A stretch of 64,000 bases of DNA from Branchinecta lynchi (taxonomy: Eukaryota > Arthropoda > Branchiopoda > Anostraca > Branchinectidae), in the NCBI GenBank assembly GCA_023053575.1, contig JAKZAP010000009.1, forward strand, positions 11,389,869 through 11,453,868. Reading direction: 5' to 3'. Made by a program: the position numbers and the translations under genes. Positions 1-64,000 of the stretch are shown one piece after another. How positions within the stretch are numbered: position 1 is the first letter of the stretch; every line of letters starts with the position of its first letter. Below the pieces are notes generated by a model. It was not told where the DNA came from. It did no database searches and saw nothing but the letters and a program-made list of their open reading frames with translations.

Positions 1-305
1 AGAAACACTTAAATAAAAAAGTAAAAAATCATCCTGCCAATATAAAAATACGTCTCACCAACCTAATTCCATGCTGTTTTAGCACAGGTCCCGATTCCAA
101 GACCACTATCTATATACAAATTACAAATTAATCATTACTTCCACATACCGGATAACCTAAATGGGATAAAACATTAAAATATTAGAATCACAGCCTGTGA
201 ATTAGTCCTGTAGATGCCAGAAAATCACAAGCCAAGTCACAACAGGTTTTTGTAAGTGTTTGGGGTTAGTCTGCTACCTAACACACAAAAAACGAAAATG
301 CTTTA

Positions 306-560
306 CTAGTCTTCAGTTGGTGGTTTTTTAACTTTTCCCTCTGGATCTTATACTTTTTACATGCCATCACTATATGTCTCACATCCTCTATTAATATAAT
401 AATAATAATAATAATATAACTGCAGTAAAAAAGGCTTTCGCCTCTGTTCTATTACACCACACTCGTCACAGTTAGGAGAATCTAGCTGATTCCACTTGAA
501 CAGGGTCGCATTTTTTGTTTTTAAAGCAAACAAAAACAATCGGAACAGAGCAAAAACATG
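306..560 (-). pseudogene. LINE retrotransposon C-terminal zinc-finger fragment
   Basis: The minus strand reads FALKTKNATLFKWNQLDSP followed by CDEC, then after an interruption IEDVRHIVMACKKYK. Together these give C-X2-C-X7-H-X4-C, the zinc-binding motif found after the reverse transcriptase of many non-LTR retrotransposons. LKTKNATLFKWNQLDSPNC is typical of the segment just before that motif. No reverse transcriptase core is visible, so this is a 3' fragment. The frame is open on both sides of a 54-bp insertion described separately. The clade cannot be named from this much sequence. Confidence 0.7.
387..454. mobile_element. 54-bp (ATA)n-bearing insertion with 7-bp target duplication
   Basis: TCTATTA occurs at 387-393 and again at 448-454. 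Between them lie 54 bp made of an (ATA/TAA)n run and a short unique part. Removing the insert and one copy of the direct repeat restores an uninterrupted zinc-finger reading frame on the minus strand. The microsatellite end and the 7-bp duplication suggest a severely truncated LINE- or SINE-type retroinsertion. Confidence 0.6.
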
Positions 561-1151
561 TTTACTTTGAAAGAAGTTCCAATGACATTACGTTTCTTTG
601 AATCTGTCTTTGCTTTTCACCGGTATAGATTTCTCTGTCTCAAGATCAGGAATGCCAGGATGTTAACCATAAGCATACACTCTACGCATCCTTTTATTTT
701 CTTCGTCATTTTGACGGATTTAAAGTAGAAAAAAAAGGTCAAACTAGGACTTTCTCGTGGCAACCCTGACCGCAAGTCAAATGAGGACTTGAAAATATCT
801 CCGATTTGCGACAAAGCGTGACCGCACGAAACATTCCTCATAAAGCGTGGGAGAGCCCCCTGAGCTCACTGAAATTGGCGCCCGCTTCCCGCCTATCAAA
901 AAAGCATCATTTACTTCCTAGTTATCAAATTTTCCTATCCTTAATTCCCCCGAAATGAGGCTCCATTCATGTTCACCCCACGCGGTCTGTGTCATCACTG
1001 TGAGACCGTGAAATCCAGACCGGCGGGAGACCTGCGTTTCGGCAAAAGTTGTCATAACCGCGATTTTTCTACGCGATCAAACCGCTTTGTGATCAGTAAT
1101 CGCGCTAATAGCCCACAGCAACGTTGAGGTATGCTTCTTTCGACGTTGGTG
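561..1151. other. No gene recognised
   Basis: Short open frames on the minus strand show no known motif. I see no repeat shared with the rest of the window and no RNA gene. Confidence 0.4.
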
Positions 1152-1483
1152 CACTGTCGGAAGTTTAATAACAGATAACACAAGGATGCGCGGTTTCAAC
1201 AGACAACACTTGGGATGTAATCCGTTGTTGCGACAAACGCTACGTATAACGAGCTTTGCCAGGAAGAGCCGAAAAACGCCAAAACAGCAGTACGACTTTT
1301 TTGTTTGGAGTCATATCGGAAAATTCACCAGATGCTTTTTTGGAGATTTTCGGCTCTTTCTGGCAATGCTTGTCATGCATAACATTTCATGCATAAGATT
1401 TGTCGCGACAACGGATTATACCCCAAGTCTTGTCTGTTGGAACCACGCATCCTTGTATTATCTGTTATGAAACTCTGACAGTG
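1152..1483. mobile_element. MITE family A, long terminal inverted repeats
   Basis: The left end begins CACTGTCGGAAGTTTAATAA and the right end is its inverted counterpart, finishing TTATGAAACTCTGACAGTG. The arms pair imperfectly for well over 100 bp (the AGGATGCG, CAACAGAC and CCGTTGT blocks all recur inverted), so the element is nearly palindromic. There is no transposase. The same end sequence occurs at 19.1, 38.2 and 62.7 kb. A clean target duplication is not visible, so the superfamily is open. A 94-codon open frame across it comes from the palindrome and is not a gene. Confidence 0.8.
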
Positions 1484-1949
1484 TGGTAACATTAGTTGGC
1501 GTACTCTAACCATGTTTGTTTGGCTATTTAAAATTCCTTACATGTTTGCCTCTTAGGCCTGGCAATGCTTAAAACTGTTTAAAATGTTTCTTCCTCTATG
1601 TGGGCTCTACACAACTCTGATATGTCCAACTTCATCAGATTTGTCAATTCTGGCTTCCGGCGTAGGTGGTGACTAGGTTTTACACGTGGCTAGTGCAGGA
1701 CTCGGCCTGAACCAACAGCCTCAGAGTTTATTCCATCCAAAACACTAATACACAAATCTAACGCGTGGCTGTTATTATTTCTCTATCGCATCTAGAGTTA
1801 ATTCGTTATCGGATTTTAGGAAGGACATATAGTCAAGGCAGAACCCCGAAGCCTTCAAGAAGGCTCTGGAAAGAGAGTGGGTTTAAAAGACTGGAAATAT
1901 GAGTGGGATATCCTGTCCTGTTCATATATATTAGGATCAACCACCTACT
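1484..1949. other. No gene recognised
   Basis: Unique-looking AT-rich DNA with no coding, RNA or repeat signal that I can support. Confidence 0.4.
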
Positions 1950-2335
1950 AAACCGAGGAGGACGCGGAAGGGCGGGAACTCTGTTCTGATGGTTTTCTTC
2001 TTCTTCTTCCTTAAGACAGGAGTCCTGATCTGATGGAGGGACTGGAGCTGCCACGAAAAACGAGGAAGGGCAAGAACTCTGTTCTGACGGTTTTCTTCTT
2101 CATCTTCCTTAAGACAGGAGCACTGATCTCAGGGAGGGACTGGAGCTGCCACGAAAATGAGGATGGGCAGGAACCCTGATGGTTTTCTTCTTCTTCTTCC
2201 TTAAGACAGCAATCCTGATCTGAGGGAGGGACTGGAGCTGCCACGAAAAACGAGGAAGGGCAGGAACTCTGTTCCGATGGTTTTCTTCTTCTTCGTCCTT
2301 AAGACAGGGGCCTTGATCTGAGGGATGGGCCTGTT
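1950..2335. repeat. Tandem repeat, about 98-bp unit, four copies
   Basis: TTAAGACAGG recurs at 2011, 2109, 2201 and 2299, giving spacings of 98, 92 and 98 bp. Each unit carries CTGGAGCTGCCACGAAAA, GAGGAAGGGCA and a TTTTCTTCTTCTTC block. On the minus strand two units give short open frames starting MAAPVPPSDQD, but unit lengths of 98 and 92 shift the frame, so it is not a protein repeat. Confidence 0.85.
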
Positions 2336-3231
2336 TTTTTAAGGCCGGAGTACATGAAACATAAATATCGTATAATCACCATTTACTTTGTTTGTTGGTC
2401 CTCCTTCGTATCTATATCACAATCCGACATGTGGCACAACATTCAAGCCCACATGTTCAAAACATTTAGTCATAAAATATGGGCAGTAAGATGTTATCCG
2501 TCTGAATAAAGTTTTAAACGTCACACTATTTTGAAAAACCTTAAAATCCCCGAACGTCGCATTTTGAAATATTCTAAGAAAGAGTCGTAAAGCTTTCGTA
2601 ACATTCTAATGTGCCGTATGTTTAGGTCTACCTCAGATAACAAAACTGAGTATTTATTATGTTTCTGTTTACCATTAGTCGTGTCTTAATCGGACAGACA
2701 CTTGGTAATAATAATAATAGTTTATGCGTGACACACTGCACATGAACAATGTGAAGATAATAGAGTAAAAAAGAAATGTATTTGTTACAGAATTCAAATA
2801 ACAGAATCGTCTAACAAAATTAAACAAAAATCAATAGAACCAGCGGATTAGCCTGCGAAAAAAAAAATAATAATTAAACTCACACATTCTTTCTTTCCTT
2901 TCCTTTTTTCATTTTTGTCAAACTTTTTGTGGTTGTTGATGTTTTGTTTCGAGGTTCGCCTCTGGGCATTGAAGATTCTAGTTTTTTTTTTAAACAAACC
3001 CTTCTTTCATTCATTCATTTTAGATTCAAAACCTGACCGAAAAATGAATTAAAAAATTGGAGGCTGGTTGCAATAATAATGTAAAGTAGTACTTCGTTTT
3101 GAAGCTAAGAAACCCAGCGACAAGAGAATCGACACTCTTTATTTATGTAAGTCTGGGTATAATTATTATGTCATTTCTCAACCGCAACTCATAAATATAG
3201 ACATTTGTCAACAGTAAGCGCCCTCTATTTT
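2336..3231. other. AT-rich, low-complexity interval without a gene
   Basis: Short AAT runs (around 2707), A-rich and TTTC-rich stretches (2860-3000) and no recognisable coding or RNA gene. Confidence 0.4.
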
Positions 3232-3876
3232 TATGGCACTTGCAGCCTCTGGCTCAAGTGCCATATACCGATCACAATTCCGCCTGCCGGCCTGTCGGTC
3301 GGTCCGAGTTTTTTGTCACACTTTTTTTTAGTTCGGGTACTTCCAGATGCGATAGGACAATGAAACTTGGCATGCATATCAGGGACCCGACCAAACTAAC
3401 CTGGAAATAATCGGTTTCCCGATCCGACCATATGCGGGGGAGTGGAGAGCTCTGGAAACTTGAAAATTTAGGGCATTTTGTCACACTTTTTCGAGTTAGG
3501 GTACTTCCAGTTGTGCTAGGACCATGAAACTTGGCAGGTGTATCAGAGACCCGACCAAACAAACTTAGAAATAATCAATTTTCCGATCCGACCATTTTGG
3601 GGGGGAGTGGAAGGCAGGGGAATCCGGGAAATTAAGAAGTGTGTAACTTTCGAACGGGTGATCGATTGTAATGAAATTTAATAACTGAATAGATTATATA
3701 TCTGTGATGTCCCATTTAAAGTCTTGACCGGATTCGGTAGCCAGGGGGGAGTTGGGGGGAGACAGGAAATTTCAAGAAACGGTTAGAATCGAGAGATCGG
3801 AGTGAAACTTGCTGGGAAGAACAAGCATCTGCTCTAGATAATTCGTTTAGACAATTATACTGGATCTGGACAGTAT

Positions 3877-3907
<31 letters not shown>

Positions 3908-5032
3908 GGGGGTTTCCCGGAATTCCGGTGATGGCGGTTTCGGGGACTTTCACGATGAAACTTGGCAGGCATATCAGAGACCCGATCAAACTGACTTCAA
4001 AATAAAAACTGTGTCGATCTGATAATGGTGGGGGAGTAGAGGGAGGGGAATCCGGAATTTTCAGTCATGCGTAACTTTGGAACGGGTGATCGGATTCGAG
4101 TGAAATCTAAGAATTGAACAGAGGACGTTTCTCTGGTGATCTTTTTCATCTCCGGACCGTATCCGGCAACTATTGGGGGGGGGGGGGGGATACGTGACCC
4201 GCTTAGAATGGAGAGATCGGGACGGAACTTTGTGGGAAGAACAAACAGATGCTCTAGGTAAATCTTTTACACAATTTGACTGGATCCGGACACTTGACGG
4301 GGGGGGGGGGCGGTTTCCGGAATTCCGCTTTTGGGGGATTTTCACGAGGAAACTTGGCAGGCATATCAGGATCCGGTCAAACTGACTTGGAATAATAAAA
4401 TCCTCGATATGATAATCTTGGGGGGGGGGGAGTTGAGGGAGGGGAATCCGGAATATTGAGTCATGCATAACTTTGGAACGGGTGATCGGATTCGAGTGAA
4501 ATTTAATAATTGAACAGAGACATTTTTCTCTGGTGATCTTTCTCATTTCCGGAGCGAATCCGACAATTATTGGGGGGGGGACACTTGATCCGCTTAGACT
4601 GGTGTGATCTGGATCAAACTTCGTGGGAATGGCAAACAGATGCTCTGGATTAATCATTTACAGAACCGGATTGGCTCCGGGTATTGTGGGTGGAGTTGGA
4701 GGGGGGGGGGGGTCTGGGATTCCGGTGGTCGGTACTTAAAGATGTGCTAGGACGATGAAACTTTGTTGGAATATTGGAGATTCAACAACATTTGCTTAAA
4801 AATGGCTACTTCCAAATCCGATTATTCCTTAAAGTACCAATCTTGACCGCAAAGTAAAAAAATACTTGTAAGCAATATATGCATTTTCATGATGCCCATC
4901 AGCATTAGCATTTTTGCCTCAAGGGTTTTGCTTACAAATGAAGTTCTAGCTTCCTTAGAGTGCGCATCTCAACCGCAAAGTCGAAACTTACTTTTGATCA
5001 ATCAAAACATCCTAACCCATGCAAGTGCCATA
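3232..5032. mobile_element. G-rich tandem-repeat element, family H2, copy 1
   Basis: The ends form a perfect 13-bp inverted pair: TATGGCACTTGCA at 3232-3244 and its complement at 5020-5032. A GGTCGGTCCGAG-type simple stretch follows the left end. The body holds diverged units of about 400 bp: AACTTTGGAACGGGTGATCGG recurs in variant form near 3649, 4072 and 4471, and a block reading ATCAGGGACCCGACCAAACT in variant form near 3380, 3545, 3980 and 4365, with poly-G tracts between. The right part holds AACCGCAAAGTAAAAAAATA and TTTTGCTTACAAATGAA blocks. A second copy lies at 14.05-15.5 kb. No protein is encoded; a 198-codon minus frame is a repeat by-product. Confidence 0.75.
3877..3906 (+). repeat. 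Uninterrupted run of 30 G
   Basis: Thirty consecutive G residues followed by A and more G. It is the longest of several G runs in the H2 element (others near 4176, 4301, 4422, 4571 and 14477) and sits at the same relative place between units. Its length may be affected by sequencing error. Confidence 0.8.
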
Positions 5033-5464
5033 TGAGATTACAGCTCTTGTTACTGTAACTCCTAATATAAGTTTAGTTGCACTGGTTTATCATATAAAAT
5101 AGACTTATGTATTTCTAAAATTACATAAATTTTATGAAATTTTCTGGTATTTTAAATTGCAATTAAGCGAATCACCTACGCCCACGTTAAAAATTGTATA
5201 CTTACAAATATCCTTGCATGTCTAAAGAGCATCGTCATTATTTAAGCCGGCCACGCCTTAGGACAGGCCAGTGCGTTCTGGGGTGTCCTATAAGTATGTT
5301 TTATTTTTATTTTTTTTTGTCAAAGAAACTCCTCTCTCTCATAGCTTGAACCTCGAAGTGAGGGATATCTTGATTTGCAACTCTTGAACAAGTGATCCCC
5401 ATGTCCTAGATATCCAGACCGGATCCGGCCAATGTGGGAAAAAGTTGGAGGGGGAGGGATCTTG
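5033..5464. other. No gene recognised
   Basis: AT-rich DNA followed by a weak H2-like block (around 5400-5460, with GATCCGGCCAATGTGGG), probably a fragment of the same family. No coding signal. Confidence 0.4.
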
Positions 5465-5840
5465 TTAAAGCACAACTAGCACTATTTACTGTTTGTTTGA
5501 ATAGGCAAAACTATTTGAACACTCTAAAACTGCTATGCTTTTAACAAATTATCCACTGCTTTGGCTGTTGTAAGCCTTTTCCAAGGCCCATTGACTTCCA
5601 GCAAAAAACTCGGAAAATTCAGATAACCTCTTTTACGTATCAATAGCATGATGCGTGAACACTCTTCGGGAGCATAATGCGCATGGACAATAGTGAATAG
5701 CGGTAAGTGCAAAGATTAGTGAGGTCTCGTTAGACGGCTTGTAATGTCACACAGGAAATGTGGGTCTCGGGGCTTAAGAATTAGTTAACACAGTTACGAA
5801 GTAGGTTGCATTGGCGTTAGAGACACGACAGGTCCTTTAA
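5465..5840 (+). mobile_element. MITE family B, diverged copy
   Basis: Starts TTAAAGCACA with GCACTATTTACT and ends GACAGGTCCTTTAA. Internal blocks TTTGGCTGTTGTAAGCCTTT and TGGGTCTCGGGGCTT match the copies at 18.9, 50.2, 53.9, 60.0 and 62.3 kb. No coding capacity. Confidence 0.65.
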
Positions 5841-6333
5841 ATAATCAACGGTTTCCAATAAAGGTGATACCTTTTGCGTACGCGACGAGGAGAATAATTC
5901 ATTCCTTATTCGTGAGAATTGTGCAAATGGCCGAAGTAAGATTCTCGAACCCTCCGCATTTTTGTTCTAACACTAATAACAGGATACGAAGTTCTTTACG
6001 AGCATCACCCAAGACTAATAATATTATCTCGTACATAACAATTAGAATAAGCTGTGAGAGCCGACCCGGACTCGAATTATCCTTTTAATTTGCAAACACT
6101 AAGAGCCAATTAATATGTATAAGTCAGTGGGAATTATCGGTAATTTAGCTGCGATGTGTGTTTGCCAACCACCTTGTATTTATGGTTGCTGATAACCGTC
6201 TTTCTTCTCGTCGGCAACAAAGATCGCAGGGTCTACGTGCCATCGTTTAAGTTAGTCTGTAGTTATTTCTGCGATGGATGTTAAGAGTTACGATCTTTTT
6301 TAGAAACACTAGAGCTTGTGCAATAACTAACAA
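5841..6333. other. No gene recognised
   Basis: A 74-codon plus-strand frame at 5864-6088 has no recognisable motif and I do not call it a gene. Confidence 0.4.
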
Positions 6334-6855
6334 AGAGCGTGTTCCAACCTTCCAACAATAGTAACTATTCGTTACTATTTCGTCCCGGGATCGACTAAAA
6401 AGAGACACGGCATGGCGCAGAAGGCACGAGTAATAAAAAGAGATTAGCAAGTAGTAGAAGTAAACAAGTAAGTGAGAGCTCGTAATTCCAGAGTCTAAAA
6501 GAAGGCACGTTACAACATCTGAAGCCTGAAAAGGCTCTTTTAGTGTTCGTGCATCTTTTCCGTACTCGTGCCTCCTACAGTATGTCGTGTCGTGTCGTGC
6601 TTCTTTTTAGTCCATCCCTTTCGTTCCAACCTCGTAAAAAGTAACTACGCTGAACGTTCCAACCTTACTCCAACCAATGCTCGGGAGCATAGTAAGTCTG
6701 GTAACTACGGATCTCTGTAACGTGATTGGCCCGATCAGCTCCTGGCATGATATTTTGCTGAAAATAACAAAAATACGTCCCAGCCTTGACGCCAAGAAGC
6801 TAAAATTCGTGACGTCATGCGTAGTAACTAGGGTAAGTAGGGTGGAACACGCTCT
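6334..6855. mobile_element. MITE family C, copy 1
   Basis: Left end AGAGCGTGTTCCAACCTTC, right end GGGTGGAACACGCTCT, which are inverted matches. Internal blocks AGTAACTA, TGACGTCATGCGTAGTAACT and GATATTTTGCTGAAAATAAC match the copy at 40183-40467. The left third holds extra sequence (about 6390-6620) absent from the 40-kb copy, so this copy may carry an insertion. No open frame of note. Confidence 0.7.
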
Positions 6856-7391
6856 AAGTAATTTGTATACATCAATGATGTTTCCCAAAAGGTTAGAAGC
6901 GGGGATGACACAAAGCACTCAGGCCAGGGGAGTGTGACCCCTCCCTTAAATGCGAAAGCTCCTGGCACCCGAAAAGAAAATGATCCAGACCACCCCATCA
7001 ACATGGCAATATCCAGAATGTTCGCTGCTTGCAGAATAATCTTGGATTTAACTGAATTTAAAAAGAAAAGTGTGCATTTCCGGGACTAAGACCGGAAAAA
7101 TCCCGTAAAAGCCACGGCTGGAGAAAGTTGGAAAATGATCGGTCATTTTAGTTTATTTTTCTGCAATGACCAGGCAACGACTTATGTAGTTGGTATATAT
7201 TCCAATAGAGGGACAGGCGCACAGAGGTACCAAAAAATCAGAAAGAATAAGTTCATTCCTTGAAATCGTTCATGTGTCAATAGCGGACACACGGAGCAGG
7301 CGTTTTTGTCGGGTTTTTAGGCCTATCTAAGTAAACAAATTATGTGTAACAAGACTGTCAGATCTCAACCCTGTTCGGCTAAATTTCAAGC
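6856..7391. other. No gene recognised
   Basis: No repeat shared with the window except a GGGGAGTGTGACCCCTCCC hairpin-like block near 6928. No coding signal. Confidence 0.35.
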
Positions 7392-8808
7392 TAGAACAAG
7401 ACCAAAACTTTCGATGGGATCCCAAAAATTAATATTCGATACAGACAATTGGGTTTTGTCTTCGCCAGACTCCTTGAATATTTTTACTATTAAAATTTAG
7501 AAACAGATTAAGGCCAAATTGTAAATGATTTGAGAAAAAACAAGTTCAGATTTGGATTCAGCATATGTGTTTACCCCTATAAGACATATCTATTTTGACG
7601 AAACAGATCGAAACTTCCTGCCTTACTTCTGCCAAATTTCCGGTTTTGGCCAAATTCCGGGTGAAATGCTTGTCCTGCAAAAAAAAAAAAAAAAAACTCA
7701 AAAGAATTCAGCGTATCTCCTCACCCCCATATCCAACATCTAATCAGCTTCAAATACAACTTTTACAGATATGAAATTTTCTGGTTTCAGTCGGATTCCC
7801 GGCGAACTACTTATCCGTGTCGAAAATGATTTTCACATAATTATTCAGCATGTCTTCTTACCCCTAAACCGGACATAATCAACTTCAAATAAAACCTTAA
7901 CAAACTTTCCGGATTCCGGGCGAACTACTTGTCGGTGAGAAAATGGTTTTCATAATCGTGTTCAGCATTTCCTCTCAGCCCTAATCGATTATCTCATTAG
8001 GTGTTTAAAAATATTTTATTTTCCCCTAATTTGAACCCTCTCCCCCACCCCTAAATGTACTAACCTTAAATCCAACCTCTAATCAACTTCAGATTAAACT
8101 TCTACTTTTGACAAATGTCCGTTTTCTGCCGGATTGCGGGTGAACTACTTGTCCGCGGCGAGAAAGTAATTTTCACATTCCAATTCAGCATGTCTCCTTA
8201 CCCCTAAATCGACTATCACATTAGCTTTTAAAAAACATTTTTTTCGCCCCTTAATTTGAAACCCCTCCCCTTCCCTTCAAAATACAGCAATGGGGCCCGT
8301 GTTCGAACTCGACCTTTCCCTTGACACAAAGAATCTTCACGCCGAATTTCATCAAACTATATCATTCCTCTTCGAGAGTTATCGTGCTGACAGACGCACG
8401 GACAGACGGACAGACTGACGGACGGACAGACCGAAGGACGGACGGACAGACCGACGGACGGACGGACGGACGGACAGACCGACGGACGGACGGACAGACC
8501 GACGGACGGACGGACAGACCGACGGACGGACAGACCGACGGACGGACAGACCGACGGACAATGGGGCCCATGTACGAACTCGACCTTTCCCTTGACCCAA
8601 AGAATCTTCACACCGAATTTCATCAAACTATATCATTCCTCTTCGAGAGTTATCGTGCTGACAGACGCACGGACAGACCGACGGACGGACAGACCGACGG
8701 ACGGACAGACCGACGGACGGACGGACGGACAGACGGACGGACGGACAGACAGACAACTTTTTACGAAGTCATCGGTATTCCTCCATTTACGTTTTAGGTT
8801 CCCAAAAA
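7392..8808 (+). mobile_element. pearl/CvE-like tandem-repeat element, family H1, copy 1
   Basis: It opens with CAAGACC followed by the palindrome GGGATCCC and closes with ACGTTTTAGGTTCCCAAAA, a diverged form of the same palindrome. The body is a series of diverged units of about 137 bp, each with GGATTCCGGGCGAACTACTT, CAGCATGTCTTCTTACCCC and AATCAACTTCAAATAAAAC in variant form. A GGAC/AGAC simple repeat lies beside the right end. Tandem core, adjoining (ACRG)n microsatellite and palindromic ends match the published architecture of pearl and CvE elements (Helentron-associated, non-autonomous). A 271-bp direct duplication (CAATGGGGCCC at 8288 and 8559) makes this copy longer than its relatives. 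Confidence 0.75.
8391..8757 (+). repeat. (GGAC/AGAC)n microsatellite, expanded and duplicated
   Basis: Long runs of GGAC mixed with AGAC and CGAC on either side of a copied single-copy block at 8559-8670. Read as protein it gives RTDGQTDGRTD-type strings in several frames of both strands, which are translation artefacts of a 4-bp repeat. Confidence 0.9.
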
Positions 8809-8814
8809 GGGTAG

Positions 8815-8877
8815 TGCTCATACTGCCTTGTGTTTATTTTTACGGGTTATAAATAAAATCATCATCATCATCATCAT
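8815..8877 (+). mobile_element. Probable LINE 3' end with (ATC)n tail
   Basis: GCCTTGTGTTTATTTTTACG is followed by GGTTATAAATAAAATCATC and five to six ATC units. This layout (short 3' UTR, AATAAA-like box, microsatellite tail) recurs at the other LINE ends in this window. No coding remnant is visible upstream. Confidence 0.4.
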
Positions 8878-9114
8878 ACATGAGGCCAAAAGAATCCCTT
8901 TCCAGAAGAAAAGAGGGACTTACCTACGTCGTGTGTGGACACTCTGTGGACACCTGTAGGAAAAAGAAATACAAAACTTTATATAGAGCCGAGACCGTAG
9001 GCTACAGAGTGAACTGCTTCACCATTGTCTTGACGATAATCGGATTGCAAGCAAATTTAAAGGACCCATCTTGTTTATACTGCCATTCATAGCCAGATTC
9101 ATAGTATACCATGC

Positions 9115-9450
9115 CAGAGGCGTTACTAGTGAAAAGATTTTTTTTTTTGGGGGGCGAGGTATTTACCGACTGGCTGGTCATTTTTATCGACTGTTTTTGC
9201 AGATAAAACGACTATTACTGGAAAAATACGATAGTGCTGACGAAAACTCGGCTGATTTTAAGAAAAAGTAGCCTACTATTTTTAAGAAAAATCGATTATT
9301 TTTACGAGAAACTGAATGTTTTTCTGACTGTTTCCAAGAAAAAAATTGACTGTTTTTTCAAAAATCGTGGCGCTTCGCGCGAACTCGGCTATTTTTTACC
9401 GACAACAATCGGGGGGGGGGGGACGTCCCCCCGTAGTCGTGACGCCCCTG
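9115..9450. mobile_element. MITE family D, copy 1 (probable hAT type)
   Basis: Left end CAGAGGCGTTACTAGTGA, right end TCGTGACGCCCCTG, an imperfect inverted pair. Flanks TACCATGC and TACCTAGC could be a decayed 8-bp target duplication. The interior is A/T-rich with repeated AAGAAAAA, TACCGACTG and a G run near the right end. A second copy, itself interrupted, lies at about 61505-62014. Short frames across it are not genes. Confidence 0.65.
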
Positions 9451-9647
9451 TACCTAGCTCCCATACGGAATTATAAACTTCTAAAATCCCCGCCTTTCGA
9501 CATTGTATCATTTTGTGCCTACGAATTTTCAGCGCTTTTTCGGCCGTACCGAGATTTTCCCGTCACGCAACTCAAACTTCGCCGGAATCTTCAACATCCG
9601 CTAACCACTCTTTCACACATAATAATATGAGAAGCTTCAGAATGTTG

Positions 9648-9992
9648 TTTTTGGGATCCCAAAACGTAAGTGGAGGGATACCTACGGCGTCGCAAAAGTT
9701 GTCCGTCTGTCTGTCCGTTAGTCAGCACGATAACTCTCGAAGGGACTGAGATATTTTGATGAAACTTGGTGTGAGGATTCTTTGGGTCAAGGGAAAGGTC
9801 GAGTTCGTAGATGGTCTCTGTAGCCCTACATGTAGGGAGGGGGGGTCAAATTAAGGGCAACGTGTTTTTAAATGAGATACTCGATTAAGGAGTAAGAAGA
9901 CATGCTGAATACGATGATGAAAACCGTTTTGTTCGATATAGGGGCAAGAAAACATGCTGAACATTTACGTGAAAATCATTTTCTACCCGGAA
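9648..9992 (-). mobile_element. H1 tandem-repeat element, truncated copy
   Basis: TTTTTGGGATCCCAAAACG, a short (GTCC/GTCT)n block, ATAACTCTCGAAGGGACTGA and GAAACTTGGTGTGAGGATTC are the reverse complement of the 3' part of the family. Only one or two core units remain before similarity ends. Confidence 0.7.
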
Positions 9993-10289
9993 ATGTAGTT
10001 AGCCCCAAAACTGTTTACTCGGTGTATTAATATTCAACTATTATTAATTCAACTTTCGTATAAACGAAAGTTGAACATTTGATTTCTTTGTCTAATTTGA
10101 AAACTCATGTCGTCACCGAACAACGTTAAAAGATTAATTTGATTTCTGGTACCTGTGAGTATTGTTGGCTGTTGCTAGTAATGTTTCAATTATAAATAAC
10201 TGAAATAATATTTTTTTAGGGTTTCAAAGGAGGAAAAGGTAGCCTACAGTTGTGTTCTTGACAATCATTTCGGTGGACTGGTAATCTTT
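9993..10289. other. No gene recognised
   Basis: AT-rich. Contains an AACTTTCGTATAAACGAAAGTT palindrome-like hairpin near 10050-10072 and one GTAGCCTAC motif at 10239. No coding signal. Confidence 0.4.
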
Positions 10290-10399
10290 CGCCCTATCTT
10301 GTTTGTACAAATCAACTCCTTTGATGCAAAACAATCCATTTCACGACTAAACAAATCACAAATGTTTGCCAAACCTTGCCAAAATTAATACACAAGTAT

Positions 10400-10550
10400 T
10401 ATTTTTTATAAATATTCTTTGAGCCCAAGCTGACTTTGAAACATTTATTCAAACAATGTCTACAGCGGATACGTCAGCTATGATTCTGAATCAAGCTGAC
10501 GTATCCGTTGTAGACATTGTTTGAATAAATTTTTTTTTTTTTTTTTTTAA
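10400..10550. mobile_element. Near-perfect hairpin element with T-rich tail
   Basis: Arms 10444-10479 and 10494-10529 are 36 bp long and differ at one base around a 14-nt loop. They read ACAATGT, then TACAGCGGATACGTCAGCT inverted. The outer left sequence TTTGAGCCCAAGCTGAC is the end shared with the ribozyme-bearing elements at 17.7 and 22.2 kb. A run of about 19 T follows the right arm. Confidence 0.75.
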
Positions 10551-10935
10551 GGGCCATTCAGCCTTCTAGAGCCTGCTCAGTATTGGTTTTATGCAAAGAT
10601 GCGCTGGAAAAAGCTTGATAATAATTATCACAAGGTTGCTCAACGTTGCATAGATGTTATCAAGGGTGAACAGAAAATTCATGTTATCACCTTTGCAAAA
10701 AGAGGTCAGGGAGAACAGACAGACAACAGAAATTGTCTGTTCTCCACAGAAAACTGTCCGAAACGGCGTACGCGCGTCTGTCGCCCTCTCATGGGCTTAT
10801 TCGTCTGTTTGACTCTTAAGTAGATTTTGTTTGTATGTGTAGTGTTTTGCCTAATTATGTCTTCATTTATTCTTTTGTAATCTACTGTTTTCGTCTTGTA
10901 CGATTTGTGGGTTAAAAATAGATTATTATTATTTG
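10551..10935 (+). mobile_element. Inserted sequence ending in a LINE-like tail
   Basis: This stretch interrupts the first 385-bp unit. It ends TACGATTTGTGGGTTAAAAA followed by TAGATTATTATTATT, the layout of a LINE 3' terminus. A 74-codon frame at 10599-10823 (starting MRWKKLDNNYHKVAQR) could be a residue of its coding part but I recognise no motif. AACAGACAGACAACAGAAAT with TTGTCTGTTCT forms a small hairpin. Confidence 0.4.
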
Positions 10936-11093
10936 AGTATTCTTAACTAACTGACAGTCACAAGTGTCCTTCAGATTTTAAATCAAATTCAAATAAAATC
11001 AAGTAATCCTGGTGTTTTGAATTTTCCATCAAGTCTCTAAGTTCAGTCAACTAATCCACTAAACTTGGGAACATAGGCTTTCAACTACAGTCG

Positions 11094-11232
11094 ATACTCT
11101 CACATTACGAAAGAAATAGAAAACCGTGATTTTCGGGTTTTTTCACGGTTTTCTATTTTCGGGGTTTTTCACGGTTTTCTATTTCTTTCGTAATGAATGG
11201 TCAGCTTGGCTTCAAACCTTATACTCTCACAT
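11094..11232 (-). mobile_element. Small foldback element with 12-bp target duplication
   Basis: ATACTCTCACAT flanks the insert at 11094-11105 and 11221-11232. The 115-bp insert has a perfect 25-bp inverted repeat (11104-11128 against 11170-11194) and ends GGTCAGCTTGGCTTCAAACC, the same terminus as the elements at 22.8 and 61.7 kb. A duplicate copy sits at 11479-11617 inside the next 385-bp unit, so the insertion predates the segmental duplication. Confidence 0.75.
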
Positions 11233-11478
11233 ATGCGTAAAGCAGATTAATACAAAACAATTCATGCCAAGACCCAACCAATACCAATTGTTTGCCAAAC
11301 CTTGCCAAAATCAACACTTACATATTCTTAACCAATTGGACGATAATCAGTGTCCTTGGGGTTTTACAACAAATTTATTTAAGATTAAGGTATCCTGGTT
11401 TTTGAATTTCCCATCAAGTCTCTAAGTTCAGTCAACTAATCCACTAAACTTGGGAACATAGACTTTCAACTACAGTCG

Positions 11479-11617
11479 ATACTTTCACATTACGAAAGAA
11501 ATAGAAAACCGTGATTTTCGGGGTTTTTCGCGGTTTTCTATTTTCGGGGTTTTTCACGGTTTTCTATTTCTTTCGTAATGAATGGTCTGCTTGGCTTCAA
11601 ACCTTATACTCTCACAT
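11479..11617 (-). mobile_element. Duplicate of the small foldback element
   Basis: Same structure as the copy in the preceding 385-bp unit, with the flanking repeat now ATACTTTCACAT on the left and ATACTCTCACAT on the right. It was copied with the segment and is not an independent insertion. Confidence 0.75.
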
Positions 11618-11830
11618 TATATGTGTAAAGCAGATTAATACAAAACAATCCATGCCAAGACCCAACCAATATCAATTGTTTGCCAAACCTTGCCAAAATC
11701 GACACTTACATATTCTTAACCAATTGGACGATAATCAGCGTCCTTGGGGTTTTACAACGAATTTATTTAAGATTAAGGTATCCTGGTGTTTGAATTTTCC
11801 ATCAAATCTCTAAATTCAGTTTTGAATGGG

Positions 11831-12205
11831 CCATCAGAACGATTCGACGTCTCTAGCTTAGCAGGGGTTCTCTCTGTCAAATTAAGCCATCCGAATTTGG
11901 AAAGTGAAAGATTCGTCATCTCCTCGATAATACGGAATATTATTGCGAGTGGAAAACCCCAAGAAAAGCTTTAACTTTTTTTAATACCCGCATAGCTTCT
12001 TTTGCACTCTCAGTTACTACTGAAATAATAGTAGTAATGGCTCCGTCCCTCGAACGCTAGGCGATATTAAACTAAAGCCTTTCCACCTAATTATATCCTC
12101 CCACACTATCAACTATTAATCAGTTTTATGCCAACTATTTTTATTTAATGCTCATATATAAAACATAGAAAATTTTATTGTTTGAAATACTGGTGTCATG
12201 GCGCC
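11831..12205. other. No gene recognised
   Basis: AT-rich sequence without coding or repeat signal. Confidence 0.4.
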
Positions 12206-12738
12206 TTGACAAACGGGATCGACTAAAACCAGGCAGGGAAGGGAGCGCGAGAAAAGCAGGAAAGCATACTAAAACGAGGAAGGGCATCCTAAAACCAGGA
12301 AGGCCGTCGCCAGAATTCGCAGCACTGTTCCCTTCCTCTATTTAGTATTATTTGCGGGGTCGGAAACTTCTCAAATTCAAAGTTCACCATCCCTTCCTCG
12401 TTTTAGTATGCCCTTCCCGGTTAGTCGCCTACCGTCAGAAGAGAAATGAAAAGGTGAATTACAATGTTTATAGTTGCCGACCCCTCACTGAACTTAATGC
12501 CTACCCATGTCAGGATACTAAAACGAGGAAGGGATGGTGAACTTTGAATTTGAAAAGTTGCCGACCCCTCAAATAATACTAAATAGAGGAAGGGAACAGT
12601 GTTGCGAATTCTGGCGACAGCCTTCCTGGTTTTAGTATGCCCTTCCTCGTTTTAGTATACCCTTCCTGGTTTTAGTTTGCCTTCCTGCTTTTCTCGCGTT
12701 CCCTTCCCTTCCTGGTTTTAGTCGATCCCTTGACAAAC
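12206..12738. mobile_element. Long-arm foldback element with perfect 9-bp target duplication (Mutator-like)
   Basis: TTGACAAAC stands directly outside both ends (12206-12214 and 12730-12738). The element (12215-12729) starts GGGATCGACTAAAACCAGG and ends with its complement. The arms are about 210 bp long and carry repeated ACTAAAACGAGGAAGGGCA and TTCCCTTCCTC blocks. The number of these blocks differs between arms, so the arms have gained or lost internal units. The central spacer is under 100 bp and encodes nothing. Very long inverted ends with a 9-bp duplication are the signature of Mutator-like elements; the superfamily call rests on structure alone. Confidence 0.85.
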
Positions 12739-12939
12739 AAATAAACAAAACTACAGAAAACCATAACGACCAACCTTCTAATAAACAAAACTATAACGAG
12801 CAACCTGCTTATGTTCCTCAAAAGAGAACCTCCATCATATTGAATTTGCAACCTCCCCACCGTAGAAAAACTGGACCAAACATATAGAAACAAATCAATT
12901 ATAGTTTTAATTGGTGAAAGCTTGTCTGCGAAGTTAAAA

Positions 12940-13941
12940 CAAGACCAAAGGTTCCGGCGGGATCCCAGAAATTTAGTATTTTATCCAGACAATTGCGTCT
13001 TGTAGATATCCGGTCTTCGCCAGACTCCTTGAAAATGTGTACTATTAAATTTAGATACAGATTAAGGCCAAAGGCAAATCATCTGAGAAAACCAAATTCA
13101 GATGTGGATTCGAATTTGTGTTTACCCCTATGCGTCATACCTACATTGACGAAATTGATCAAAACTTTTTGCCTTATTTCTGCCTTAACTACTTGTCCAG
13201 CCAAAAACTTAAGCTCAAAACGAATTTTAGTATTTTACCCTATATCGTACCTCTATAAATTTCAGATAAAGTTTAATTTTGAACAAATGTTCAGGCTGTG
13301 GCCGGATTCCGATCGAACTATTTATCCGGCGAGAAAACAATTTTCATGTACGGACTCGGCATGCCTCTTTAACGATGCATCGAACCTCTAATCAACTGCA
13401 GAGAAAGCTTTTACTTATAACAAAACTTCTGGCAGCCGGATTCCGGATAGACTATTTGTCCGGGTAGAATTTTATTTTATTATTATTATAAATTATATAA
13501 TTTTATTATTGTCACACGCGGGCTCAGCATGTCCTTTTCCCTCTAAATCGAACATTCAATCAAGTTAATATAAAAGTTTTACTTTTAACAATTTTTTTCG
13601 ATTTTGCCCGGATCCCGGACGAACTAATTGTCCGGCGAAAAAGGAGTTTCAGATACGGATTCATCATGTCTCCTTACCCTTAGATTGACTATGTCGATCT
13701 TTTTAGAAAGTTTTTCCGTCCCTTGATTTGAAACCCCTCCCCACCCCTAAATATAGCCTACAGCAATCGGGCCGATCTACGAACTTGACATTTTCGACCC
13801 AAAGATCCTCACACCAAGTTTCAACAAAATATCCCAATCCCTTGCAAAGTTATCGTGCTAACAGACGGATGGACGGACGAATGGACGGACACATTTACGA
13901 AGTCATAGGTATCCCCGCCACTTACGTTTTGGGATCCCAAC
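12940..13941 (+). mobile_element. H1 tandem-repeat element, copy 3
   Basis: Starts with AAGACCAAAGGTTCC and GGGATCCC and ends CTTACGTTTTGGGATCCCAA. Between lie diverged 137-bp-type units (CCGGATTCCG, ACTATTTGTCCGGG), a (TTA)n patch near 13475 and only a short GGAC block near 13865, so its microsatellite is much shorter than in the 7.4-kb copy. The 132-codon frame at 12993-13391 lies in this repeat. Confidence 0.75.
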
Positions 13942-14051
13942 AAAAATAAAGAAAATCGCACAGCTCATTTCGTCCCTGGGGAGTCAAACACTTTAAACAG
14001 CAGCGACACTGACAGACAGTAGAAATTGCGATCAGACGCGATGAGTCTTAC

Positions 14052-15503
14052 ATTATGCACTCTTGTCTGTCGGTCGGTCGGGTGGTCTGTCCTACGATTG
14101 CGAGTTAGAATACTTCCAGATGTGCTGGGCCAATGAAATTTCGCAGGCGTATCAGGGACCCAACCAAACTAACTTGGGAATAAACACTTTCTCGATCTGA
14201 CCATCTGGGGGGAGCGGAGGGAGAAGGAATCCGGAAAGTTGAGTCGTGCATAACTTTCGAACGGGTGATCGGATTTGAATGAAACTTAATAACTGAATAC
14301 AAGACATATTTCCGATATCGCATTTGAAGTCGGGGGTTGGGGGGAGACCGAAAATCTCGTGAAACGGTCAGAATGGAGTGATCGGAGTGAAACTTTCCGG
14401 GAAGAACAAGCATCTGCTCTAGATAAATTATTTACATAATCAAACTGGATCTGGTCATTTGTGGGTGCGGGTGGAGGGGGGGGGGGGAATTCCCGTGATG
14501 GCGGTTTTGGGGATCTTTACGATGAAACTTGTCAGGGACATCAGGGACCAGAATCAAACTGACTTGAACATACAAAACTTCTCTATCCGATCATCGTGGG
14601 GGAGTGGAGGGAGGAGGAATCGGGAAAATTGAGTCATGCGTAACTTTGGAACAGGTGGTCGGATTCCAGTGCAATTTAATAATTGAACAGAATGTCCATA
14701 CTGGGATGATACTTGGCTGGGACATTAGAAATTCGAAAAGATTGGCTTAGAAATAGTCATTCCCCAAACCCGACCATTCCTTAAAGTACTAATCTTAACC
14801 GCAGAGTAAAAAAAATACTTTTAAGCAAACTATACAATCCCATGGTCCTCATTGGCCAGTTTTTCCTTGATGGTTTTGCTTACAAATGAATATCTAGCTT
14901 CCTTAAAGTACGCATCTTAACCGCAAAGCCAAAAAAGTACTTTTAATCAAACGATATATTTCGGCTCACGATCGTTCGTGCCACAAGAGTTTTCCTTAGA
15001 AATTAATTTCCTAAAACACTTAAAGTGCGCATCCCGATGAAATTTTTTTAGCCTGTGTAGTAGTATGGTAGTAGTACGAAAACGTTGCATGTAATACTAT
15101 GTAATAGCAAGGAATACTATCATTTAATGTGCCTCAGACTGGTCCAATCTTATGTAGTAGAATGCAGTAGCATCCTGTCTTGCCATAGTAGCATCCAGTC
15201 TTGCTAATAGTAGCATATAGCAGTATGCAGTAACACGGTAGCCTTAAGCAGAAGCATGTAGTAGCATCGTTAGTAATCTATACAACTTTTTCGTACTACT
15301 TCATAGTACTATTTTGAGATAAATTTCTCATCGGGATCGAACAGTGAAAAAAAAATACTTTTCTGCAACGATAATATATAAAGATCTCCAAGAGCCCATT
15401 ATCGTTTTTGCCTCAGGGGGTTTCGCTTACAAATGATCGGAACAAATCCGCGAATTTGCAAATGTCATATTTCATCCTCCGAACCAGCCTTACAAGTGCC
15501 ATA
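14052..15503. mobile_element. G-rich tandem-repeat element, family H2, copy 2
   Basis: Begins TATGCACTCTTGTCTGTCGG, runs through the same blocks as the 3.2-kb copy (ATCAGGGACCCAACCAAACT, CGAACGGGTGATCGG, poly-G near 14477) and ends ACAAGTGCCATA. It is interrupted near its right end by a complete family-E MITE. AACCGCAAAGCCAAAAAAGT and TTTTGCTTACAAATGAA blocks match the first copy. Confidence 0.7.
15032..15336. mobile_element. MITE family E, complete copy nested in H2
   Basis: Ends TCCCGATGAAATTTTTT and AAATTTCTCATCGGGA are inverted matches. The 305-bp interior is rich in TAGTAGTA/TAGCATG words, giving a strong internal repeat texture. It interrupts the H2 block after GTGCGCAT. A second copy, split by a LINE, lies at 36774-37516. 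Confidence 0.8.
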
Positions 15504-15837
15504 TGAGCCATATGAGCTTCTAGCTCTTCTTTTTAATAAATTTTGAACCAATTGCATACCGAATACTTTTGATGACTATCTCTCCTTGCCGATGCAAAAT
15601 CTCCGGCCTCTCCAGGTAGCTAGCGGAAGAAAGGCAGAAGTGGTGTCAGGGCTGCACCCAAAGATCGCGGTGATTGATTGACACAGTATTTGAGTCGTTG
15701 AGTTTGAGTCGTACGGACACGCTTACACCTTCTTCCTGAGAATCACTGGCGTGTTTTGGACTTAGTCATATAGAGTATTGCATCCCTTACAGAGAGACAG
15801 ACAGACAGACAGTGCGACGACATATACAACGGCTATA
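15504..15837. other. No gene recognised; segment shared with 17.9 kb
   Basis: GGCGTGTTTTGGACTTA followed by a (GACA)n block at about 15749-15812 recurs in variant form at 17929-17990. The shared stretch is short and its type is unclear. Confidence 0.4.
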
Positions 15838-16130
15838 CATTTTAGAACTGGGAGCGGATTGTTACCACTTGGGAAAAGACGACAATATATAGGGAGGGGG
15901 AAGGGACGGTACGTAATTATTTTTGCCCTACGCGTGGAAGTTTGAATGGAAGTGTGAGTCATCTGATGCGTGAGTGTGTCGAACTGAGGGATTTACGAAA
16001 GGAAGAGTTTGGTACATGCCTGCTTAATGAGATGTAGCTATAGTTAGGACAATTGGTGACAAATGCTTTATAAGTATAGAGAGTTATGTCGCCTCATAAG
16101 GCTAGCAATGGAGCACAGGAACGGATTTTT
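15838..16130 (+). pseudogene. Decayed LINE C-terminus, family L
   Basis: Fragments in two plus frames read ILELGADCYHLGK, then YFCPTRGSLNGSVSHLMREC and VELRDLRKEEFG, and finally AMEHRNGFF before a stop. They align in order with the better copies at 24.7 and 53.2 kb (PYFCPMCG, FHVMC, EIFG, MEHRRRFLE). The second zinc-finger cysteine is now R. Frame changes and stops make it a pseudogene. It feeds directly into the tandem array of LINE 3' ends that follows. Confidence 0.65.
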
Positions 16131-17130
16131 TTTAGTTTGATTGAATAATTTTGTGATGCTTAGTCGCTTATCAGAGATTTTTTTGTTCCATGTTTTTTGC
16201 CATGTTGTTCTTTGCTATTGTCCTCGGGCCTTTAAAGCAATTAAGTCATTATTATTATTACAGCATGGTGTACCATGACGAAACCTAGCACAGAAACAGA
16301 TTTTTGGAGTTTAATTAAATAGTTTTGTGATGTTTATTTTGTTGTTTGTTGCATTTTTTTGCCATGTTGTTCTTTGCTATTTTGTCTTCGGGCTTTTAGA
16401 ACAATTAAGTCATTATTATTATTGCAGCATCGTGTGCCATGACGAAACCTAGCACAGAAACAGATTTTGGGATTTAATTGAATAGTTTTGTGATGTTTAT
16501 TTTGTTGTTTGTTCCATTTTTTGCCATGTTGTTCTTTGCTATATTGTCTTCGGGCTTTTATAACAATTAAGTCATTATTATTATTGCAGCATCGTGTGCC
16601 ATGACGAAACCTAGCGCATAAACAGATTTTTGGAGTTTAGTTTAATGGTTTTGTGATTGTTATTAGTGATTTTGTTGTTTGTTCCATTTTTTTTGGCCAT
16701 GTTGCTCTTTGCTATTGTCCTCGGGCTTTTAAAGCAGTTAAGTCATTATTATTATTACCGCATCGTGTACCATGACGAAACCTAGCACAGAAACAGATTT
16801 TTGGAGTTTAATTGAATAGTTTTGTGATGTTATCAGTGATTTTGTGGTTTGTTCCATTTTTTGCCATGTTGTTCTTTGCTATATTGTCCTCGGGCTTTTA
16901 GAAAAATTAAGTCATTATTATTACTGCAGCATCGTGTACCATGACGAAACCTAGCACAGAAACAGATTTCGGGGTTTAATTGAATAGTCTTGTGATAGTT
17001 ATCAGTGATTTTGTTTTTTGTTCCATTTCTTTTGCAATGTTGTTCTTTGCTATTGTCCTCGGGCCTTTAAAGCAATTTAGTCGTTATTATTATTACAGCA
17101 CCGTGTACCATGACGAAACCTAGGGCAGAA
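16108..17130 (+). repeat. Tandem array of LINE 3' ends, about 170-bp unit, six copies
   Basis: A block reading CAGCATCGTGTACCATGACG, with small changes, occurs near 16261, 16435, 16587, 16758, 16927 and 17096. Each unit contains GCACAGAAACAGATTTTTGG, GCCATGTTGTTCTTTGCTAT, CCTCGGGCTTTT and AAGTCATTATTATTATT. These are the LINE 3' UTR with its (ATT)n tail plus a linker of about 30 bp. The first copy is continuous with the decayed LINE coding end. A lone linker (GTACCATGATGAAACCT) appears again near 17382. Confidence 0.85.
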
Positions 17131-17142
17131 AAAGAGAAGACA

Positions 17143-17187
17143 GACGGACCGACATTTCGGTCCGTCACATTCATAGTCAGGTGTCAG

Positions 17188-17222
<35 letters not shown>
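17143..17222. repeat. Hairpin followed by (TA)n
   Basis: GACGGACCGA and TCGGTCCGTC (17143-17152, 17157-17166) are perfect inverted repeats around a 4-nt loop. An uninterrupted (AT)n run of about 32 bp follows at 17190-17222. Confidence 0.8.
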
Positions 17223-17224
<2 letters not shown>

Positions 17225-17575
17225 GTATATAAAGCTATAAAGCCATATACAGAAAAAAAAAAATCAATCTCAAATAACAAGCAACCTCACATTCTTAACT
17301 TAATATCCTACCGACTTTCTACTAAACTAATAACTTTTTCTGCCACACCTAGTTATGGCTGCCATGCAAATATCATCTTGTACCATGATGAAACCTGCTC
17401 ATGCCCACCAATATTCTTGATGGCTAACTCATCATTTCGATGAAGAATCAACGTGTGCCTAGCGAAGAGCCAAAAACACCACTGGCGCGACACATAACAA
17501 ACGTTGCTGATTGGTTGACACGTGATTTGAAACGGATTAATATTCGTTCATCCAAGCTGATCGCGAATCCTGTTT
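17223..17575. other. No gene recognised
   Basis: Apart from the solitary array linker near 17382, nothing is identifiable. Confidence 0.4.
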
Positions 17576-17861
17576 GATAGTGCAAAACGGATACGTAGCT
17601 GAATTTTGTTGGATCTACTTTTCGGTCCTTCTTGGCAAGGGTCCTCTTCAGGTTCTTCCCACAAATATTCTTTGAGCCCAAGCTGACTTTGAAACATTTA
17701 ATCATAGCTGACGTATCCGTTGTAAACATTGTTTGAATAAATTCTTCCCACAGTGTCCTTTTTCCAACTTGAGCGGTTTTTAGCCTGAAGAGGACCCTTG
17801 CCAAGAAGGGCCGAGATATAGCTCCAATGAAATTCAGCTGACATATCTGTTTTGCACTACC
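17576..17861. mobile_element. Inverted-repeat element with two opposed hammerhead-like cores
   Basis: Ends GATAGTGCAAAACGGATACG and CATATCTGTTTTGCACTACC are inverted matches. Two hammerhead-like cores face each other: minus strand 17620-17651 (CTGAAGA, stem II CCCTT/AAGG, GAAA) and plus strand 17785-17819 (CTGAAGA, CCCTT/AAGGG, GAGA). A smaller related element is inserted at 17664-17741 between perfect 11-bp direct repeats TTCTTCCCACA. A 143-codon minus frame through it is a by-product. Confidence 0.7.
17653..17752 (+). mobile_element. 78-bp nested insert with 11-bp target duplication
   Basis: TTCTTCCCACA at 17653-17663 and 17742-17752 brackets 78 bp that run from TTTGAGCCCAAGCTGACTTT to GTATCCGTTGTAAACATTG and GAATAAA. 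These are the terminal sequences of the elements at 10.4 and 22.0 kb with the middle missing. An 11-bp duplication is longer than most DNA transposons make and fits target-primed reverse transcription. Confidence 0.75.
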
Positions 17862-18851
17862 AAATATGATTTGAAACAATTTTGAGGATTTGTTTGGGTG
17901 ACATTTCTCCTTCTTCTCGATGTCCAGCGGCGTGTTTCGGACTTAAAGTATTACATAACCAGATAATCTGAAAAGAGCAGACAGACAGACCGAAATAGAG
18001 ACATTGCGGTGGCATCCTTAAGCATGGCAAGCGTAAAGCGTCATAAAGATAGGGTCTTGTACCACGAGCGTTGAAAACTGATCACGCAATGCCACACCAG
18101 AACAATTCAGCATTGCATGACCACTAGTTGAAGACAAATGGATGCAATTTTGCGAGTTCCAACCGTTTTTGCACTTCATAAAATTGCGTGTGACATACTA
18201 GTGGAATCGGAATGTCTTATATCATGCAAAATTCACGAATAAATCTGAAATCTGACGGTAACGATCGGTCTGCAGCTACAATTACAGTGAGATTATCGTG
18301 CATACAATTACCATGCGCCCTGTCTACCACGGATGATCTCTAGTCCAGCGTATCCAAGACACGATGTCGACGATGACACGTGGTGACGTGTCGAGACGAG
18401 TCCGAGTCCTATACGAAGTTCCTTGAGATGAGACGAGCCCGAGGATATAAATAAATGTTCTAGAGATAGAATCGCATCCGAGTCCTAAAAAATATTTTTT
18501 CTTTTTTTTAATAAACAATAGAACTTTATAGGTTCAGGTTCTTTTAATTTATACAACAGATAACAATAAAAGTCGATCAGTGGGGGCCGGCGGGGATATA
18601 AGCTCGTTAGCTCGGTCCCACGCGGAATATTCACCAAACATACAGAATCTACAGAAATTGTATCGCTAATACTGTAACCCCACACTACACCAGCATGACA
18701 AGATAAAAGCATTTTTGTTAGGGCATTGATAAGACACTATGCCAGCGCGACACACACAAAAAAAACACTGAACGGCTCTAGTACAGTACTATGGCATTAT
18801 GTGCACCAGCCCGACAATATACCAGCAATCTTGGTACCAGAAAAAAAGCAT
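17862..18851. other. No gene recognised
   Basis: Contains the segment shared with 15.75 kb (17929-17990) and a GAGTCCGAGTCCT-rich stretch (18390-18490) that resembles 44800-44870. No coding signal. Confidence 0.4.
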
Positions 18852-19121
18852 ATAATACCAATGCAGCCTACTTCGTAACAGCATTCAACTAGTGTCCATG
18901 CGCATTATGCTCCCGAAGGGTGTTCCAGTATCATGCTATTGATGCGCAAAACCGGTTTTCTGAAATTTGCCAAGTTTTTTCTAGAAATCAATGGGTCTAG
19001 GAAAAGGCTTAAAACAGCTAAGGCCGTAAATAATTTGTTGGAAGCAGAGCTTAGGTTTACAGTAATCAACTAGTTTTGAATATTGGAGCATAAACTGCAA
19101 ATAGTGCTAGGTGTGCTTTAA
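18852..19121 (-). mobile_element. MITE family B, partial copy
   Basis: AATGCAGCCTACTTCGTAAC, AGGAAAAGGCTTAAAACAGC and AAATAGTGCTAGGTGTGCTT match the family in reverse. The left terminal repeat is not visible. Confidence 0.6.
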
Positions 19122-19132
19122 GAGACGAACCA

Positions 19133-19516
19133 CACTGTCAGAAGTTTCATAAAAGATAGCGTATAACACTTTCAAGAATAACACCTTTTCACTTAGAAAT
19201 AAAGTGTTATTACCAATTAAGTCTACACTATTTCGTGCCTAGATCTCCAACAACACCTTCAATTCGTAAAAATACTAACAGGAACGAAAGAAACATAACA
19301 GATAACATCCCAAAGTGTTATCTGTTGAAACCGCGCATCCTTCTGTTGTCGTTATGTAACTTCTGACAGTGTAGTATGTTTACCTATTGAAGGTGTTGTT
19401 GGAGATCTAGGCACGAAATAGTATAAACCTAACTGGTCATAGCACTTTATTTCAAAGAGAAAAGGTGTTATTCTTGAAAGTGTTATGCACAATCCGTTAT
19501 TAAACTTCTGACAGTG
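19133..19516. mobile_element. MITE family A, chimeric copy
   Basis: Outer arms start CACTGTCAGAAGTTTCATAA and end inverted at CTTCTGACAGTG, carrying TAGATCTCCAACAACACCTT. The centre holds a second, different segment (AACATAACAGATAACATCCC, GTTGTCGTTATGTAAC, CTTCTGACAGTG) that matches one end of the 1152-1483 element. The same composite lies at 62.7 kb in the opposite orientation, so it moved as a unit. Confidence 0.75.
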
Positions 19517-19734
19517 TACATATCAATACATGCAACTTGTTGGTGCAACTATCATACAACTACGCTGGCTACAAATTTTTCATCGGGATATCCTCATCAC
19601 CATAATCAGACTAAAACTCACAGCCTAGTTTTGTATTGCCGCAGTTATCCTCATTTTCCTCAGCTCAAGTGGTTGCATTCCACATTCTTCGGTCGCTCTA
19701 CGGACTTTCAACTTCGGTGCCCGACACATTTACT
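19517..19734. other. No gene recognised
   Basis: Short stretch between two repeats with no coding or RNA signal. Confidence 0.35.
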
Positions 19735-20440
19735 GTAGCTTTTTCTAGCGAATAGTAAAAAACAAATCATGTGGTTGTTTTGACTTTTGACTGAAAACCC
19801 TTATCTCGCTACATGGTTTGATGTAATCTAATGCAAGTTCCACCAAGACATACTTTACAGATATCACTTTGATTTCTGAGTTGACTTCTTCATGCTTAAT
19901 TTGATTCCTATCCAGTTTATAGCCCAATTCAATCTAATAATGTAAAAGAAATTAACACTGCTGGAAGAAATAAAGGTTAATTATACGGCACCAGTCAGCG
20001 ACCTTTTACTATAATTAATCAATTATTATCCAGTTATTATTTGTTCTCGTGTTAGGAAACTCGAGTTCAATATTCTTTTTGTAACTCCTCCGATAGTGCT
20101 GTAACTTTTCCATCAGACTTTTTTCTACGTAGCTTTCTCTAGCGAATAGTAAAAAAAAATCATGTGGTTGTTTTGACTTTTGACTGAAAACCCTTATCTC
20201 GCTACATGGTTTGATGTAATCTAATACAAGTTCCACCAAGACATACTTTACAGATATCACCTTGATTTCTGAGTTGACTTCTTCATGCTTAATTTGATTC
20301 CTATGCAGTTTATAACCCAATTAAATCTAATAATGAAAAGAATGGTACTGGAAGAAATAAAGGTTAATTATACGGCAACCATAGTCAGCGACCTGTTACA
20401 ATAATTAATCAGTTCGTAGGTATTATTTGTTCTCGTGTCG
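19735..20440. repeat. 394-bp direct tandem duplication
   Basis: GTAGCTTTTTCTAGCGAATA at 19735 recurs as GTAGCTTTCTCTAGCGAATA at 20129. Both copies carry TGGTTGTTTTGACTTTTGAC and end near TTATTTGTTCTCGTGT. Each gives a minus frame with RNQIKHEEVNSEIKVISVKY, and 23202-23426 carries a diverged relative with RNRIKHEEV. The frame is kept in three copies, so a decayed coding origin is possible, but I recognise no domain. Confidence 0.75.
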
Positions 20441-20943
20441 TTCTAAATTTTCCATCGATACAATACACCCATCAACCAGAAAAACGATATGATAAAAATG
20501 TAATAGCAAAGACTAAATGTCAATTCGTCTAAGCAATCCAATGAAATTCAATACTGTAACTGTGGTTGCTCAAAAAGCCGACGACGTTTTAGCTTTCAAC
20601 TGTTCGTAGCATTCACTTTAACCACGTGGTAATTGATCAGTATGCTTCAATGTAATTAGCTTATAGCGTGTTGTGTAGTTACTTTGAAAATGTTTAATTT
20701 TATGTCGTTACTTGGGTCTTCACTCACCAGATTCTCCTAATCGTAAGAACATTAACCAAAAAGAGTTTCATGTTTCGTGGCTTCTACCGCGAAAGGAATT
20801 CGTCTTTTTATGCTGTATGGTAGAGGTATGTTATGTCGGATGTCAACTAACTCTGAACGCCATGAAAAACCCGATGATTTTGCACAGTATTTATGCACAA
20901 TCATCAGTATTTATGCATACGTTGTAAATGAAAAACAAAAGTT
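20441..20943. other. No gene recognised
   Basis: Contains CAGTATTTATGCA twice near 20884 and 20906. Small open frames show no motif. Confidence 0.4.
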
Positions 20944-21010
20944 TCCTCTGCTGGGATTTGAACCCACGACCTGCGGCCACTGTTCTGTCACTGAGCTACA
21001 CAGGGACTTT
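20944..21010 (-). other. tRNA-like SINE head or tRNA pseudogene
   Basis: On the minus strand TAGCTCAGTGA (20988-20998) matches a polymerase III A box and GGTTCAAATCC (20954-20964) matches a B box. The acceptor ends (TCCCTG and CAGAGGA) pair only with a bulge. The anticodon arm is too short for a working tRNA: about 14 nt separate the D and T arms. A tRNA-derived SINE 5' end is the likeliest reading; the body beyond the B box has no second copy in this window. Confidence 0.55.
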
Positions 21011-21637
21011 TGAACATAGTGGGCAAACCACTATAATAGTCAGATAGAAGCGGGCCACAGGAAAAGTGATCCCATCGAAGGCAAATTCATTCAAAAAGTT
21101 GTTTAAGTAAAATGAAGTCAAATTAAAGCCACATACTGATTTTTTTTTTAATATTTCTCTAAAAGTAGACAGTAAAAGTCTGAAGTACTGCATTGATTTA
21201 AAAATCGTCCGAAGTATCCGAACAGAAGACAAAAATTCAAAGGGAACATAAATTGATATTATGCTTGATGTAGAACGAAAACTGAAACACTTGGCTCTCC
21301 GCATATTTCAAGTTCTTATTGTTCACATTCGACTGAACTCCCGCAAACAAAACCAAGGTAGTCCAAATTTTGATAAGTTCGGTTTCGGATTTTAAAAACC
21401 CTTATTTCGCTGCGTGTTTTGATTTAAAGTAATAGTAGGCTACAGTAAAAGTTGATGCGTCGGACGTCGCGTACCTGTGAATGGTACCGACTAATCGGAT
21501 AGAATTATTTGTATGCACATACTAAATTATATTTATGCACAATATTTAAACATAATGAAAAAAGGTAATTAATGTAAATTAAAGTCTATAGTAAAGCAAC
21601 GGCTAAGAACGGAAAGTCAGTTAAGATGTTTGACAAC
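21011..21637. other. No gene recognised
   Basis: The part near 21360-21440 (TTTCGGATTTTAAAAACCC, TGATTTAAAGTAATAG) is related to the 23.2-23.4 kb repeat. No coding signal. Confidence 0.4.
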
Positions 21638-21830
21638 GATATTTCGGCCCGTCTTGGCAACGTCTTCCGTCAGGCTGTTGCTGGACTAAAAAAAAAACAA
21701 CTGCTGACAAGAACTCTTACCAAGAACGGACGAAATCAAAGATCGTAGCTGCTTTCCGTCTTTATCTGTTGTTTTAATAAGCATTTCCCGGTCAGCTTGG
21801 GCTCAAAGAGTGTTTACAAACTAAAGCCGC
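21638..21830 (-). mobile_element. Diverged ribozyme-bearing element fragment
   Basis: The minus-strand core at 21638-21673 has CTGACGG, a stem with GTTGCCAAGAC spacing, and GAAATATC. The right flank ends GGTCAGCTTGGGCTCAAAGA, the family terminus. The middle is A-rich and diverged. Confidence 0.6.
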
Positions 21831-21974
21831 ACAATTACATTTTTTGAGTATTTTGCTCTTTGCTCCGAAGTACCACAATTTCGCAGTGATTTCAAGGTGG
21901 TCCAAATATTCAAAAAGGAAGAAGTGGGTAGGTATTTTGTTCGCGAGCAAACCGACAATGCGGCATTTCACAGC

Positions 21975-22230
21975 TACAACCTAATTTATTCAAACAATGT
22001 TTACAACGGATACATCAGCTATGATTCTTCATCAGCGATATTTCGGCCCTTCTTGGCAAGGGTCCTCGTCAGGCTGTCAATCTTTTGGTTCAACTTCAGG
22101 GAAGGAAACAAACCTGTAATCTACAGGTTTTGTTGTGTTTTGTTTTGTTTTGTTGACGTATCCGTTGTAAACATTGTTTGAATAAATATTTCAAAGTCAG
22201 CTTGGGCTCAAAAAATATTTACAACCTAAT
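21975..22230 (-). mobile_element. Ribozyme-bearing element, best copy, 11-bp target duplication
   Basis: TACAACCTAAT flanks the 234-bp insert at 21975-21985 and 22220-22230. On the minus strand the core at 22037-22072 reads CTGACGA, then GGACCCTT, loop, AAGGGCC, GAAA and TATC. This has the conserved boxes and a stable stem II of a hammerhead ribozyme. Downstream GCTGATGA pairs with TCATAGC as a possible stem III, and ACAGC just before the core can pair with GTTGT after GTATCC as a short stem I. Outer ends match the 10.4-kb hairpin. No protein is encoded. Confidence 0.7.
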
Positions 22231-22758
22231 AACTAAGATATAGCGAAATGAAAAGAATTTGTTTTCACTCTTTTTATCCAAAGAAAGCTGGAGCACTTGG
22301 CTCTTGGCAGATGTTAAAGAGGGCCTCAAAATATGCTGTTACTGAGTAATACCAACTTCATTATGTATTTCATGACACCTATAAACGTTTCCTTCCGCTG
22401 AAGTGTTCTAAAAGCTGCGCAAACGTTCATTTCAAGTGTCCAACCCCCGACGAACCCGGGATTCTTAATTCCTTCCAGGTGCTCAGTGGCTCTACAGTAG
22501 CCTAAATAATAAGTAATGTCATGTCTGAGAGTTAAAACATTACCATGCAGTATATCATCCTTGCTAATATTTCTGTGTCTACTTTAATTTTTATTTCTGT
22601 TCTTGCCCGAGTGTTGCTATGTAAGAGAAGAATGTTTCATGTCTGGAATCTTGCTGGTTTTGCCAGTGACCCACAAGAGAGAGTAGGTCTAGATCAAGCT
22701 GAAGGTGACGACTGGATCAGGATGAGTATATCCAGGTTTTGATATGGACTTTAAGTTC
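22231..22758. other. No gene recognised
   Basis: A 65-codon plus frame at 22545-22742 starts with a hydrophobic stretch (IILANISVSTLIFISVLARV) but has no supporting context. Confidence 0.35.
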
Positions 22759-23200
22759 TGAATTTGTATTATAAGGTTTGAAGCCAAGCTGACCATTCCT
22801 TTCAAAATAAAATAGAAAAACGAGATTTTCGGGGTAAATTGTAAATATACACAGAGTTCAGAACTGTAAATTATCACAGATTTGTACATATACACTTTGA
22901 ACACGCACATTTTATCGTTCATTGTTTTACTTTTATTTGCATGTCGTTCAGTCCGCATCGTTTTTCTGGTTTTAGTTACATGTCGTCTTATTGTTTTTAG
23001 GTTCCGCATCGTTCTCCTGTTGTTATTGTGGTGGATTTTATGATTTAGTTTTGTTTTTTTCGCTGAGGACGGTTCGCCGGAAGTGCAACCGAAATATCCG
23101 AAACTATATTTATCCCTCGCACATCATCTAGAGGGGTAACTAGCTGATCAAGAAAAAACCCCGAAAATCTCGTTTTTCTATTTTATTTTGAATTTGTATT
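22759..23200 (+). mobile_element. Foldback element with hammerhead-like core, 12-bp target duplication
   Basis: TGAATTTGTATT flanks the 418-bp insert (22759-22770, 23189-23200). Inside, a perfect 35-bp inverted repeat (22801-22835 against 23158-23192) encloses the body. The plus-strand motif at 23063-23098 reads CTGAGGA, then GGTT paired with AACC, then GAAATATC. Its spacing matches the cores elsewhere while the stem bases differ. The left terminus is TTTGAAGCCAAGCTGACC. No open frame of note. Confidence 0.7.
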
Positions 23201-23440
23201 CCTATTTAACTTTTCTAAAGGCAAAAAAAAAAGGTAATCCAAATGTGCATACCTCTATAGAATACATAGTGTGTATTGGCTTCGGATTTGGAAACCCATA
23301 TTTCGTTGCATGCTTTGATTTAAAGTAATAGACACAGTCTGTCCATCCGTGCGTTGCAGATCGCACTTTGATTTTTGTACCGACTTCTTCATGCTTAATT
23401 CGATTCCTACCCTGTTTACAACCCACTATAAACGGAGGTT
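23201..23440 (-). repeat. Diverged copy of the 19.7-kb repeat
   Basis: The minus strand carries AATTAAGCATGAAGAAGTC and ATCAAAGTGCGATCTGC, matching the 394-bp repeat units. It retains a 74-codon frame containing RNRIKHEEVGTKIKVRS. Function unknown. Confidence 0.5.
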
Positions 23441-23579
23441 TTCACACTGATATATTTATTCTGACGCACAAATGAACTGCAAAAAGCTGCGTGTAGTGGT
23501 AAAAGAAAACTTATAATTAAGAGAGCGAGAAGTTTATTATAAACAAATAAATAAGTCCTAGGGTTGGCAAAAAAGAAAT

Positions 23580-24150
23580 GGGCCCAATTCACACAGAGAG
23601 CGAATTTCGCTATCGCCAGTCCTTAAACCTGCAGCAACAGGTAAAAAAACGCTTCGTCGGGCTTCGGCTCCGAGCCGGAAAAAAAGCAACGTCTAACAAA
23701 TAATTTGAGATGGATGTCGAACAGCTAACTAGCCTAGTTCAGAGTTTATACAGTAATGTGCGATACTGGTATTAAGGAATACAAAGACAACGGAATTAGA
23801 GAAAATGCCTGGAAAGAAATTAGTCAAGGTTTCGGAGAAGAAGGTACAGCGGAGACATCCGTCTCCGCGGAAAGGACGAAGTGCTAAGGAAAAGTACCAA
23901 GCCATCATCTATTCGGCTGGGCTCTCTCTGTCTAAGTAGCTTTCGACCTACGTCACCACATCCACTCAGTAACTCTGAAAACTATTAAGATCCCTTGCTT
24001 GTTGCTTCACCTCACTTCTACTAAAGGGGGTCTCCAGGAATCGTAAGCTGTCAGAAGCCATCGTCACGAGTCACAAGAGGCCATTTTTTCAGTTTACAGC
24101 AAATGAGAGCAGGCAGGGTCTGGACGAAAACGGTTACGACGCCCTTACAA
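23580..24150 (+). pseudogene. PIF/Harbinger-like 5' fragment with MADF (Myb/SANT-like) domain remnant
   Basis: GGGCCCAATTCACACAGAG at 23580 resembles terminal inverted repeats of animal PIF/Harbinger transposons. From 23710 the plus strand reads MDVEQLTSLVQSLYSNV, then after a one-base frame change KEYKDNGIRENAWKEIS and QGFGEE, a typical first half of a MADF domain. A third frame then gives a weak RRHPSPRKGRSAKEKY where the second half should be. These elements encode such a DNA-binding protein beside the DDE nuclease. No nuclease and no matching right end are visible, so this is a decayed fragment. A decayed host MADF gene is the alternative. Confidence 0.5.
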
Positions 24151-24670
24151 TCGTCAGTGTAGGACCCACTTAATTTACATTCCTACTTAAGAAAAATTTT
24201 AATCAAACTTAATTTCATTAAATTACAAATTTCTATTAACTATTTTTCTTTATTTCGTCTTGAATTTTCCCTTACAACGCACAACACATTATTTGCATAT
24301 TAGCAGCCGAAAAGTAAACTTTTCAATCAGACATCCTAAAAAAAACAGGAACGGTGTCCTTCCGAATATAGGTAATTAGTTTTGTTTCCCTTTTCTTTTG
24401 TTTTTTATTTGATTTAATTTAGTTCGTTTTTCTTATACAAATTGACATTTATCCTAGTTTTACAAACTGATTTTTGTCCAAGCACATGTGGTGGCGCAAA
24501 ATCAGGGATTCACGCAGCTGCATGCTGTATGGATCTGAAATTAAAATGCCCACGCCCAGATTTACCACATGCTGACAGCCGAAAAATGGTTTACTGCATA
24601 AAATATGATATAAGAGAATAAACAAATATAATAAATGCGATACTGCAACTTACTCGGCTTCAGAATGGCA
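24151..24670. other. No gene recognised
   Basis: AT-rich DNA without coding, RNA or shared-repeat signal. Confidence 0.4.
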
Positions 24671-25362
24671 GGAAGAGCCATGCCTTCATTGGAGCTGGAT
24701 GGCGATTGGTGGAAACGGAATGTTTTTGTGGCTAACCGATATGTGGTATGGACGAATATTGGAATGGGGAGCTAGGGACGGATATGGAGGTTGGAGAATT
24801 AGGAAAAATGGTGAGTATCAGGTTAAAAGACCAAGAGATCCAAACTTGTCAATTTCAGAAGGGCATTCCAGTGTCCCTGCGTTTCTTCGAGGCGGCCAAA
24901 GAGACTTGGGGCGTATTATATTTAAAGCAGGGTTAAGTAAGGAGGATATTAAGTATATTATTGAGATGAGGGCTGATAGTTTACCACTTGGGGCAAAGAG
25001 AAAATATATTGGTAAAGTAAACGAGAGAATTGGTCCTTACTTCTGTCCTATGTCTGGTCATGAGGACGAAAGCGTAGTCCATTTGATGTGTGATTGTGTG
25101 GAATTGAATGAATGGAGAAAGGAGATATTTGGTGAGAGAGTGTTTAATAAAGAATGGATGGTAAGGATGATGAAGGATGAATGTTTTGTTACTGTAAAAA
25201 TACTTGGACGTTACTTGAGGCTTTCGATGGAGCATAGAAGGAGATTTTTAGAATAGGAGCTGTGTGTTAGCTATGTAAGTGAGTGCATTTTTTATAATTT
25301 TTGTTGCCATGGCCCTCGGGCTTTTTTCGGTAATTACATTTTATTCAATTCTATTCTATGAC
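24671..25362 (+). pseudogene. LINE C-terminus and 3' UTR, family L
   Basis: The 3' end of a non-LTR retrotransposon. KAGLSKEDIKYIIEMRADSL, PYFCPMSGHEDESVVHLMC and LRLSMEHRRRFLE precede a stop at 25254-25256. The zinc motif has lost its second cysteine (CPMS). Upstream, FEAAKETWG lies in one frame and continues as IIFKAG in another, so there is a frameshift near 24910. The UTR has GCCATGGCCCTCGGGCTTTT and ends in an (ATTCT)n tail. The reverse transcriptase domain is absent, so this is a 5'-truncated copy. A 185-codon open frame from 24699 spans the frameshift and is only partly authentic. Confidence 0.8.
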
Positions 25363-25506
25363 ACTGTAGAGCCTATATAATTACAGCCGATCAGCAATTT
25401 CAAGAACTGACGCAACGCCCAAGCAGACATTAGTTGCGTTTTTTATCCGAATTCTCCGATTCCGCGTTTTTTGGACTATTCAGATGAAGTGAATTCTCCT
25501 TCTTGC

Positions 25507-26557
25507 GTTTTTGGGATCCCAAAACGTAAGTGGAGGGATACCTATGACATCGCAAAAATGTCCGACTGTCCGTCCGTCCGTCTGTCTGTCTGTCTGTAAG
25601 CACGATAACTCTACAAGGGAACGAGATATTTTGATGGAACTTGGTGTGAGAATTCATTGACTCAAGGGTAAGGTCAAGTTCGTAGATGGGCTATGTAGCA
25701 CTACATTTAGGGGTGGGGGAGGGGGTTCAAATTAAGGAACAAACAAAATGTTTTTAAACAGCTAATGTGATAGTCGATTATGGGGTAAGGAGACACGATG
25801 AGCACGATAGTAAAAACCATTTTCTCGCCGGACAAGTAGTTCGTCCGGATTCCGGCAAAAAACGGAAAGTTGGTTAAAAGTAAAAGTTTTATTTGAAGTT
25901 GATTAAATGGCCGATTTCGAGGTAAGAAGACATGCTAAACACGATATTGAAAACCATTTCTCGTCGAACAAGTAGTTCGTCGGGAATCCAGCGAAAACCG
26001 GAAAGTTGGATAAAAGTAAAAGTTTCATTTGAAGTTGATTAAATGTTCGATTAAGGGGTAAAAAGACATGCTAAACACGATGGTGAAAACAATTTTCTGG
26101 CCGGACAACTAGTTCCCGGAAAATTTGTTAAAAGCAAAAGTTTGATTAGATGACAGATTAAGGGGTAAGAAGAGAGGCTGAGTCTGTATACGATAATCAT
26201 TTTTTACCCGGACATATAATTAGTCCGGAATCCGGTTGTAACCGGAATTTTTGTAAGTCAAAGTTTTATTTGAAGCTGATTAGTTGTTCTTTATAGAGAT
26301 TAGGAGATACGCTGGATTCGTTTCTGAATTTTCTTTTTTTGCTGGAATAGTAGTTCGCTCGGAATTCAGACAAACTGGAAACTTGGCAGAAGTAAAACAG
26401 GAAGTCTCGGTCAGTATCGTCAAAATAGATAGGTATATCTGAGCTTGGTTTTCTCTGATGATTCGCCTGGCGAAGACTGGATCTGGCAAAGACAAGACCC
26501 AATGTTTGAAGCAAATATTAGATTTTTGGGATCCCATCGACACCTTTGGTCTTGTTG
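25507..26557 (-). mobile_element. H1 tandem-repeat element, copy 4
   Basis: Starts TTTTTGGGATCCCAAAACG, then (GTCC/GTCT)n, and ends GGGATCCCATCGACACC with TTTGGTCTTGTT. The core shows at least four diverged units with CATGCTAAACACGAT, GTAGTTCGTCCGG and AAAGTTTTATTTGAAGTTGA. The 82- and 115-codon minus frames near 26266-26627 are repeat translations. Confidence 0.8.
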
Positions 26558-26825
26558 TCAGAGTCAAGAACGGGGAAAGCCTCGCGATTCTGCATCTGGC
26601 AAATACAAGACCCAATGTGTGAATCAAATATTAGATTTGTGGGATCCCATCGACACCTTTGGTCTTGTTGTCAGAGTCAAGAACGGGGAAAGCCTCGCGA
26701 TTCTGCATCTGGCAAAGACAAGACCCAATGTGTGAAGCAAATATTAGATTTTTGGGATCCCATCGACACCTTTGGTCTTGTTGTCAGAGTCGAGAACAGG
26801 GAAAGCCTCGCGATTCTGCAGAATC
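26474..26825. repeat. 113-bp tandem triplication at an H1 terminus
   Basis: GATCCCATCGACACCTTTGG recurs at 26530, 26643 and 26756, exactly 113 bp apart and almost identical, so expansion was recent. Because 113 is not a multiple of three, the units give overlapping frames in all three phases, all reading ESRTGKASRFC-like strings. None is a gene. Confidence 0.9.
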
Positions 26826-27594
26826 AAGAAGTTGCTCCCATGGTGAATTCTCGATTCTACTCTCTCTGTTCTCCTCCATGATTGGTCAAAAGAGTGCGGG
26901 TGCGCAAAATGCATAAATACGTATACCGGGTTGCGGACGAGCTGCAAAATTAGTGTTTTTGTCAAAAGCGAGAATGGAGAAGTCAGAGGAGCAAAAACGG
27001 TAATTTGTACGAGAATCGAGAATTCAGAAGCGAGAATTCGGAAAGGAGAATGCCGATCAAAAACGCAACTATTGCTGGAAGGGCGTATTCTTCTAATGTC
27101 ATGTTTTTATTTATTTCGTGTCTTTCAGCTGTTATCCGTTTTGTTCCTTTTTTGTTGATTTCCTTTTCATTCTTCGTGTTACTGCCTCTTCTGTCTTACG
27201 ATGGAGTGACGGATTAAAGAATAAAAGTCATTCATTAAAAAAATCCACCACACTTCACAAAAGCGCGTCCAGGTATCGTGAAAACCTAGTCACCCTGCAC
27301 CCAAAATAATCTTAATCAATCGCACAATTCACCTGTATAATACTACTACTAATAATAATTTGTTTGCAAGCATTCCACTGCACAAAAACAATGTGAAGAT
27401 AGTCGAGTAAAGAAGGAAAAAAAAACACAAAGAAACAACAAGAGAAACACTAGTGCAATAATATAAACACAAAAATCAACAGAACAAACGGTTGAGCCCG
27501 TCAGATGGAGTAAGCTTGTATTTTTAAGTTTCAACTGAATTTTTCCACAATCTCCCATCACACCTTTTCTCTCTACTTTGAGGTGAAAATAGTA
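26826..27594. other. No gene recognised; possible LINE 3' UTR near 27075-27245
   Basis: TTACGATGGAGTGACGG followed by AATAAAAGTCATTCATT and A-rich sequence near 27197-27243 resembles a LINE 3' end. The rest is unassigned; TAATAATAA lies near 27348. Confidence 0.35.
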
Positions 27595-27645
27595 AACAGT
27601 AATATCATGCGAACAGTAATATCATGCGAACAGTAAAATCATGCG
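27595..27645. repeat. 17-bp tandem repeat, three copies
   Basis: AACAGTAATATCATGCG occurs twice, then once with one change. Confidence 0.9.
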
Positions 27646-27724
27646 TGTAACAATTCTCGCTTTTACGTGATAGTTGTGATGCAAGCGCCCGTAGTTCATG
27701 CAATTAAAGCACGAATGGTACTAC

Positions 27725-27872
27725 TTTTTGGGATCCCAAAACGTAAGTGATATGATATCGCAAAAGTTGTCCGTCCGTCCGTTTGTCCGTCTGTGCGCGC
27801 TATAACTCTCGAAGAGAATGAGATATTTTGATGAAACGTGGTGTGAGGACTCTTTGGGTCAAGAGTAAGGGT
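27725..27872 (-). mobile_element. H1 tandem-repeat element, terminal fragment
   Basis: TTTTTGGGATCCCAAAACG, a short GTCC block, ATAACTCTCGAAGAGAATGA and GTGTGAGGACTCTTTGGGTC correspond to the microsatellite end only. Confidence 0.7.
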
Positions 27873-28060
27873 ATCCAGAGTTAGACATAGTGCATGCCAA
27901 ACGCTAGATATATCCGATTCTGATTGGTTGATTTCTTAGCTCCACTCAAATCATTAATATTTTATTGGGCTAGGCTACCATTTTGCAAAGGGTATCCAGC
28001 GATATGTACAGGTTATACCAAACTCTAGATATATCCTGCGTTTTGCATAGCGTGTCAGGG
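27873..28060. repeat. Diverged direct repeat with GGGTATCCAG
   Basis: GGGTATCCAG followed about 30 bp later by a CTAGATATATCC block appears at 27869-27911 and again at 27990-28036. Confidence 0.6.
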
Positions 28061-29590
28061 GTTTGTGGTATACTGGTCTCTTATCGGACAATAATGCTCA
28101 AGGAAACCATTTTTTTTCTTCCCGTCCACATAACGATTCACTAATAGACTCCAGGTTAGCAAAAACACAACCTTTGCTCATCATTTTTTGTCTTTACCCA
28201 ATACTAAACCAAGTCGAAATACCGTCAAAACTACCTAAATGTACCCTTAGACATGAGCTTGCACCGCGCGTACCTTTCGCACGGTCGTTCGCGCAAGCGA
28301 TAAGGTACATCAGGCGGCAGTCTTGTATAGTACTATCGCTGAGACGGTACAAAACAGTTTCAGTAAAAACGATTAAGAAAGGAGGCGTGGATTTTTTGAA
28401 TAAATGTGAAAAACGGGAGAATTGAATCTTGTTTATGAATGAATTATTTGGAATGGTTAGTGTGGAATGATAGCAAGTGTTTAGTGCGCTGGGTTTGCTA
28501 ATGCTCAGTGAACGCAAGGGATGTATGTTGGTGAGGATAGCCGGTATCGGTTCATTGAGAATTGTGTCCGATATCAAGTCCGGTCTAGGCAGTCTCCAAT
28601 GCCGCAAGTGGAGTTCAACACATGAACTTCAGGAGGTAAAGTTTCACTTTTTACACTTCTGGTCCTTTCTATTAGACCTACTTAAGATTTCGGAAGTACA
28701 AGATACTCGTTACGTGTTCCCAACTTTACTAAAACATGAAAATCCGTGTTTACTTCAAGTTTAACGATTATTCTTCTACATAAAATCTATTAGAATGTTG
28801 CTTACATAAAGACACTCATCGTGTTTCAACTTTTTTCGTAAACTCGAAAATTCGTGTTCAATGTTTTTGTTCAAGTTGAATAATCTATATTCTTGAAACA
28901 AACTATAATAACCTTAAAACTACAGAAAATGTGAAAGAACACTCTTATTTTTCTATAGTCATGTAGCCAATACCTTCACTGCATGAAAAACCGAATATGT
29001 TTATTTCCACAAATTCGCGTTTATTTTCAAGTTTAATAATTTTGATCATGGATACAAACTTTTATAATATAGACTAGGATAAATAAAACAAATATTAACT
29101 TCAAAAATAGTTCATAGACCTGTAGCCAATACCTTTCAGTTCATCAAAGCCCGAATTGGCGAGTGTTCACCCCAACTTGCGCGCACAAGTTGGGAATAAC
29201 TTACTTTTCGGCCGGAAATTGTAGGGTCAAAATCGAGCAATTGATTCGAACGAATTTTCTGTCACTTTATATTGGTTAAAAATCTTCAATTATGGTGAAA
29301 ACATCCCTGCTAATTGTGCAGTCGATCCTTCACGTTTGAATCAGTTCTCAATCATTTATTTGTGTCTTATTTCAAACTTTTTACCTTTAGAAGTTCTGAC
29401 AGTTTATTTTACTAACCAATCAAACCAATTTTTCCAACGCAATTCACAAGTTTCAGTTATCTACACAAGAACACGAACTTAACTTTGAGTTGTAATTCTC
29501 ACAGTCCACTTTCTCTTTTTGCACTATTAGTGACTTAGTGTCACTCACACTCAAAGTTCACTATGAGTCTGTATTGTTAATGTCACTCAC
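28061..29590. other. No gene recognised
   Basis: Frames of 120 codons (28063-28425, plus) and 137 codons (28194-28607, minus) overlap on opposite strands. Neither shows a recognisable domain, and both may be chance. Confidence 0.35.
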
Positions 29591-29630
29591 ACTCACAGTG
29601 CACTGTGAGTCGCACTGTGAGTGTCACTGC
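29581..29630. repeat. Palindromic CACTCACACTCACAGTGCAC cluster
   Basis: ACTCACAGTGCACTGTGAGT (29591-29610) is a perfect 20-bp palindrome. It is surrounded by further inverted GTCACTCACACTCA and TGAGTGTCAC words. Confidence 0.8.
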
Positions 29631-29767
29631 AGAAAGGCACGACGATGAACAATTTCTTATAACATTACCATCTGCTTCAAATCCGTCTCTTCTGCTTTTC
29701 TTATTTTATTCTTACTGACAAAAAGCCCCCCAATGAACGACATAAAAAAAAAATGCAAATACATCAT

Positions 29768-30160
29768 TAGTAGCGTTTTTGCAGATACCATGGTATCTGA
29801 TACCACGGTCTAAAGTCGATTGTGCAGGTATCGTGGTATCTGATACCACGGTCAAAAGGCGTTTTTGCAGTTATCGTGGTATCTGATACTCAGATACCAC
29901 GGTCCGACCGTGGTAACTATGATCATGCTATCTGAACAATCATCTCACTTTCATCAAATTGGCGGAAAAGAAGTTTAGCACTTAGTGATGTGACTGAATA
30001 TCAGTTTTTATTTTGGGATGACTTCGAAAAGCGCAATTTCGGCAATTGTCGTTTTTGCAGAGCAATTGTATATCAGATACCACGATAACTGCAAAAACGA
30101 CTAATTGCAGATCCAGTTACCGTGGTAACAGATACCATGGTATCTTTAGAAACGCAACTA
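29768..30160. mobile_element. Palindrome-rich MITE family F
   Basis: The left end TAGTAGCGTTTTTGCAGATA and the right end TATCTTTAGAAACGCAACTA are inverted partners, and each carries ATACCATGGTATCTG with TACCACGGT. Inside, GTATCGTGGTATCTGATACC recurs in both orientations at least three more times. TA at both ends would fit a TA target, but it cannot be told from the terminal repeat. No coding capacity. Confidence 0.7.
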
Positions 30161-32215
30161 TTGTAAACGTTATATTATCTCATATTATTAAGGAGATATC
30201 TTTGTCTGAAAATTCAAGAACTGAATCCTTCAACTCTCTTAATACTAAATCTTGACATGGTACGGCTTTGGGAGACATTTTTACCTGACAAACAAACACT
30301 GAATTCTTGAGCTCTCTCAATACTCTCAACTTTTCATCCTCTGGGTATAGGGACAGTTTGAGATGCTACCCGTCGGCAACCCCTGGTACATTATTGTCCC
30401 CGTCAGCGACGATATTGTGACGTCAAAATAGGAATTTACAATTCGGCTATACTTCCCTTATGCTTACTGACTGTATTTATGTGATGTCGTTATTGTGTGG
30501 GGTTGTTTAATTTACAGATGTAAAAAAAGAAAAAAAAGATGACTAGCTTGTAAAGCCCGACCGTAACGGAAGATTTTAAATTTTTTTTTGTTGAGAGAAG
30601 AATTTAAGAACTCGACTGTTTTATGCCATTTGCGATAATATTATTTGTTATTTAATTTCACTGTATTTACAGCAGAGATGTGACTAGAATGATTTTTCAA
30701 TTTCGTTCGCTGATCTCACCTAAAATTAATCAAATAATCAGAAAAAGACAATGATTTTAAAACTGATACAAGTTAGCATCAAAAGCTCGCTCTTTTAACT
30801 AGCAATAATGTGTGTGTTTTCAGGCCAGCACAAACATATCAGAAAATGAGCATTATAATGTGTTAATTGTTTTTTTTTTATTATGGTTGTGCTTGTATCG
30901 CGTTTCATATGTGACTCGTAATATTTCGTTTCCAGCAACAGGGTACGACTCGAGTTTTAAGCTCTTCCCAAATTTGGCTTCACGTTTCAAACATGAAAAG
31001 CCAAATTCTATTGAAGATATCGTTTAGATATCAAATTCTGATCACGTTTGCAGCTTAAAAAAGTAATAACTTCATGAAAAAAAAAATTTGCCGAGTATAG
31101 CACACCATATGTTTACGGAAATTATAGAAAATGAAATAAGAGTGAATACAGACTGGTCGTCTAATTCTCATGAAGGCTGAGAGTAAAAATTGTATATAGG
31201 CTAAATCGGCATTAGAGTTTTGGTGTGAATTTAACCTTATTGTATAGAAACAGCTTCGAAAAATATTGATTTATTGTGTTTAGCCAAGGGTCATTCATCG
31301 CCTATTCTACTTATAACTTCCAGAGATATTCATTTAGCCATGGGTGGACCATACAAATGATCCAACACCAATCTACGATACGCAGCCTACAATAACAGAA
31401 CAAGTATAAGACCTTTCACTCCTCCTGAGCGGGTACCTCCTATTTTAATTATCGATCAGATAATCTCAAAACAGTTTTATAATTTTGTAATTTGTAGGCG
31501 TGAGATACCAGGGAAGAGCTTAAATAAAACACATCATTTAAAGGTGTTTTTCTGTACGATGTTATGTTGGTTCTTTGTCTGCGTGACTAATTACAGGTAT
31601 CCCCTAATTACGTGTACTTTTTGTCCCTATCTTCTTGTACTCGTATTGCCTTTCTCTATTGCATGGCGTTCGAAGTGGAATCAGAGTAGTAGAAATAATA
31701 ATAATAAACTACTCATATCTACACCCACGTTGGTAATGAGAAAGCTACCAGGACTTACTGCTATTTGAATAATAGCTTTCTTGGTTATTAAGAACTACAT
31801 GTTATTTTCGATGTCCCTCATATTTTTTCGAACTAGTTGTAGGTTTTCGTCAAGTTCTTGAAAGTTTCGTCAAGTTAGGACCCAGAGGTTAGTTTCGTCA
31901 AATCTATCTTGTTCTGCTCTATCGTAATAGCTTGCGATACAACTCGAAACAGGCTCTAGCTTCCACTAGCAAATGCATATTTTGTAATCAGACTCGAGAT
32001 TTTTTACCTGTTCGACAGGAAGAAGAATCAGCCAATCAAACGGTGAACAGAAGAAGAATCAGCCAATCAACACCTCAGTCTCGTTGTGGTAAAGTGTCAC
32101 GATTACCAGAAGCTGCAGTAAATTTTTTTTTCAATTTATGGACGACAACTTAATGAAATAAAATAAAAATTACTACCGAATAAACATTTTATAACTATAA
32201 TATATTTCATTTACG
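30161..32215. other. No gene recognised
   Basis: AT-rich. A 21-bp direct repeat with GAAGAATCAGCCAATCAA lies at 32019-32039 and 32050-32070. Frames of about 70 codons at 30812 and 31932 show no known motif. Confidence 0.4.
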
Positions 32216-32432
32216 TAGAAAACCTAGAAACAATGCACAACATATTCAATTGAGGTCCGTCAACAAGATGAAGGAAAATTGAAACCACCCATGGACCTCC
32301 ATGATGTTCCGGTTTACTGAATTTTAATTATTTTGGTTACTGTTGATGTTATGCTGTTTCTCTCTCTTTTCATTTTTTACCATACTCCATCTTTACCTAG
32401 ACGGGTTACAAATAAAATTTAATTTAATTTAA
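32216..32432 (+). mobile_element. LINE-like 3' terminus with (ATTTA)n tail
   Basis: Unstructured UTR-like sequence ends GACGGGTTACAAATAAAAT followed by repeated TTTAA. No coding remnant is recognisable, so family membership is unknown. Confidence 0.4.
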
Positions 32433-34879
32433 CACCTTTTACTTTATGAAGGACTAAGTTTTTCAAAAACAGTATGATCAGAATTGTTATACAAACATAA
32501 TTTAATATAACAAGCAAGTTCTTACGCTTATTGAAATTATTACAACATAACAGTGTTTCAGATGTCTACTGAGGAGCTTTCTTATTCTGCATATCTTCAA
32601 TCTTGGGATAAAAATGCACCTCTCCATGATCAAACCTGAACATAAATATGTCACTGCATAAAAAAATAGCCTATTTTAGGTACGTCGCGCGCAGTTGGCG
32701 CTCCATAATTTTAATCAGTGTTTATATTTATGTTCGCTAGCATCCAAATCGTACTGTCAAATTTAGTAACGCCTGGCATGGCTGCCTTCACGTTTGATTA
32801 AGCCGTGCACTTTTTATAACGATTATTTATGGAACGCCCAGTTATGAAACAGTTGTGCTCTTGTGTGTGATCTTCATCTAGTTCTTTCAAATCTTTACTA
32901 TATTGCTTAACATCTTGCATCAGTTTTTTCCTATAGGGCCGTCAATTGATTATTTATGGCCCGGAGTTCCTAGCTTATGTTTAGCACAAGAGATGCGATA
33001 CTGACAATGATTTTTATCTAAGCCGATTGCGCATTTCACAGGGCACCGACAGTTCTTATATACTGCTGAATCTAGTTCGCAATTGGTTGTGTATTTGCAA
33101 AACATATTGGTAAACTTGTATTATTACTGATTTATCACCCATTAGGATACATAAGTAAACGTACATAAAAATGGTGGAATTTAATAAGAAAAGTTTAAAA
33201 GAAAATTTATGGTGACAATAGAAGTATAAACAACTGTACGTGCAGACTGGGTAATTGATGAAAAAAAAAAAAAAAAAAAAATTAGGCATGGCAACAATAA
33301 AAACGTAAGTTTAAACTTCATCACTGAAAAAATGCCGTATACAGACAATTCACTATGGATATGCACTTTGAAGTTTATGCTTTTCCTCAGCTAAACTAAG
33401 AGTACCACAGCGTGTCTCATGTTTCATGCTTACATACCCAATTTCATCTGTACCCATGCACCATGTGACTAACCTATGTTGACAATAACCTTTTCGGCTC
33501 AGCCTTTTCTTTGTTACGCCTATCGGGACTATCTTTACAGAGCATTAAACTCTTAAACTGCCAACCTCAGTTTTATTTTTTGCTACTCAACTACATATTA
33601 AGAAAACCACCTAAGCCGGTAACATGATATCCCACAAAGAAACAATGAAACTTGGTAAGAAAAAAGGGTAAACCATGAAATCCGACTGTTTAAACATGGT
33701 TTCCGAATGAGATGCAGTATTTCCGTATATGGTATTTGTGACGCACATATACGTGAAAATCAACACTTGAAACTTGTGGACAATGTCAACACAGCTGGAT
33801 AAAGATGGGCTTGATGTAATTGCTGAAGGATTGTTGTTTTCATATCAGATGGCCGATGACGAACTTTTGCTCTTAGCCAAAACGTGGTCGGAACTCTTTA
33901 GCTAGACCAAACCTTCAACCAAATAGAGACAGTAAACATTCTGAATAATATACTTTGCACATGCCATGGCTGCATATTTAAAGCTATTCACTGGTTTTTA
34001 CTGTACGGTATTCTGTCCAGCCATAAAATTATTAGCTAGTTTAAGAACTGGTTTGAAGTATTTGATAAAAAGACTTTTTTTTGTATGAGCTGGTTATTTG
34101 CACTGTTTTGCAGCGTTGGTTTTGCGAAAAAACGAATAGAAAATGCGAAAATATTGAGGACACAAGGAAGCAACTCTGAAATACTGAAATTCCAAAAGGG
34201 AGTAGCTCTGAAAAAAAACTTCTAAGAAGTGGGAAAAAAATATCGTTTTTGCGGGGTCACCCCGTTATAATACGATTATCAAATAAGGGATTTAACCCCT
34301 ACTGAACTTGGCCGTTTGAGGTGTTATAAAGATAACGGAGACAAACAAACGACGCGCCATGAAAAGAGGTTTTTTTTACTTTTTTTACTTAACCCCTTCT
34401 AAATTTCAGTGTCGAAGTGGTCCTAGCTGTCACAGTATCTTAAAGCGAATTGGGTGTGTGTGTGTACATGTCTACTGTTATTCCGTAATACGGTAAGCAG
34501 GGATAAACAAATTTTCAAACATGGATTTCAGGAAATGGAATATGATTGTGCTAAGCTTTTTTTTTCGCCTTCGTTTCAGAAAGTGAGAGACGCCGTAAGT
34601 TACGAAGGCAAATATTGAAAGACATTGTAATCCAGACTTCAAGTATTTGATTATGTACTAAAAATAACAACACTGGACAACTTGATTTACTGGTCTAGAA
34701 TGAAAAGATGCTTGTGTAGGACCTAGCTAAACTAAAACTTAGACATTATAAGAAAAGAAAACACAAACGAAGGAAATAAAAAAAAAGAGGAAGGAAGAAC
34801 AAAAGAAAAAGCAGGAGGGAAAAACAGAAAAAAAAATATTTACTGAGATAAACTGAGTAAGTGCCGAGGGGTTGCCACT
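32433..34879. other. No gene confidently recognised
   Basis: Contains a 20-A run at 33261-33280. A clean 40-codon frame at 33783-33905 (plus) begins MSTQLDKDGLDVIAEGLLF and has a leucine-rich end. It could be a small peptide or exon but nothing else supports it. Confidence 0.35.
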
Positions 34880-35075
34880 CTCGATCTTAGTGTACAGCAA
34901 GTATCCGATGCCGGGGTGCCCAGTAGGTGCTGCGATGCAAGGTCGGTGCCGGAACCGGTTGCCACCTGTTAAAACATCAAAGTAAGCATTTTAAGAAGCG
35001 TTTGAAAGATTAATCGCCTAATTTGTGGCCGACACCGGCGAGGACACCGATGCCGGGAATGGGTAACCCCTTGGT
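34880..35075. repeat. GCCGGTGCC-type dispersed repeat, copy 1
   Basis: GATCTTAGTGTACAGC, CCGGTTGCCACCTGTTAAAA and AAGAAGCGTTTGAAAGATTA match the 46.8-47.2 kb repeat. Several GATGCCGGG words give it a local GC rise. Confidence 0.6.
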
Positions 35076-35142
35076 AAACGTGTACGGGAGTTTTTAAAAG
35101 AGTATAGAAATCCGTTGATAAATCACGGTATGTGGGTTGGAT

Positions 35143-35300
35143 GCTTGCACCCTTCATTTGCTTTTGTTAATTCGCCGACGACTTGGCTCAAAAAATAAGT
35201 GACGTCATAGGACCTATATTGAAAGAAAGCGTAATCACATAACTTGTTGGTGCTTGCACCCTTCATTAGCTTCTGTTAATTCGTCAACAGTGACTTGAAG
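35143..35300. repeat. 109-bp direct repeat
   Basis: GCTTGCACCCTTCATT at 35143 recurs at 35252, each followed by a related TGTTAATTCG block. Confidence 0.75.
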
Positions 35301-36074
35301 ATAAAAATTGCTGACAAGATGGGAGAGGTGAGACGAGGGAGGAAAGATAGCCCTCAGGGGTATTCATGAACGATTAAAGATTGAGACCACCTTCTGTGCG
35401 TGCGCTTCCCTCACACCAACTGCTCAGAGATTCTGAAACTTGAGACATGATGGATTTTCATCCCCATCGATTTAATGGAAATTACCATTGAGGGGGTGGC
35501 AACTGCTGCTTCACGGAGGCATTTGTGTGTTAGTTCTGTTACAAGTGAGTATGGCAGACAAATGTGAACAAAGCTTGCGACACTGAGGTTTCTCTTGATA
35601 GAAGTTGTACTGAATTTAGTATCCCTTCTTTCTAATTCTCCTTCTTTCCTTAGACTGGTGACAAACAGATGTAATACAATTATTCAAACCCAAATAGATC
35701 TGAATAAAACGGAGATAACAAATCGAATCCGTCGAGTCTGTCGTTGGTGGATAATTCTTTGAAAACATGCTGCTATCTGTTAGAACAAAAGGAAGTAGGT
35801 GCGGTAATTTAGCTAACAGGCTTACAGTTTCAGATCATATCACCCGCAATGGAAGATCTCCACGCCCTGACTCTTAAATCCTTTAGTTGTATTCACTTGA
35901 TCACCAGCCTGTGCGGCTGGTGTGTTTTTCAATGTGTTTTTTAGATTCAAGCTTGGATGTTATTCCAGTCTGTATGGATGTTATTATCATATTTCACTTT
36001 TTATGTTGTATTTTTTCATTTTTTTTATGATCTCAGTAAAATAATGTGCAGTTCAGCCAGTCAACAAAACGTCA
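35301..36074. other. No gene recognised
   Basis: No coding, RNA or shared-repeat signal that I can support. Confidence 0.4.
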
Positions 36075-36258
36075 CCAGCAAGCAGGGCCGTATCCAGGGA
36101 GGGGGCCTTTCCGGGGAGGGGTTGCCTGCGGGTTGGACAAAGAAGTGCAAAAAAGACATATATCAGAGGGAAAAGCCTGTAAAATAATTATTTTTGTATG
36201 TTTCGGGGGGGGGGGGGTCAACCCCTTAACCCCGCCTGGATACGGCCCTGCCAGCAAG
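36075..36258. mobile_element. hAT-type MITE family G with perfect 8-bp target duplication
   Basis: CCAGCAAG flanks the element (36075-36082, 36251-36258). Terminal repeats CAGGGCCGTATCCAGG and its complement are a perfect 16 bp, enclosing 168 bp with G and C runs near the ends. An 8-bp duplication and CAGGG-type ends fit hAT elements. A 143-codon plus frame (36046-36477) reads through it and is not a gene. Confidence 0.85.
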
Positions 36259-36530
36259 CCCGGACGGTCGAAAATATTGATTTTAAATAACATTTTTATC
36301 GGGTTGAAAAAGAAAGAAAAAAAGATTGTTTTTCTTTTGCATTTTTGGTTTGTCTTCTTCCAAATGTGTTATTCCTTATCAGTAGGAGGTTCCACAATTT
36401 TTTGTATTGTTTTGCCCAGTAGTCGAGCATATCTTTCAATTCGGATAATTATGCGGATAAACCTGACGAATCTTTAAAAATAAAACTGAAACTAATTATC
36501 TTTTTCTGACTAACTAGAGAAACAAGTAGC

Positions 36531-36702
36531 CAAGGCCGAATCTAGGGGGGGGGGGATTCGAACCCTCCAAATACAAAAAAATAACATTTGTAAAGGCTTT
36601 AACCTCTGATTCGTCTTTGTGTTTTACTATTAGATCTGGATCAGGTCCGACCCACTGGAAGACCTCTTCCACCGAAATAAAATTCCTGGACACGCCCACG
36701 CA
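36531..36702. mobile_element. Diverged family-G MITE
   Basis: CAAGGCCGAATCTAGG at the left and TTCCTGGACACGCCC at the right are degraded forms of the family ends. AGGCTTTAACCTCTGATTC and GGTCCGACCCACTGG match the 39.3-kb copy. Target duplication not visible. Confidence 0.65.
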
Positions 36703-36773
36703 TGTACCCACTAGCTTTCTGTAAGTCTTCCGAACTAAAGCTGCATCGAGAATACATCGGAAGCAAGATCAAT

Positions 36774-37516
36774 TCCCGACGAAAAATTTATTTCGAAATA
36801 GTACTATGAAGTAGTACGAAAAAGTAGCATGCAGTACTAACTGATGCTGCTACATGCTTCTACTTCAAGACTACCGTGTTACTGCTATTATATTGTGTTA
36901 CTGCTATTAGCAAGACTGGATGCTACTATGGCAAGAAAGGACGCTACTGGATACTACTACTTAAAATTGGACCAGTCTGAGGCACATTAAATGATAGTAA
37001 GTAACTAAGTAAGTAAGTAATTTATTTATGACCCGCCATTTCGGAAAGGCGGAGTAAATGAAGAAAGTAAACCAAACACATACAAACACAGAAAAAGACA
37101 CTTAATTTTTAATCTTCGGTCAGGAATCAGTGGACGACGTCGTGTGCTGGCTGGGCCCTGTCGTCTATGATTTTTGGAAGCGATGAGGATACATCCAAAA
37201 GGGTAGCACTTTCATCGTGAATTTTGAATTTCTCCGTCAATGTCTGGTTATGACATAATTTCGATAAGTGGAGCAGGTGCTTTGCATATTTAAAATAACA
37301 TGATCTCATGTTTTTAATCTCCTTCTTTCGCAGAACATTAGTGACGCCAGAACGAAATAGTATAGAAGGAGCGCAGAAGGTGCTGTACAAATTTCTCAAA
37401 GCTTTACGATTATAGCGCCCCCGGTTGGGGACTATTATTTGCTATTATATATTATTAAATGCAACTTTTCGTACTACTACCATACTACTACGTAGGCTAC
37501 AAATTTTTCATCGGGA
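36774..37516. mobile_element. MITE family E, copy split by a LINE
   Basis: Ends TCCCGACGAAAAATTTA and AAATTTTTCATCGGGA match the 15.0-kb copy. Similarity runs to about 36990 (CACATTAAATGATAGTA), stops, and resumes near 37430 (TTGCTATTATATATTATTAA). The intervening 430 bp is a LINE 3' end. Confidence 0.8.
36991..37420 (-). pseudogene. LINE C-terminal fragment with (ACTT)n tail
   Basis: The minus strand reads ALRNLYSTFCAPSILFRSG, then YFKYAKHLLHLSKLC and KFKIHDESATLL, to a stop at about 37127. This resembles the region downstream of the reverse transcriptase in several non-LTR clades. The UTR follows with GGCGGGTCATAAATAAATTA and ends in (ACTT)n at 36993-37020. The copy is truncated 5', and its insertion split a family-E MITE. 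Confidence 0.6.
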
Positions 37517-37796
37517 AGTTGCCAACCCCTTAGTGTTGATCTAATTGTGATGCAGGCATGTCTTCCCATGCAGCACCGGCGAAGATGAGAACTTCAACGA
37601 TTCGGAAAATCCCCTATTTCGCACCACCTTCAAAGGGGTCGATCAGATTCCGAATGATCTCTGCACGAGATGTATATTGATAAGGTATCTTGCGAACCAA
37701 AGAAAAATGCCAATTGGAAAATGCAAAAAAGGTGATACTGCACTAACGGGAGACAGCACATGTCTGTACATCCTTGTATTAAAATATTTGACAATG

Positions 37797-38032
37797 CAGA
37801 ACGGATAGTCTACGCCAGTTGCACTTTGTTGGAACTATGTTTCGGCTCATCGTGGCAACGGTCCTCTTCAGGCTCAAGCTGGAAAATGAACTTGTGGAAA
37901 AGTTTGTGTCTGAAATGGACACTTGCCAAGAAGGGCCGAACCATAGCTCAAATAAAATGCAGCTGACGTATCCGCTTTCTACTGTCAAATATGATTCGCA
38001 GTCAGCTTGGGCTGAAGACTTGCGTTAAACGT
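37797..38032. mobile_element. Inverted-repeat element with two hammerhead-like cores
   Basis: The minus core at 37837-37871 has CTGAAGA, a stem-II spacer and GAAA. The plus core at 37910-37944 is damaged (CTGAAAT, GAAC). The right flank contains ACGTATCCGCTTTCTACTGT and ends GCAGTCAGCTTGGGCTGAAG. Overlapping frames on both strands reflect the palindrome. Confidence 0.65.
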
Positions 38033-38189
38033 TATAAGAATATACCTGTTAAAACAAAACGTCTGCTATGATCCTTTTGACCCTCTTATATTTCGAGAAA
38101 ATATAACATACTTTCAAAAAAATTACGTTTGTTAGGCTATATGAACATAACAGTACATGAACATAAACAAAGTTTGTGTTAAACGTTTA

Positions 38190-38239
38190 ACCGAAAGATG
38201 CGTAAACATGTGTTATCTGTTACAAACTTCAGACAGTGT
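38190..38239. mobile_element. MITE family A, solo terminal repeat
   Basis: TGTGTTATCTGTTACAAACT followed by TCAGACAGTG is the right end of the family; no partner end is found nearby. Confidence 0.5.
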
Positions 38240-38699
38240 GTATGAATCATGTGTAGGCTACACAAATTATCAAGCTTGAAGACTGCCTAATACACCATTT
38301 CTGCCTACATCTATGTCCATCTTCTATTTCCTGATACGTGTAATCTTTTCGTTCCTCGAAGCATCAGACAGAATAAAAATAAAACTACCCTTGCATTCAA
38401 GCATTCGTGTTGTTAGTTGCTAAGTCTCTAACCTCTTTTGAAGATTACCTGGCACTCTTTTTTCTCGATTCTGCGGAGCCAGAATACGTGAATTCCTTCC
38501 ACGAGCTTAGTGAATCATATGTGAATAACTAACAATGGTATATCAATGCGTTTTTTTATGTTGTCTTGCGAACATTAGACATCTACAATTACTAAAAATA
38601 TTTTGAATTTCTTATTTCATTTTAATTTTCTTTCTTGCTTGAAATGTATGCCGCACACGGAAGCTTGATTCTTCTTGAAATCTTGGCTCACATTTGAGC

Positions 38700-38735
38700 G
38701 ACATTTCAACCCTTCTTGGCAAGGGTACCTTTCAA
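38700..38735 (-). ncRNA. Solitary hammerhead-like core
   Basis: On the minus strand: CTTGAAAGG, then ACCCTTGCC, AAGAAGGGT and TTGAAATGTC. Stem II is preserved but the first box carries an extra T, so self-cleavage is doubtful. Flanks do not show a complete element. Confidence 0.45.
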
Positions 38736-39261
38736 GCTCTAGCTAACAGAATGAACCTGCGATCAAATTACTGTCTTATCTTCTCGTCAATTATCAGAAA
38801 GAAGGAATTATTCAAATCTGTACGTTCACAGCCCCCACTATACCAAGACTTTTTTTTTCAATCGATTTCTTTTCCCGCTCTGCCCTTGGTGTAACTCCTA
38901 GGCGAGTAGACATTCTTAGCCTTTAATCAACAATATTTCATGTTAATTAACAGAAAACAGGATCTACTCAAATCTGTACCTTACATCCATCAAATCGTCT
39001 GACTTTTCAGAAATGACAAGATGAACGTTCACCTTCTGCACTCAGTTTATCGCAATAAATTTATGCATCAGAGTTGATTTAACATGTCTTGTTTGTTGGT
39101 CTGACCCAATCAATGCGGCATCTTAAATCAGGAGTCCTCTTCTCAACTTGATGGTTCTATTGTTGATAGTGAAGGGCCATGCGATCTTCAAGGAATGTCT
39201 GGACTAATTGAGCTTTTCACTGACTATTGACTGCGTTTGGCTCGCGTACTAGTATGGAAGG
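38736..39261. other. No gene recognised
   Basis: No coding, RNA or shared-repeat signal that I can support. Confidence 0.4.
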
Positions 39262-39462
39262 GTTCACAGCAGGGCCGTATCCAGGGGGGGGGGGGGGTGT
39301 TAAGGGGGTTAATCCCCCCACCCCCGAAACATACAAAAACTATTGTTTTTTATAGGCTTTAACTCCTGATCTATGTCTTTTTTGTACTTTTCGGTCCGAC
39401 CCGCGGGCAAACCCCCACCCCACCCCCCAGAAATAAATTACTGGATGCGGCCTGGTTCACAG
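39262..39462. mobile_element. hAT-type MITE family G, copy 2
   Basis: GTTCACAG is duplicated perfectly at 39262-39269 and 39455-39462. Ends CAGGGCCGTATCCAGG and CTGGATGCGGCCTG are inverted with a few changes. The interior has G/C runs and GGCTTTAACTCCTGATC. Confidence 0.85.
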
Positions 39463-39999
39463 TTAAGCTATTAGTCACCAAGCACAGACATTATGGATGG
39501 CACATTAGTATACAGAACAGTCTTTATTTGACCTTTTTTCTGTCGGCTTAAATACTTTTTTTTAATATCCTCGTTCAGGGTGCTATATTTATGTATCCGT
39601 GTTTTTCGTATGGTCTCTAAGACCGCATTAAGAGTACTGATTAATAGACGAACATGATCTTGGAAAAACAACATTGGATTCTTTTATAAGATAATTATCT
39701 TCTTATTTCGAAAACAAACAAGTTTTCAGTAAAACAACTGTGGTCTATTCTTCTCAAGCTCTCCCGCTGGTGTAGGCTACTGACCAACTTTTCGCGAAGT
39801 TTATGCTGTGAAAAACAACATCGCAAGCAGAACCGAAAATCCTGTACTTGCTTAGAAACAGTTAACGATGGGAATCTCACGCAAATAGCATCAAACCAAA
39901 TGTATAGGAGAAATCTTTTTGTTTCGGGATAATCTGGATAATTATTCGAAATAACTGGCCCTATTGGAATCGAGCTCTAATCCTCTTACAGTGGTAACT
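39463..39999. other. No gene recognised
   Basis: Small minus-strand frames (67 and 61 codons) lack any recognisable domain. One GTAGGCTAC word at 39772. Confidence 0.35.
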
Positions 40000-40490
40000 G
40001 ACAGTGCTGAACGGATATGTCAGCTGAATTTGATTAGAGCTATATTTCGACCGTTTCTGGCAAGGGTCTTCTTCAAGCTCAAGCCGCTCAAGCTGGAAAA
40101 GGAATTTCATTTTCCTTCGTCTGAAGTTGATTTTCCAGCTTGAGTGCTAAACGGAGCTTATCCGTTTAGCACTGTCAATTATGGGCGTGTTCCACGCTAC
40201 TTACCGTAGTTACTACGCATGGCGTCGCGGATCCTGGCTTCTTGACGTCATGCTGGAACGCATTTTTCTGTTTTCAGCAAAATATCGTGCCATGAGCTAA
40301 CCGCAACAATTACGTCCCAGAAATTCATAGTTAATACGCTCTCGAGCCTGGTAAGCAAATAGTTACTATTTCGAGAAGGGTGGAACGGTTAGCGTAGTAA
40401 CTTTTCACGAGGCTGGAACGAAAATAGTAACTAATAGTTACTTTTATTAGAAGGGTGGAACACGCTCTATGATTCGCAGTCCCCTTCGGC
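40000..40490. mobile_element. Ribozyme-bearing inverted-repeat element interrupted by a MITE
   Basis: GACAGTGCTGAACGGATATG at the left and CCGTTTAGCACTGTCA at the right are inverted partners. The minus core at 40042-40077 has a damaged first box (CTTGAAGA), stem GACC/GGTC and an intact GAAA. The right flank continues as TATGATTCGCAGTC only after a family-C MITE, matching the uninterrupted flank at 37980-38000. Confidence 0.65.
40180..40470. mobile_element. MITE family C, copy 2, with 3-bp target duplication
   Basis: Ends GGGCGTGTTCCACG and GGGTGGAACACGCTC bound 40183-40467. Comparison with the empty relative at 37980 (ACTGTCAAATATGATTCGC) shows that TAT was duplicated (40180-40182, 40468-40470). 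A 3-bp duplication fits PIF/Harbinger-type insertion, though TAT is not the usual TWA. Confidence 0.75.
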
Positions 40491-40599
40491 TGAAAGAATT
40501 ACCTCTTCCAGTGGCGGACTGACCAAATTTTCCCAAAGCTTATGTTGTGTAAAACTTGCAACGGTAATCGCATTATTGACCCCGCACTACATCTGGAAA

Positions 40600-41905
40600 C
40601 AAGACCAAAGGTTTCGATGGGATCCCAAAAATTCAATATCTGATCCAGACAACTGGGTCTTGTCTTAGCCAGATCCAGTCTTCGCCATACTCCTTGAACA
40701 TTTTTACAATTAAAATTCAGAAACAGATTAAGGCAAAATAGCTAATCACCTGAGAAAACCAAGTTCAGATTTGGATTCAGCATGTGTGTTTACCCCTATA
40801 AGTCATATCTGTTTTGACGAAAACTTCCTGCCACTTCTGCCAATTTCCCGGTTCCGGCCGAACTCCAGAACTACTTGTCCGGCGAAAAAAGAAAGCTCAA
40901 AGACGAAATCAGGGTATCTTCTTTCCCCAGTAATGAACATCTAATCAACTTCAAATAGAAATTTAGCTTATAACAAATTTTCCGATTCCAGCCGGATTCC
41001 GGTCGAACTATATGTCCGGGTAAAATACGATTGTCACACAGGGACTTAGCATCTCTTCTTACTCCTGAATCGCTTATCTAATCAACTAGAAATAAAACTT
41101 TGACTTCCAACAGTTTTCCGGTTTTTGGCCGGTTTCCGGACGAACTACATGTCCGGGTAGAATCTTGTTTTCACATAAGTGTTCAGCATGTCTTCTTGCC
41201 CTAAATCGATCATCTAATCAACAACAAATAAAACTTTTAATTTTGAAACTTTCCGGTTTGGGCCGGATTCCGGTCGAAATACTTGTCCGTCGAGAAAATA
41301 GTTTTCAGCATCGTCTTCAGCATGTCTCCCTACCTCTGAACCGAAAATTTAATCAACTTCAAATAAAACTTTTACTTTCAACAAACTTTCCGGTTTGGGC
41401 CGGATTCCGGGCGAAATACTTGTCCGTCGAGAAAATAATTTTCACCATCGTCTTCAGCATGTCTTCCTACCCCTAAATCGAATATCTAATCAACTTCAAA
41501 TAAAACTTTTACTTTCAACAAACTTTCCGGTTTTCGCCGGATTCCGGGCGAACTACTTGTCCGATGACAAAATGGTTTTCACCATCGTGTTCAGCATGTC
41601 TTCTTACCCCATAATCGACTATCATATTATCTGTTTCAAAATATTGTGTTTGTCCCTTAATTTGAATCCCCTCCCCCACCCCTAAATGTAGAGCTACAAA
41701 GCCCATCTACGAACTTGACTTGTCCGACGACCCAACAAACCCTCACACCAAGTTTCATCAAAATATCTCATTCCCTTCGAGAGTTATCGTGCTTACAGAC
41801 GGACGGACAGACGGACGGACGGACGGACGGACGGACGGACGGACAGACGGACAACTTTTGCGATGTCATAGGTATCCCTCCACTTACGTTTTGGGATCCC
41901 AAAAA
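40600..41905 (+). mobile_element. H1 tandem-repeat element, best-preserved copy
   Basis: Starts CAAGACCAAAGGTTTC and GGGATCCC; ends ACGTTTTGGGATCCCAAAA. The core unit is clearest here: GGATTCC (or GGTTTCC) starts at 40994, 41131, 41265, 41402 and 41539, spaced 134-137 bp. A single-copy junction with GTAGAGCTACAAAGCCC and CACACCAAGTTTCATCAAAA leads to (GGAC)n at 41802-41850. Frames of 60-100 codons here are repeat translations. Confidence 0.85.
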
Positions 41906-42340
41906 TTGAAAAAGGGCTCGAAGACGAGCTGCTAGAAATTTGTGCGAGTACCCATTAACCCGTATGTCTATGGTGACTTCCTTACCATTTAGACAACACG
42001 GGGAGATGCTCGGTTGTATTTATGTATAATCTGTTATGTTCACTTTTTTCTTTTCTTCTTATTTTTGTATGTACTCCGTGTTTCCACTTACAAAAACAAA
42101 TAAAAATTGACATAAGCAAAACTATAATTCTGTACTTGCTTGGAAACAGTGAAACACATCGGCTTTGCGTTTATTTCACAATGTACTCGTCAGTTCGTAA
42201 AACAGTACACTATCAGGTCTATTCAGTCGCGCCTATTAATCCACGTCGCGCCATTTTAGATAACAGACTCTGCTTTAAAACAAAAGTCATACATTTTTCG
42301 TCGACATTCGCTATGTATTGTAATCGTCTCTTACTGACAA
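41906..42340. other. No gene recognised
   Basis: A 128-codon plus frame (42022-42408) starts with a hydrophobic stretch (LLCSLFSFLLIFVC) but runs into the repeat at 42.35 kb. I do not call it. Confidence 0.35.
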
Positions 42341-42735
42341 TACTATCAAACCGGACATCTAAAACAATAAAAACACAAATGAAAGTATTCCATGGTGCTT
42401 TTTCATAACTTCCGGAATATTTAAAGCACAAGTGGCAGCAGATACAATTTCTTATTTAATTATTTATTTTAGAGGAACGACTTCGGCCGTAATACATACT
42501 AAAATAAACAATACCACTATATAATGTTTCTGTCAACACTGACAAACAGGACATTTAAATATAACATAAGTAAATAAAACACAAGTGAAAGTATTCCCTG
42601 GTGCTTTATCATCCCTTCCGGGATACTGAAAGCACAAGTGGCAGCAGAAACACTTTCTTATTTACTTATTTATTTTGGTCAAATGACTTGGGTCATAAAA
42701 CATAATAAAATAAACAATAACACTCTATAACCCAG
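42341..42735. repeat. 206-bp direct repeat, two copies
   Basis: GAAAGTATTCC at 42381 and 42587. Both units carry AAAGCACAAGTGGCAGCAGA and AATAAACAATA. Read in reverse, GCCACTTGTGCTTT near a T/A-rich end resembles the 3' UTR of the LINEs here. Confidence 0.75.
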
Positions 42736-43490
42736 AAAACTCCCCCCACTTCAGCAAATAGGAAAGCACTTGCGACCCAGAGAGAACGGCCAAAAGAGGG
42801 TTCCGGAACTTAAAATCCTAGTTCTAGTTTATATTACAATATTTAATATTCAATTGTCCCTTGAAACCATGTTTGGTTTCAGATTATCATAACACACTTT
42901 CATTGTTCTAAAACTTGATAACACAGAAAACTCCCACCACTTCTGCAAATAGGAAAGCACTTGCGATCCAGAGAGAACGGCCTAAAGAGGGTTCCGGAAC
43001 TTAAAATCCTAGTTCTAGTTTATATTACAATATTTAATATTCAATTGTCCCTTGAAACCATGTTTGGTTTCAGATTATCATAACACACTTTAATTGTTCT
43101 AAAACTTTATAACACAGAAAACTCCCACCACTTCAGCAAATAGGAAAGCACTTGCGATCCAGAGAGAACGGCCAAAAGAGCGTTCCGGAACTTAAAATCC
43201 TAGTTCTAGTTTATATTACAATATTTAATATTGAATTGTCCCTTGGAACCGTGTTTTGGTTTCAGATAATCACAACACACTTTCACTGTTCTAAAACTTA
43301 TAACACAGACAACTCCCCCGATTTTAGCAAACAGGGGAAGATTTCAACAAAAGATCGCAGAGAGAACAGCAAAATCCAAATCTAAAACCCTAAGTGTAGT
43401 TTCTATTCTAATATTCAAACTTGCCCATGTCCGAAGAGGCAATGCCTTGTTTTCTGAAAGTAATTACCAACACACTTTCGCTATTTTTAG
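42724..43490. repeat. 191-bp tandem repeat, four copies
   Basis: A TGCGAYCCAGAGAGAACGGC block starts at 42771, 42962 and 43153, exactly 191 bp apart, with a diverged fourth unit from about 43305. Units share AAATCCTAGTTCTAGTTTAT and ATATTCAATTGTCCCTTG. No coding frame persists. Confidence 0.9.
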
Positions 43491-43850
43491 CAGATCTGAG
43501 TCCCCTTGCCTTTGATAAGACATGAGTGAACTAGTGGTACATCAACTTTCAATTTTTTTTTTGAAAAAAAAAGAATAGGTGTGGAAACATGAGTGTCCTG
43601 AGTAAAGAAGGACAGATTTGTGCACGGAAAAACAGACGCAAAATTTTAAATAACGCGCGTGTTTCTTGTGATGATTAATCGAGGCACTGAGCGGTAAGAG
43701 AAAAAGAAAGAAAATAGACAAAGGAAAATAGGAAAAAGTGCAGTACGAAAAGAAAGAAAATAATCCCACTGAGCTTTCGACTCGTAGGCGAATCCGGATT
43801 ACAAAAAAAAAATAAGGAAAAGGTTCACTGACCCACTTACAGCAGTTGTA
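43491..43850. other. No gene recognised
   Basis: A/T-rich; A runs near 43563 and 43803. A 103-codon minus frame is hydrophobic and low in complexity. Confidence 0.35.
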
Positions 43851-44090
43851 CAACTAATAATAATAATAATAATAATAATTTATTTCTTACCCACAAATTC
43901 CAGAGGCAAAACAAGTGGAGTACGTTCAGATTCAGGTTCGTTTCTTATTTTCATTAATTGTACACAGGTAAAATAACAAATACTCCCGGCAGAGGGCAAA
44001 GCACGAGTGGCACGGGAGTGAATGTACAATAAAGAAAAAGAAAGTAAGAACAATAAAATAACTATACATACAAAAACACTAGCACATAAA
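43851..44090 (-). mobile_element. LINE-like 3' terminus with (ATT)n tail
   Basis: On the minus strand GTGCCACTCGTGCTTTGCCC is followed by GGAATTTGTGGGTAAGAAAT and then (ATT)n at 43853-43880. The CTCGTGCTTT box recalls CCTCGGGCTTTT of family L. No coding part is seen. Confidence 0.5.
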
Positions 44091-44379
44091 CAGGGGGGTA
44101 GGGGGTGGTGAAAACCGAGAGTGGGCTGAACCCGACAGCTTCCTGTGTAGCATTAGTAATTTCTCCGAAATATCTGAAACACCAACTTTCGAATAATTAC
44201 TTTATTCCGATGCTGCGTTTATTTAGAGAATTTACGGTAACGAAAATATTTTTTTCGGAGAGAGAGAAGGTCTTTCTCTTTGAGAAGAGGATAAAGTCCA
44301 GAAGCATAGAATATAGAATGGTCGCAAAAAGTTGCAAATATAAGTCTTATATAAAAGTACAACAATAACATTAAGCATG

Positions 44380-44575
44380 AATGGGAGATTTGTTTTCTCA
44401 TTTTATTCATTCTTCTACAATAGGTTAGTTTTGTAGATAGGATAATCTTGTCGTAGTCTCTGCGTGTGTCTGGTCTCCTCTTATTATAGTGTTTCCTTCT
44501 TCTTTTCTTTCTTTATTCCTACTCCGTCTATGCCATGTGCTTTTTGATGGGTGAAAAATAAATATTATTATTGTT
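44380..44575 (+). mobile_element. LINE-like 3' terminus with (ATT)n tail
   Basis: GCCATGTGCTTTTTGATGGG with AAAAATAAATATTATTATT at the end. Same layout as other LINE ends; coding portion absent. Confidence 0.45.
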
Positions 44576-45450
44576 GGTCGTACTGAAACAATTTTCTCAC
44601 CAATTGGCAAGTGAAATGATCAACAGCAAAGACGTGAAGGTTCGGGCGAGAGATTTTGCTCGTCGTTTACTACCGTCTTGATTAGCTTTTTACCTGATTA
44701 AGAACTAAAAAGTTTAAAGAAACCCAAGATTTCTTTTAAAGTCGAGACAGGTGTAAAAGAAAACTGCAATAAAAGAAGAGCTGCTGCGATTCGAGCAAAT
44801 CCGAGTCCGAGACAAGCCCGAGTCCTTGAAAAAGGTGTCTCGAGGCGAGTCCAGGGTCCGAGTCCACCAGCTTCGAATAAAGTGACATATACGCGAGGGG
44901 TCAGAGTTTTGGCAGGGTTTGGACAAAAACAAACTTCAAAACTCTGAAACAAAAATAGCAATAGAAGTTCTTAGAGTTCCGTGTTCCTAAGAAATATGAG
45001 GAAACGAAAGGACTTACCAAAGGAGTGACTCTGCTGTATCAAGACCACACGCTGAAAATGGAACAAAAACTCCAGTCGAAACAGTCAACAAATCATTCAC
45101 GGTGATGTAAACGTGCTCGAGTACATGCTTTTTGTTGACTATTGTCCGACCAGTAGTTGGAACGATAAGATCATACAAATGACTCGTGGGTGAAGTGCTC
45201 CATCCTAATCCGGTTTCAAAGTGAAACAAAAAGTGGATAAACTAAGCGAAAGTACACAGTGGGCATCTTGGCCGGAAATGTAAAACAGAAAACGTGTGAC
45301 ACGTAACCAGAATCCCAGTTCTTCAGTTGATCAGGCACCTTAAGAGATAACTGAGGACAAAAAATCATGTTAAAATTCATACATGAGTATAAAAATCATT
45401 CCTTTGAGAAAAAAATGACGCTAAACTGATATGTCAGCTGGGATTGGCTC
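44576..45450. other. No gene recognised
   Basis: A GAGTCCGAG-rich patch at 44800-44870 resembles 18.4 kb. Small overlapping frames have no motif. Confidence 0.35.
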
Positions 45451-45485
45451 AATAATTTGGCCCTTCTTGCAAGTGTTCCCGTCAG
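45451..45485 (-). ncRNA. Degenerate hammerhead-like core
   Basis: On the minus strand: CTGACGGG, ACTTGCAAGAAG, GGCCAAATTATT. The boxes are mutated (GAAA is lost). ACAGC precedes the core as in the better copies. Confidence 0.4.
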
Positions 45486-45642
45486 GCTGTAGCTAGATGA
45501 CACGAAACTGCTGTCACATAATTTCAATATTTCCATGATGAATATACCGAGTATAACAATTGAGAGCCTTAGGAACTAACAGAGTAAAAAATAAATAAAA
45601 GAAATCTCGTTAACGGGATGAGTAAGCTAAGATTTGCTGGAG

Positions 45643-45679
45643 GGATTTGTCGGCCCTTCTTGGCAAGGGTTCTCGTCAG
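45643..45679 (-). ncRNA. Hammerhead-like core
   Basis: On the minus strand: CTGACGA, GAACCCTTGCC, AAGAAGGGCC, then GACA in place of GAAA. It directly adjoins a LINE coding end on the other strand. Confidence 0.45.
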
Positions 45680-45690
45680 ACTGTAAATAA

Positions 45691-46030
45691 AGAGCAGGAT
45701 TTGTTCTCAGGAACATAGGTGTGAGTGTCTGGAATGACCTTCCAGAATCGGTCAGAGAGGCTGCAAGTCTGGCATCATTCAAGAGAATGGTTAAATCTCA
45801 TTATTTGAGAGGGAAAGAAGTGTGATAGGAGGAAAGGGTATTTATTTAAAAAAAAAAAAAAAATATCCCCCCCCAACCCAAGGTAATAAGGGAATGATAT
45901 AGTGGATTCATGGTGGTTAGAATTACAGCCACAATCAGGATTTTTTTGTCTTAAAAGTGGCCGCTAATCGTAAATTGTTTGCTTAATTTATGTGTTTTTG
46001 ATGAAATTAAAAAAATGTCTATGTCTAAAA
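45691..46030 (+). pseudogene. LINE C-terminal end and 3' UTR
   Basis: The plus strand reads FVLRNIGVSVWNDLPESVRE, then AASLASFKRMVKSHYLRGK to a stop at 45823-45825. NIGVSVWNDLP followed by SFKRMVK is the hallmark end of the reverse-transcriptase polypeptide of CR1/L2-like LINEs. The UTR ends near 46030 with ATGTCTATGTCT and an A run. The copy is severely truncated 5', and its left edge abuts the hammerhead-like core. Confidence 0.75.
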
Positions 46031-46565
46031 AAAAAGGAACGAAACTGCAATCACACTATTGCTATGATATGATTGCACTGCTCATGGAAATATAAAGATG
46101 TATAATAACATAGTAATATTTCGGTAATGTCGAACGCATCAGATCCCAAAAAACGAACTAAAAAAGAGAAAGATTAAAAAAAAATACAAAGTAGGTCTTC
46201 CATTTTGTTACACAATCTTTTTCAAAGTTATGATTCATCACGGAATTCCAGCACTAAACAAATATTAAAAAATGGACATATTTAGTATGAAGGGAATTTC
46301 CAATGCGATGTGTAATAGTTATCCCTGTCGCCAACGGGCGCCATATTTAAACCACTGTCCCGACAAAAATCTAGACACCGCAATGCGACACGTAAAACAG
46401 ATATGATTTAATGCTTACACATACCTCTCTACTTAATGAGTCATACATCAACCCACAAGAGGTTTTAAATATTTAATGTACAAACGAAAAGGCTGTAACA
46501 CATCAGTCTGCCGCAGTGTGTAGAGATGGAATGATAGCCACCCTAACAAGGTATTAAAGATTTCC
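46031..46565. other. No gene recognised
   Basis: No coding, RNA or shared-repeat signal that I can support. Confidence 0.4.
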
Positions 46566-46725
46566 TACAATAATAATAAGAATGTCAAGTTCAAGTTCAT
46601 TTTATTGACAAACTTATGTATACACAACTAACATAATACTAACATAGACAAAAAACAAAATCTATTTATTAAGCAAAATCCCGAGGACTCTATGGCCCGT
46701 TGGTTGGGAAACAGCTATCTTTATA
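46566..46725 (-). mobile_element. LINE-like 3' terminus with hexamer tail
   Basis: On the minus strand GGGCCATAGAGTCCTCGGGA and TTTTGCTTAATAAA precede ATGAACTTGAACTTGAC and an ATT run. The CCTCGGG box again matches family L. Confidence 0.5.
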
Positions 46726-46797
46726 ATAAAATAAAAAATCTCACAAGGTGTCAACGCCGATAGGTTATGCAGCAAAAACATTAAAAAGAAAAAAAAG

Positions 46798-47235
46798 GTT
46801 TCAGCTTCACAACCAAACAATTATTAGCTACTCCTTAGTCCAAATTTTTGATGTTGCCGGTCGATCATTGTCAGTGAAAAGACATACGAAGGGTTGACCA
46901 TTCTCGATTTTAGTGTACGGTTACCACGGTTACAACAGTAAAACAGGCACGTTTAGAAGCGTTTGAAAAATGAATCGCCTAATTTATTAGGTTTATGCGG
47001 CAAGAAATTAAACGGAAAAACTGGTTTCAGCTTCACAACCAAGCAATTATTAGCTACTCCTTAGTACAAATTTCAGATGTTGCCGGCCGATCATTGTCAT
47101 TGAGAAGTACAAAGACATACGAGGGGCTGACAATTCTCGATTTTAGTGCACAGCCGGTGCCGGTTGCCACGGTTAGAACAGTAAAACAGGCACGTTTAGA
47201 AGCGTGTGAAAAATGAATCGCCTAATTTATTACCG
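46798..47235. repeat. 226-bp direct duplication of the GCCGGTGCC-type repeat
   Basis: GTTTCAGCTTCACAACCAA occurs at 46798 and 47024. Both units hold CAGTAAAACAGGCACGTTTA and GAAAAATGAATCGCCTAATT. A third, partial copy is at 34.9 kb. The frames over it (46995-47216, 47213-47440) are unsupported. Confidence 0.75.
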
Positions 47236-48240
47236 GCGGAGAACTGATTTCGGTCGGTGCCGGGACGGGTGTGCAGCAGACATATTGCCCGAACTAGCAC
47301 CGACGAAAAGACGGACTCGGCACCAGAATCTCTTGGTCCCTGGTCGTACAAACCGGTGCTTGCATTCTTTTGTACCTTTATTTTGCAGACACATTAACAA
47401 AAAAACTGGTGGACTTCAAGTGACATTTAATTTTGTATGATTGTGTATATTCAAGTTATTTCAGCCCGTTAACTGTAAATCGATATATTTAGTGCCACTT
47501 CAGCACTACAAGTTGAATCAATAAACTATCTGTCACTCTATCTAAATTTTAGCACTTTGCTTATATATTAAGAAGCTTCGAAAATCTGGTTTGAGTTCGT
47601 TCATGATAGGCTATAGGAGAAAAACCCGAACGACCCTGAACAAACTTTTCTCTACAAAGTGCAAATGTCTGACTGGGGAAGTAGGGGGGGGGGATTTTTT
47701 TCACAGGTTTATTTAAACAAAATTATGTCGTTTTATTTTGGTCTTCTGGGCTTTTTCGAAAGTCAGACATAATCGCCTTCGCTCATTTTCATCAATAGTC
47801 ACGGCAGAGAAAGGAGTGAAATCACCAAAGAAGATACTCAATATTTAATTTAAGCTGATAAGATGATAACGATACTTATCAGCAAACTTTGGCGTGTCAA
47901 TCGAAACTAAAGGGGTGTCAATCGAAGGATGTCAGCTGTAGATTCCTTGGCAAACTAAGTGAAGTTTTTCCTCACGTCTTTACTTAGTCTTGGGAAGTAC
48001 TTCAAGACTACTTAAATACAAAATCAAAGTACAAGATCCAAGTGCAACTTTTCTTGAGTACTTAAACTTATAATATAATTTACTACTTGAAGCCGCAGAT
48101 GCCTGCAAATTTCCAAGTACTGTCTCTAGTACGTTCCTCTCAGATCAATGCGAGCAACTCTCAGACCTCGGGAGACACTTTCTTAATGGTTATACTATCA
48201 AGTTCCCCGAAATTCTTGAAACAAAAAATAAAGCTAAGAT
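47236..48240. other. No gene recognised
   Basis: No coding, RNA or shared-repeat signal that I can support; a GGGGGGG run lies near 47685. Confidence 0.4.
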
Positions 48241-48372
48241 ACTTAAAATATGCCAATTATTGAAGGGTGTATTAGTTAAATAAAGATAAGTATTGAGTGA
48301 TGTAAAGTGTATTGTAACTCATGTATTTTGTACGGCCAATTGGCTATTAAATATATTCAATCATTCATTCAT
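48241..48372 (+). mobile_element. LINE-like 3' terminus with (ATTC)n tail
   Basis: GTACGGCCAATTGGCTATTA precedes TATTCAATCATTCATTCATC. The GGCCAATTGGC hairpin immediately before the tail is typical of LINE 3' ends. No coding remnant seen. Confidence 0.5.
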
Positions 48373-49010
48373 CAATATAAGCCAACTGAAATGCCTCTTT
48401 GTCAGGAAATAACAAGTAATCAAAATTCAACAGTAACTGAACGTGCAGTACTTGAATTGTTACTCAAGTAGCCTACACGTCACGTAGCCTACGCGAAACG
48501 ATTCTACTTCCCCATGAATTTTTAGCCAGTGGAGTTGCACGTGAAGTTGTACGAACAAGTTGTTTGTATTGATATGTAGTAGTAGGAAATACTCTCGTTT
48601 GATATGCTTCCGACTGGAATAACCTTATGCAGTACTATCCAGTATTATCCAGTCTTACTACAATAGCATGCAGTGGTAACAGTTACTGCTACATCGTGAG
48701 AACATTTACAGAAGATTTTCAAAATTCCGATTAAATATATTTGTTTTCAGGTAAATAATACTTAATTTTTTTATTTTTTTTATTATACACCCACTATACA
48801 ACAAACAAGTGGAAAACGAAAGGAAAAAGAAAATATAGATAACATATCAACGAGCTAAAAGAAGCAAGCATCTTGACTTCGATGTATGCGACCGTCTACA
48901 CGCTCGCCGTTCAATTTCTAGTAGGGTTCCAACTGGATCAATAATATTAAAATAACGCATATTATATGTGTTACTATGACGGGCAGGTAAGTACAGAAAA
49001 TAACTCTTCC
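48373..49010. other. Diverged MITE family E segment; no gene
   Basis: CCATGAATTTTTAG, TATGTAGTAGTAGG and GCAGTACTATCCAGTATTAT at about 48517-48690 resemble family E but the ends are decayed. GTAGCCTAC occurs at 48468 and 48484. Confidence 0.4.
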
Positions 49011-49346
49011 TTAAAGGACACCTGAATTAAGAGTACCACGTATCATCCCTATCTGTATGACTTCCGGTAATATTGCCAGCAAAAAAAAAACAATCCAAAT
49101 ACGAAATAGTGTTTCCAAGCTATGATTTTTGCTACATTTTGCATCTGTCCTTATTTCAGTACCGAACAATTTTAGAAATGAACAAATGTCTCCAATCAAC
49201 CCTTCTTCTGGAATATTTTTTAACCAGTTAAGCCCAAACATATATCTAGAAGAATCCAATGCGATCCGGCCAGCGCTGTACAAGATTTGAATGAATTGCG
49301 CTTTTTGTCTTGGAGTCTGCATGTGCAAACCTCCAGAAACGAACAT
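49011..49346 (-). CDS. Unrecognised 111-codon open frame (possible exon)
   Basis: A minus-strand frame beginning MFVSGGLHMQTPRQKAQFIQ, with a hydrophobic segment near its end (IWIVFFLLAILPEVIQIG) that could span a membrane. It overlaps no repeat known from the window, and an in-frame stop precedes the first methionine closely. A neighbouring frame just upstream (ending NKDVRFWRFAHADSK) could be a preceding exon. I recognise no family. It may be chance. Confidence 0.2.
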   Translation of the reverse strand: MFVSGGLHMQTPRQKAQFIQILYSAGRIALDSSRYMFGLNWLKNIPEEGLIGDICSFLKLFGTEIRTDAKCSKNHSLETLFRIWIVFFLLAILPEVIQIGMIRGTLNSGVL

Positions 49347-50172
49347 CCTTGTTTGAAAACGTCACGCTCAGGAGAAGAATGCTCTCCGTGGCCATGTCTG
49401 TAAATGCATTCTCCATGGTGTGTTCAAGTATGGTTTCATTGTTCAGGTGTCCTTTAAGCGCGAGATGTAGCCTACAAATTCGCAGTAGCCTATTTGTATG
49501 GACACTGTCTTTACTAATCGATGGCCATCATTCCACTTCCGACACGTTGATGAAACGCTATTAAGTCTCCGACACAACAAAATGTTTTGTTACATCCACC
49601 TTGAATACGTTCTACACTTGATTGTTAATCTGTTCATCTATTAATTCACTCATAGTATTCAAGACCAAACCATGCTACTAAACTATGGATAGGTGCTGGC
49701 GCAGATTGTTTAGGTCTATCCCGGTCTGAAAACATTCTCTACGAATAATTAGGTCTATAAATTCGTTAGACCGAAAACGATCAAAAACTGCACCATTTCG
49801 AATCAACTCCGAAGATAGAATCAATTAAAGTCCCTGTAATAAAACACAAAGTTGTTTTAAAACAATCGAGGATTCAATTTTTCGTCGTTTAATTCGCGCC
49901 AAAAAGGTAGTCTTCACGGTAGATTAATCAAACCCACTTATCAGAGGGCCTAACCAGCCAGAAGGAAATATTCTTATATAACCACCTACTCGCCGATCAG
50001 GCTTATTAGGTTGTTCATAAATAATTCTGTGTCGCTCCAACGGAACAAGCTAAAAGGATTTACAACCCCTTTTAGTAGCATTTATTTAGAGGACTCCTCT
50101 TGCTTTTCACCGTATTTACATCCTGTACGACGTGACGAGGTACGAGGTTTACTAACCTCTGAAATCTCCATC
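49347..50172. other. No gene recognised
   Basis: Two GTAGCCTA words at 49467 and 49485; otherwise nothing identifiable. Confidence 0.35.
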
Positions 50173-50541
50173 TTAAAGGACCCCTCGCACTATTTACTCT
50201 TCAACTTACGCCATTTTAAAATATTTGAATACCTTAAATATAGACTGCGCTTTCAACAAATGACCACGGCTTTGGCTGTTTTAAGCCTTTTCCGAGACCC
50301 GTTGACTTATACCGAAAACAGAGAAACAATTTACATAACGGGTTTTACTGATGGAAAAACTTCTCGCAGACAACCGTGGACAGCGTGATACACATCGAAG
50401 GTAGCAAAACACGCCAAGTGAGAAAATCAGCGTGGTTTTGTTGTACGGTTTGTACGAAATTGGGGTCTCGGGGTTTCGAAATATATGGAGTGATTGTGGA
50501 ATTAGGTTGCGTTAGTTTTATAGGTAAGGCACGTCCTTTGA
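50173..50541 (+). mobile_element. MITE family B, good copy
   Basis: Left end TTAAAGGACCCCTCGCACTA; right end GGTAAGGCACGTCCTTTGAC. Inside: GGCTTTGGCTGTTTTAAGCC and GGGGTCTCGGGGTTTCGAAA. About 369 bp, with no coding capacity. The target duplication is not clear. Confidence 0.75.
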
Positions 50542-51116
50542 CAAGATACCTGTGAATAACTTTATTTGAACTTCGATTTCCTGCGTCTACCGAGATTTTT
50601 ACAGGGGTTGCCATACAGGAACTTCGTTTTCCTCGGGAAAAGTCAATAGAAACGCCTCTCTATCTGTCTTTTGTTCACTTTCTCTGCTTCCGCTCTGATC
50701 TTTCAGCGTTCAACTACGACGCGCATGTTTTTTTATTTTTTTGCGATTAAAAAAGAAAAAATTAAGCAACGCCCGGCCAAAGTCAACAAGCACTACCCAT
50801 AACTTCACGATGTATGAGTGTTTCTTGAAAAACAATTTCCGGACTATTTTCTCGTGAAAAAGTCATTTCTATTATGAGCTGTTGAGTGTTATGTTATTTT
50901 TTTTGTTTAGTTGTGTCTATGGCCACTGGCTTTTAAATACACGTATATATATATATATATTACCATACAAAATTATCACATTGCCTACAGTAGAAAGTCT
51001 ACTGCAGAGAAATAAACTTGGTACCCTTGTCGAACAATTCGATAATAATTTAAACAAAAAAGGTCGTGTCCTTTAAAATTAAATTGTAGATTTCGACTAC
51101 GAAACAAATTAATAGT
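50542..51116. other. No gene recognised
   Basis: A (TA)n stretch at about 50944-50962. Small hydrophobic frames only. Confidence 0.4.
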
Positions 51117-51206
51117 TTCGCATTCAAGGCCGTATCCGGGGGGGGGGGGGTGGTAGGCACCCCCCCCCCCCCGAAATAAATTCCTGGATACGGGCCTGTT
51201 CGTATT
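51117..51206. mobile_element. Minimal hAT-type MITE family G, 8-bp target duplication
   Basis: The element (51125-51198) is only 74 bp: CAAGGCCGTATCCGG, a G run, a C run, and CCTGGATACGGGCCTG. Flanks TTCGCATT and TTCGTATT are the duplication with one change. It is essentially two terminal repeats back to back. Confidence 0.8.
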
Positions 51207-53020
51207 GTTGAATAAACAGTTTCGCTTTCTTCTTTTCCTTACGCCAAACACAATTTTGGACAAATTGGCAATCGTCTGGCCAGTCGCCTTCTCAAGATTT
51301 AAAGCCATGTGCTTACGTCTGTGATCTTAAACCTCTGCTGGCATACGTCAAAATCAGGTGTTGAATCTATCCATCAACATATCACGTATTACATATTACG
51401 ATATCCATATGAGGTCTAAAGCTTGAGGTTATGCCCATAGCTCACAGTTTTAACTATGGTTTCGAGATTTGTTCTCGGAGATAATTAATTATTCAATGTA
51501 TCACTCAAATTAGAATACCCTGTGGGGTAGAAGATTGCAAGACCAGTCGTACCCGATATGAAGTTTTGCTTGAACAAATTTAGCTTGCGATTAAAATTAC
51601 GGTATTTCACATTTCATCTGACGCCAGCATTGTGTAAGTTACGAAGACGTCTTTTTCGGGCGATTTTGGATTTGAACGTTGAGAATATAACTAGCGCCCT
51701 TTCACCCTACCCCCTAAAAGGTAGACTTCTGGATCCATCAGAGCTCCGATCAAACTTCGACCAACTTCAGACCGCTTTCATTTCTTAATTCCTCTCAACA
51801 TTCCAGAGGGGATTTTGTTCAGTTGGTTTTACTGTTGTTTTTCATTTTCGTTTTTGTTATTTTTCTTCCTCTATTTATTTAACGGTTTTGAAGCGTGTTT
51901 TATTCCGTATATTTGTCTTTTTATCTCCACTTCCGTCTTCGGGATTGTATGACATGTATAAATATTTACTATCACCTTGCCTTCACTATTTCTAATTTGA
52001 ATTCCTACTTTACTAGGGCATACTGAACTTTCAAATTAACAAAATAAACGGCAAGGCCACTGTGCTTCTAGGTTCGTGCAGAACTTCACGGTACAATAAT
52101 AATAAGGAATGTGCGAATTTTAGCATGAACCGTACGTGGATTTTTGCATGCGATAAAGCCATACATGAGAAGGTTCATTTTCTGAAATGACTACTAAACT
52201 TTTAATCTTCTTGTTTATTAGCAAATACGGGTATGTTTCGGGTGTTTAGGTTTCATAGCCAACACCTTTATAGGACGCCCTTAGAATTTTGATTTGATAG
52301 GATTTTACATTGTATAGTTAACGAACGAGGCTAGATGCTTATTCTCGCCCTTCCCCGAGGACTCCTCGGGGAATCGAAGCGAACGGCGAGAATAGATGGA
52401 GTCACTCAACGCGGACTCCGCGTACGGAAAACAACGATAACACGGGGAATGCTTCCAAAACGGATTTTCTTCGAAAAAGAAATACGCAGTTGACGAGCGA
52501 TATTTGATGAGCGGCTGGATGTACGAAAAGTGTCAATGGTTCAGGTGCGGTAGGCTACTCAGTGCAGAAAACGAATTTTCCATTCTGGGTTCAATTTATG
52601 CTTGGGTTTGTTTCTCAGACCAGTCGAAACAATAAGAGACAGAAGAACTAACAGCATATAAGCAACGACGGGATAATAATCTACAAGCAATTTCCAGGAG
52701 GTATAGAGATCCTCACAAGCAGTAGCACAGAAATTATTAAAGGGAACAACATTCAGTAAAATGTGAAACTGTGTTCATTCATGTTGATTGGCTTATTCAT
52801 TTCACCTTAATTGCTAGAAAAATAATTAGTGTGGTAATGACTAAGGTTTCAAGACGACCTAGGAGGGAATACAGAGATCCCAATTACGGGATAGTCCAAC
52901 TACATCAATAAAATGTCAATATACTTAAGGCTTTGTTATGTATGTATTCAAGAGAACCGGCTGTTATAATTGTATAGACACTAATTCAAAAGCAAACAAA
53001 AGCAAGGAATTATGGTTGGA
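51207..53020. other. No gene recognised
   Basis: A 76-codon frame at 51558 lacks motifs. Holds the GC-rich hairpin pair at 52.34-52.42 kb and one GTAGGCTAC at 52550. Confidence 0.35.
52341..52423. repeat. Nested GC-rich inverted repeats
   Basis: TTCCCCGAGGA at 52351-52361 and TCCTCGGGGAA at 52363-52373 form an 11-bp arm hairpin with a 1-nt loop, enclosed by ATTCTCGCC (52341) and GGCGAGAAT (52385). Next to it ACGCGGACTCCGCGT (52409-52423) is another hairpin with a 1-nt loop. Confidence 0.85.
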
Positions 53021-53570
53021 TAAGATAAGATAAGATAAGATAAGATTTATTCCACTAAAAGCACAAGGGCCATGGGAAAAAATAAACACAAACAAAAATA
53101 AAAAACACAAACCAACTAAATGCTAACTATTTTACATATTCCTTTACAGGAATCTTTCTCTGTGGTTCATCGAGACCGAAAGGAATCTTCCCAAATTTTC
53201 CATATCACCAAATATTTTACTTCCCATTAATTTTACCAACCAATCCTCCCCCAAATATTAACACCAAAAATTTCCCCACGAAGATCTGAAAGCTCAGGAC
53301 ATACGCACATTACGTGAAAAATATTTTCGTCCAAATGTCCACACATTGGGCAAAAGTAAGGACCAGACAACACTCTTACCTTACCCAAATATCTTCTACG
53401 CATTCCTAAAGGTAGACAATCACCTCGTAAACTCATTAACAACCTCAAATGATCTGCTGGAATCCCCGCCTTAAAATAAATTTCCTCCCCCCATGTCTCT
53501 TTGGCCTTCGCGTACAACCACAATGAATCAGATGCCTCCACCATAGTTCTGTATCTATAAAAAGGAGCAA
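53021..53570 (-). pseudogene. LINE C-terminus and 3' UTR, family L, nearly intact
   Basis: The minus strand reads AKAKETWGEEIYFKAGIPAD, LRGDCLPLGMRRRYLGKV and PYFCPMCGHLDENIFHVMC, with a complete C-X2-C-X8-H-X4-C finger. Near 53252, in a run of G, the frame shifts by one base; in the shifted frame it continues GRFLSVSMNHRERFL to a stop at 53144-53146, matching MEHRRRFLE of the 24.7-kb copy. The UTR has CCATGGCCCTTGTGCTTTTA and the tail is (TTATC)n at 53021-53046. It is 5'-truncated before the reverse transcriptase core. The single frameshift may be recent. Confidence 0.85.
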
Positions 53571-53917
53571 CTGTTCATCCAATAAGCCTTAAAGTTAAGG
53601 CAAAGACAGGAGAAAGCAAATAAGGAAGTGGTTTGAGACAGTAGAAAAAGTTATCTCAGGAATATATCTTGTATGCGACTGACTGTAAACTACAAGTATG
53701 AGTCAAATCCGACCGTGTTAAGAGAAGGGTGGATCAGAGCAAAATAACTCTGGAGAGTAATGCGAAGACTTATCCTTCCCATGCATCAAAAATGGGCCTC
53801 CGTCGCAGCGCCCCCCCCCCCCCCCCAGCTCGCTCCGCGAGAGAAGCTTTAACAAACTGTTCGTGTGTGCAGTGGCGGACTAGAGTTATTCTGCTCTAGA
53901 TCAGAGCCAGCGCTTGT
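53571..53917. other. No gene recognised
   Basis: Contains a run of 16 C at about 53811-53826 and nothing identifiable. Confidence 0.4.
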
Positions 53918-54291
53918 TAAAGGACCTCTCTTACCTATAATACAAACGCAGCCTACTTCCGTAATCACTCCAATGATTTCTAAGTCGGAGGCCCGAATTT
54001 CGCACGGTGCATTCTAACCCATCTAATAAAACCTCATTGATTTTCTCACTTGCCGTGTTTTACTACCTTCGATGCGTATCTCGCTGTCGACGTTTGTCTG
54101 CGAGAAGTTTTTCCATCAGGAAAACGGTTATGTAAATTTTTCCTCGTTTTCGCTACGAGTCAAAGGGTGTCGAAAAAGGCTTAAAACAGCCAACACCGTG
54201 GATACTTTGTTGAAAGCAGAGCCGAGCCTTAAAGTATTTAATTATTTTTAAATACTGGGAGTTGAAGAGTAAATAGTGCGAGGGGTCTTTT
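53918..54291 (-). mobile_element. MITE family B, complete copy
   Basis: TTAAAGGACCTCTCTTACC at the left and GTGCGAGGGGTCTTTTGAC at the right are inverted partners. Internal GAAAAAGGCTTAAAACAGCC and AGTCGGAGGCCCGAATTTCG match the family. Confidence 0.8.
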
Positions 54292-54860
54292 GACGACTGG
54301 TCGAGTTTCAGTAGGGATGTTCGTGTCTGCGATTTGACTATGTGTCACTTTTTCGAATTTTGCACTGGGGTGGATGGAGAGGTCAGGTTAACACGAAAAA
54401 AAAAACTCCTTTCGTTTTCAGTTTCACTGCGTCTCCTTGCAATTCTAGAAACTGACGACGGTCCACATCGTGGAAAATATTCCCGCCATGATCTGGTCCA
54501 TTAACAGCAAGAACACAATCAAATTAAATTGTTGAGCCTTTCAAGTCAACAAAGCCTTATCAAAAATACTGACTGATGTCTAGTTTCTTCTCACCCAACC
54601 GACGGTGTATTCACAACAGATCAATGTAGGACGTAGACCATAATAAATAGGTCAGAGCATATTAGGTTAGATTATATTTGTTATTTTTATTATAAATTTA
54701 CAGGGTACGAAGGTGTTGTAGTTAAGGTATAATTATTAAGTATTAACAAGCACCGAATTTACGAATTTTTATTCTCCACAGTTCTTATTCCACAGTGCTA
54801 TTTTTAGTTTAGCTGTCATAAATTAAAAAATTTGAACATGAACGTATATTTTCTTTCAGA
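54292..54860. other. No gene recognised
   Basis: No coding, RNA or shared-repeat signal that I can support. Confidence 0.4.
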
Positions 54861-54896
54861 GATACTTCGGCTCTCTTGGCAAGAATCCTCATCCAG
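54861..54896 (-). ncRNA. Diverged hammerhead-like core
   Basis: On the minus strand: CTGGATGAGG (an extra G in the first box), TTCTTGCC, AAGAGAGCC, GAAGTATC. A TCAGTCAGCTTGACTGAAG hairpin lies about 75 bp to the right. Confidence 0.4.
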
Positions 54897-56798
54897 CTCT
54901 GAGTAAATTTCGAAAACTGTGACTGCTAGTTATACACAATTTCAGCTGAATAACCATCACGAAACTCGATTCAGTCAGCTTGACTGAAGGAATACTTGCA
55001 GAGTGAATTCTTTCAGTCAATTTCGACCCTCGTTGGGTAGTCAGGTTTTATAACTTTATTGTGGTATGTCAAACGGACCTGTGACAATACTTGGCATTGT
55101 CACTGTCGAAATGACCGCATTGATAATGAACTACAAATATGGCTCAAAAAGATCTAAAGAAGATTCTCCATGAGGGGGATTTTCGCTCTCAATCGATAAC
55201 TTTGATGCCCCTTTAAAGCACAGATCTTACTAGAAATGATCTTTTCCCTATGAAATGGATAAGTAAAAACGTTTTTGGAAAATACCATTACTTTCCACCT
55301 GAAACTAGCGGTTCTCTTGTTAGCACTTGTTAACTATATCCAGCCTTCCTGCTCTCCACTCTTTCTGAAAGACGACACAAGTTGACAACGGATTTTGGAC
55401 GTAAATGCATGTCCTCTGATCTTCATAGATCTCTCCTAAATCGGATTACGAAGCCCCAAACGAGACTCGACCTGAAACTTGGTTTCGCGCTGCAACCCAT
55501 AACTGTACCAGACTTGTTCGCCCCGATATCCACTCTACTGACCGGTATCTTTCGTCATTTGTACCATATTTCGTAAACTATTTTAACTCTGAACTGTGAT
55601 ATATTCGTTATTAATTGTATATGCATATACATATTTTAAGGTAATTACTGAGAAGTAATTTTAATGTCTTAGCCGTGTAAATAATTGTGTGACGATCCGA
55701 CGCTAGCGAGTAGTTATATGAGCTATTCAGGAAATAACCGTTGTATTACACACACATAAATTATAATAGGAATATCCATATACAACCATCATAATAACGT
55801 TTGTTTATTAATCCAAAAGGCCATACGAGATTAAGTACATGTACCACCACACAAATAAGCTGTTAATCCTGTTACTAGAACTATTACATGAACTAGGCTA
55901 ACCTTTCTGTCCCAAGTCTAAGAAGTTGAAGGTTGCAGTTCGTAGATTTCAGGACCATATATAACTTCATAATTTAACTTTAACTAAGAAGGGACAAAAC
56001 TCTGGGATCCCCAAAACTCTTTGCGAAAGACGGACTGCAACATTTTGGTTCGACTACCGACTACCTTCTATTTTTCAAGTTCTTAAATCAGACTATGGAA
56101 AAGAACAAGCTGTTGAAACAGTTGGGTCTCCTATTAAAACATTCCGTGAAAAGTGGAAGATCGGCTTTAGGTATTTGTCCTTGCTGTGTTTCACCTTTTG
56201 AGATAAAAATAACACCAAAACACTTGAAAAGATGGACTGGGACATGCTTTCACTCTTTGATTCGAAACAATACAAGCCATTCGTCTACGATTTGTGTAAT
56301 CATGCCGACAGGCCACGAGTTTTTTACAAACCAAATTCCATAATCAGAATAATAAAAAGAGGACTTAGTGCCTGTCGGTCAGTGATACGAAATTTCAGTG
56401 AAAAATGTAAACTACGTTTTCTTATCAGTAAAACAGTTTCTTTCCATAAAAAAACAACTGTGCCTAGTTGTTCATTTGCATAATCAGTTCGCAGTCTGTG
56501 CTCAGAGTTTGATACTGTTTTAACAATAATAAAAATTGCAGTTTTAAGTTGGAAGAAAGAAGGCTAGAAAGTTTCTGAAATGAGAATTCGAAGAGTTGGG
56601 AATGTAAATGCTCATTAGGTAAGATGACTAACAATGACTAATTTATTCATCAAAGTAATTTAATTTTGTAATCAGAATTTTCATTTTTGTTTTCTTTTGA
56701 TGTCGACAAACAGATTCACTAGAACAGAAAACGAGCCCTAAATGAAAATATACAGACAAATAACTGGAGATGTAGAAATAGCCTTCCATCATAATAAG
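54897..56798. other. No gene confidently recognised
   Basis: Frames at 55382 (64 codons), 56095 (82) and 56232 (83) overlap or lack motifs. No shared repeat is evident. Confidence 0.35.
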
Positions 56799-57192
56799 TG
56801 TTTGCTCAGGGGCGGATCCAGACTTCCGTTCTAGGGGGGGGGGGGCCGATTCTTACCGAAAAGAGTGGAGGTAGTGTCCTTTTTGTCGGCCACAAGACTG
56901 ATTTTTTTCGCGTTTTAAGTGTCCCTGTCGGTCTCTTATTTAACGAAAATGTGGTTTTCATATATTACAACAATGGTAAAAACTGTACTTGATCAACTGA
57001 CAACTGTTTACAAGAAAAATTCAAGCTCCTGGCTCCACTTGTAAAAAGATTTTAGAGTCTAGTTACAGTAGTTAGAACATGCGTTAATGCAGACTTCCGT
57101 AAGTGCAGTAAAACAAAACAAAAAATTACAGCCAGTCTAGGGGGGGCGATCGCCCCCCTCACCCCCCCTCTGGATCCGCCCCAGTGTTTGCT
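56799..57192. mobile_element. hAT-type MITE, CAGGGGCGGATCCAG ends, 8-bp target duplication
   Basis: TGTTTGCT flanks it at 56799-56806 and 57185-57192. Ends CAGGGGCGGATCCAGA and CTCTGGATCCGCCCCAG are inverted; each is followed by a G run or C run. The 378-bp interior has a 64-codon frame that is not supported as a gene. Confidence 0.85.
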
Positions 57193-57538
57193 CCTGTTGT
57201 ATGTAGAAAGATAGAGATGAAAGACTGGAAAGTTTCAGAAATGATAATTCGGAATTCATAAAAATGTTAAACGATTATTTGGTGAGAGCATTACTTATCG
57301 CCCGTTGCCCGCGGCAACTAACTTCATGTTGAATACTCTATTAATAATGAAAAGAAAAAACATATATTTGTCCCAGAGTTCCACAAAGGAAGGCAAGCGG
57401 AGCATGCAAAAAGAAAGAAAGAAAAATACTCAAAACAACCAAATATACTATCGCACAAACATATAAGAGGATGATGAAGAGAAAAACAGGAATAGGCTGA
57501 TCCCGGTATTAATAGTATGTCTGCAATCTCTGGGACAC
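57193..57538. other. No gene recognised
   Basis: No coding, RNA or shared-repeat signal that I can support. Confidence 0.4.
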
Positions 57539-57700
57539 TACACTGTAAAAAGTTTCTCCGAATAAGGATGCAGTATTTGCTACTGGGATTAAGCTTATCT
57601 CTATTGGGATAAGATTAATCCGAATTCGGGATAATTTTATCTCAATAAAGATAAGATTAATCCCAGTAGAAAATATTGTAAGATTGTTTTTTACAGTGTA
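57539..57700. mobile_element. 162-bp palindromic MITE with TA-flanked CACTGTAAAAA ends
   Basis: TA-CACTGTAAAAAG at the left and TTTTTTACAGTG-TA at the right. The inner part pairs again: CTGGGATTAAGCTTATCTC against GATAAGATTAATCCCAG. TA at both ends and CACTGTAAAAA termini suit a Tc1/mariner-type MITE. The 74-codon minus frame crossing it is not a gene. Confidence 0.75.
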
Positions 57701-58230
57701 GCCTTCGGAACAATAACTCTTCGTCGAAACCAAGGGGAAGACACATAAAATTGAAAGTAACGAAAGTAAACATTTTGTAGAGAGACAGGTTCTTTACCAA
57801 CAATTTTTTACTATGATAGTTTTTCTTTAACTAGAACTCATTGCTGTATTTTTATGTTTAACATTTATTAAATTATTTAAACAGGTAGGCCTGCAGAGCA
57901 TGAGCCGGGCCTCAAAATTTAATCCAAAGCATAACAAATTCTGCATATGTTTAAAGCCTACATTTGTCATTTTTTATTTCACTTCTTTAATTTGAGGTTT
58001 TCCTTTCTTATCAGTTGACTGAGGGTGTGTTCCAACGCCGGCCCAATCAATATATTCTTGTTTACAACCTGCATCGACAAATACAGCCTTCAGAGACTTT
58101 TTTTTAACTACTGGAACGAACCCCCGGTCGCATGTTCGTTAAAGGACTCCTCTTTACATAGGCCTATACACAACAATACACCTCCGACTATGTGTTCAAT
58201 TGGGGACTGAAATTTGGTCAAAATCTATCA
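57701..58230. other. No gene recognised
   Basis: TTAAAGGACTCCTCTTTAC near 58137 resembles a MITE family B end without its partner. Confidence 0.35.
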
Positions 58231-58400
58231 CGGTCAGCCCAGTTCCGCGCCCCGCTCCCAAAACGCTCCGATGAAATCCATCAGTACGAAACTCGCCAGC
58301 GGGCAGGCTTCAAACTAGTGAAATGTAACACGGAGCGTTACCGCCGCTCGGCACTGCCGTTCATAGCTAGAAAAATGATCTATTGCTTATTCATGTTCCT
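58231..58400 (+). pseudogene. Possible LINE C-terminal fragment
   Basis: The plus strand reads LPKRSDEIHQYETRQRAGF and NTERYRRSALPFIARKM. The H-x-Y-x-TR motif followed by RRSALPFIARK resembles the stretch just before WNxLP at the end of many LINE reverse-transcriptase polypeptides. The expected WN-LP segment does not follow, so the copy is broken here. A 106-codon frame containing it is only partly LINE-derived. Confidence 0.5.
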
Positions 58401-59691
58401 ATTTTTGTGCAACCCTTTCAGTGTCTCACTGCCGGTTGTCTGCATTAAACCCGTCAACCTCTCTCTCTCTAGATGTCCAAAACAATCACAAAAAAATGCT
58501 CAAAGTATGTAAGGCAACCACCCTGACGTTAAGCAACCTTACTACAACATCTTTTCTCTTCTAGGTTACCGATATTTGCCGTCTTAGCATTGATAATTCT
58601 GATGGTAAGCTCTTTTACTCTTTATGTCTTCTTTACTTTCTTTTAGTATTTATTTAGTCCCAAAAGTAGGCACAGCTTGTGTTTATCGAATGCGCAAATT
58701 TTTCTTTTGTCGCAAATAAAATACATTATTTTGTATTTTAAACGCGGCTCTTACTCTTAAAGCCTGTGATAGCTCCCGAGAAAACACACGCTCTGTTTCT
58801 GCAAGTTCGGTAAATTAGGGCGGGGATTTTCTTTGTCCAATCAGGAATTCGGTGAAATGCAACCACTAAAGCCAGATGTAGGAGATATTTTATACAGCCA
58901 GGCTGTTGCTGGACGGGAAGAAAAAAACAATAATTTTGAGACCGAAATATCGCATCGTAGCTGACTTGCCATTTAGCCAATGTTTAACATTTCTCTTTTT
59001 CACAGTCACTTTGGGCTCAAGGAATATTTTGTATTTCTCTATTATTTAATTCTCTATGCGAAGTGAAGGAAGACGTTAAATGCTTGAAATTAAGTACCTC
59101 CGCGCACAAATAACATTCAATCTCATTTAAAACAAATCTCTATAGATTTGTACTTTAAAATGTATTAATACTATAGACTTGCATAAGGCAGACCTGGAGG
59201 TCTGTATCACCCTTCATAGCACCAGCCTAACTTTTATAAAATAAAACCCAAAAATTCCTTCACCGTATTCAAACCAACTACTTCCAGCTCTCATGACCAG
59301 TGCTGCAGCAACTAATCTACAGAAGGGCCTAGCATTTAAGACACACTTGTGATATACTAATTTGGTAAAGGTTACCCCTCACAAGACTTAGTAGTGAGCA
59401 TGTTTTTAAGCTGTCTTATAACCTGTTAGAACGCTAAACGCCTATATAACTATGAGGATAATTGGAGTGAGTATCAACGCTTTAGAGCATCAGTCCCCAA
59501 GTCGCGTCTGTCCCCTCTTTTTGTTAGCCCTTAATTTCCTAACTTGTGTATCTTGATATCCGAAATCTGTCTAGCCTATCCCTACAGTAACCCGCCCTGC
59601 CTCGGATTCGCGGAAAGTTGTTTTCTATAGCAGAAAACGGCTATCGTCATGAAGCAATGTCTTTGGTTCAACTTCGGAAAGGATTGACAGC
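58401..59691. other. No gene recognised; weak ribozyme-element remnant
   Basis: CAGGCTGTTGCTGGACGGG and GAGACCGAAATATCGCATCG near 58897-58960, then TTTGGGCTCAAGGAATATTT, resemble the 21.6-kb copy but the core is incomplete. Confidence 0.4.
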
Positions 59692-59785
59692 CTGACGAGG
59701 ACCCTTGCCAAGAAGGGCCAAAATATCGCTGATGAACAATCATAGCTGACGTATCCGTTGTAAACATTGTTTGAATAAATAGTTT
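59692..59785 (+). mobile_element. Ribozyme-bearing element fragment
   Basis: The plus-strand core at 59692-59727 reads CTGACGA, GGACCCTTGCC, AAGAAGGGCC, then AAAA in place of GAAA. It continues with GCTGATGAACAATCATAGCT, GTATCCGTTGTAAACATTG and GAATAAA, matching the 22.0-kb element through its 3' end. Confidence 0.65.
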
Positions 59786-59990
59786 AATAAATAATAACGT
59801 AAGTATTCTTATCCTCATTTTCTACCTAGGTTGTCCACAGTGGGTCTTGTCTTACGCATAAATCTGGCAAAATGCCGAAATCTCTATGGAATACATGTTC
59901 AAAAAAGTTCGTCACCCTCACTGGAAAGAAACCAGCTGCAAACGCAAACGACGCAAGTCACGGTAAGTTTTGTTTTAGTTTATTTATTGC

Positions 59991-60359
59991 TTAGAGGACC
60001 TGTCATTAGCCATAACCGTAATGCAACCTATTTCCGAAGTCGTTCTACCCATTTCTTAAACCCGGAAACCCGAATTTCATAAGGTTCTGACCCCCCCTAA
60101 CAATACCCTTTTCTCCAATTTTGTCACTTGCCGTGTTTCGCTGATGCATATCATGTGAATCATGCTCATGTGTTAGTCAGAAGTTTTTCGGAAAAAACGA
60201 TTATGCAGGCCTGGCCTAATCTTTTCCTATTGTCCTTCCCTATTGCCTGGAAAAAGGCTTAAAACAGCAAAAGGCGTGGGAAAAGCAGAGCCTATTCTTA
60301 AAATATCCACTATTTCAAAATACTGGATTTCAAAGAGTAAAAAGTGCGAGGGTCCTCTT
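59991..60359 (-). mobile_element. MITE family B, complete copy
   Basis: TTAGAGGACCTGTCATTAGC at the left and GTGCGAGGGTCCTCTTG at the right are inverted partners; GAAAAAGGCTTAAAACAGC lies inside. Confidence 0.75.
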
Positions 60360-61504
60360 GCAGATATGCTTACTCATAGTTTCTAATAGTCTGTTTTGTT
60401 TCTAGTCCCTTTGTCACTTTTTAACCAGTAACTCAATCAATATACGATTAAAAAAACGAAGCCGGATGGTTTCGAAAGTTGATATTTTGTCAACGAAATA
60501 ATAAGGTACAAGATACAAATACATTACAATAATAATTAAAATCTAACCTAAGATTCATGCACAACTTGCGTACAATGATAACAATTAGTAACTCAATAGT
60601 AGGCAACTTTAGGAACGAAACTACTAACACTATTACCGGTATCCTGACGTTTTACACTCCAAAAAGAAAGAAAAACAACATTTACATTTATTCTACCCAC
60701 TGTAGAAACAGAGATAATGTTATGTGACAGAATGTCAAGCAGAAACGGTGTATGTTAATACCAAACACTTGTGAACTGTTGAATTGGGGAAGTATTATGC
60801 AGATTTTAGAATAATATGTAATCACTAAAATCAAATTTTTTCTTTTAGTGCTTTATTTTGTTTATTTTTTATTTTTGGCTTATCGCAGCTTACGAGATAG
60901 AAGGAGCAAATTCGCCGAGAAGAAATGTTCATAGAAAGCGACGTGCCTAGGCCAAGAATTCGAAGCTTTACGCAACATTTCTTTTACATTAAGAATGAAA
61001 AATATACTGAAATCATTTTTGTACTGTATTCTTTTTACGCCTGCAGTCATTGACTTCTTATGGTAAAACGCAAATACAAAAAATAGAATCGTTTCTTGCC
61101 ATAGAAGCCGCACCCCCTCTGGTTCAGAGATTTCAATTCATTCATACCGCCGCTAACTATTCCTCCGAAACTCTGCAAATACGTTAAGCAAAGACGTAAT
61201 GTTTATATTTTACCAAATGATTAGCACAGTCATATTCAGTGCATACACCCCAGAACTTGGCCAAACATAGTCTGGTCTTGTCCATTTATTTATTTTACAG
61301 CCGCCTCTCAGTCGGGAACCAACTTCCGACACACACTGAACTGTTTGGTCTTTTAATTTGAGCTGATTCATTCATTATCCAATTCGCCTAAGCAAACTTC
61401 AAGTTTTCATTCATAAAAATGCATTTCACTCTCATTTGTGGGTAGTCGTAACTCGGAGGTTTTTTTTAGGTTTAGCTCACTTTCACAACCAGAATTATCT
61501 TTCT
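60360..61504. other. No gene recognised
   Basis: A 77-codon minus frame at 60880-61113 has no motif. No shared repeat. Confidence 0.35.
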
Positions 61505-62014
61505 TCATGCACTACTAGCCAAAATATTTTTTTTTTGTTGTTGCGGGGGGGGGGGGGGGGACTTACCGACTCGCTGGTTATTTTACCGACTGTTTTTGCA
61601 GAAAAGAACGACACATTTTCCGAAAAACCGTCTGAGATTCAGAAAACTTGACTAATATAAGGTTTGAAGCCAAGCTGACCATTCATTACGAAAGAAATAG
61701 AAAACCGTGATTCACATCATCCTAGAGGGATAATTAGCTGATCAAGAAAAAAAAAACCCCGAAAATCACGGTTTTCTATTTCTTTCGTAAAACTTGACTA
61801 TTTTTAAGAAAAAGTCTACTGTTTTGATAAAACAAAAATTGGCTGATTTTCAGAAAAACCGAATGATTTCGTGAAAAAATCGATAGATTTTGCGAAAAAA
61901 TCTGCTGTTTTTACAAAAAACAGCGGCACTTCGCACCGACTCGGTTATTTTTTTTATCGACTGGCCAACAACATGGGGGGGGGGGAGGCACTCCCCCCAT
62001 GCATGACGCCCCTG
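61505..62014. mobile_element. MITE family D, copy 2, with a nested insertion
   Basis: TGCACTACTAGCC, a G run and TTACCGACTCGCTGG at the left; TTATCGACTGGCCAAC, a G run and GCATGACGCCCCTG at the right match the 9.1-kb copy. The left terminus is decayed. The middle holds a small foldback element with its own target duplication. Confidence 0.7.
61643..61800 (+). mobile_element. Small foldback element with 12-bp target duplication
   Basis: AAAACTTGACTA is perfect at 61643-61654 and 61789-61800. The 134-bp insert starts ATATAAGGTTTGAAGCCAAG and ends in AAATCACGGTTTTCTATTTC pairing with GAAATAGAAAACCGTGATT. It has GATAATTAGCTGATCAAG in common with the 22.8-kb element. It has no core motif, so it is a shortened relative. 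Confidence 0.85.
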
Positions 62015-62305
62015 TATTCACGCCCTCCCTTATGCCCATGTGATAATCAGAAAATTTGCGCATTTGGCAGTTAGTTGTTTCACAGCATTACTGAGATTAA
62101 CACAACTCCGAGCATCAAAATTTGACAAGGTCTCTCAAAAGGAAGAAGAGAAAACAATTAGACCACCAGTCTTGTGCTCACCCTAAAAAGTAGCGATCAA
62201 TTTCAGAGCTCCACGGATTCAAATAACTTCCAAGTTTGTTTACAAAGTTTTTTTTTAGTATGATAAGATTCAAACTGTATGTGGTCCCGGAGTTCCAACG
62301 GGTCA
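62015..62305. other. No gene recognised
   Basis: No coding, RNA or shared-repeat signal that I can support. Confidence 0.4.
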
Positions 62306-62601
62306 TAAAGAACCCCTCGCACTATTTACCCTTCAACTACTTGAATACTTTACAACTAGGCTGTGATTTCAACGAAAAACCCACGGTTTTGGCTGTTTTA
62401 AGCCATTTCCGAGACCCGTTGACTTATAGAGAAAACAGGAAAACAATTTACATAACCGTTTTTTCTGATGGAAAAATCAACGCGGTTCTGTTAGAAGGGG
62501 TAGAACGTACCGTACGAAATTGGCGTCTCCTGGTTCAGAAATATCTGGAGTGATTCTGGAACTAGGTTGCATTATTATTATAGGTAAGACAGGTCCTTTA
62601 A
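62306..62601 (+). mobile_element. MITE family B, short copy
   Basis: ATAAAGAACCCCTCGCACTA at the left and GGTAAGACAGGTCCTTTA at the right. TTTTGGCTGTTTTAAGCCAT lies inside. About 80 bp shorter than the 50.2-kb copy. Confidence 0.75.
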
Positions 62602-62718
62602 AGCCTATTTAAGTGAACAAGTGAAGGGTAAGTAGATTATCCTATCTCAGCCAATCTCGGTTAAAATTTAAATCTGTATTTTGAGTGATTTTCTAAGGAC
62701 CTGCTTGAGGTGAAGCTA

Positions 62719-63098
62719 GACTGTCAGAAGTTTCATAACAGACTGCTCATAACCCTTGAATAACACTTTTTCGCCTTAGAAATAAAGTGTTATGACCAAT
62801 TAAGTTTATACTATTTCGTGCCTAGATCTCCAACAGCACCTTCAATAGGTAAAAATACTACACTGTCAGAAGTTACATAACGACAACAGAAGGATGTGCG
62901 GTTTCAACAGATAACACTTTGGGATGTTATCTGTTATGTTTCTTTCGTTCCTGTTAGTATTTTTACCAATTCAAGGTGTTGTTGGAGATCTAGGAACAAA
63001 ATAGTGTAAGCTTAATTGGTCATAACGCTTTATTTCTAAGTGAAATTTGTTATTCTTGAAAGTGCTATACGCTATCTGTAATGAAACTTCGGAAAGTG
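62719..63098. mobile_element. MITE family A, chimeric copy 2
   Basis: GACTGTCAGAAGTTTCATAA at the left and ATGAAACTTCGGAAAGTG at the right. The internal composite (CACTGTCAGAAGTTACATAA, GTTTCAACAGATAACACTT) is the same as at 19.1-19.5 kb but inverted relative to the strand. TA lies outside both ends. Confidence 0.75.
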
Positions 63099-63562
63099 TA
63101 GTGCTAGGACTTCACTTTAGACTGTTCTAAAGTGATGCTCTAAAGACTTCTAATATTGCTGTTCTGCACTATTAGGTCGTTGACATGACAGGGAATCCGG
63201 TTATCTCTTCCATTACAGATAAAAAGACTAACTGAGCTGAGACTCCCACTCCGTTAACCAACTTCTTTAGTCTATTTGCCATAATGTTACGTCAAAGACA
63301 AATCTGATAGGGAAAACTTAAAATTCTCAGAACAATGGTCGTAAATCTCATGAGATCAATTTCGGACATTTTTGGAGATTAAGAAAAAAGTATGCCGCAA
63401 ACGGGAGGTAAACAAACGGCATACGTGCTGTCAAGCATCTTATGATCTGACGTATGATTTCTAAACAAAACTGGAAATAACTAGTTAGGACTGCATGAGC
63501 CATCCAACGATAAAATATGGACATATCGTCGGTGTCATGCTTAAACCACGTATCTCCCTTTT
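63099..63562. other. No gene recognised
   Basis: No coding, RNA or shared-repeat signal that I can support. Confidence 0.4.
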
Positions 63563-63979
63563 TCAAAACTTTTCAGGAGGTGAAAAAAAAACATAATAAC
63601 TTTTTCTCGTTAGTAGTACAGCCCCCAACGTTAATCCGGGATACGTGCTTTCCATCTTGGTTGTATCTAAAAAAACTATGAGTCGGAAGCAATCGAGATA
63701 CGCACCGTTCGACGCAGAATTTTTCGGCGAGTAGAACTGTGTCAAAAAATGGAAATCGCAAATTTGACCAGATACGTAGTTTCCGCTTAACACCGATGAT
63801 ATTTCCAGAATCTCAGGTGGTAGGTGGGAACTTTGCACTTGAAAGCATGGACTATGAGCAAATAAAGATCTAAATGTATGATTACCCTTCTGGAGAGGAC
63901 TAGTGACAGGTAAGGGTCTTACAAAATCATCTGTAGGGGAAGCCTTAAAGAACACGTCGTACTTATTACAGTAATTCAT
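63563..63979 (-). CDS. Unrecognised 138-codon open frame
   Basis: Minus-strand frame starting MNYCNKYDVFFKASPTDDFV and containing HLPPEILEISSVLSGNYVSG. It is the longest open frame in the window outside a repeat or LINE. Composition is protein-like rather than low-complexity, but I recognise no domain and see no signal peptide. It lies at the window edge, so upstream exons could be out of view. It could be chance. Confidence 0.25.
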   Translation of the reverse strand: MNYCNKYDVFFKASPTDDFVRPLPVTSPLQKGNHTFRSLFAHSPCFQVQSSHLPPEILEISSVLSGNYVSGQICDFHFLTQFYSPKNSASNGAYLDCFRLIVFLDTTKMESTYPGLTLGAVLLTRKSYYVFFSPPEKF

Positions 63980-64000
63980 TCTACTTCTGTAATATTCGAT

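Follow-up and report, generated by a model that had tools for sequence, protein, structure and literature searches.

Does the short hammerhead-like motif that recurs through a 64,000-nucleotide stretch of Branchinecta lynchi DNA (the window) belong to a mobile element of a known kind? An earlier note had listed it at 13 coordinates, as one dispersed family, and had tentatively linked it with Penelope-like element (PLE) repeats or metazoan retrozymes. By investigating its copies in the window and elsewhere in the genome we found that the motif is genuine: its copies, most of them decayed, have a hammerhead fold and belong to the ends of a Penelope-type element, to long intact copies of which it is still joined in this genome. 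The element is of a known kind, published for PLEs, in a new place.

Copies in the window and in the genome

All 13 coordinates do hold a hammerhead-like core, in two families instead of one. Family 1 accounts for 12 of the 13 sites, and the plus-strand site at 23063 is set apart as a second family, with a match to locus L053 and with its core at 2,339 genome places (up to three mismatches; control 0). The 28-nt core of family 1 is found at 33,148 places in the 576-Mb host genome, again with up to three mismatches, and its reversed control at none. When 30 loci from elsewhere in the genome were made into a profile, it recovered 12 of the 13 window sites (E ≤ 2.4e-5), and the profile search added family-1 pieces absent from the first list, among others 10404-10530, 17700-17748, 21704-21821, 22154-22226 and 58942-59030. 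The principal features of the window are:

10404..10530, no strand: head-to-head pair of family-1 end pieces without hammerhead (profile 101-190 minus, 108-151 plus)
17601..17654, minus: hammerhead copy with every core letter but a broken stem I (2/4); head-to-head, as left arm, with 17776..17835
17776..17835, plus: hammerhead copy, A14 to G; right arm of the pair with 17601..17654
21623..21679, minus: decayed hammerhead copy, A9 changed, stem II 2/7, stem I 4/4 (core and pair count)
21704..21821, plus: strongly decayed family-1 copy with tail (profile 63-190), head-to-head with 21623..21679
21976..21984, no strand: left target-site duplication ACAACCTAA of the best-preserved insertion, exact repeat of 22221-22229
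21985..22220, minus: complete head-to-head PLE pseudo-LTR insertion (profile matches and inverted repeat)
22033..22076, minus: intact minimal type I hammerhead, the best window copy (core CUGACGA, stem I CAGC/GCUG, stem II, GAAAUAUC)
22221..22229, no strand: right target-site duplication ACAACCTAA of the same insertion, exact repeat of 21976-21984
22801..23192, plus: second-family insertion with inverted ends 22801-22835 and 23158-23192 (inverted repeat; match to L053)
23058..23103, plus: second-family hammerhead-like core, UUUCG-CUGAGGA-C-GGUU..AACC-GAAAUAUC-CGAAA, one extra C before stem II
37821..37881, minus: hammerhead copy with every core letter and 4/7 pairs in stem II; head-to-head, as left arm, with 37895..37960
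37895..37960, plus: decayed hammerhead copy; right arm of the pair with 37821..37881
38696..38740, minus: decayed hammerhead copy, three core changes (profile and core count)
40026..40086, minus: subfamily B hammerhead copy, stem I GAGC/GCUC, C3 to U (core and pair count)
45440..45490, minus: decayed hammerhead copy, three core changes (core count)
45629..45688, minus: decayed hammerhead copy, A14 to C (core count)
54855..54902, minus: decayed hammerhead copy, three core changes (core count)
59680..59743, plus: hammerhead copy, 11/11 stem pairs, G12 to A (core and pair count)

The hammerhead fold and its variation

The hammerhead fold proposed earlier was borne out in its canonical core and its paired stems I and II. 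The family-1 motif is a minimal type I hammerhead, in which stem I has a covarying outer pair and the 7-bp stem II carries one bulged A. The flanks had been thought to allow a stem III, which the monomer lacks; within one molecule there is only the self-complementary AUAU between G12-A14 and H17. An extra C had also been seen before stem I (TATCC). The best copy reads GAAAUAUC^GCUG, with a canonical C17 and without the extra C, so the objection falls for that copy; TATCC is the reading of the 23063 site, and its second C can there serve as the first base of stem I.

The core (CUGANGA / GAAA / UH) is complete in 36 of 62 aligned copies, in 3 of the 12 window copies and in 7 of 13 from the sampled stretches, and one of the 12 family-1 copies in the window (22021-22084, minus) has all core letters together with all 11 stem pairs. 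The hammerhead at 22033..22076 has the outer stem I GAUU/AAUC inside 22021-22084, which subfamily A is able to form. The alignment derives from 102 profile matches, 19 of them too short, which gave 66 distinct rows; two L008 rows, L031:8694 and L050:2486 were left out of the final 62. Across these copies 89.9% of 661 stem cells pair, against 33.9-54.7% in slid versions. The outer stem I pair is CG in 27, GC in 12, AU in 3 and UG in 2, with 11 others and 7 gaps. H17 is C in 44, A in 14, U in 4 and never G, and N7 is variable. Two subfamilies, one with C17 and one with A17, differ at N7, at H17 and at one compensated stem I pair. Compensatory changes across copies are thus present, chiefly at this outer pair. 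Pairs changed on both sides (3) and further pair types (13) were not above shuffles (217/500 and 209/500), so the covariation is mainly that of one base pair and a few subfamilies. The GGTT/AACC stem at 23063, which had been taken for a compensatory variant, lies in the other family and is therefore not covariation within family 1.

No copy in the window matched the Rfam hammerhead models at gathering or relaxed thresholds, and a search of 201 bp alone, at relaxed thresholds, gave no hammerhead match; beside the compensatory changes across copies, this gives a mixed outcome for the refuting conditions set in the earlier note. Stems I and II of the hammerhead formed in five of six folded sequences, all five from family 1; the minimum-energy fold of the 23063 copy is not a hammerhead. 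Fold energies were unremarkable: in family 1 z lay between -1.98 and -0.40, and the 23063 copy had a z of 0.09. A double hammerhead is possible though not favoured by the energy model (-27.0 kcal/mol versus -30.4 for two monomers). None of 101 family matches, with overlapping loci counted twice, starts at the predicted cut site.

Linkage to reading frames and anatomy of the insertions

The suggested link with Penelope-like repeats proved to be a physical one, the repeat being joined to PLE reading frames. At locus L054 an 863-codon frame has this hammerhead upstream of it, 50 nt from its ATG, in the order hammerhead, 50 nt, TAA, ATG, MFQSQLGLKEYL, and the 153-bp junction between hammerhead and frame occurs at 32 genome places (control 0). 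The minimal hammerhead sits inside the pseudo-LTR (pLTR), at L054, in the window copies and at the 32 junctions. Telomerase-like reverse-transcriptase (RT) frames were found in a search whose query was a hand-written PLE-type motif string, with 150 scored matches (best 6.4e-23), and 22 of the frames reach 859 aa or more. In 81 rows of the RT match list, the best ones apart from one row with a 186-aa frame, 17 of the 32 junctions are upstream of an RT core at a distance of exactly 1,292 bp, a junction lies upstream of 16 of these 22 long frames, and neighbouring RT matches are divergent in 17 of 20; the remaining, weaker rows have no frame above 500 aa. A regular expression for RT motifs found none on the sampled DNA, and a reading frame from the window gave no protein match. 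At its C-terminal end the neighbouring frame has the sequence GIYSIPCDCGKRYVGRT..R..EH, in which GIY..YVG..R..EH is visible by eye. As this C-terminal piece had no domain match in Pfam, NCBIfam or PDB, and PF01541 across the whole genome gave only 2 matches from 4 candidates, neither tied to a PLE, the GIY-YIG assignment is a motif reading by eye. One of the two PF01541 matches looks SLX1-like by eye.

The insertions have the anatomy of PLEs: pLTRs lie in tandem and head-to-head, one of the head-to-head arms has a tail of about 35 bp, which is optional, and short target duplications flank the whole. In the insertion at 21985..22220 the minus arm with the hammerhead (profile 9-151, at 21984-22126) stops at the short end, and the truncated plus arm (profile 118-190, at 22154-22226) stops at the long end, the tail; the inverted repeat is 21984-22017/22154-22187. 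Neighbour pairs in the window and 20 sampled stretches were divergent in 8 cases, tandem in 1 and convergent in 1 (n = 10). Tandem neighbours also occur elsewhere, for example L016/L017, 143 bp apart. The flanks of the same insertion share 9-13 bases in 9 of 15 pairs, and in 210 crossed flanks the maximum was 9, reached twice; the 15 pairs were hand-chosen from neighbour pairs and further two-armed loci, with the right end of L025 set by eye and the pairs of L006, L015, L039, the window and L050:2281 left out. The two outer ends are unlike, one short and one long, in 8 of the 9 pairs with target duplications by profile range and in L025 by reading, and the inner ends of the arms are truncated at varying positions.

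Explanations and comparison with known elements

We consider it highly probable (about 0.92) that family 1 is the pLTR of an endonuclease-type PLE, present mostly as short non-autonomous insertions, and that the motif is its minimal type I hammerhead. This reading is carried by what was observed here: the fold, the covarying stem I pair, the joining of the repeat to long PLE frames and the way the insertions are built. Insertion would start by target-primed reverse transcription from one of two internal sites some 35 nt apart, presumably the ATG and a point near codon 12, with both target strands used. Two such start sites on both strands would give head-to-head arms, one short and one with a tail. 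In tandem PLE transcripts AUAU/AUAU might join two motifs into a double hammerhead, which, perhaps aided by the PLE protein, could cut after C17, the predicted site. It counts against the pLTR reading that in young head-to-head copies the hammerhead would sit within a long RNA hairpin. What was a resemblance by eye has become an element that can be placed: a PLE family whose long frames are many and whose pLTR copies number in the tens of thousands, every copy carrying a natural variant of the minimal hammerhead. With so many copies of graded age, comparison by itself can be used to ask what changes in core and stems are tolerated when the element was copied recently, and if insertions ever start at the cut site.

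A different role for the motif, which we think quite unlikely, is that the palindromic AUAU mainly pairs two PLE RNAs, the ribozyme fold being a dimerisation signal of the insertion complex; a protein dimer would then bring two templates and prime one per cut strand, head-to-head insertions would result and RNA cutting would be a by-product. Metazoan non-LTR retrozymes are tandem repeats of ~170-400 bp whose hammerheads cut multimeric RNA to monomers, which are circularised and moved in trans by PLE enzymes. They are described beside PLEs in the consulted part of PMC7229834 and resemble family 1 in having a type I hammerhead within short dispersed repeats, and tandem neighbours such as L016/L017 would fit them. 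According to the same excerpts, however, retrozymes are tandem and non-coding, whereas family 1 prevails head-to-head (8 divergent, 1 tandem, 1 convergent), has no monomeric stem III and is joined to a PLE RT frame, which makes a retrozyme quite improbable. That the motif is merely a conserved repeat piece, with a hammerhead resemblance by chance and without function, would suit the absence of Rfam matches, of insertions ending at the cut site and of intact cores in most window copies. The loose pattern CTGANGA-N{8,30}-GAAA is indeed not significant alone (8 versus 4.8 expected; 11 of 100 shuffles equally high). The full descriptor, which asks for a 4-bp stem I, the core, a stem II of 4 bp or more and GAAA-NN-U-H, however, has 1 match in the window and 4 matches across 20 other 10-kb stretches, with none in 60 dinucleotide shuffles of the window and in 10 of the 20 stretches; together with the subfamily differences at N7, H17 and the compensated pair, and the motif published for PLEs (PMC6155905, in part), this leaves chance very improbable. 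A terminal-inverted-repeat DNA transposon or MITE with a chance hammerhead-like string would account for inverted arms and target duplications, but the unlike outer ends, the variable inner truncations and the junction with an RT frame make it extremely improbable.

According to the consulted part of PMC6155905, hammerhead motifs occur in all available PLE sequences, usually minimal and without helix III; such minimal (dimeric) type I hammerheads are those of Cervera and de la Pena 2014 and Lunse et al. 2017, as cited in excerpts of PMC7761336 and PMC6155905. Family 1 shares with them the type I order, the lack of helix III, a pLTR beside a PLE frame and wide dispersal. It differs in the bulged A of stem II, in its C17 and A17 subfamilies and in the outer stem I GAUU/AAUC of subfamily A, and this element is not named in the literature consulted for comparison. 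In the Poseidon PLE of Anolis carolinensis, PAc (PMC11167929, in part), the hammerhead likewise lies at the pLTR/ORF junction and the tail lies between two RT start sites, by which it is explained there, with both target strands cut and extended. The PAc frame starts at stem II and its cut falls 26 bp inside the frame, whereas in family 1 the predicted cut is 50 nt upstream of an ATG preceded by TAA. The Adineta vaga Penelope families of PMC3846280, a paper whose text makes no mention of hammerheads, resemble family 1 in their direct and inverted pLTRs and target duplications, with an inverted pLTR 37 bp shorter, a 31-bp tail and target duplications of 8-10 bp. Those families have very low copy numbers, in contrast to the 33,148 core places of family 1, which in the sampled loci are mostly without a frame.

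Hammerhead copies, fold and base-pair changes

All 13 of the hammerhead-like core sites listed in an earlier note exist, but not as a single family: 12 were recovered in the window at E ≤ 2.4e-5 with a family 1 profile built from 30 other genome loci, and the plus-strand site at 23063 is a member of a second one. On its own, the loose text pattern found 8 sites in the window against 4.8 expected, which is not significant. A strict hammerhead descriptor found one site in the window and four in 20 sampled stretches (10 kb each, spread over 20 contigs of this genome, 200 kb in total); shuffled sequence gave no site, either for the window (60 shuffles) or for 10 of the sampled stretches. Throughout the genome (575.7 Mb, 216 contigs) the 28-nt family 1 core was found, with up to 3 mismatches, at 33,148 places (16,496 + 16,652); read backwards as a control it was found at none. 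The sampled stretches hold 19 core-bearing matches, with a family 1 match in or beside 10 of the 20, and plain extrapolation gives ~55,000 copies, diverged ones included.

The best copy (22033-22076, minus) reads CAGC-CUGACGA-GG(A)CCCUU-GCCAAG-AAGGGCC-GAAAUAUC-GCUG, is canonical at all core positions and would be cleaved after C17. The minimum-energy fold of 22021-22084 (minus) is the hammerhead structure, extended by GAUU/AAUC as an outer stem I (z -1.98; equal stability in 8 of 200 shuffles). Stems I and II were present in five of six folded sequences, all five from family 1, and were not seen in the 23063 copy. The stem III that the flanks had been thought to allow was not borne out, there being only an AUAU at this position. 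Two copies might pair through this AUAU into a double hammerhead whose drawing needs no knots, though in the energy model the dimer is less stable than two monomers (-27.0 versus -30.4 kcal/mol). The core is intact in 3 of the 12 window copies (one of which also has all pairs), in 7 of 13 sampled rows and in 36 of 62 aligned copies.

The structure is directly seen to be conserved in the alignment of these 62 copies, of which the window supplied 12, the sampled stretches 13 and targeted loci 37: 89.9% of 661 cells are paired, compared with 33.9 to 54.7% for slid partners. Changes on both sides of a pair were found in 17 cells against a shuffled mean of 8.0, with none of 500 shuffles as high. 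Neither the number of pairs with such changes (3; 217 of 500 shuffles as high) nor the number of pair types (13; 209 of 500) exceeded the shuffles. Support for covariation comes mostly from the outer stem I pair, which is CG in 27 copies, GC in 12 and AU in three. This pair also differs between two subfamilies, which have C or A at N7 and C or A at H17, positions at which the hammerhead tolerates change; G at H17 occurs in none of the 62 copies.

Insertion anatomy and the linked PLE frame

The insertion of the copy near position 22 kb is bounded by a target-site duplication:
21985-22220, family 1 insertion, short and long ended
21976-21984 and 22221-22229, target-site duplication ACAACCTAA

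Neighbouring copies lie head to head in 8 of 10 pairs less than 400 bp apart in the window and sampled stretches, and in 15 of 23 pairs in the targeted loci, a count in which the overlaps L013/L014 and L016/L017 enter two divergent and one tandem pair twice. In 9 of 15 chosen pairs the pair's own flanks have 9-13 identical bases in common (at least 11 in eight of the 15), while among 210 crossed flanks the longest common run was 9, reached twice. There are two preferred 3′ ends. In these nine pairs one arm has the short end, at profile positions 151-156 (..TTTGAATAAA), and the other the long end, at 188-193 (..GGGCTCAAAGAATATTTA), as called from the profile range for eight pairs and by reading for the locus L025. 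The inner 5′ ends are truncated at variable points. The arms are 100% identical in the young copies L004, L025 and L027, and 86% and 76% identical in two window pairs.

The hammerhead is directly linked to the frame of a Penelope-like element (PLE). On the coding strand of L054, a segment of 701 bases separating two tandem copies, the pseudo-LTR (pLTR) with an intact hammerhead is followed by 50 nt, a TAA and the ATG of MFQSQLGLKEYL... The short insertion end falls at this ATG, and codon 12 marks the long end; the tail is therefore the start of the frame. A 153-bp hammerhead-to-frame pattern occurs at 32 places in the genome, and its control at none. A PLE-type reverse-transcriptase motif string gave 150 scored matches among 263 candidates genome-wide (best 6.4e-23); among the 81 of these 150 that were analysed further, frames reach 859 aa or more in 22 and measure exactly 863 aa in 19. 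Where such matches neighbour each other within 7.5 kb, they diverge in 17 of 20 cases. The junction is present with 16 of the 22 long frames, the other six lacking it at the stringency of the pattern, and for 17 of the 32 junctions the distance to a downstream reverse-transcriptase core is exactly 1,292 bp; none of the 81 matches lies within 2.5 kb of the remaining 15. Among 30 targeted loci, nine include DNA that precedes the pLTR, eight a portion of the frame region's end, and one runs through the tail and on into the frame.

In the upstream frame (L055), the C-terminal piece has the motif GIYSIPCDCGKRYVGRT..R..EH, from which it is read as a putative PLE GIY-YIG endonuclease; searches of Pfam, NCBIfam and PDB with this piece did not confirm GIY-YIG. 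A separate GIY-YIG domain (PF01541, E 1.4e-5) is found at C3:15426050-15426193, followed by a zinc-knuckle-like stretch, CYICHQQGHFAADC. In L054 (G000:C10:21306250-21306950) an 86-codon open frame (212-472, minus; ..SPKLNKKIDSLTRTLAKKGRNIADEKS..) spans the hammerhead that precedes the PLE start codon.

Mechanism and published PLEs

By extension from PMC11167929, both target strands would be cut, each priming reverse transcription from either of two internal sites. The tail fits published PLEs: in PMC11167929 it is the segment that separates two RT start sites, and in PMC3846280 the pLTR and tail extend into the frame. The family 1 hammerhead may itself cleave. That of the anole PLE did so only when its protein was added, and insertion in vitro was unaffected by core mutants (PMC11167929). 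None of 101 family 1 matches starts at the predicted cut (profile 97-100), so no trace was seen of cleaved RNA being copied; 12 start, scattered, at position 89 or beyond.

Minimal hammerheads without helix III are known from PLE pLTRs, and dispersed ones by the thousand from animal genomes (PMC6155905, PMC7761336). Family 1 was not recognised in mainly non-subscription literature on PLEs, hammerheads and inverted or head-to-head copies. The family itself appears new, minimal PLE hammerheads as such being already known.

The second family and other features

The 23063 core departs from the canonical one because of one extra C between A9 and stem II. It occurs at 2,339 places in the genome with up to 3 mismatches, and its control at none. 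In the window it lies within an insertion with a possible 6-bp target duplication, ATTCCT:
22801-22835 and 23158-23192, inverted ends of the second family insertion

Among the places listed, neighbours within 700 bp include at least three divergent and at least two tandem pairs; one divergent pair (L053) has arms of 203 nt that are 96% complementary. By its anatomy this family, known here without a linked frame, may be another PLE pLTR. The outer ends of L053 match all three short hairpins with TTTCTATTTCTTTCG arms in the window (11102-11193, 11487-11569 and 61693-61790), two of which show weak similarity to plant microRNA families in Rfam.

Similar open frames with GPYFCPM.GH.DE..H.MC.C.EL lie at 24609-25256 (plus) and 53233-53574 (minus), and may be the C-terminal parts of a single LINE-type element; a protein search with the former gave no match. 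A tRNA-like sequence at 20943-21005 (minus; 24.8 bits, below the Rfam cut-off of 29) is perhaps a SINE head. The window also contains an inverted repeat (19132-19277/19372-19517; 146 nt, 88% complementary, 94 nt apart) and tandem arrays at 16182-17135 (169 bp unit, 5.7 copies) and 42718-43335 (191 bp unit, 3.2 copies).
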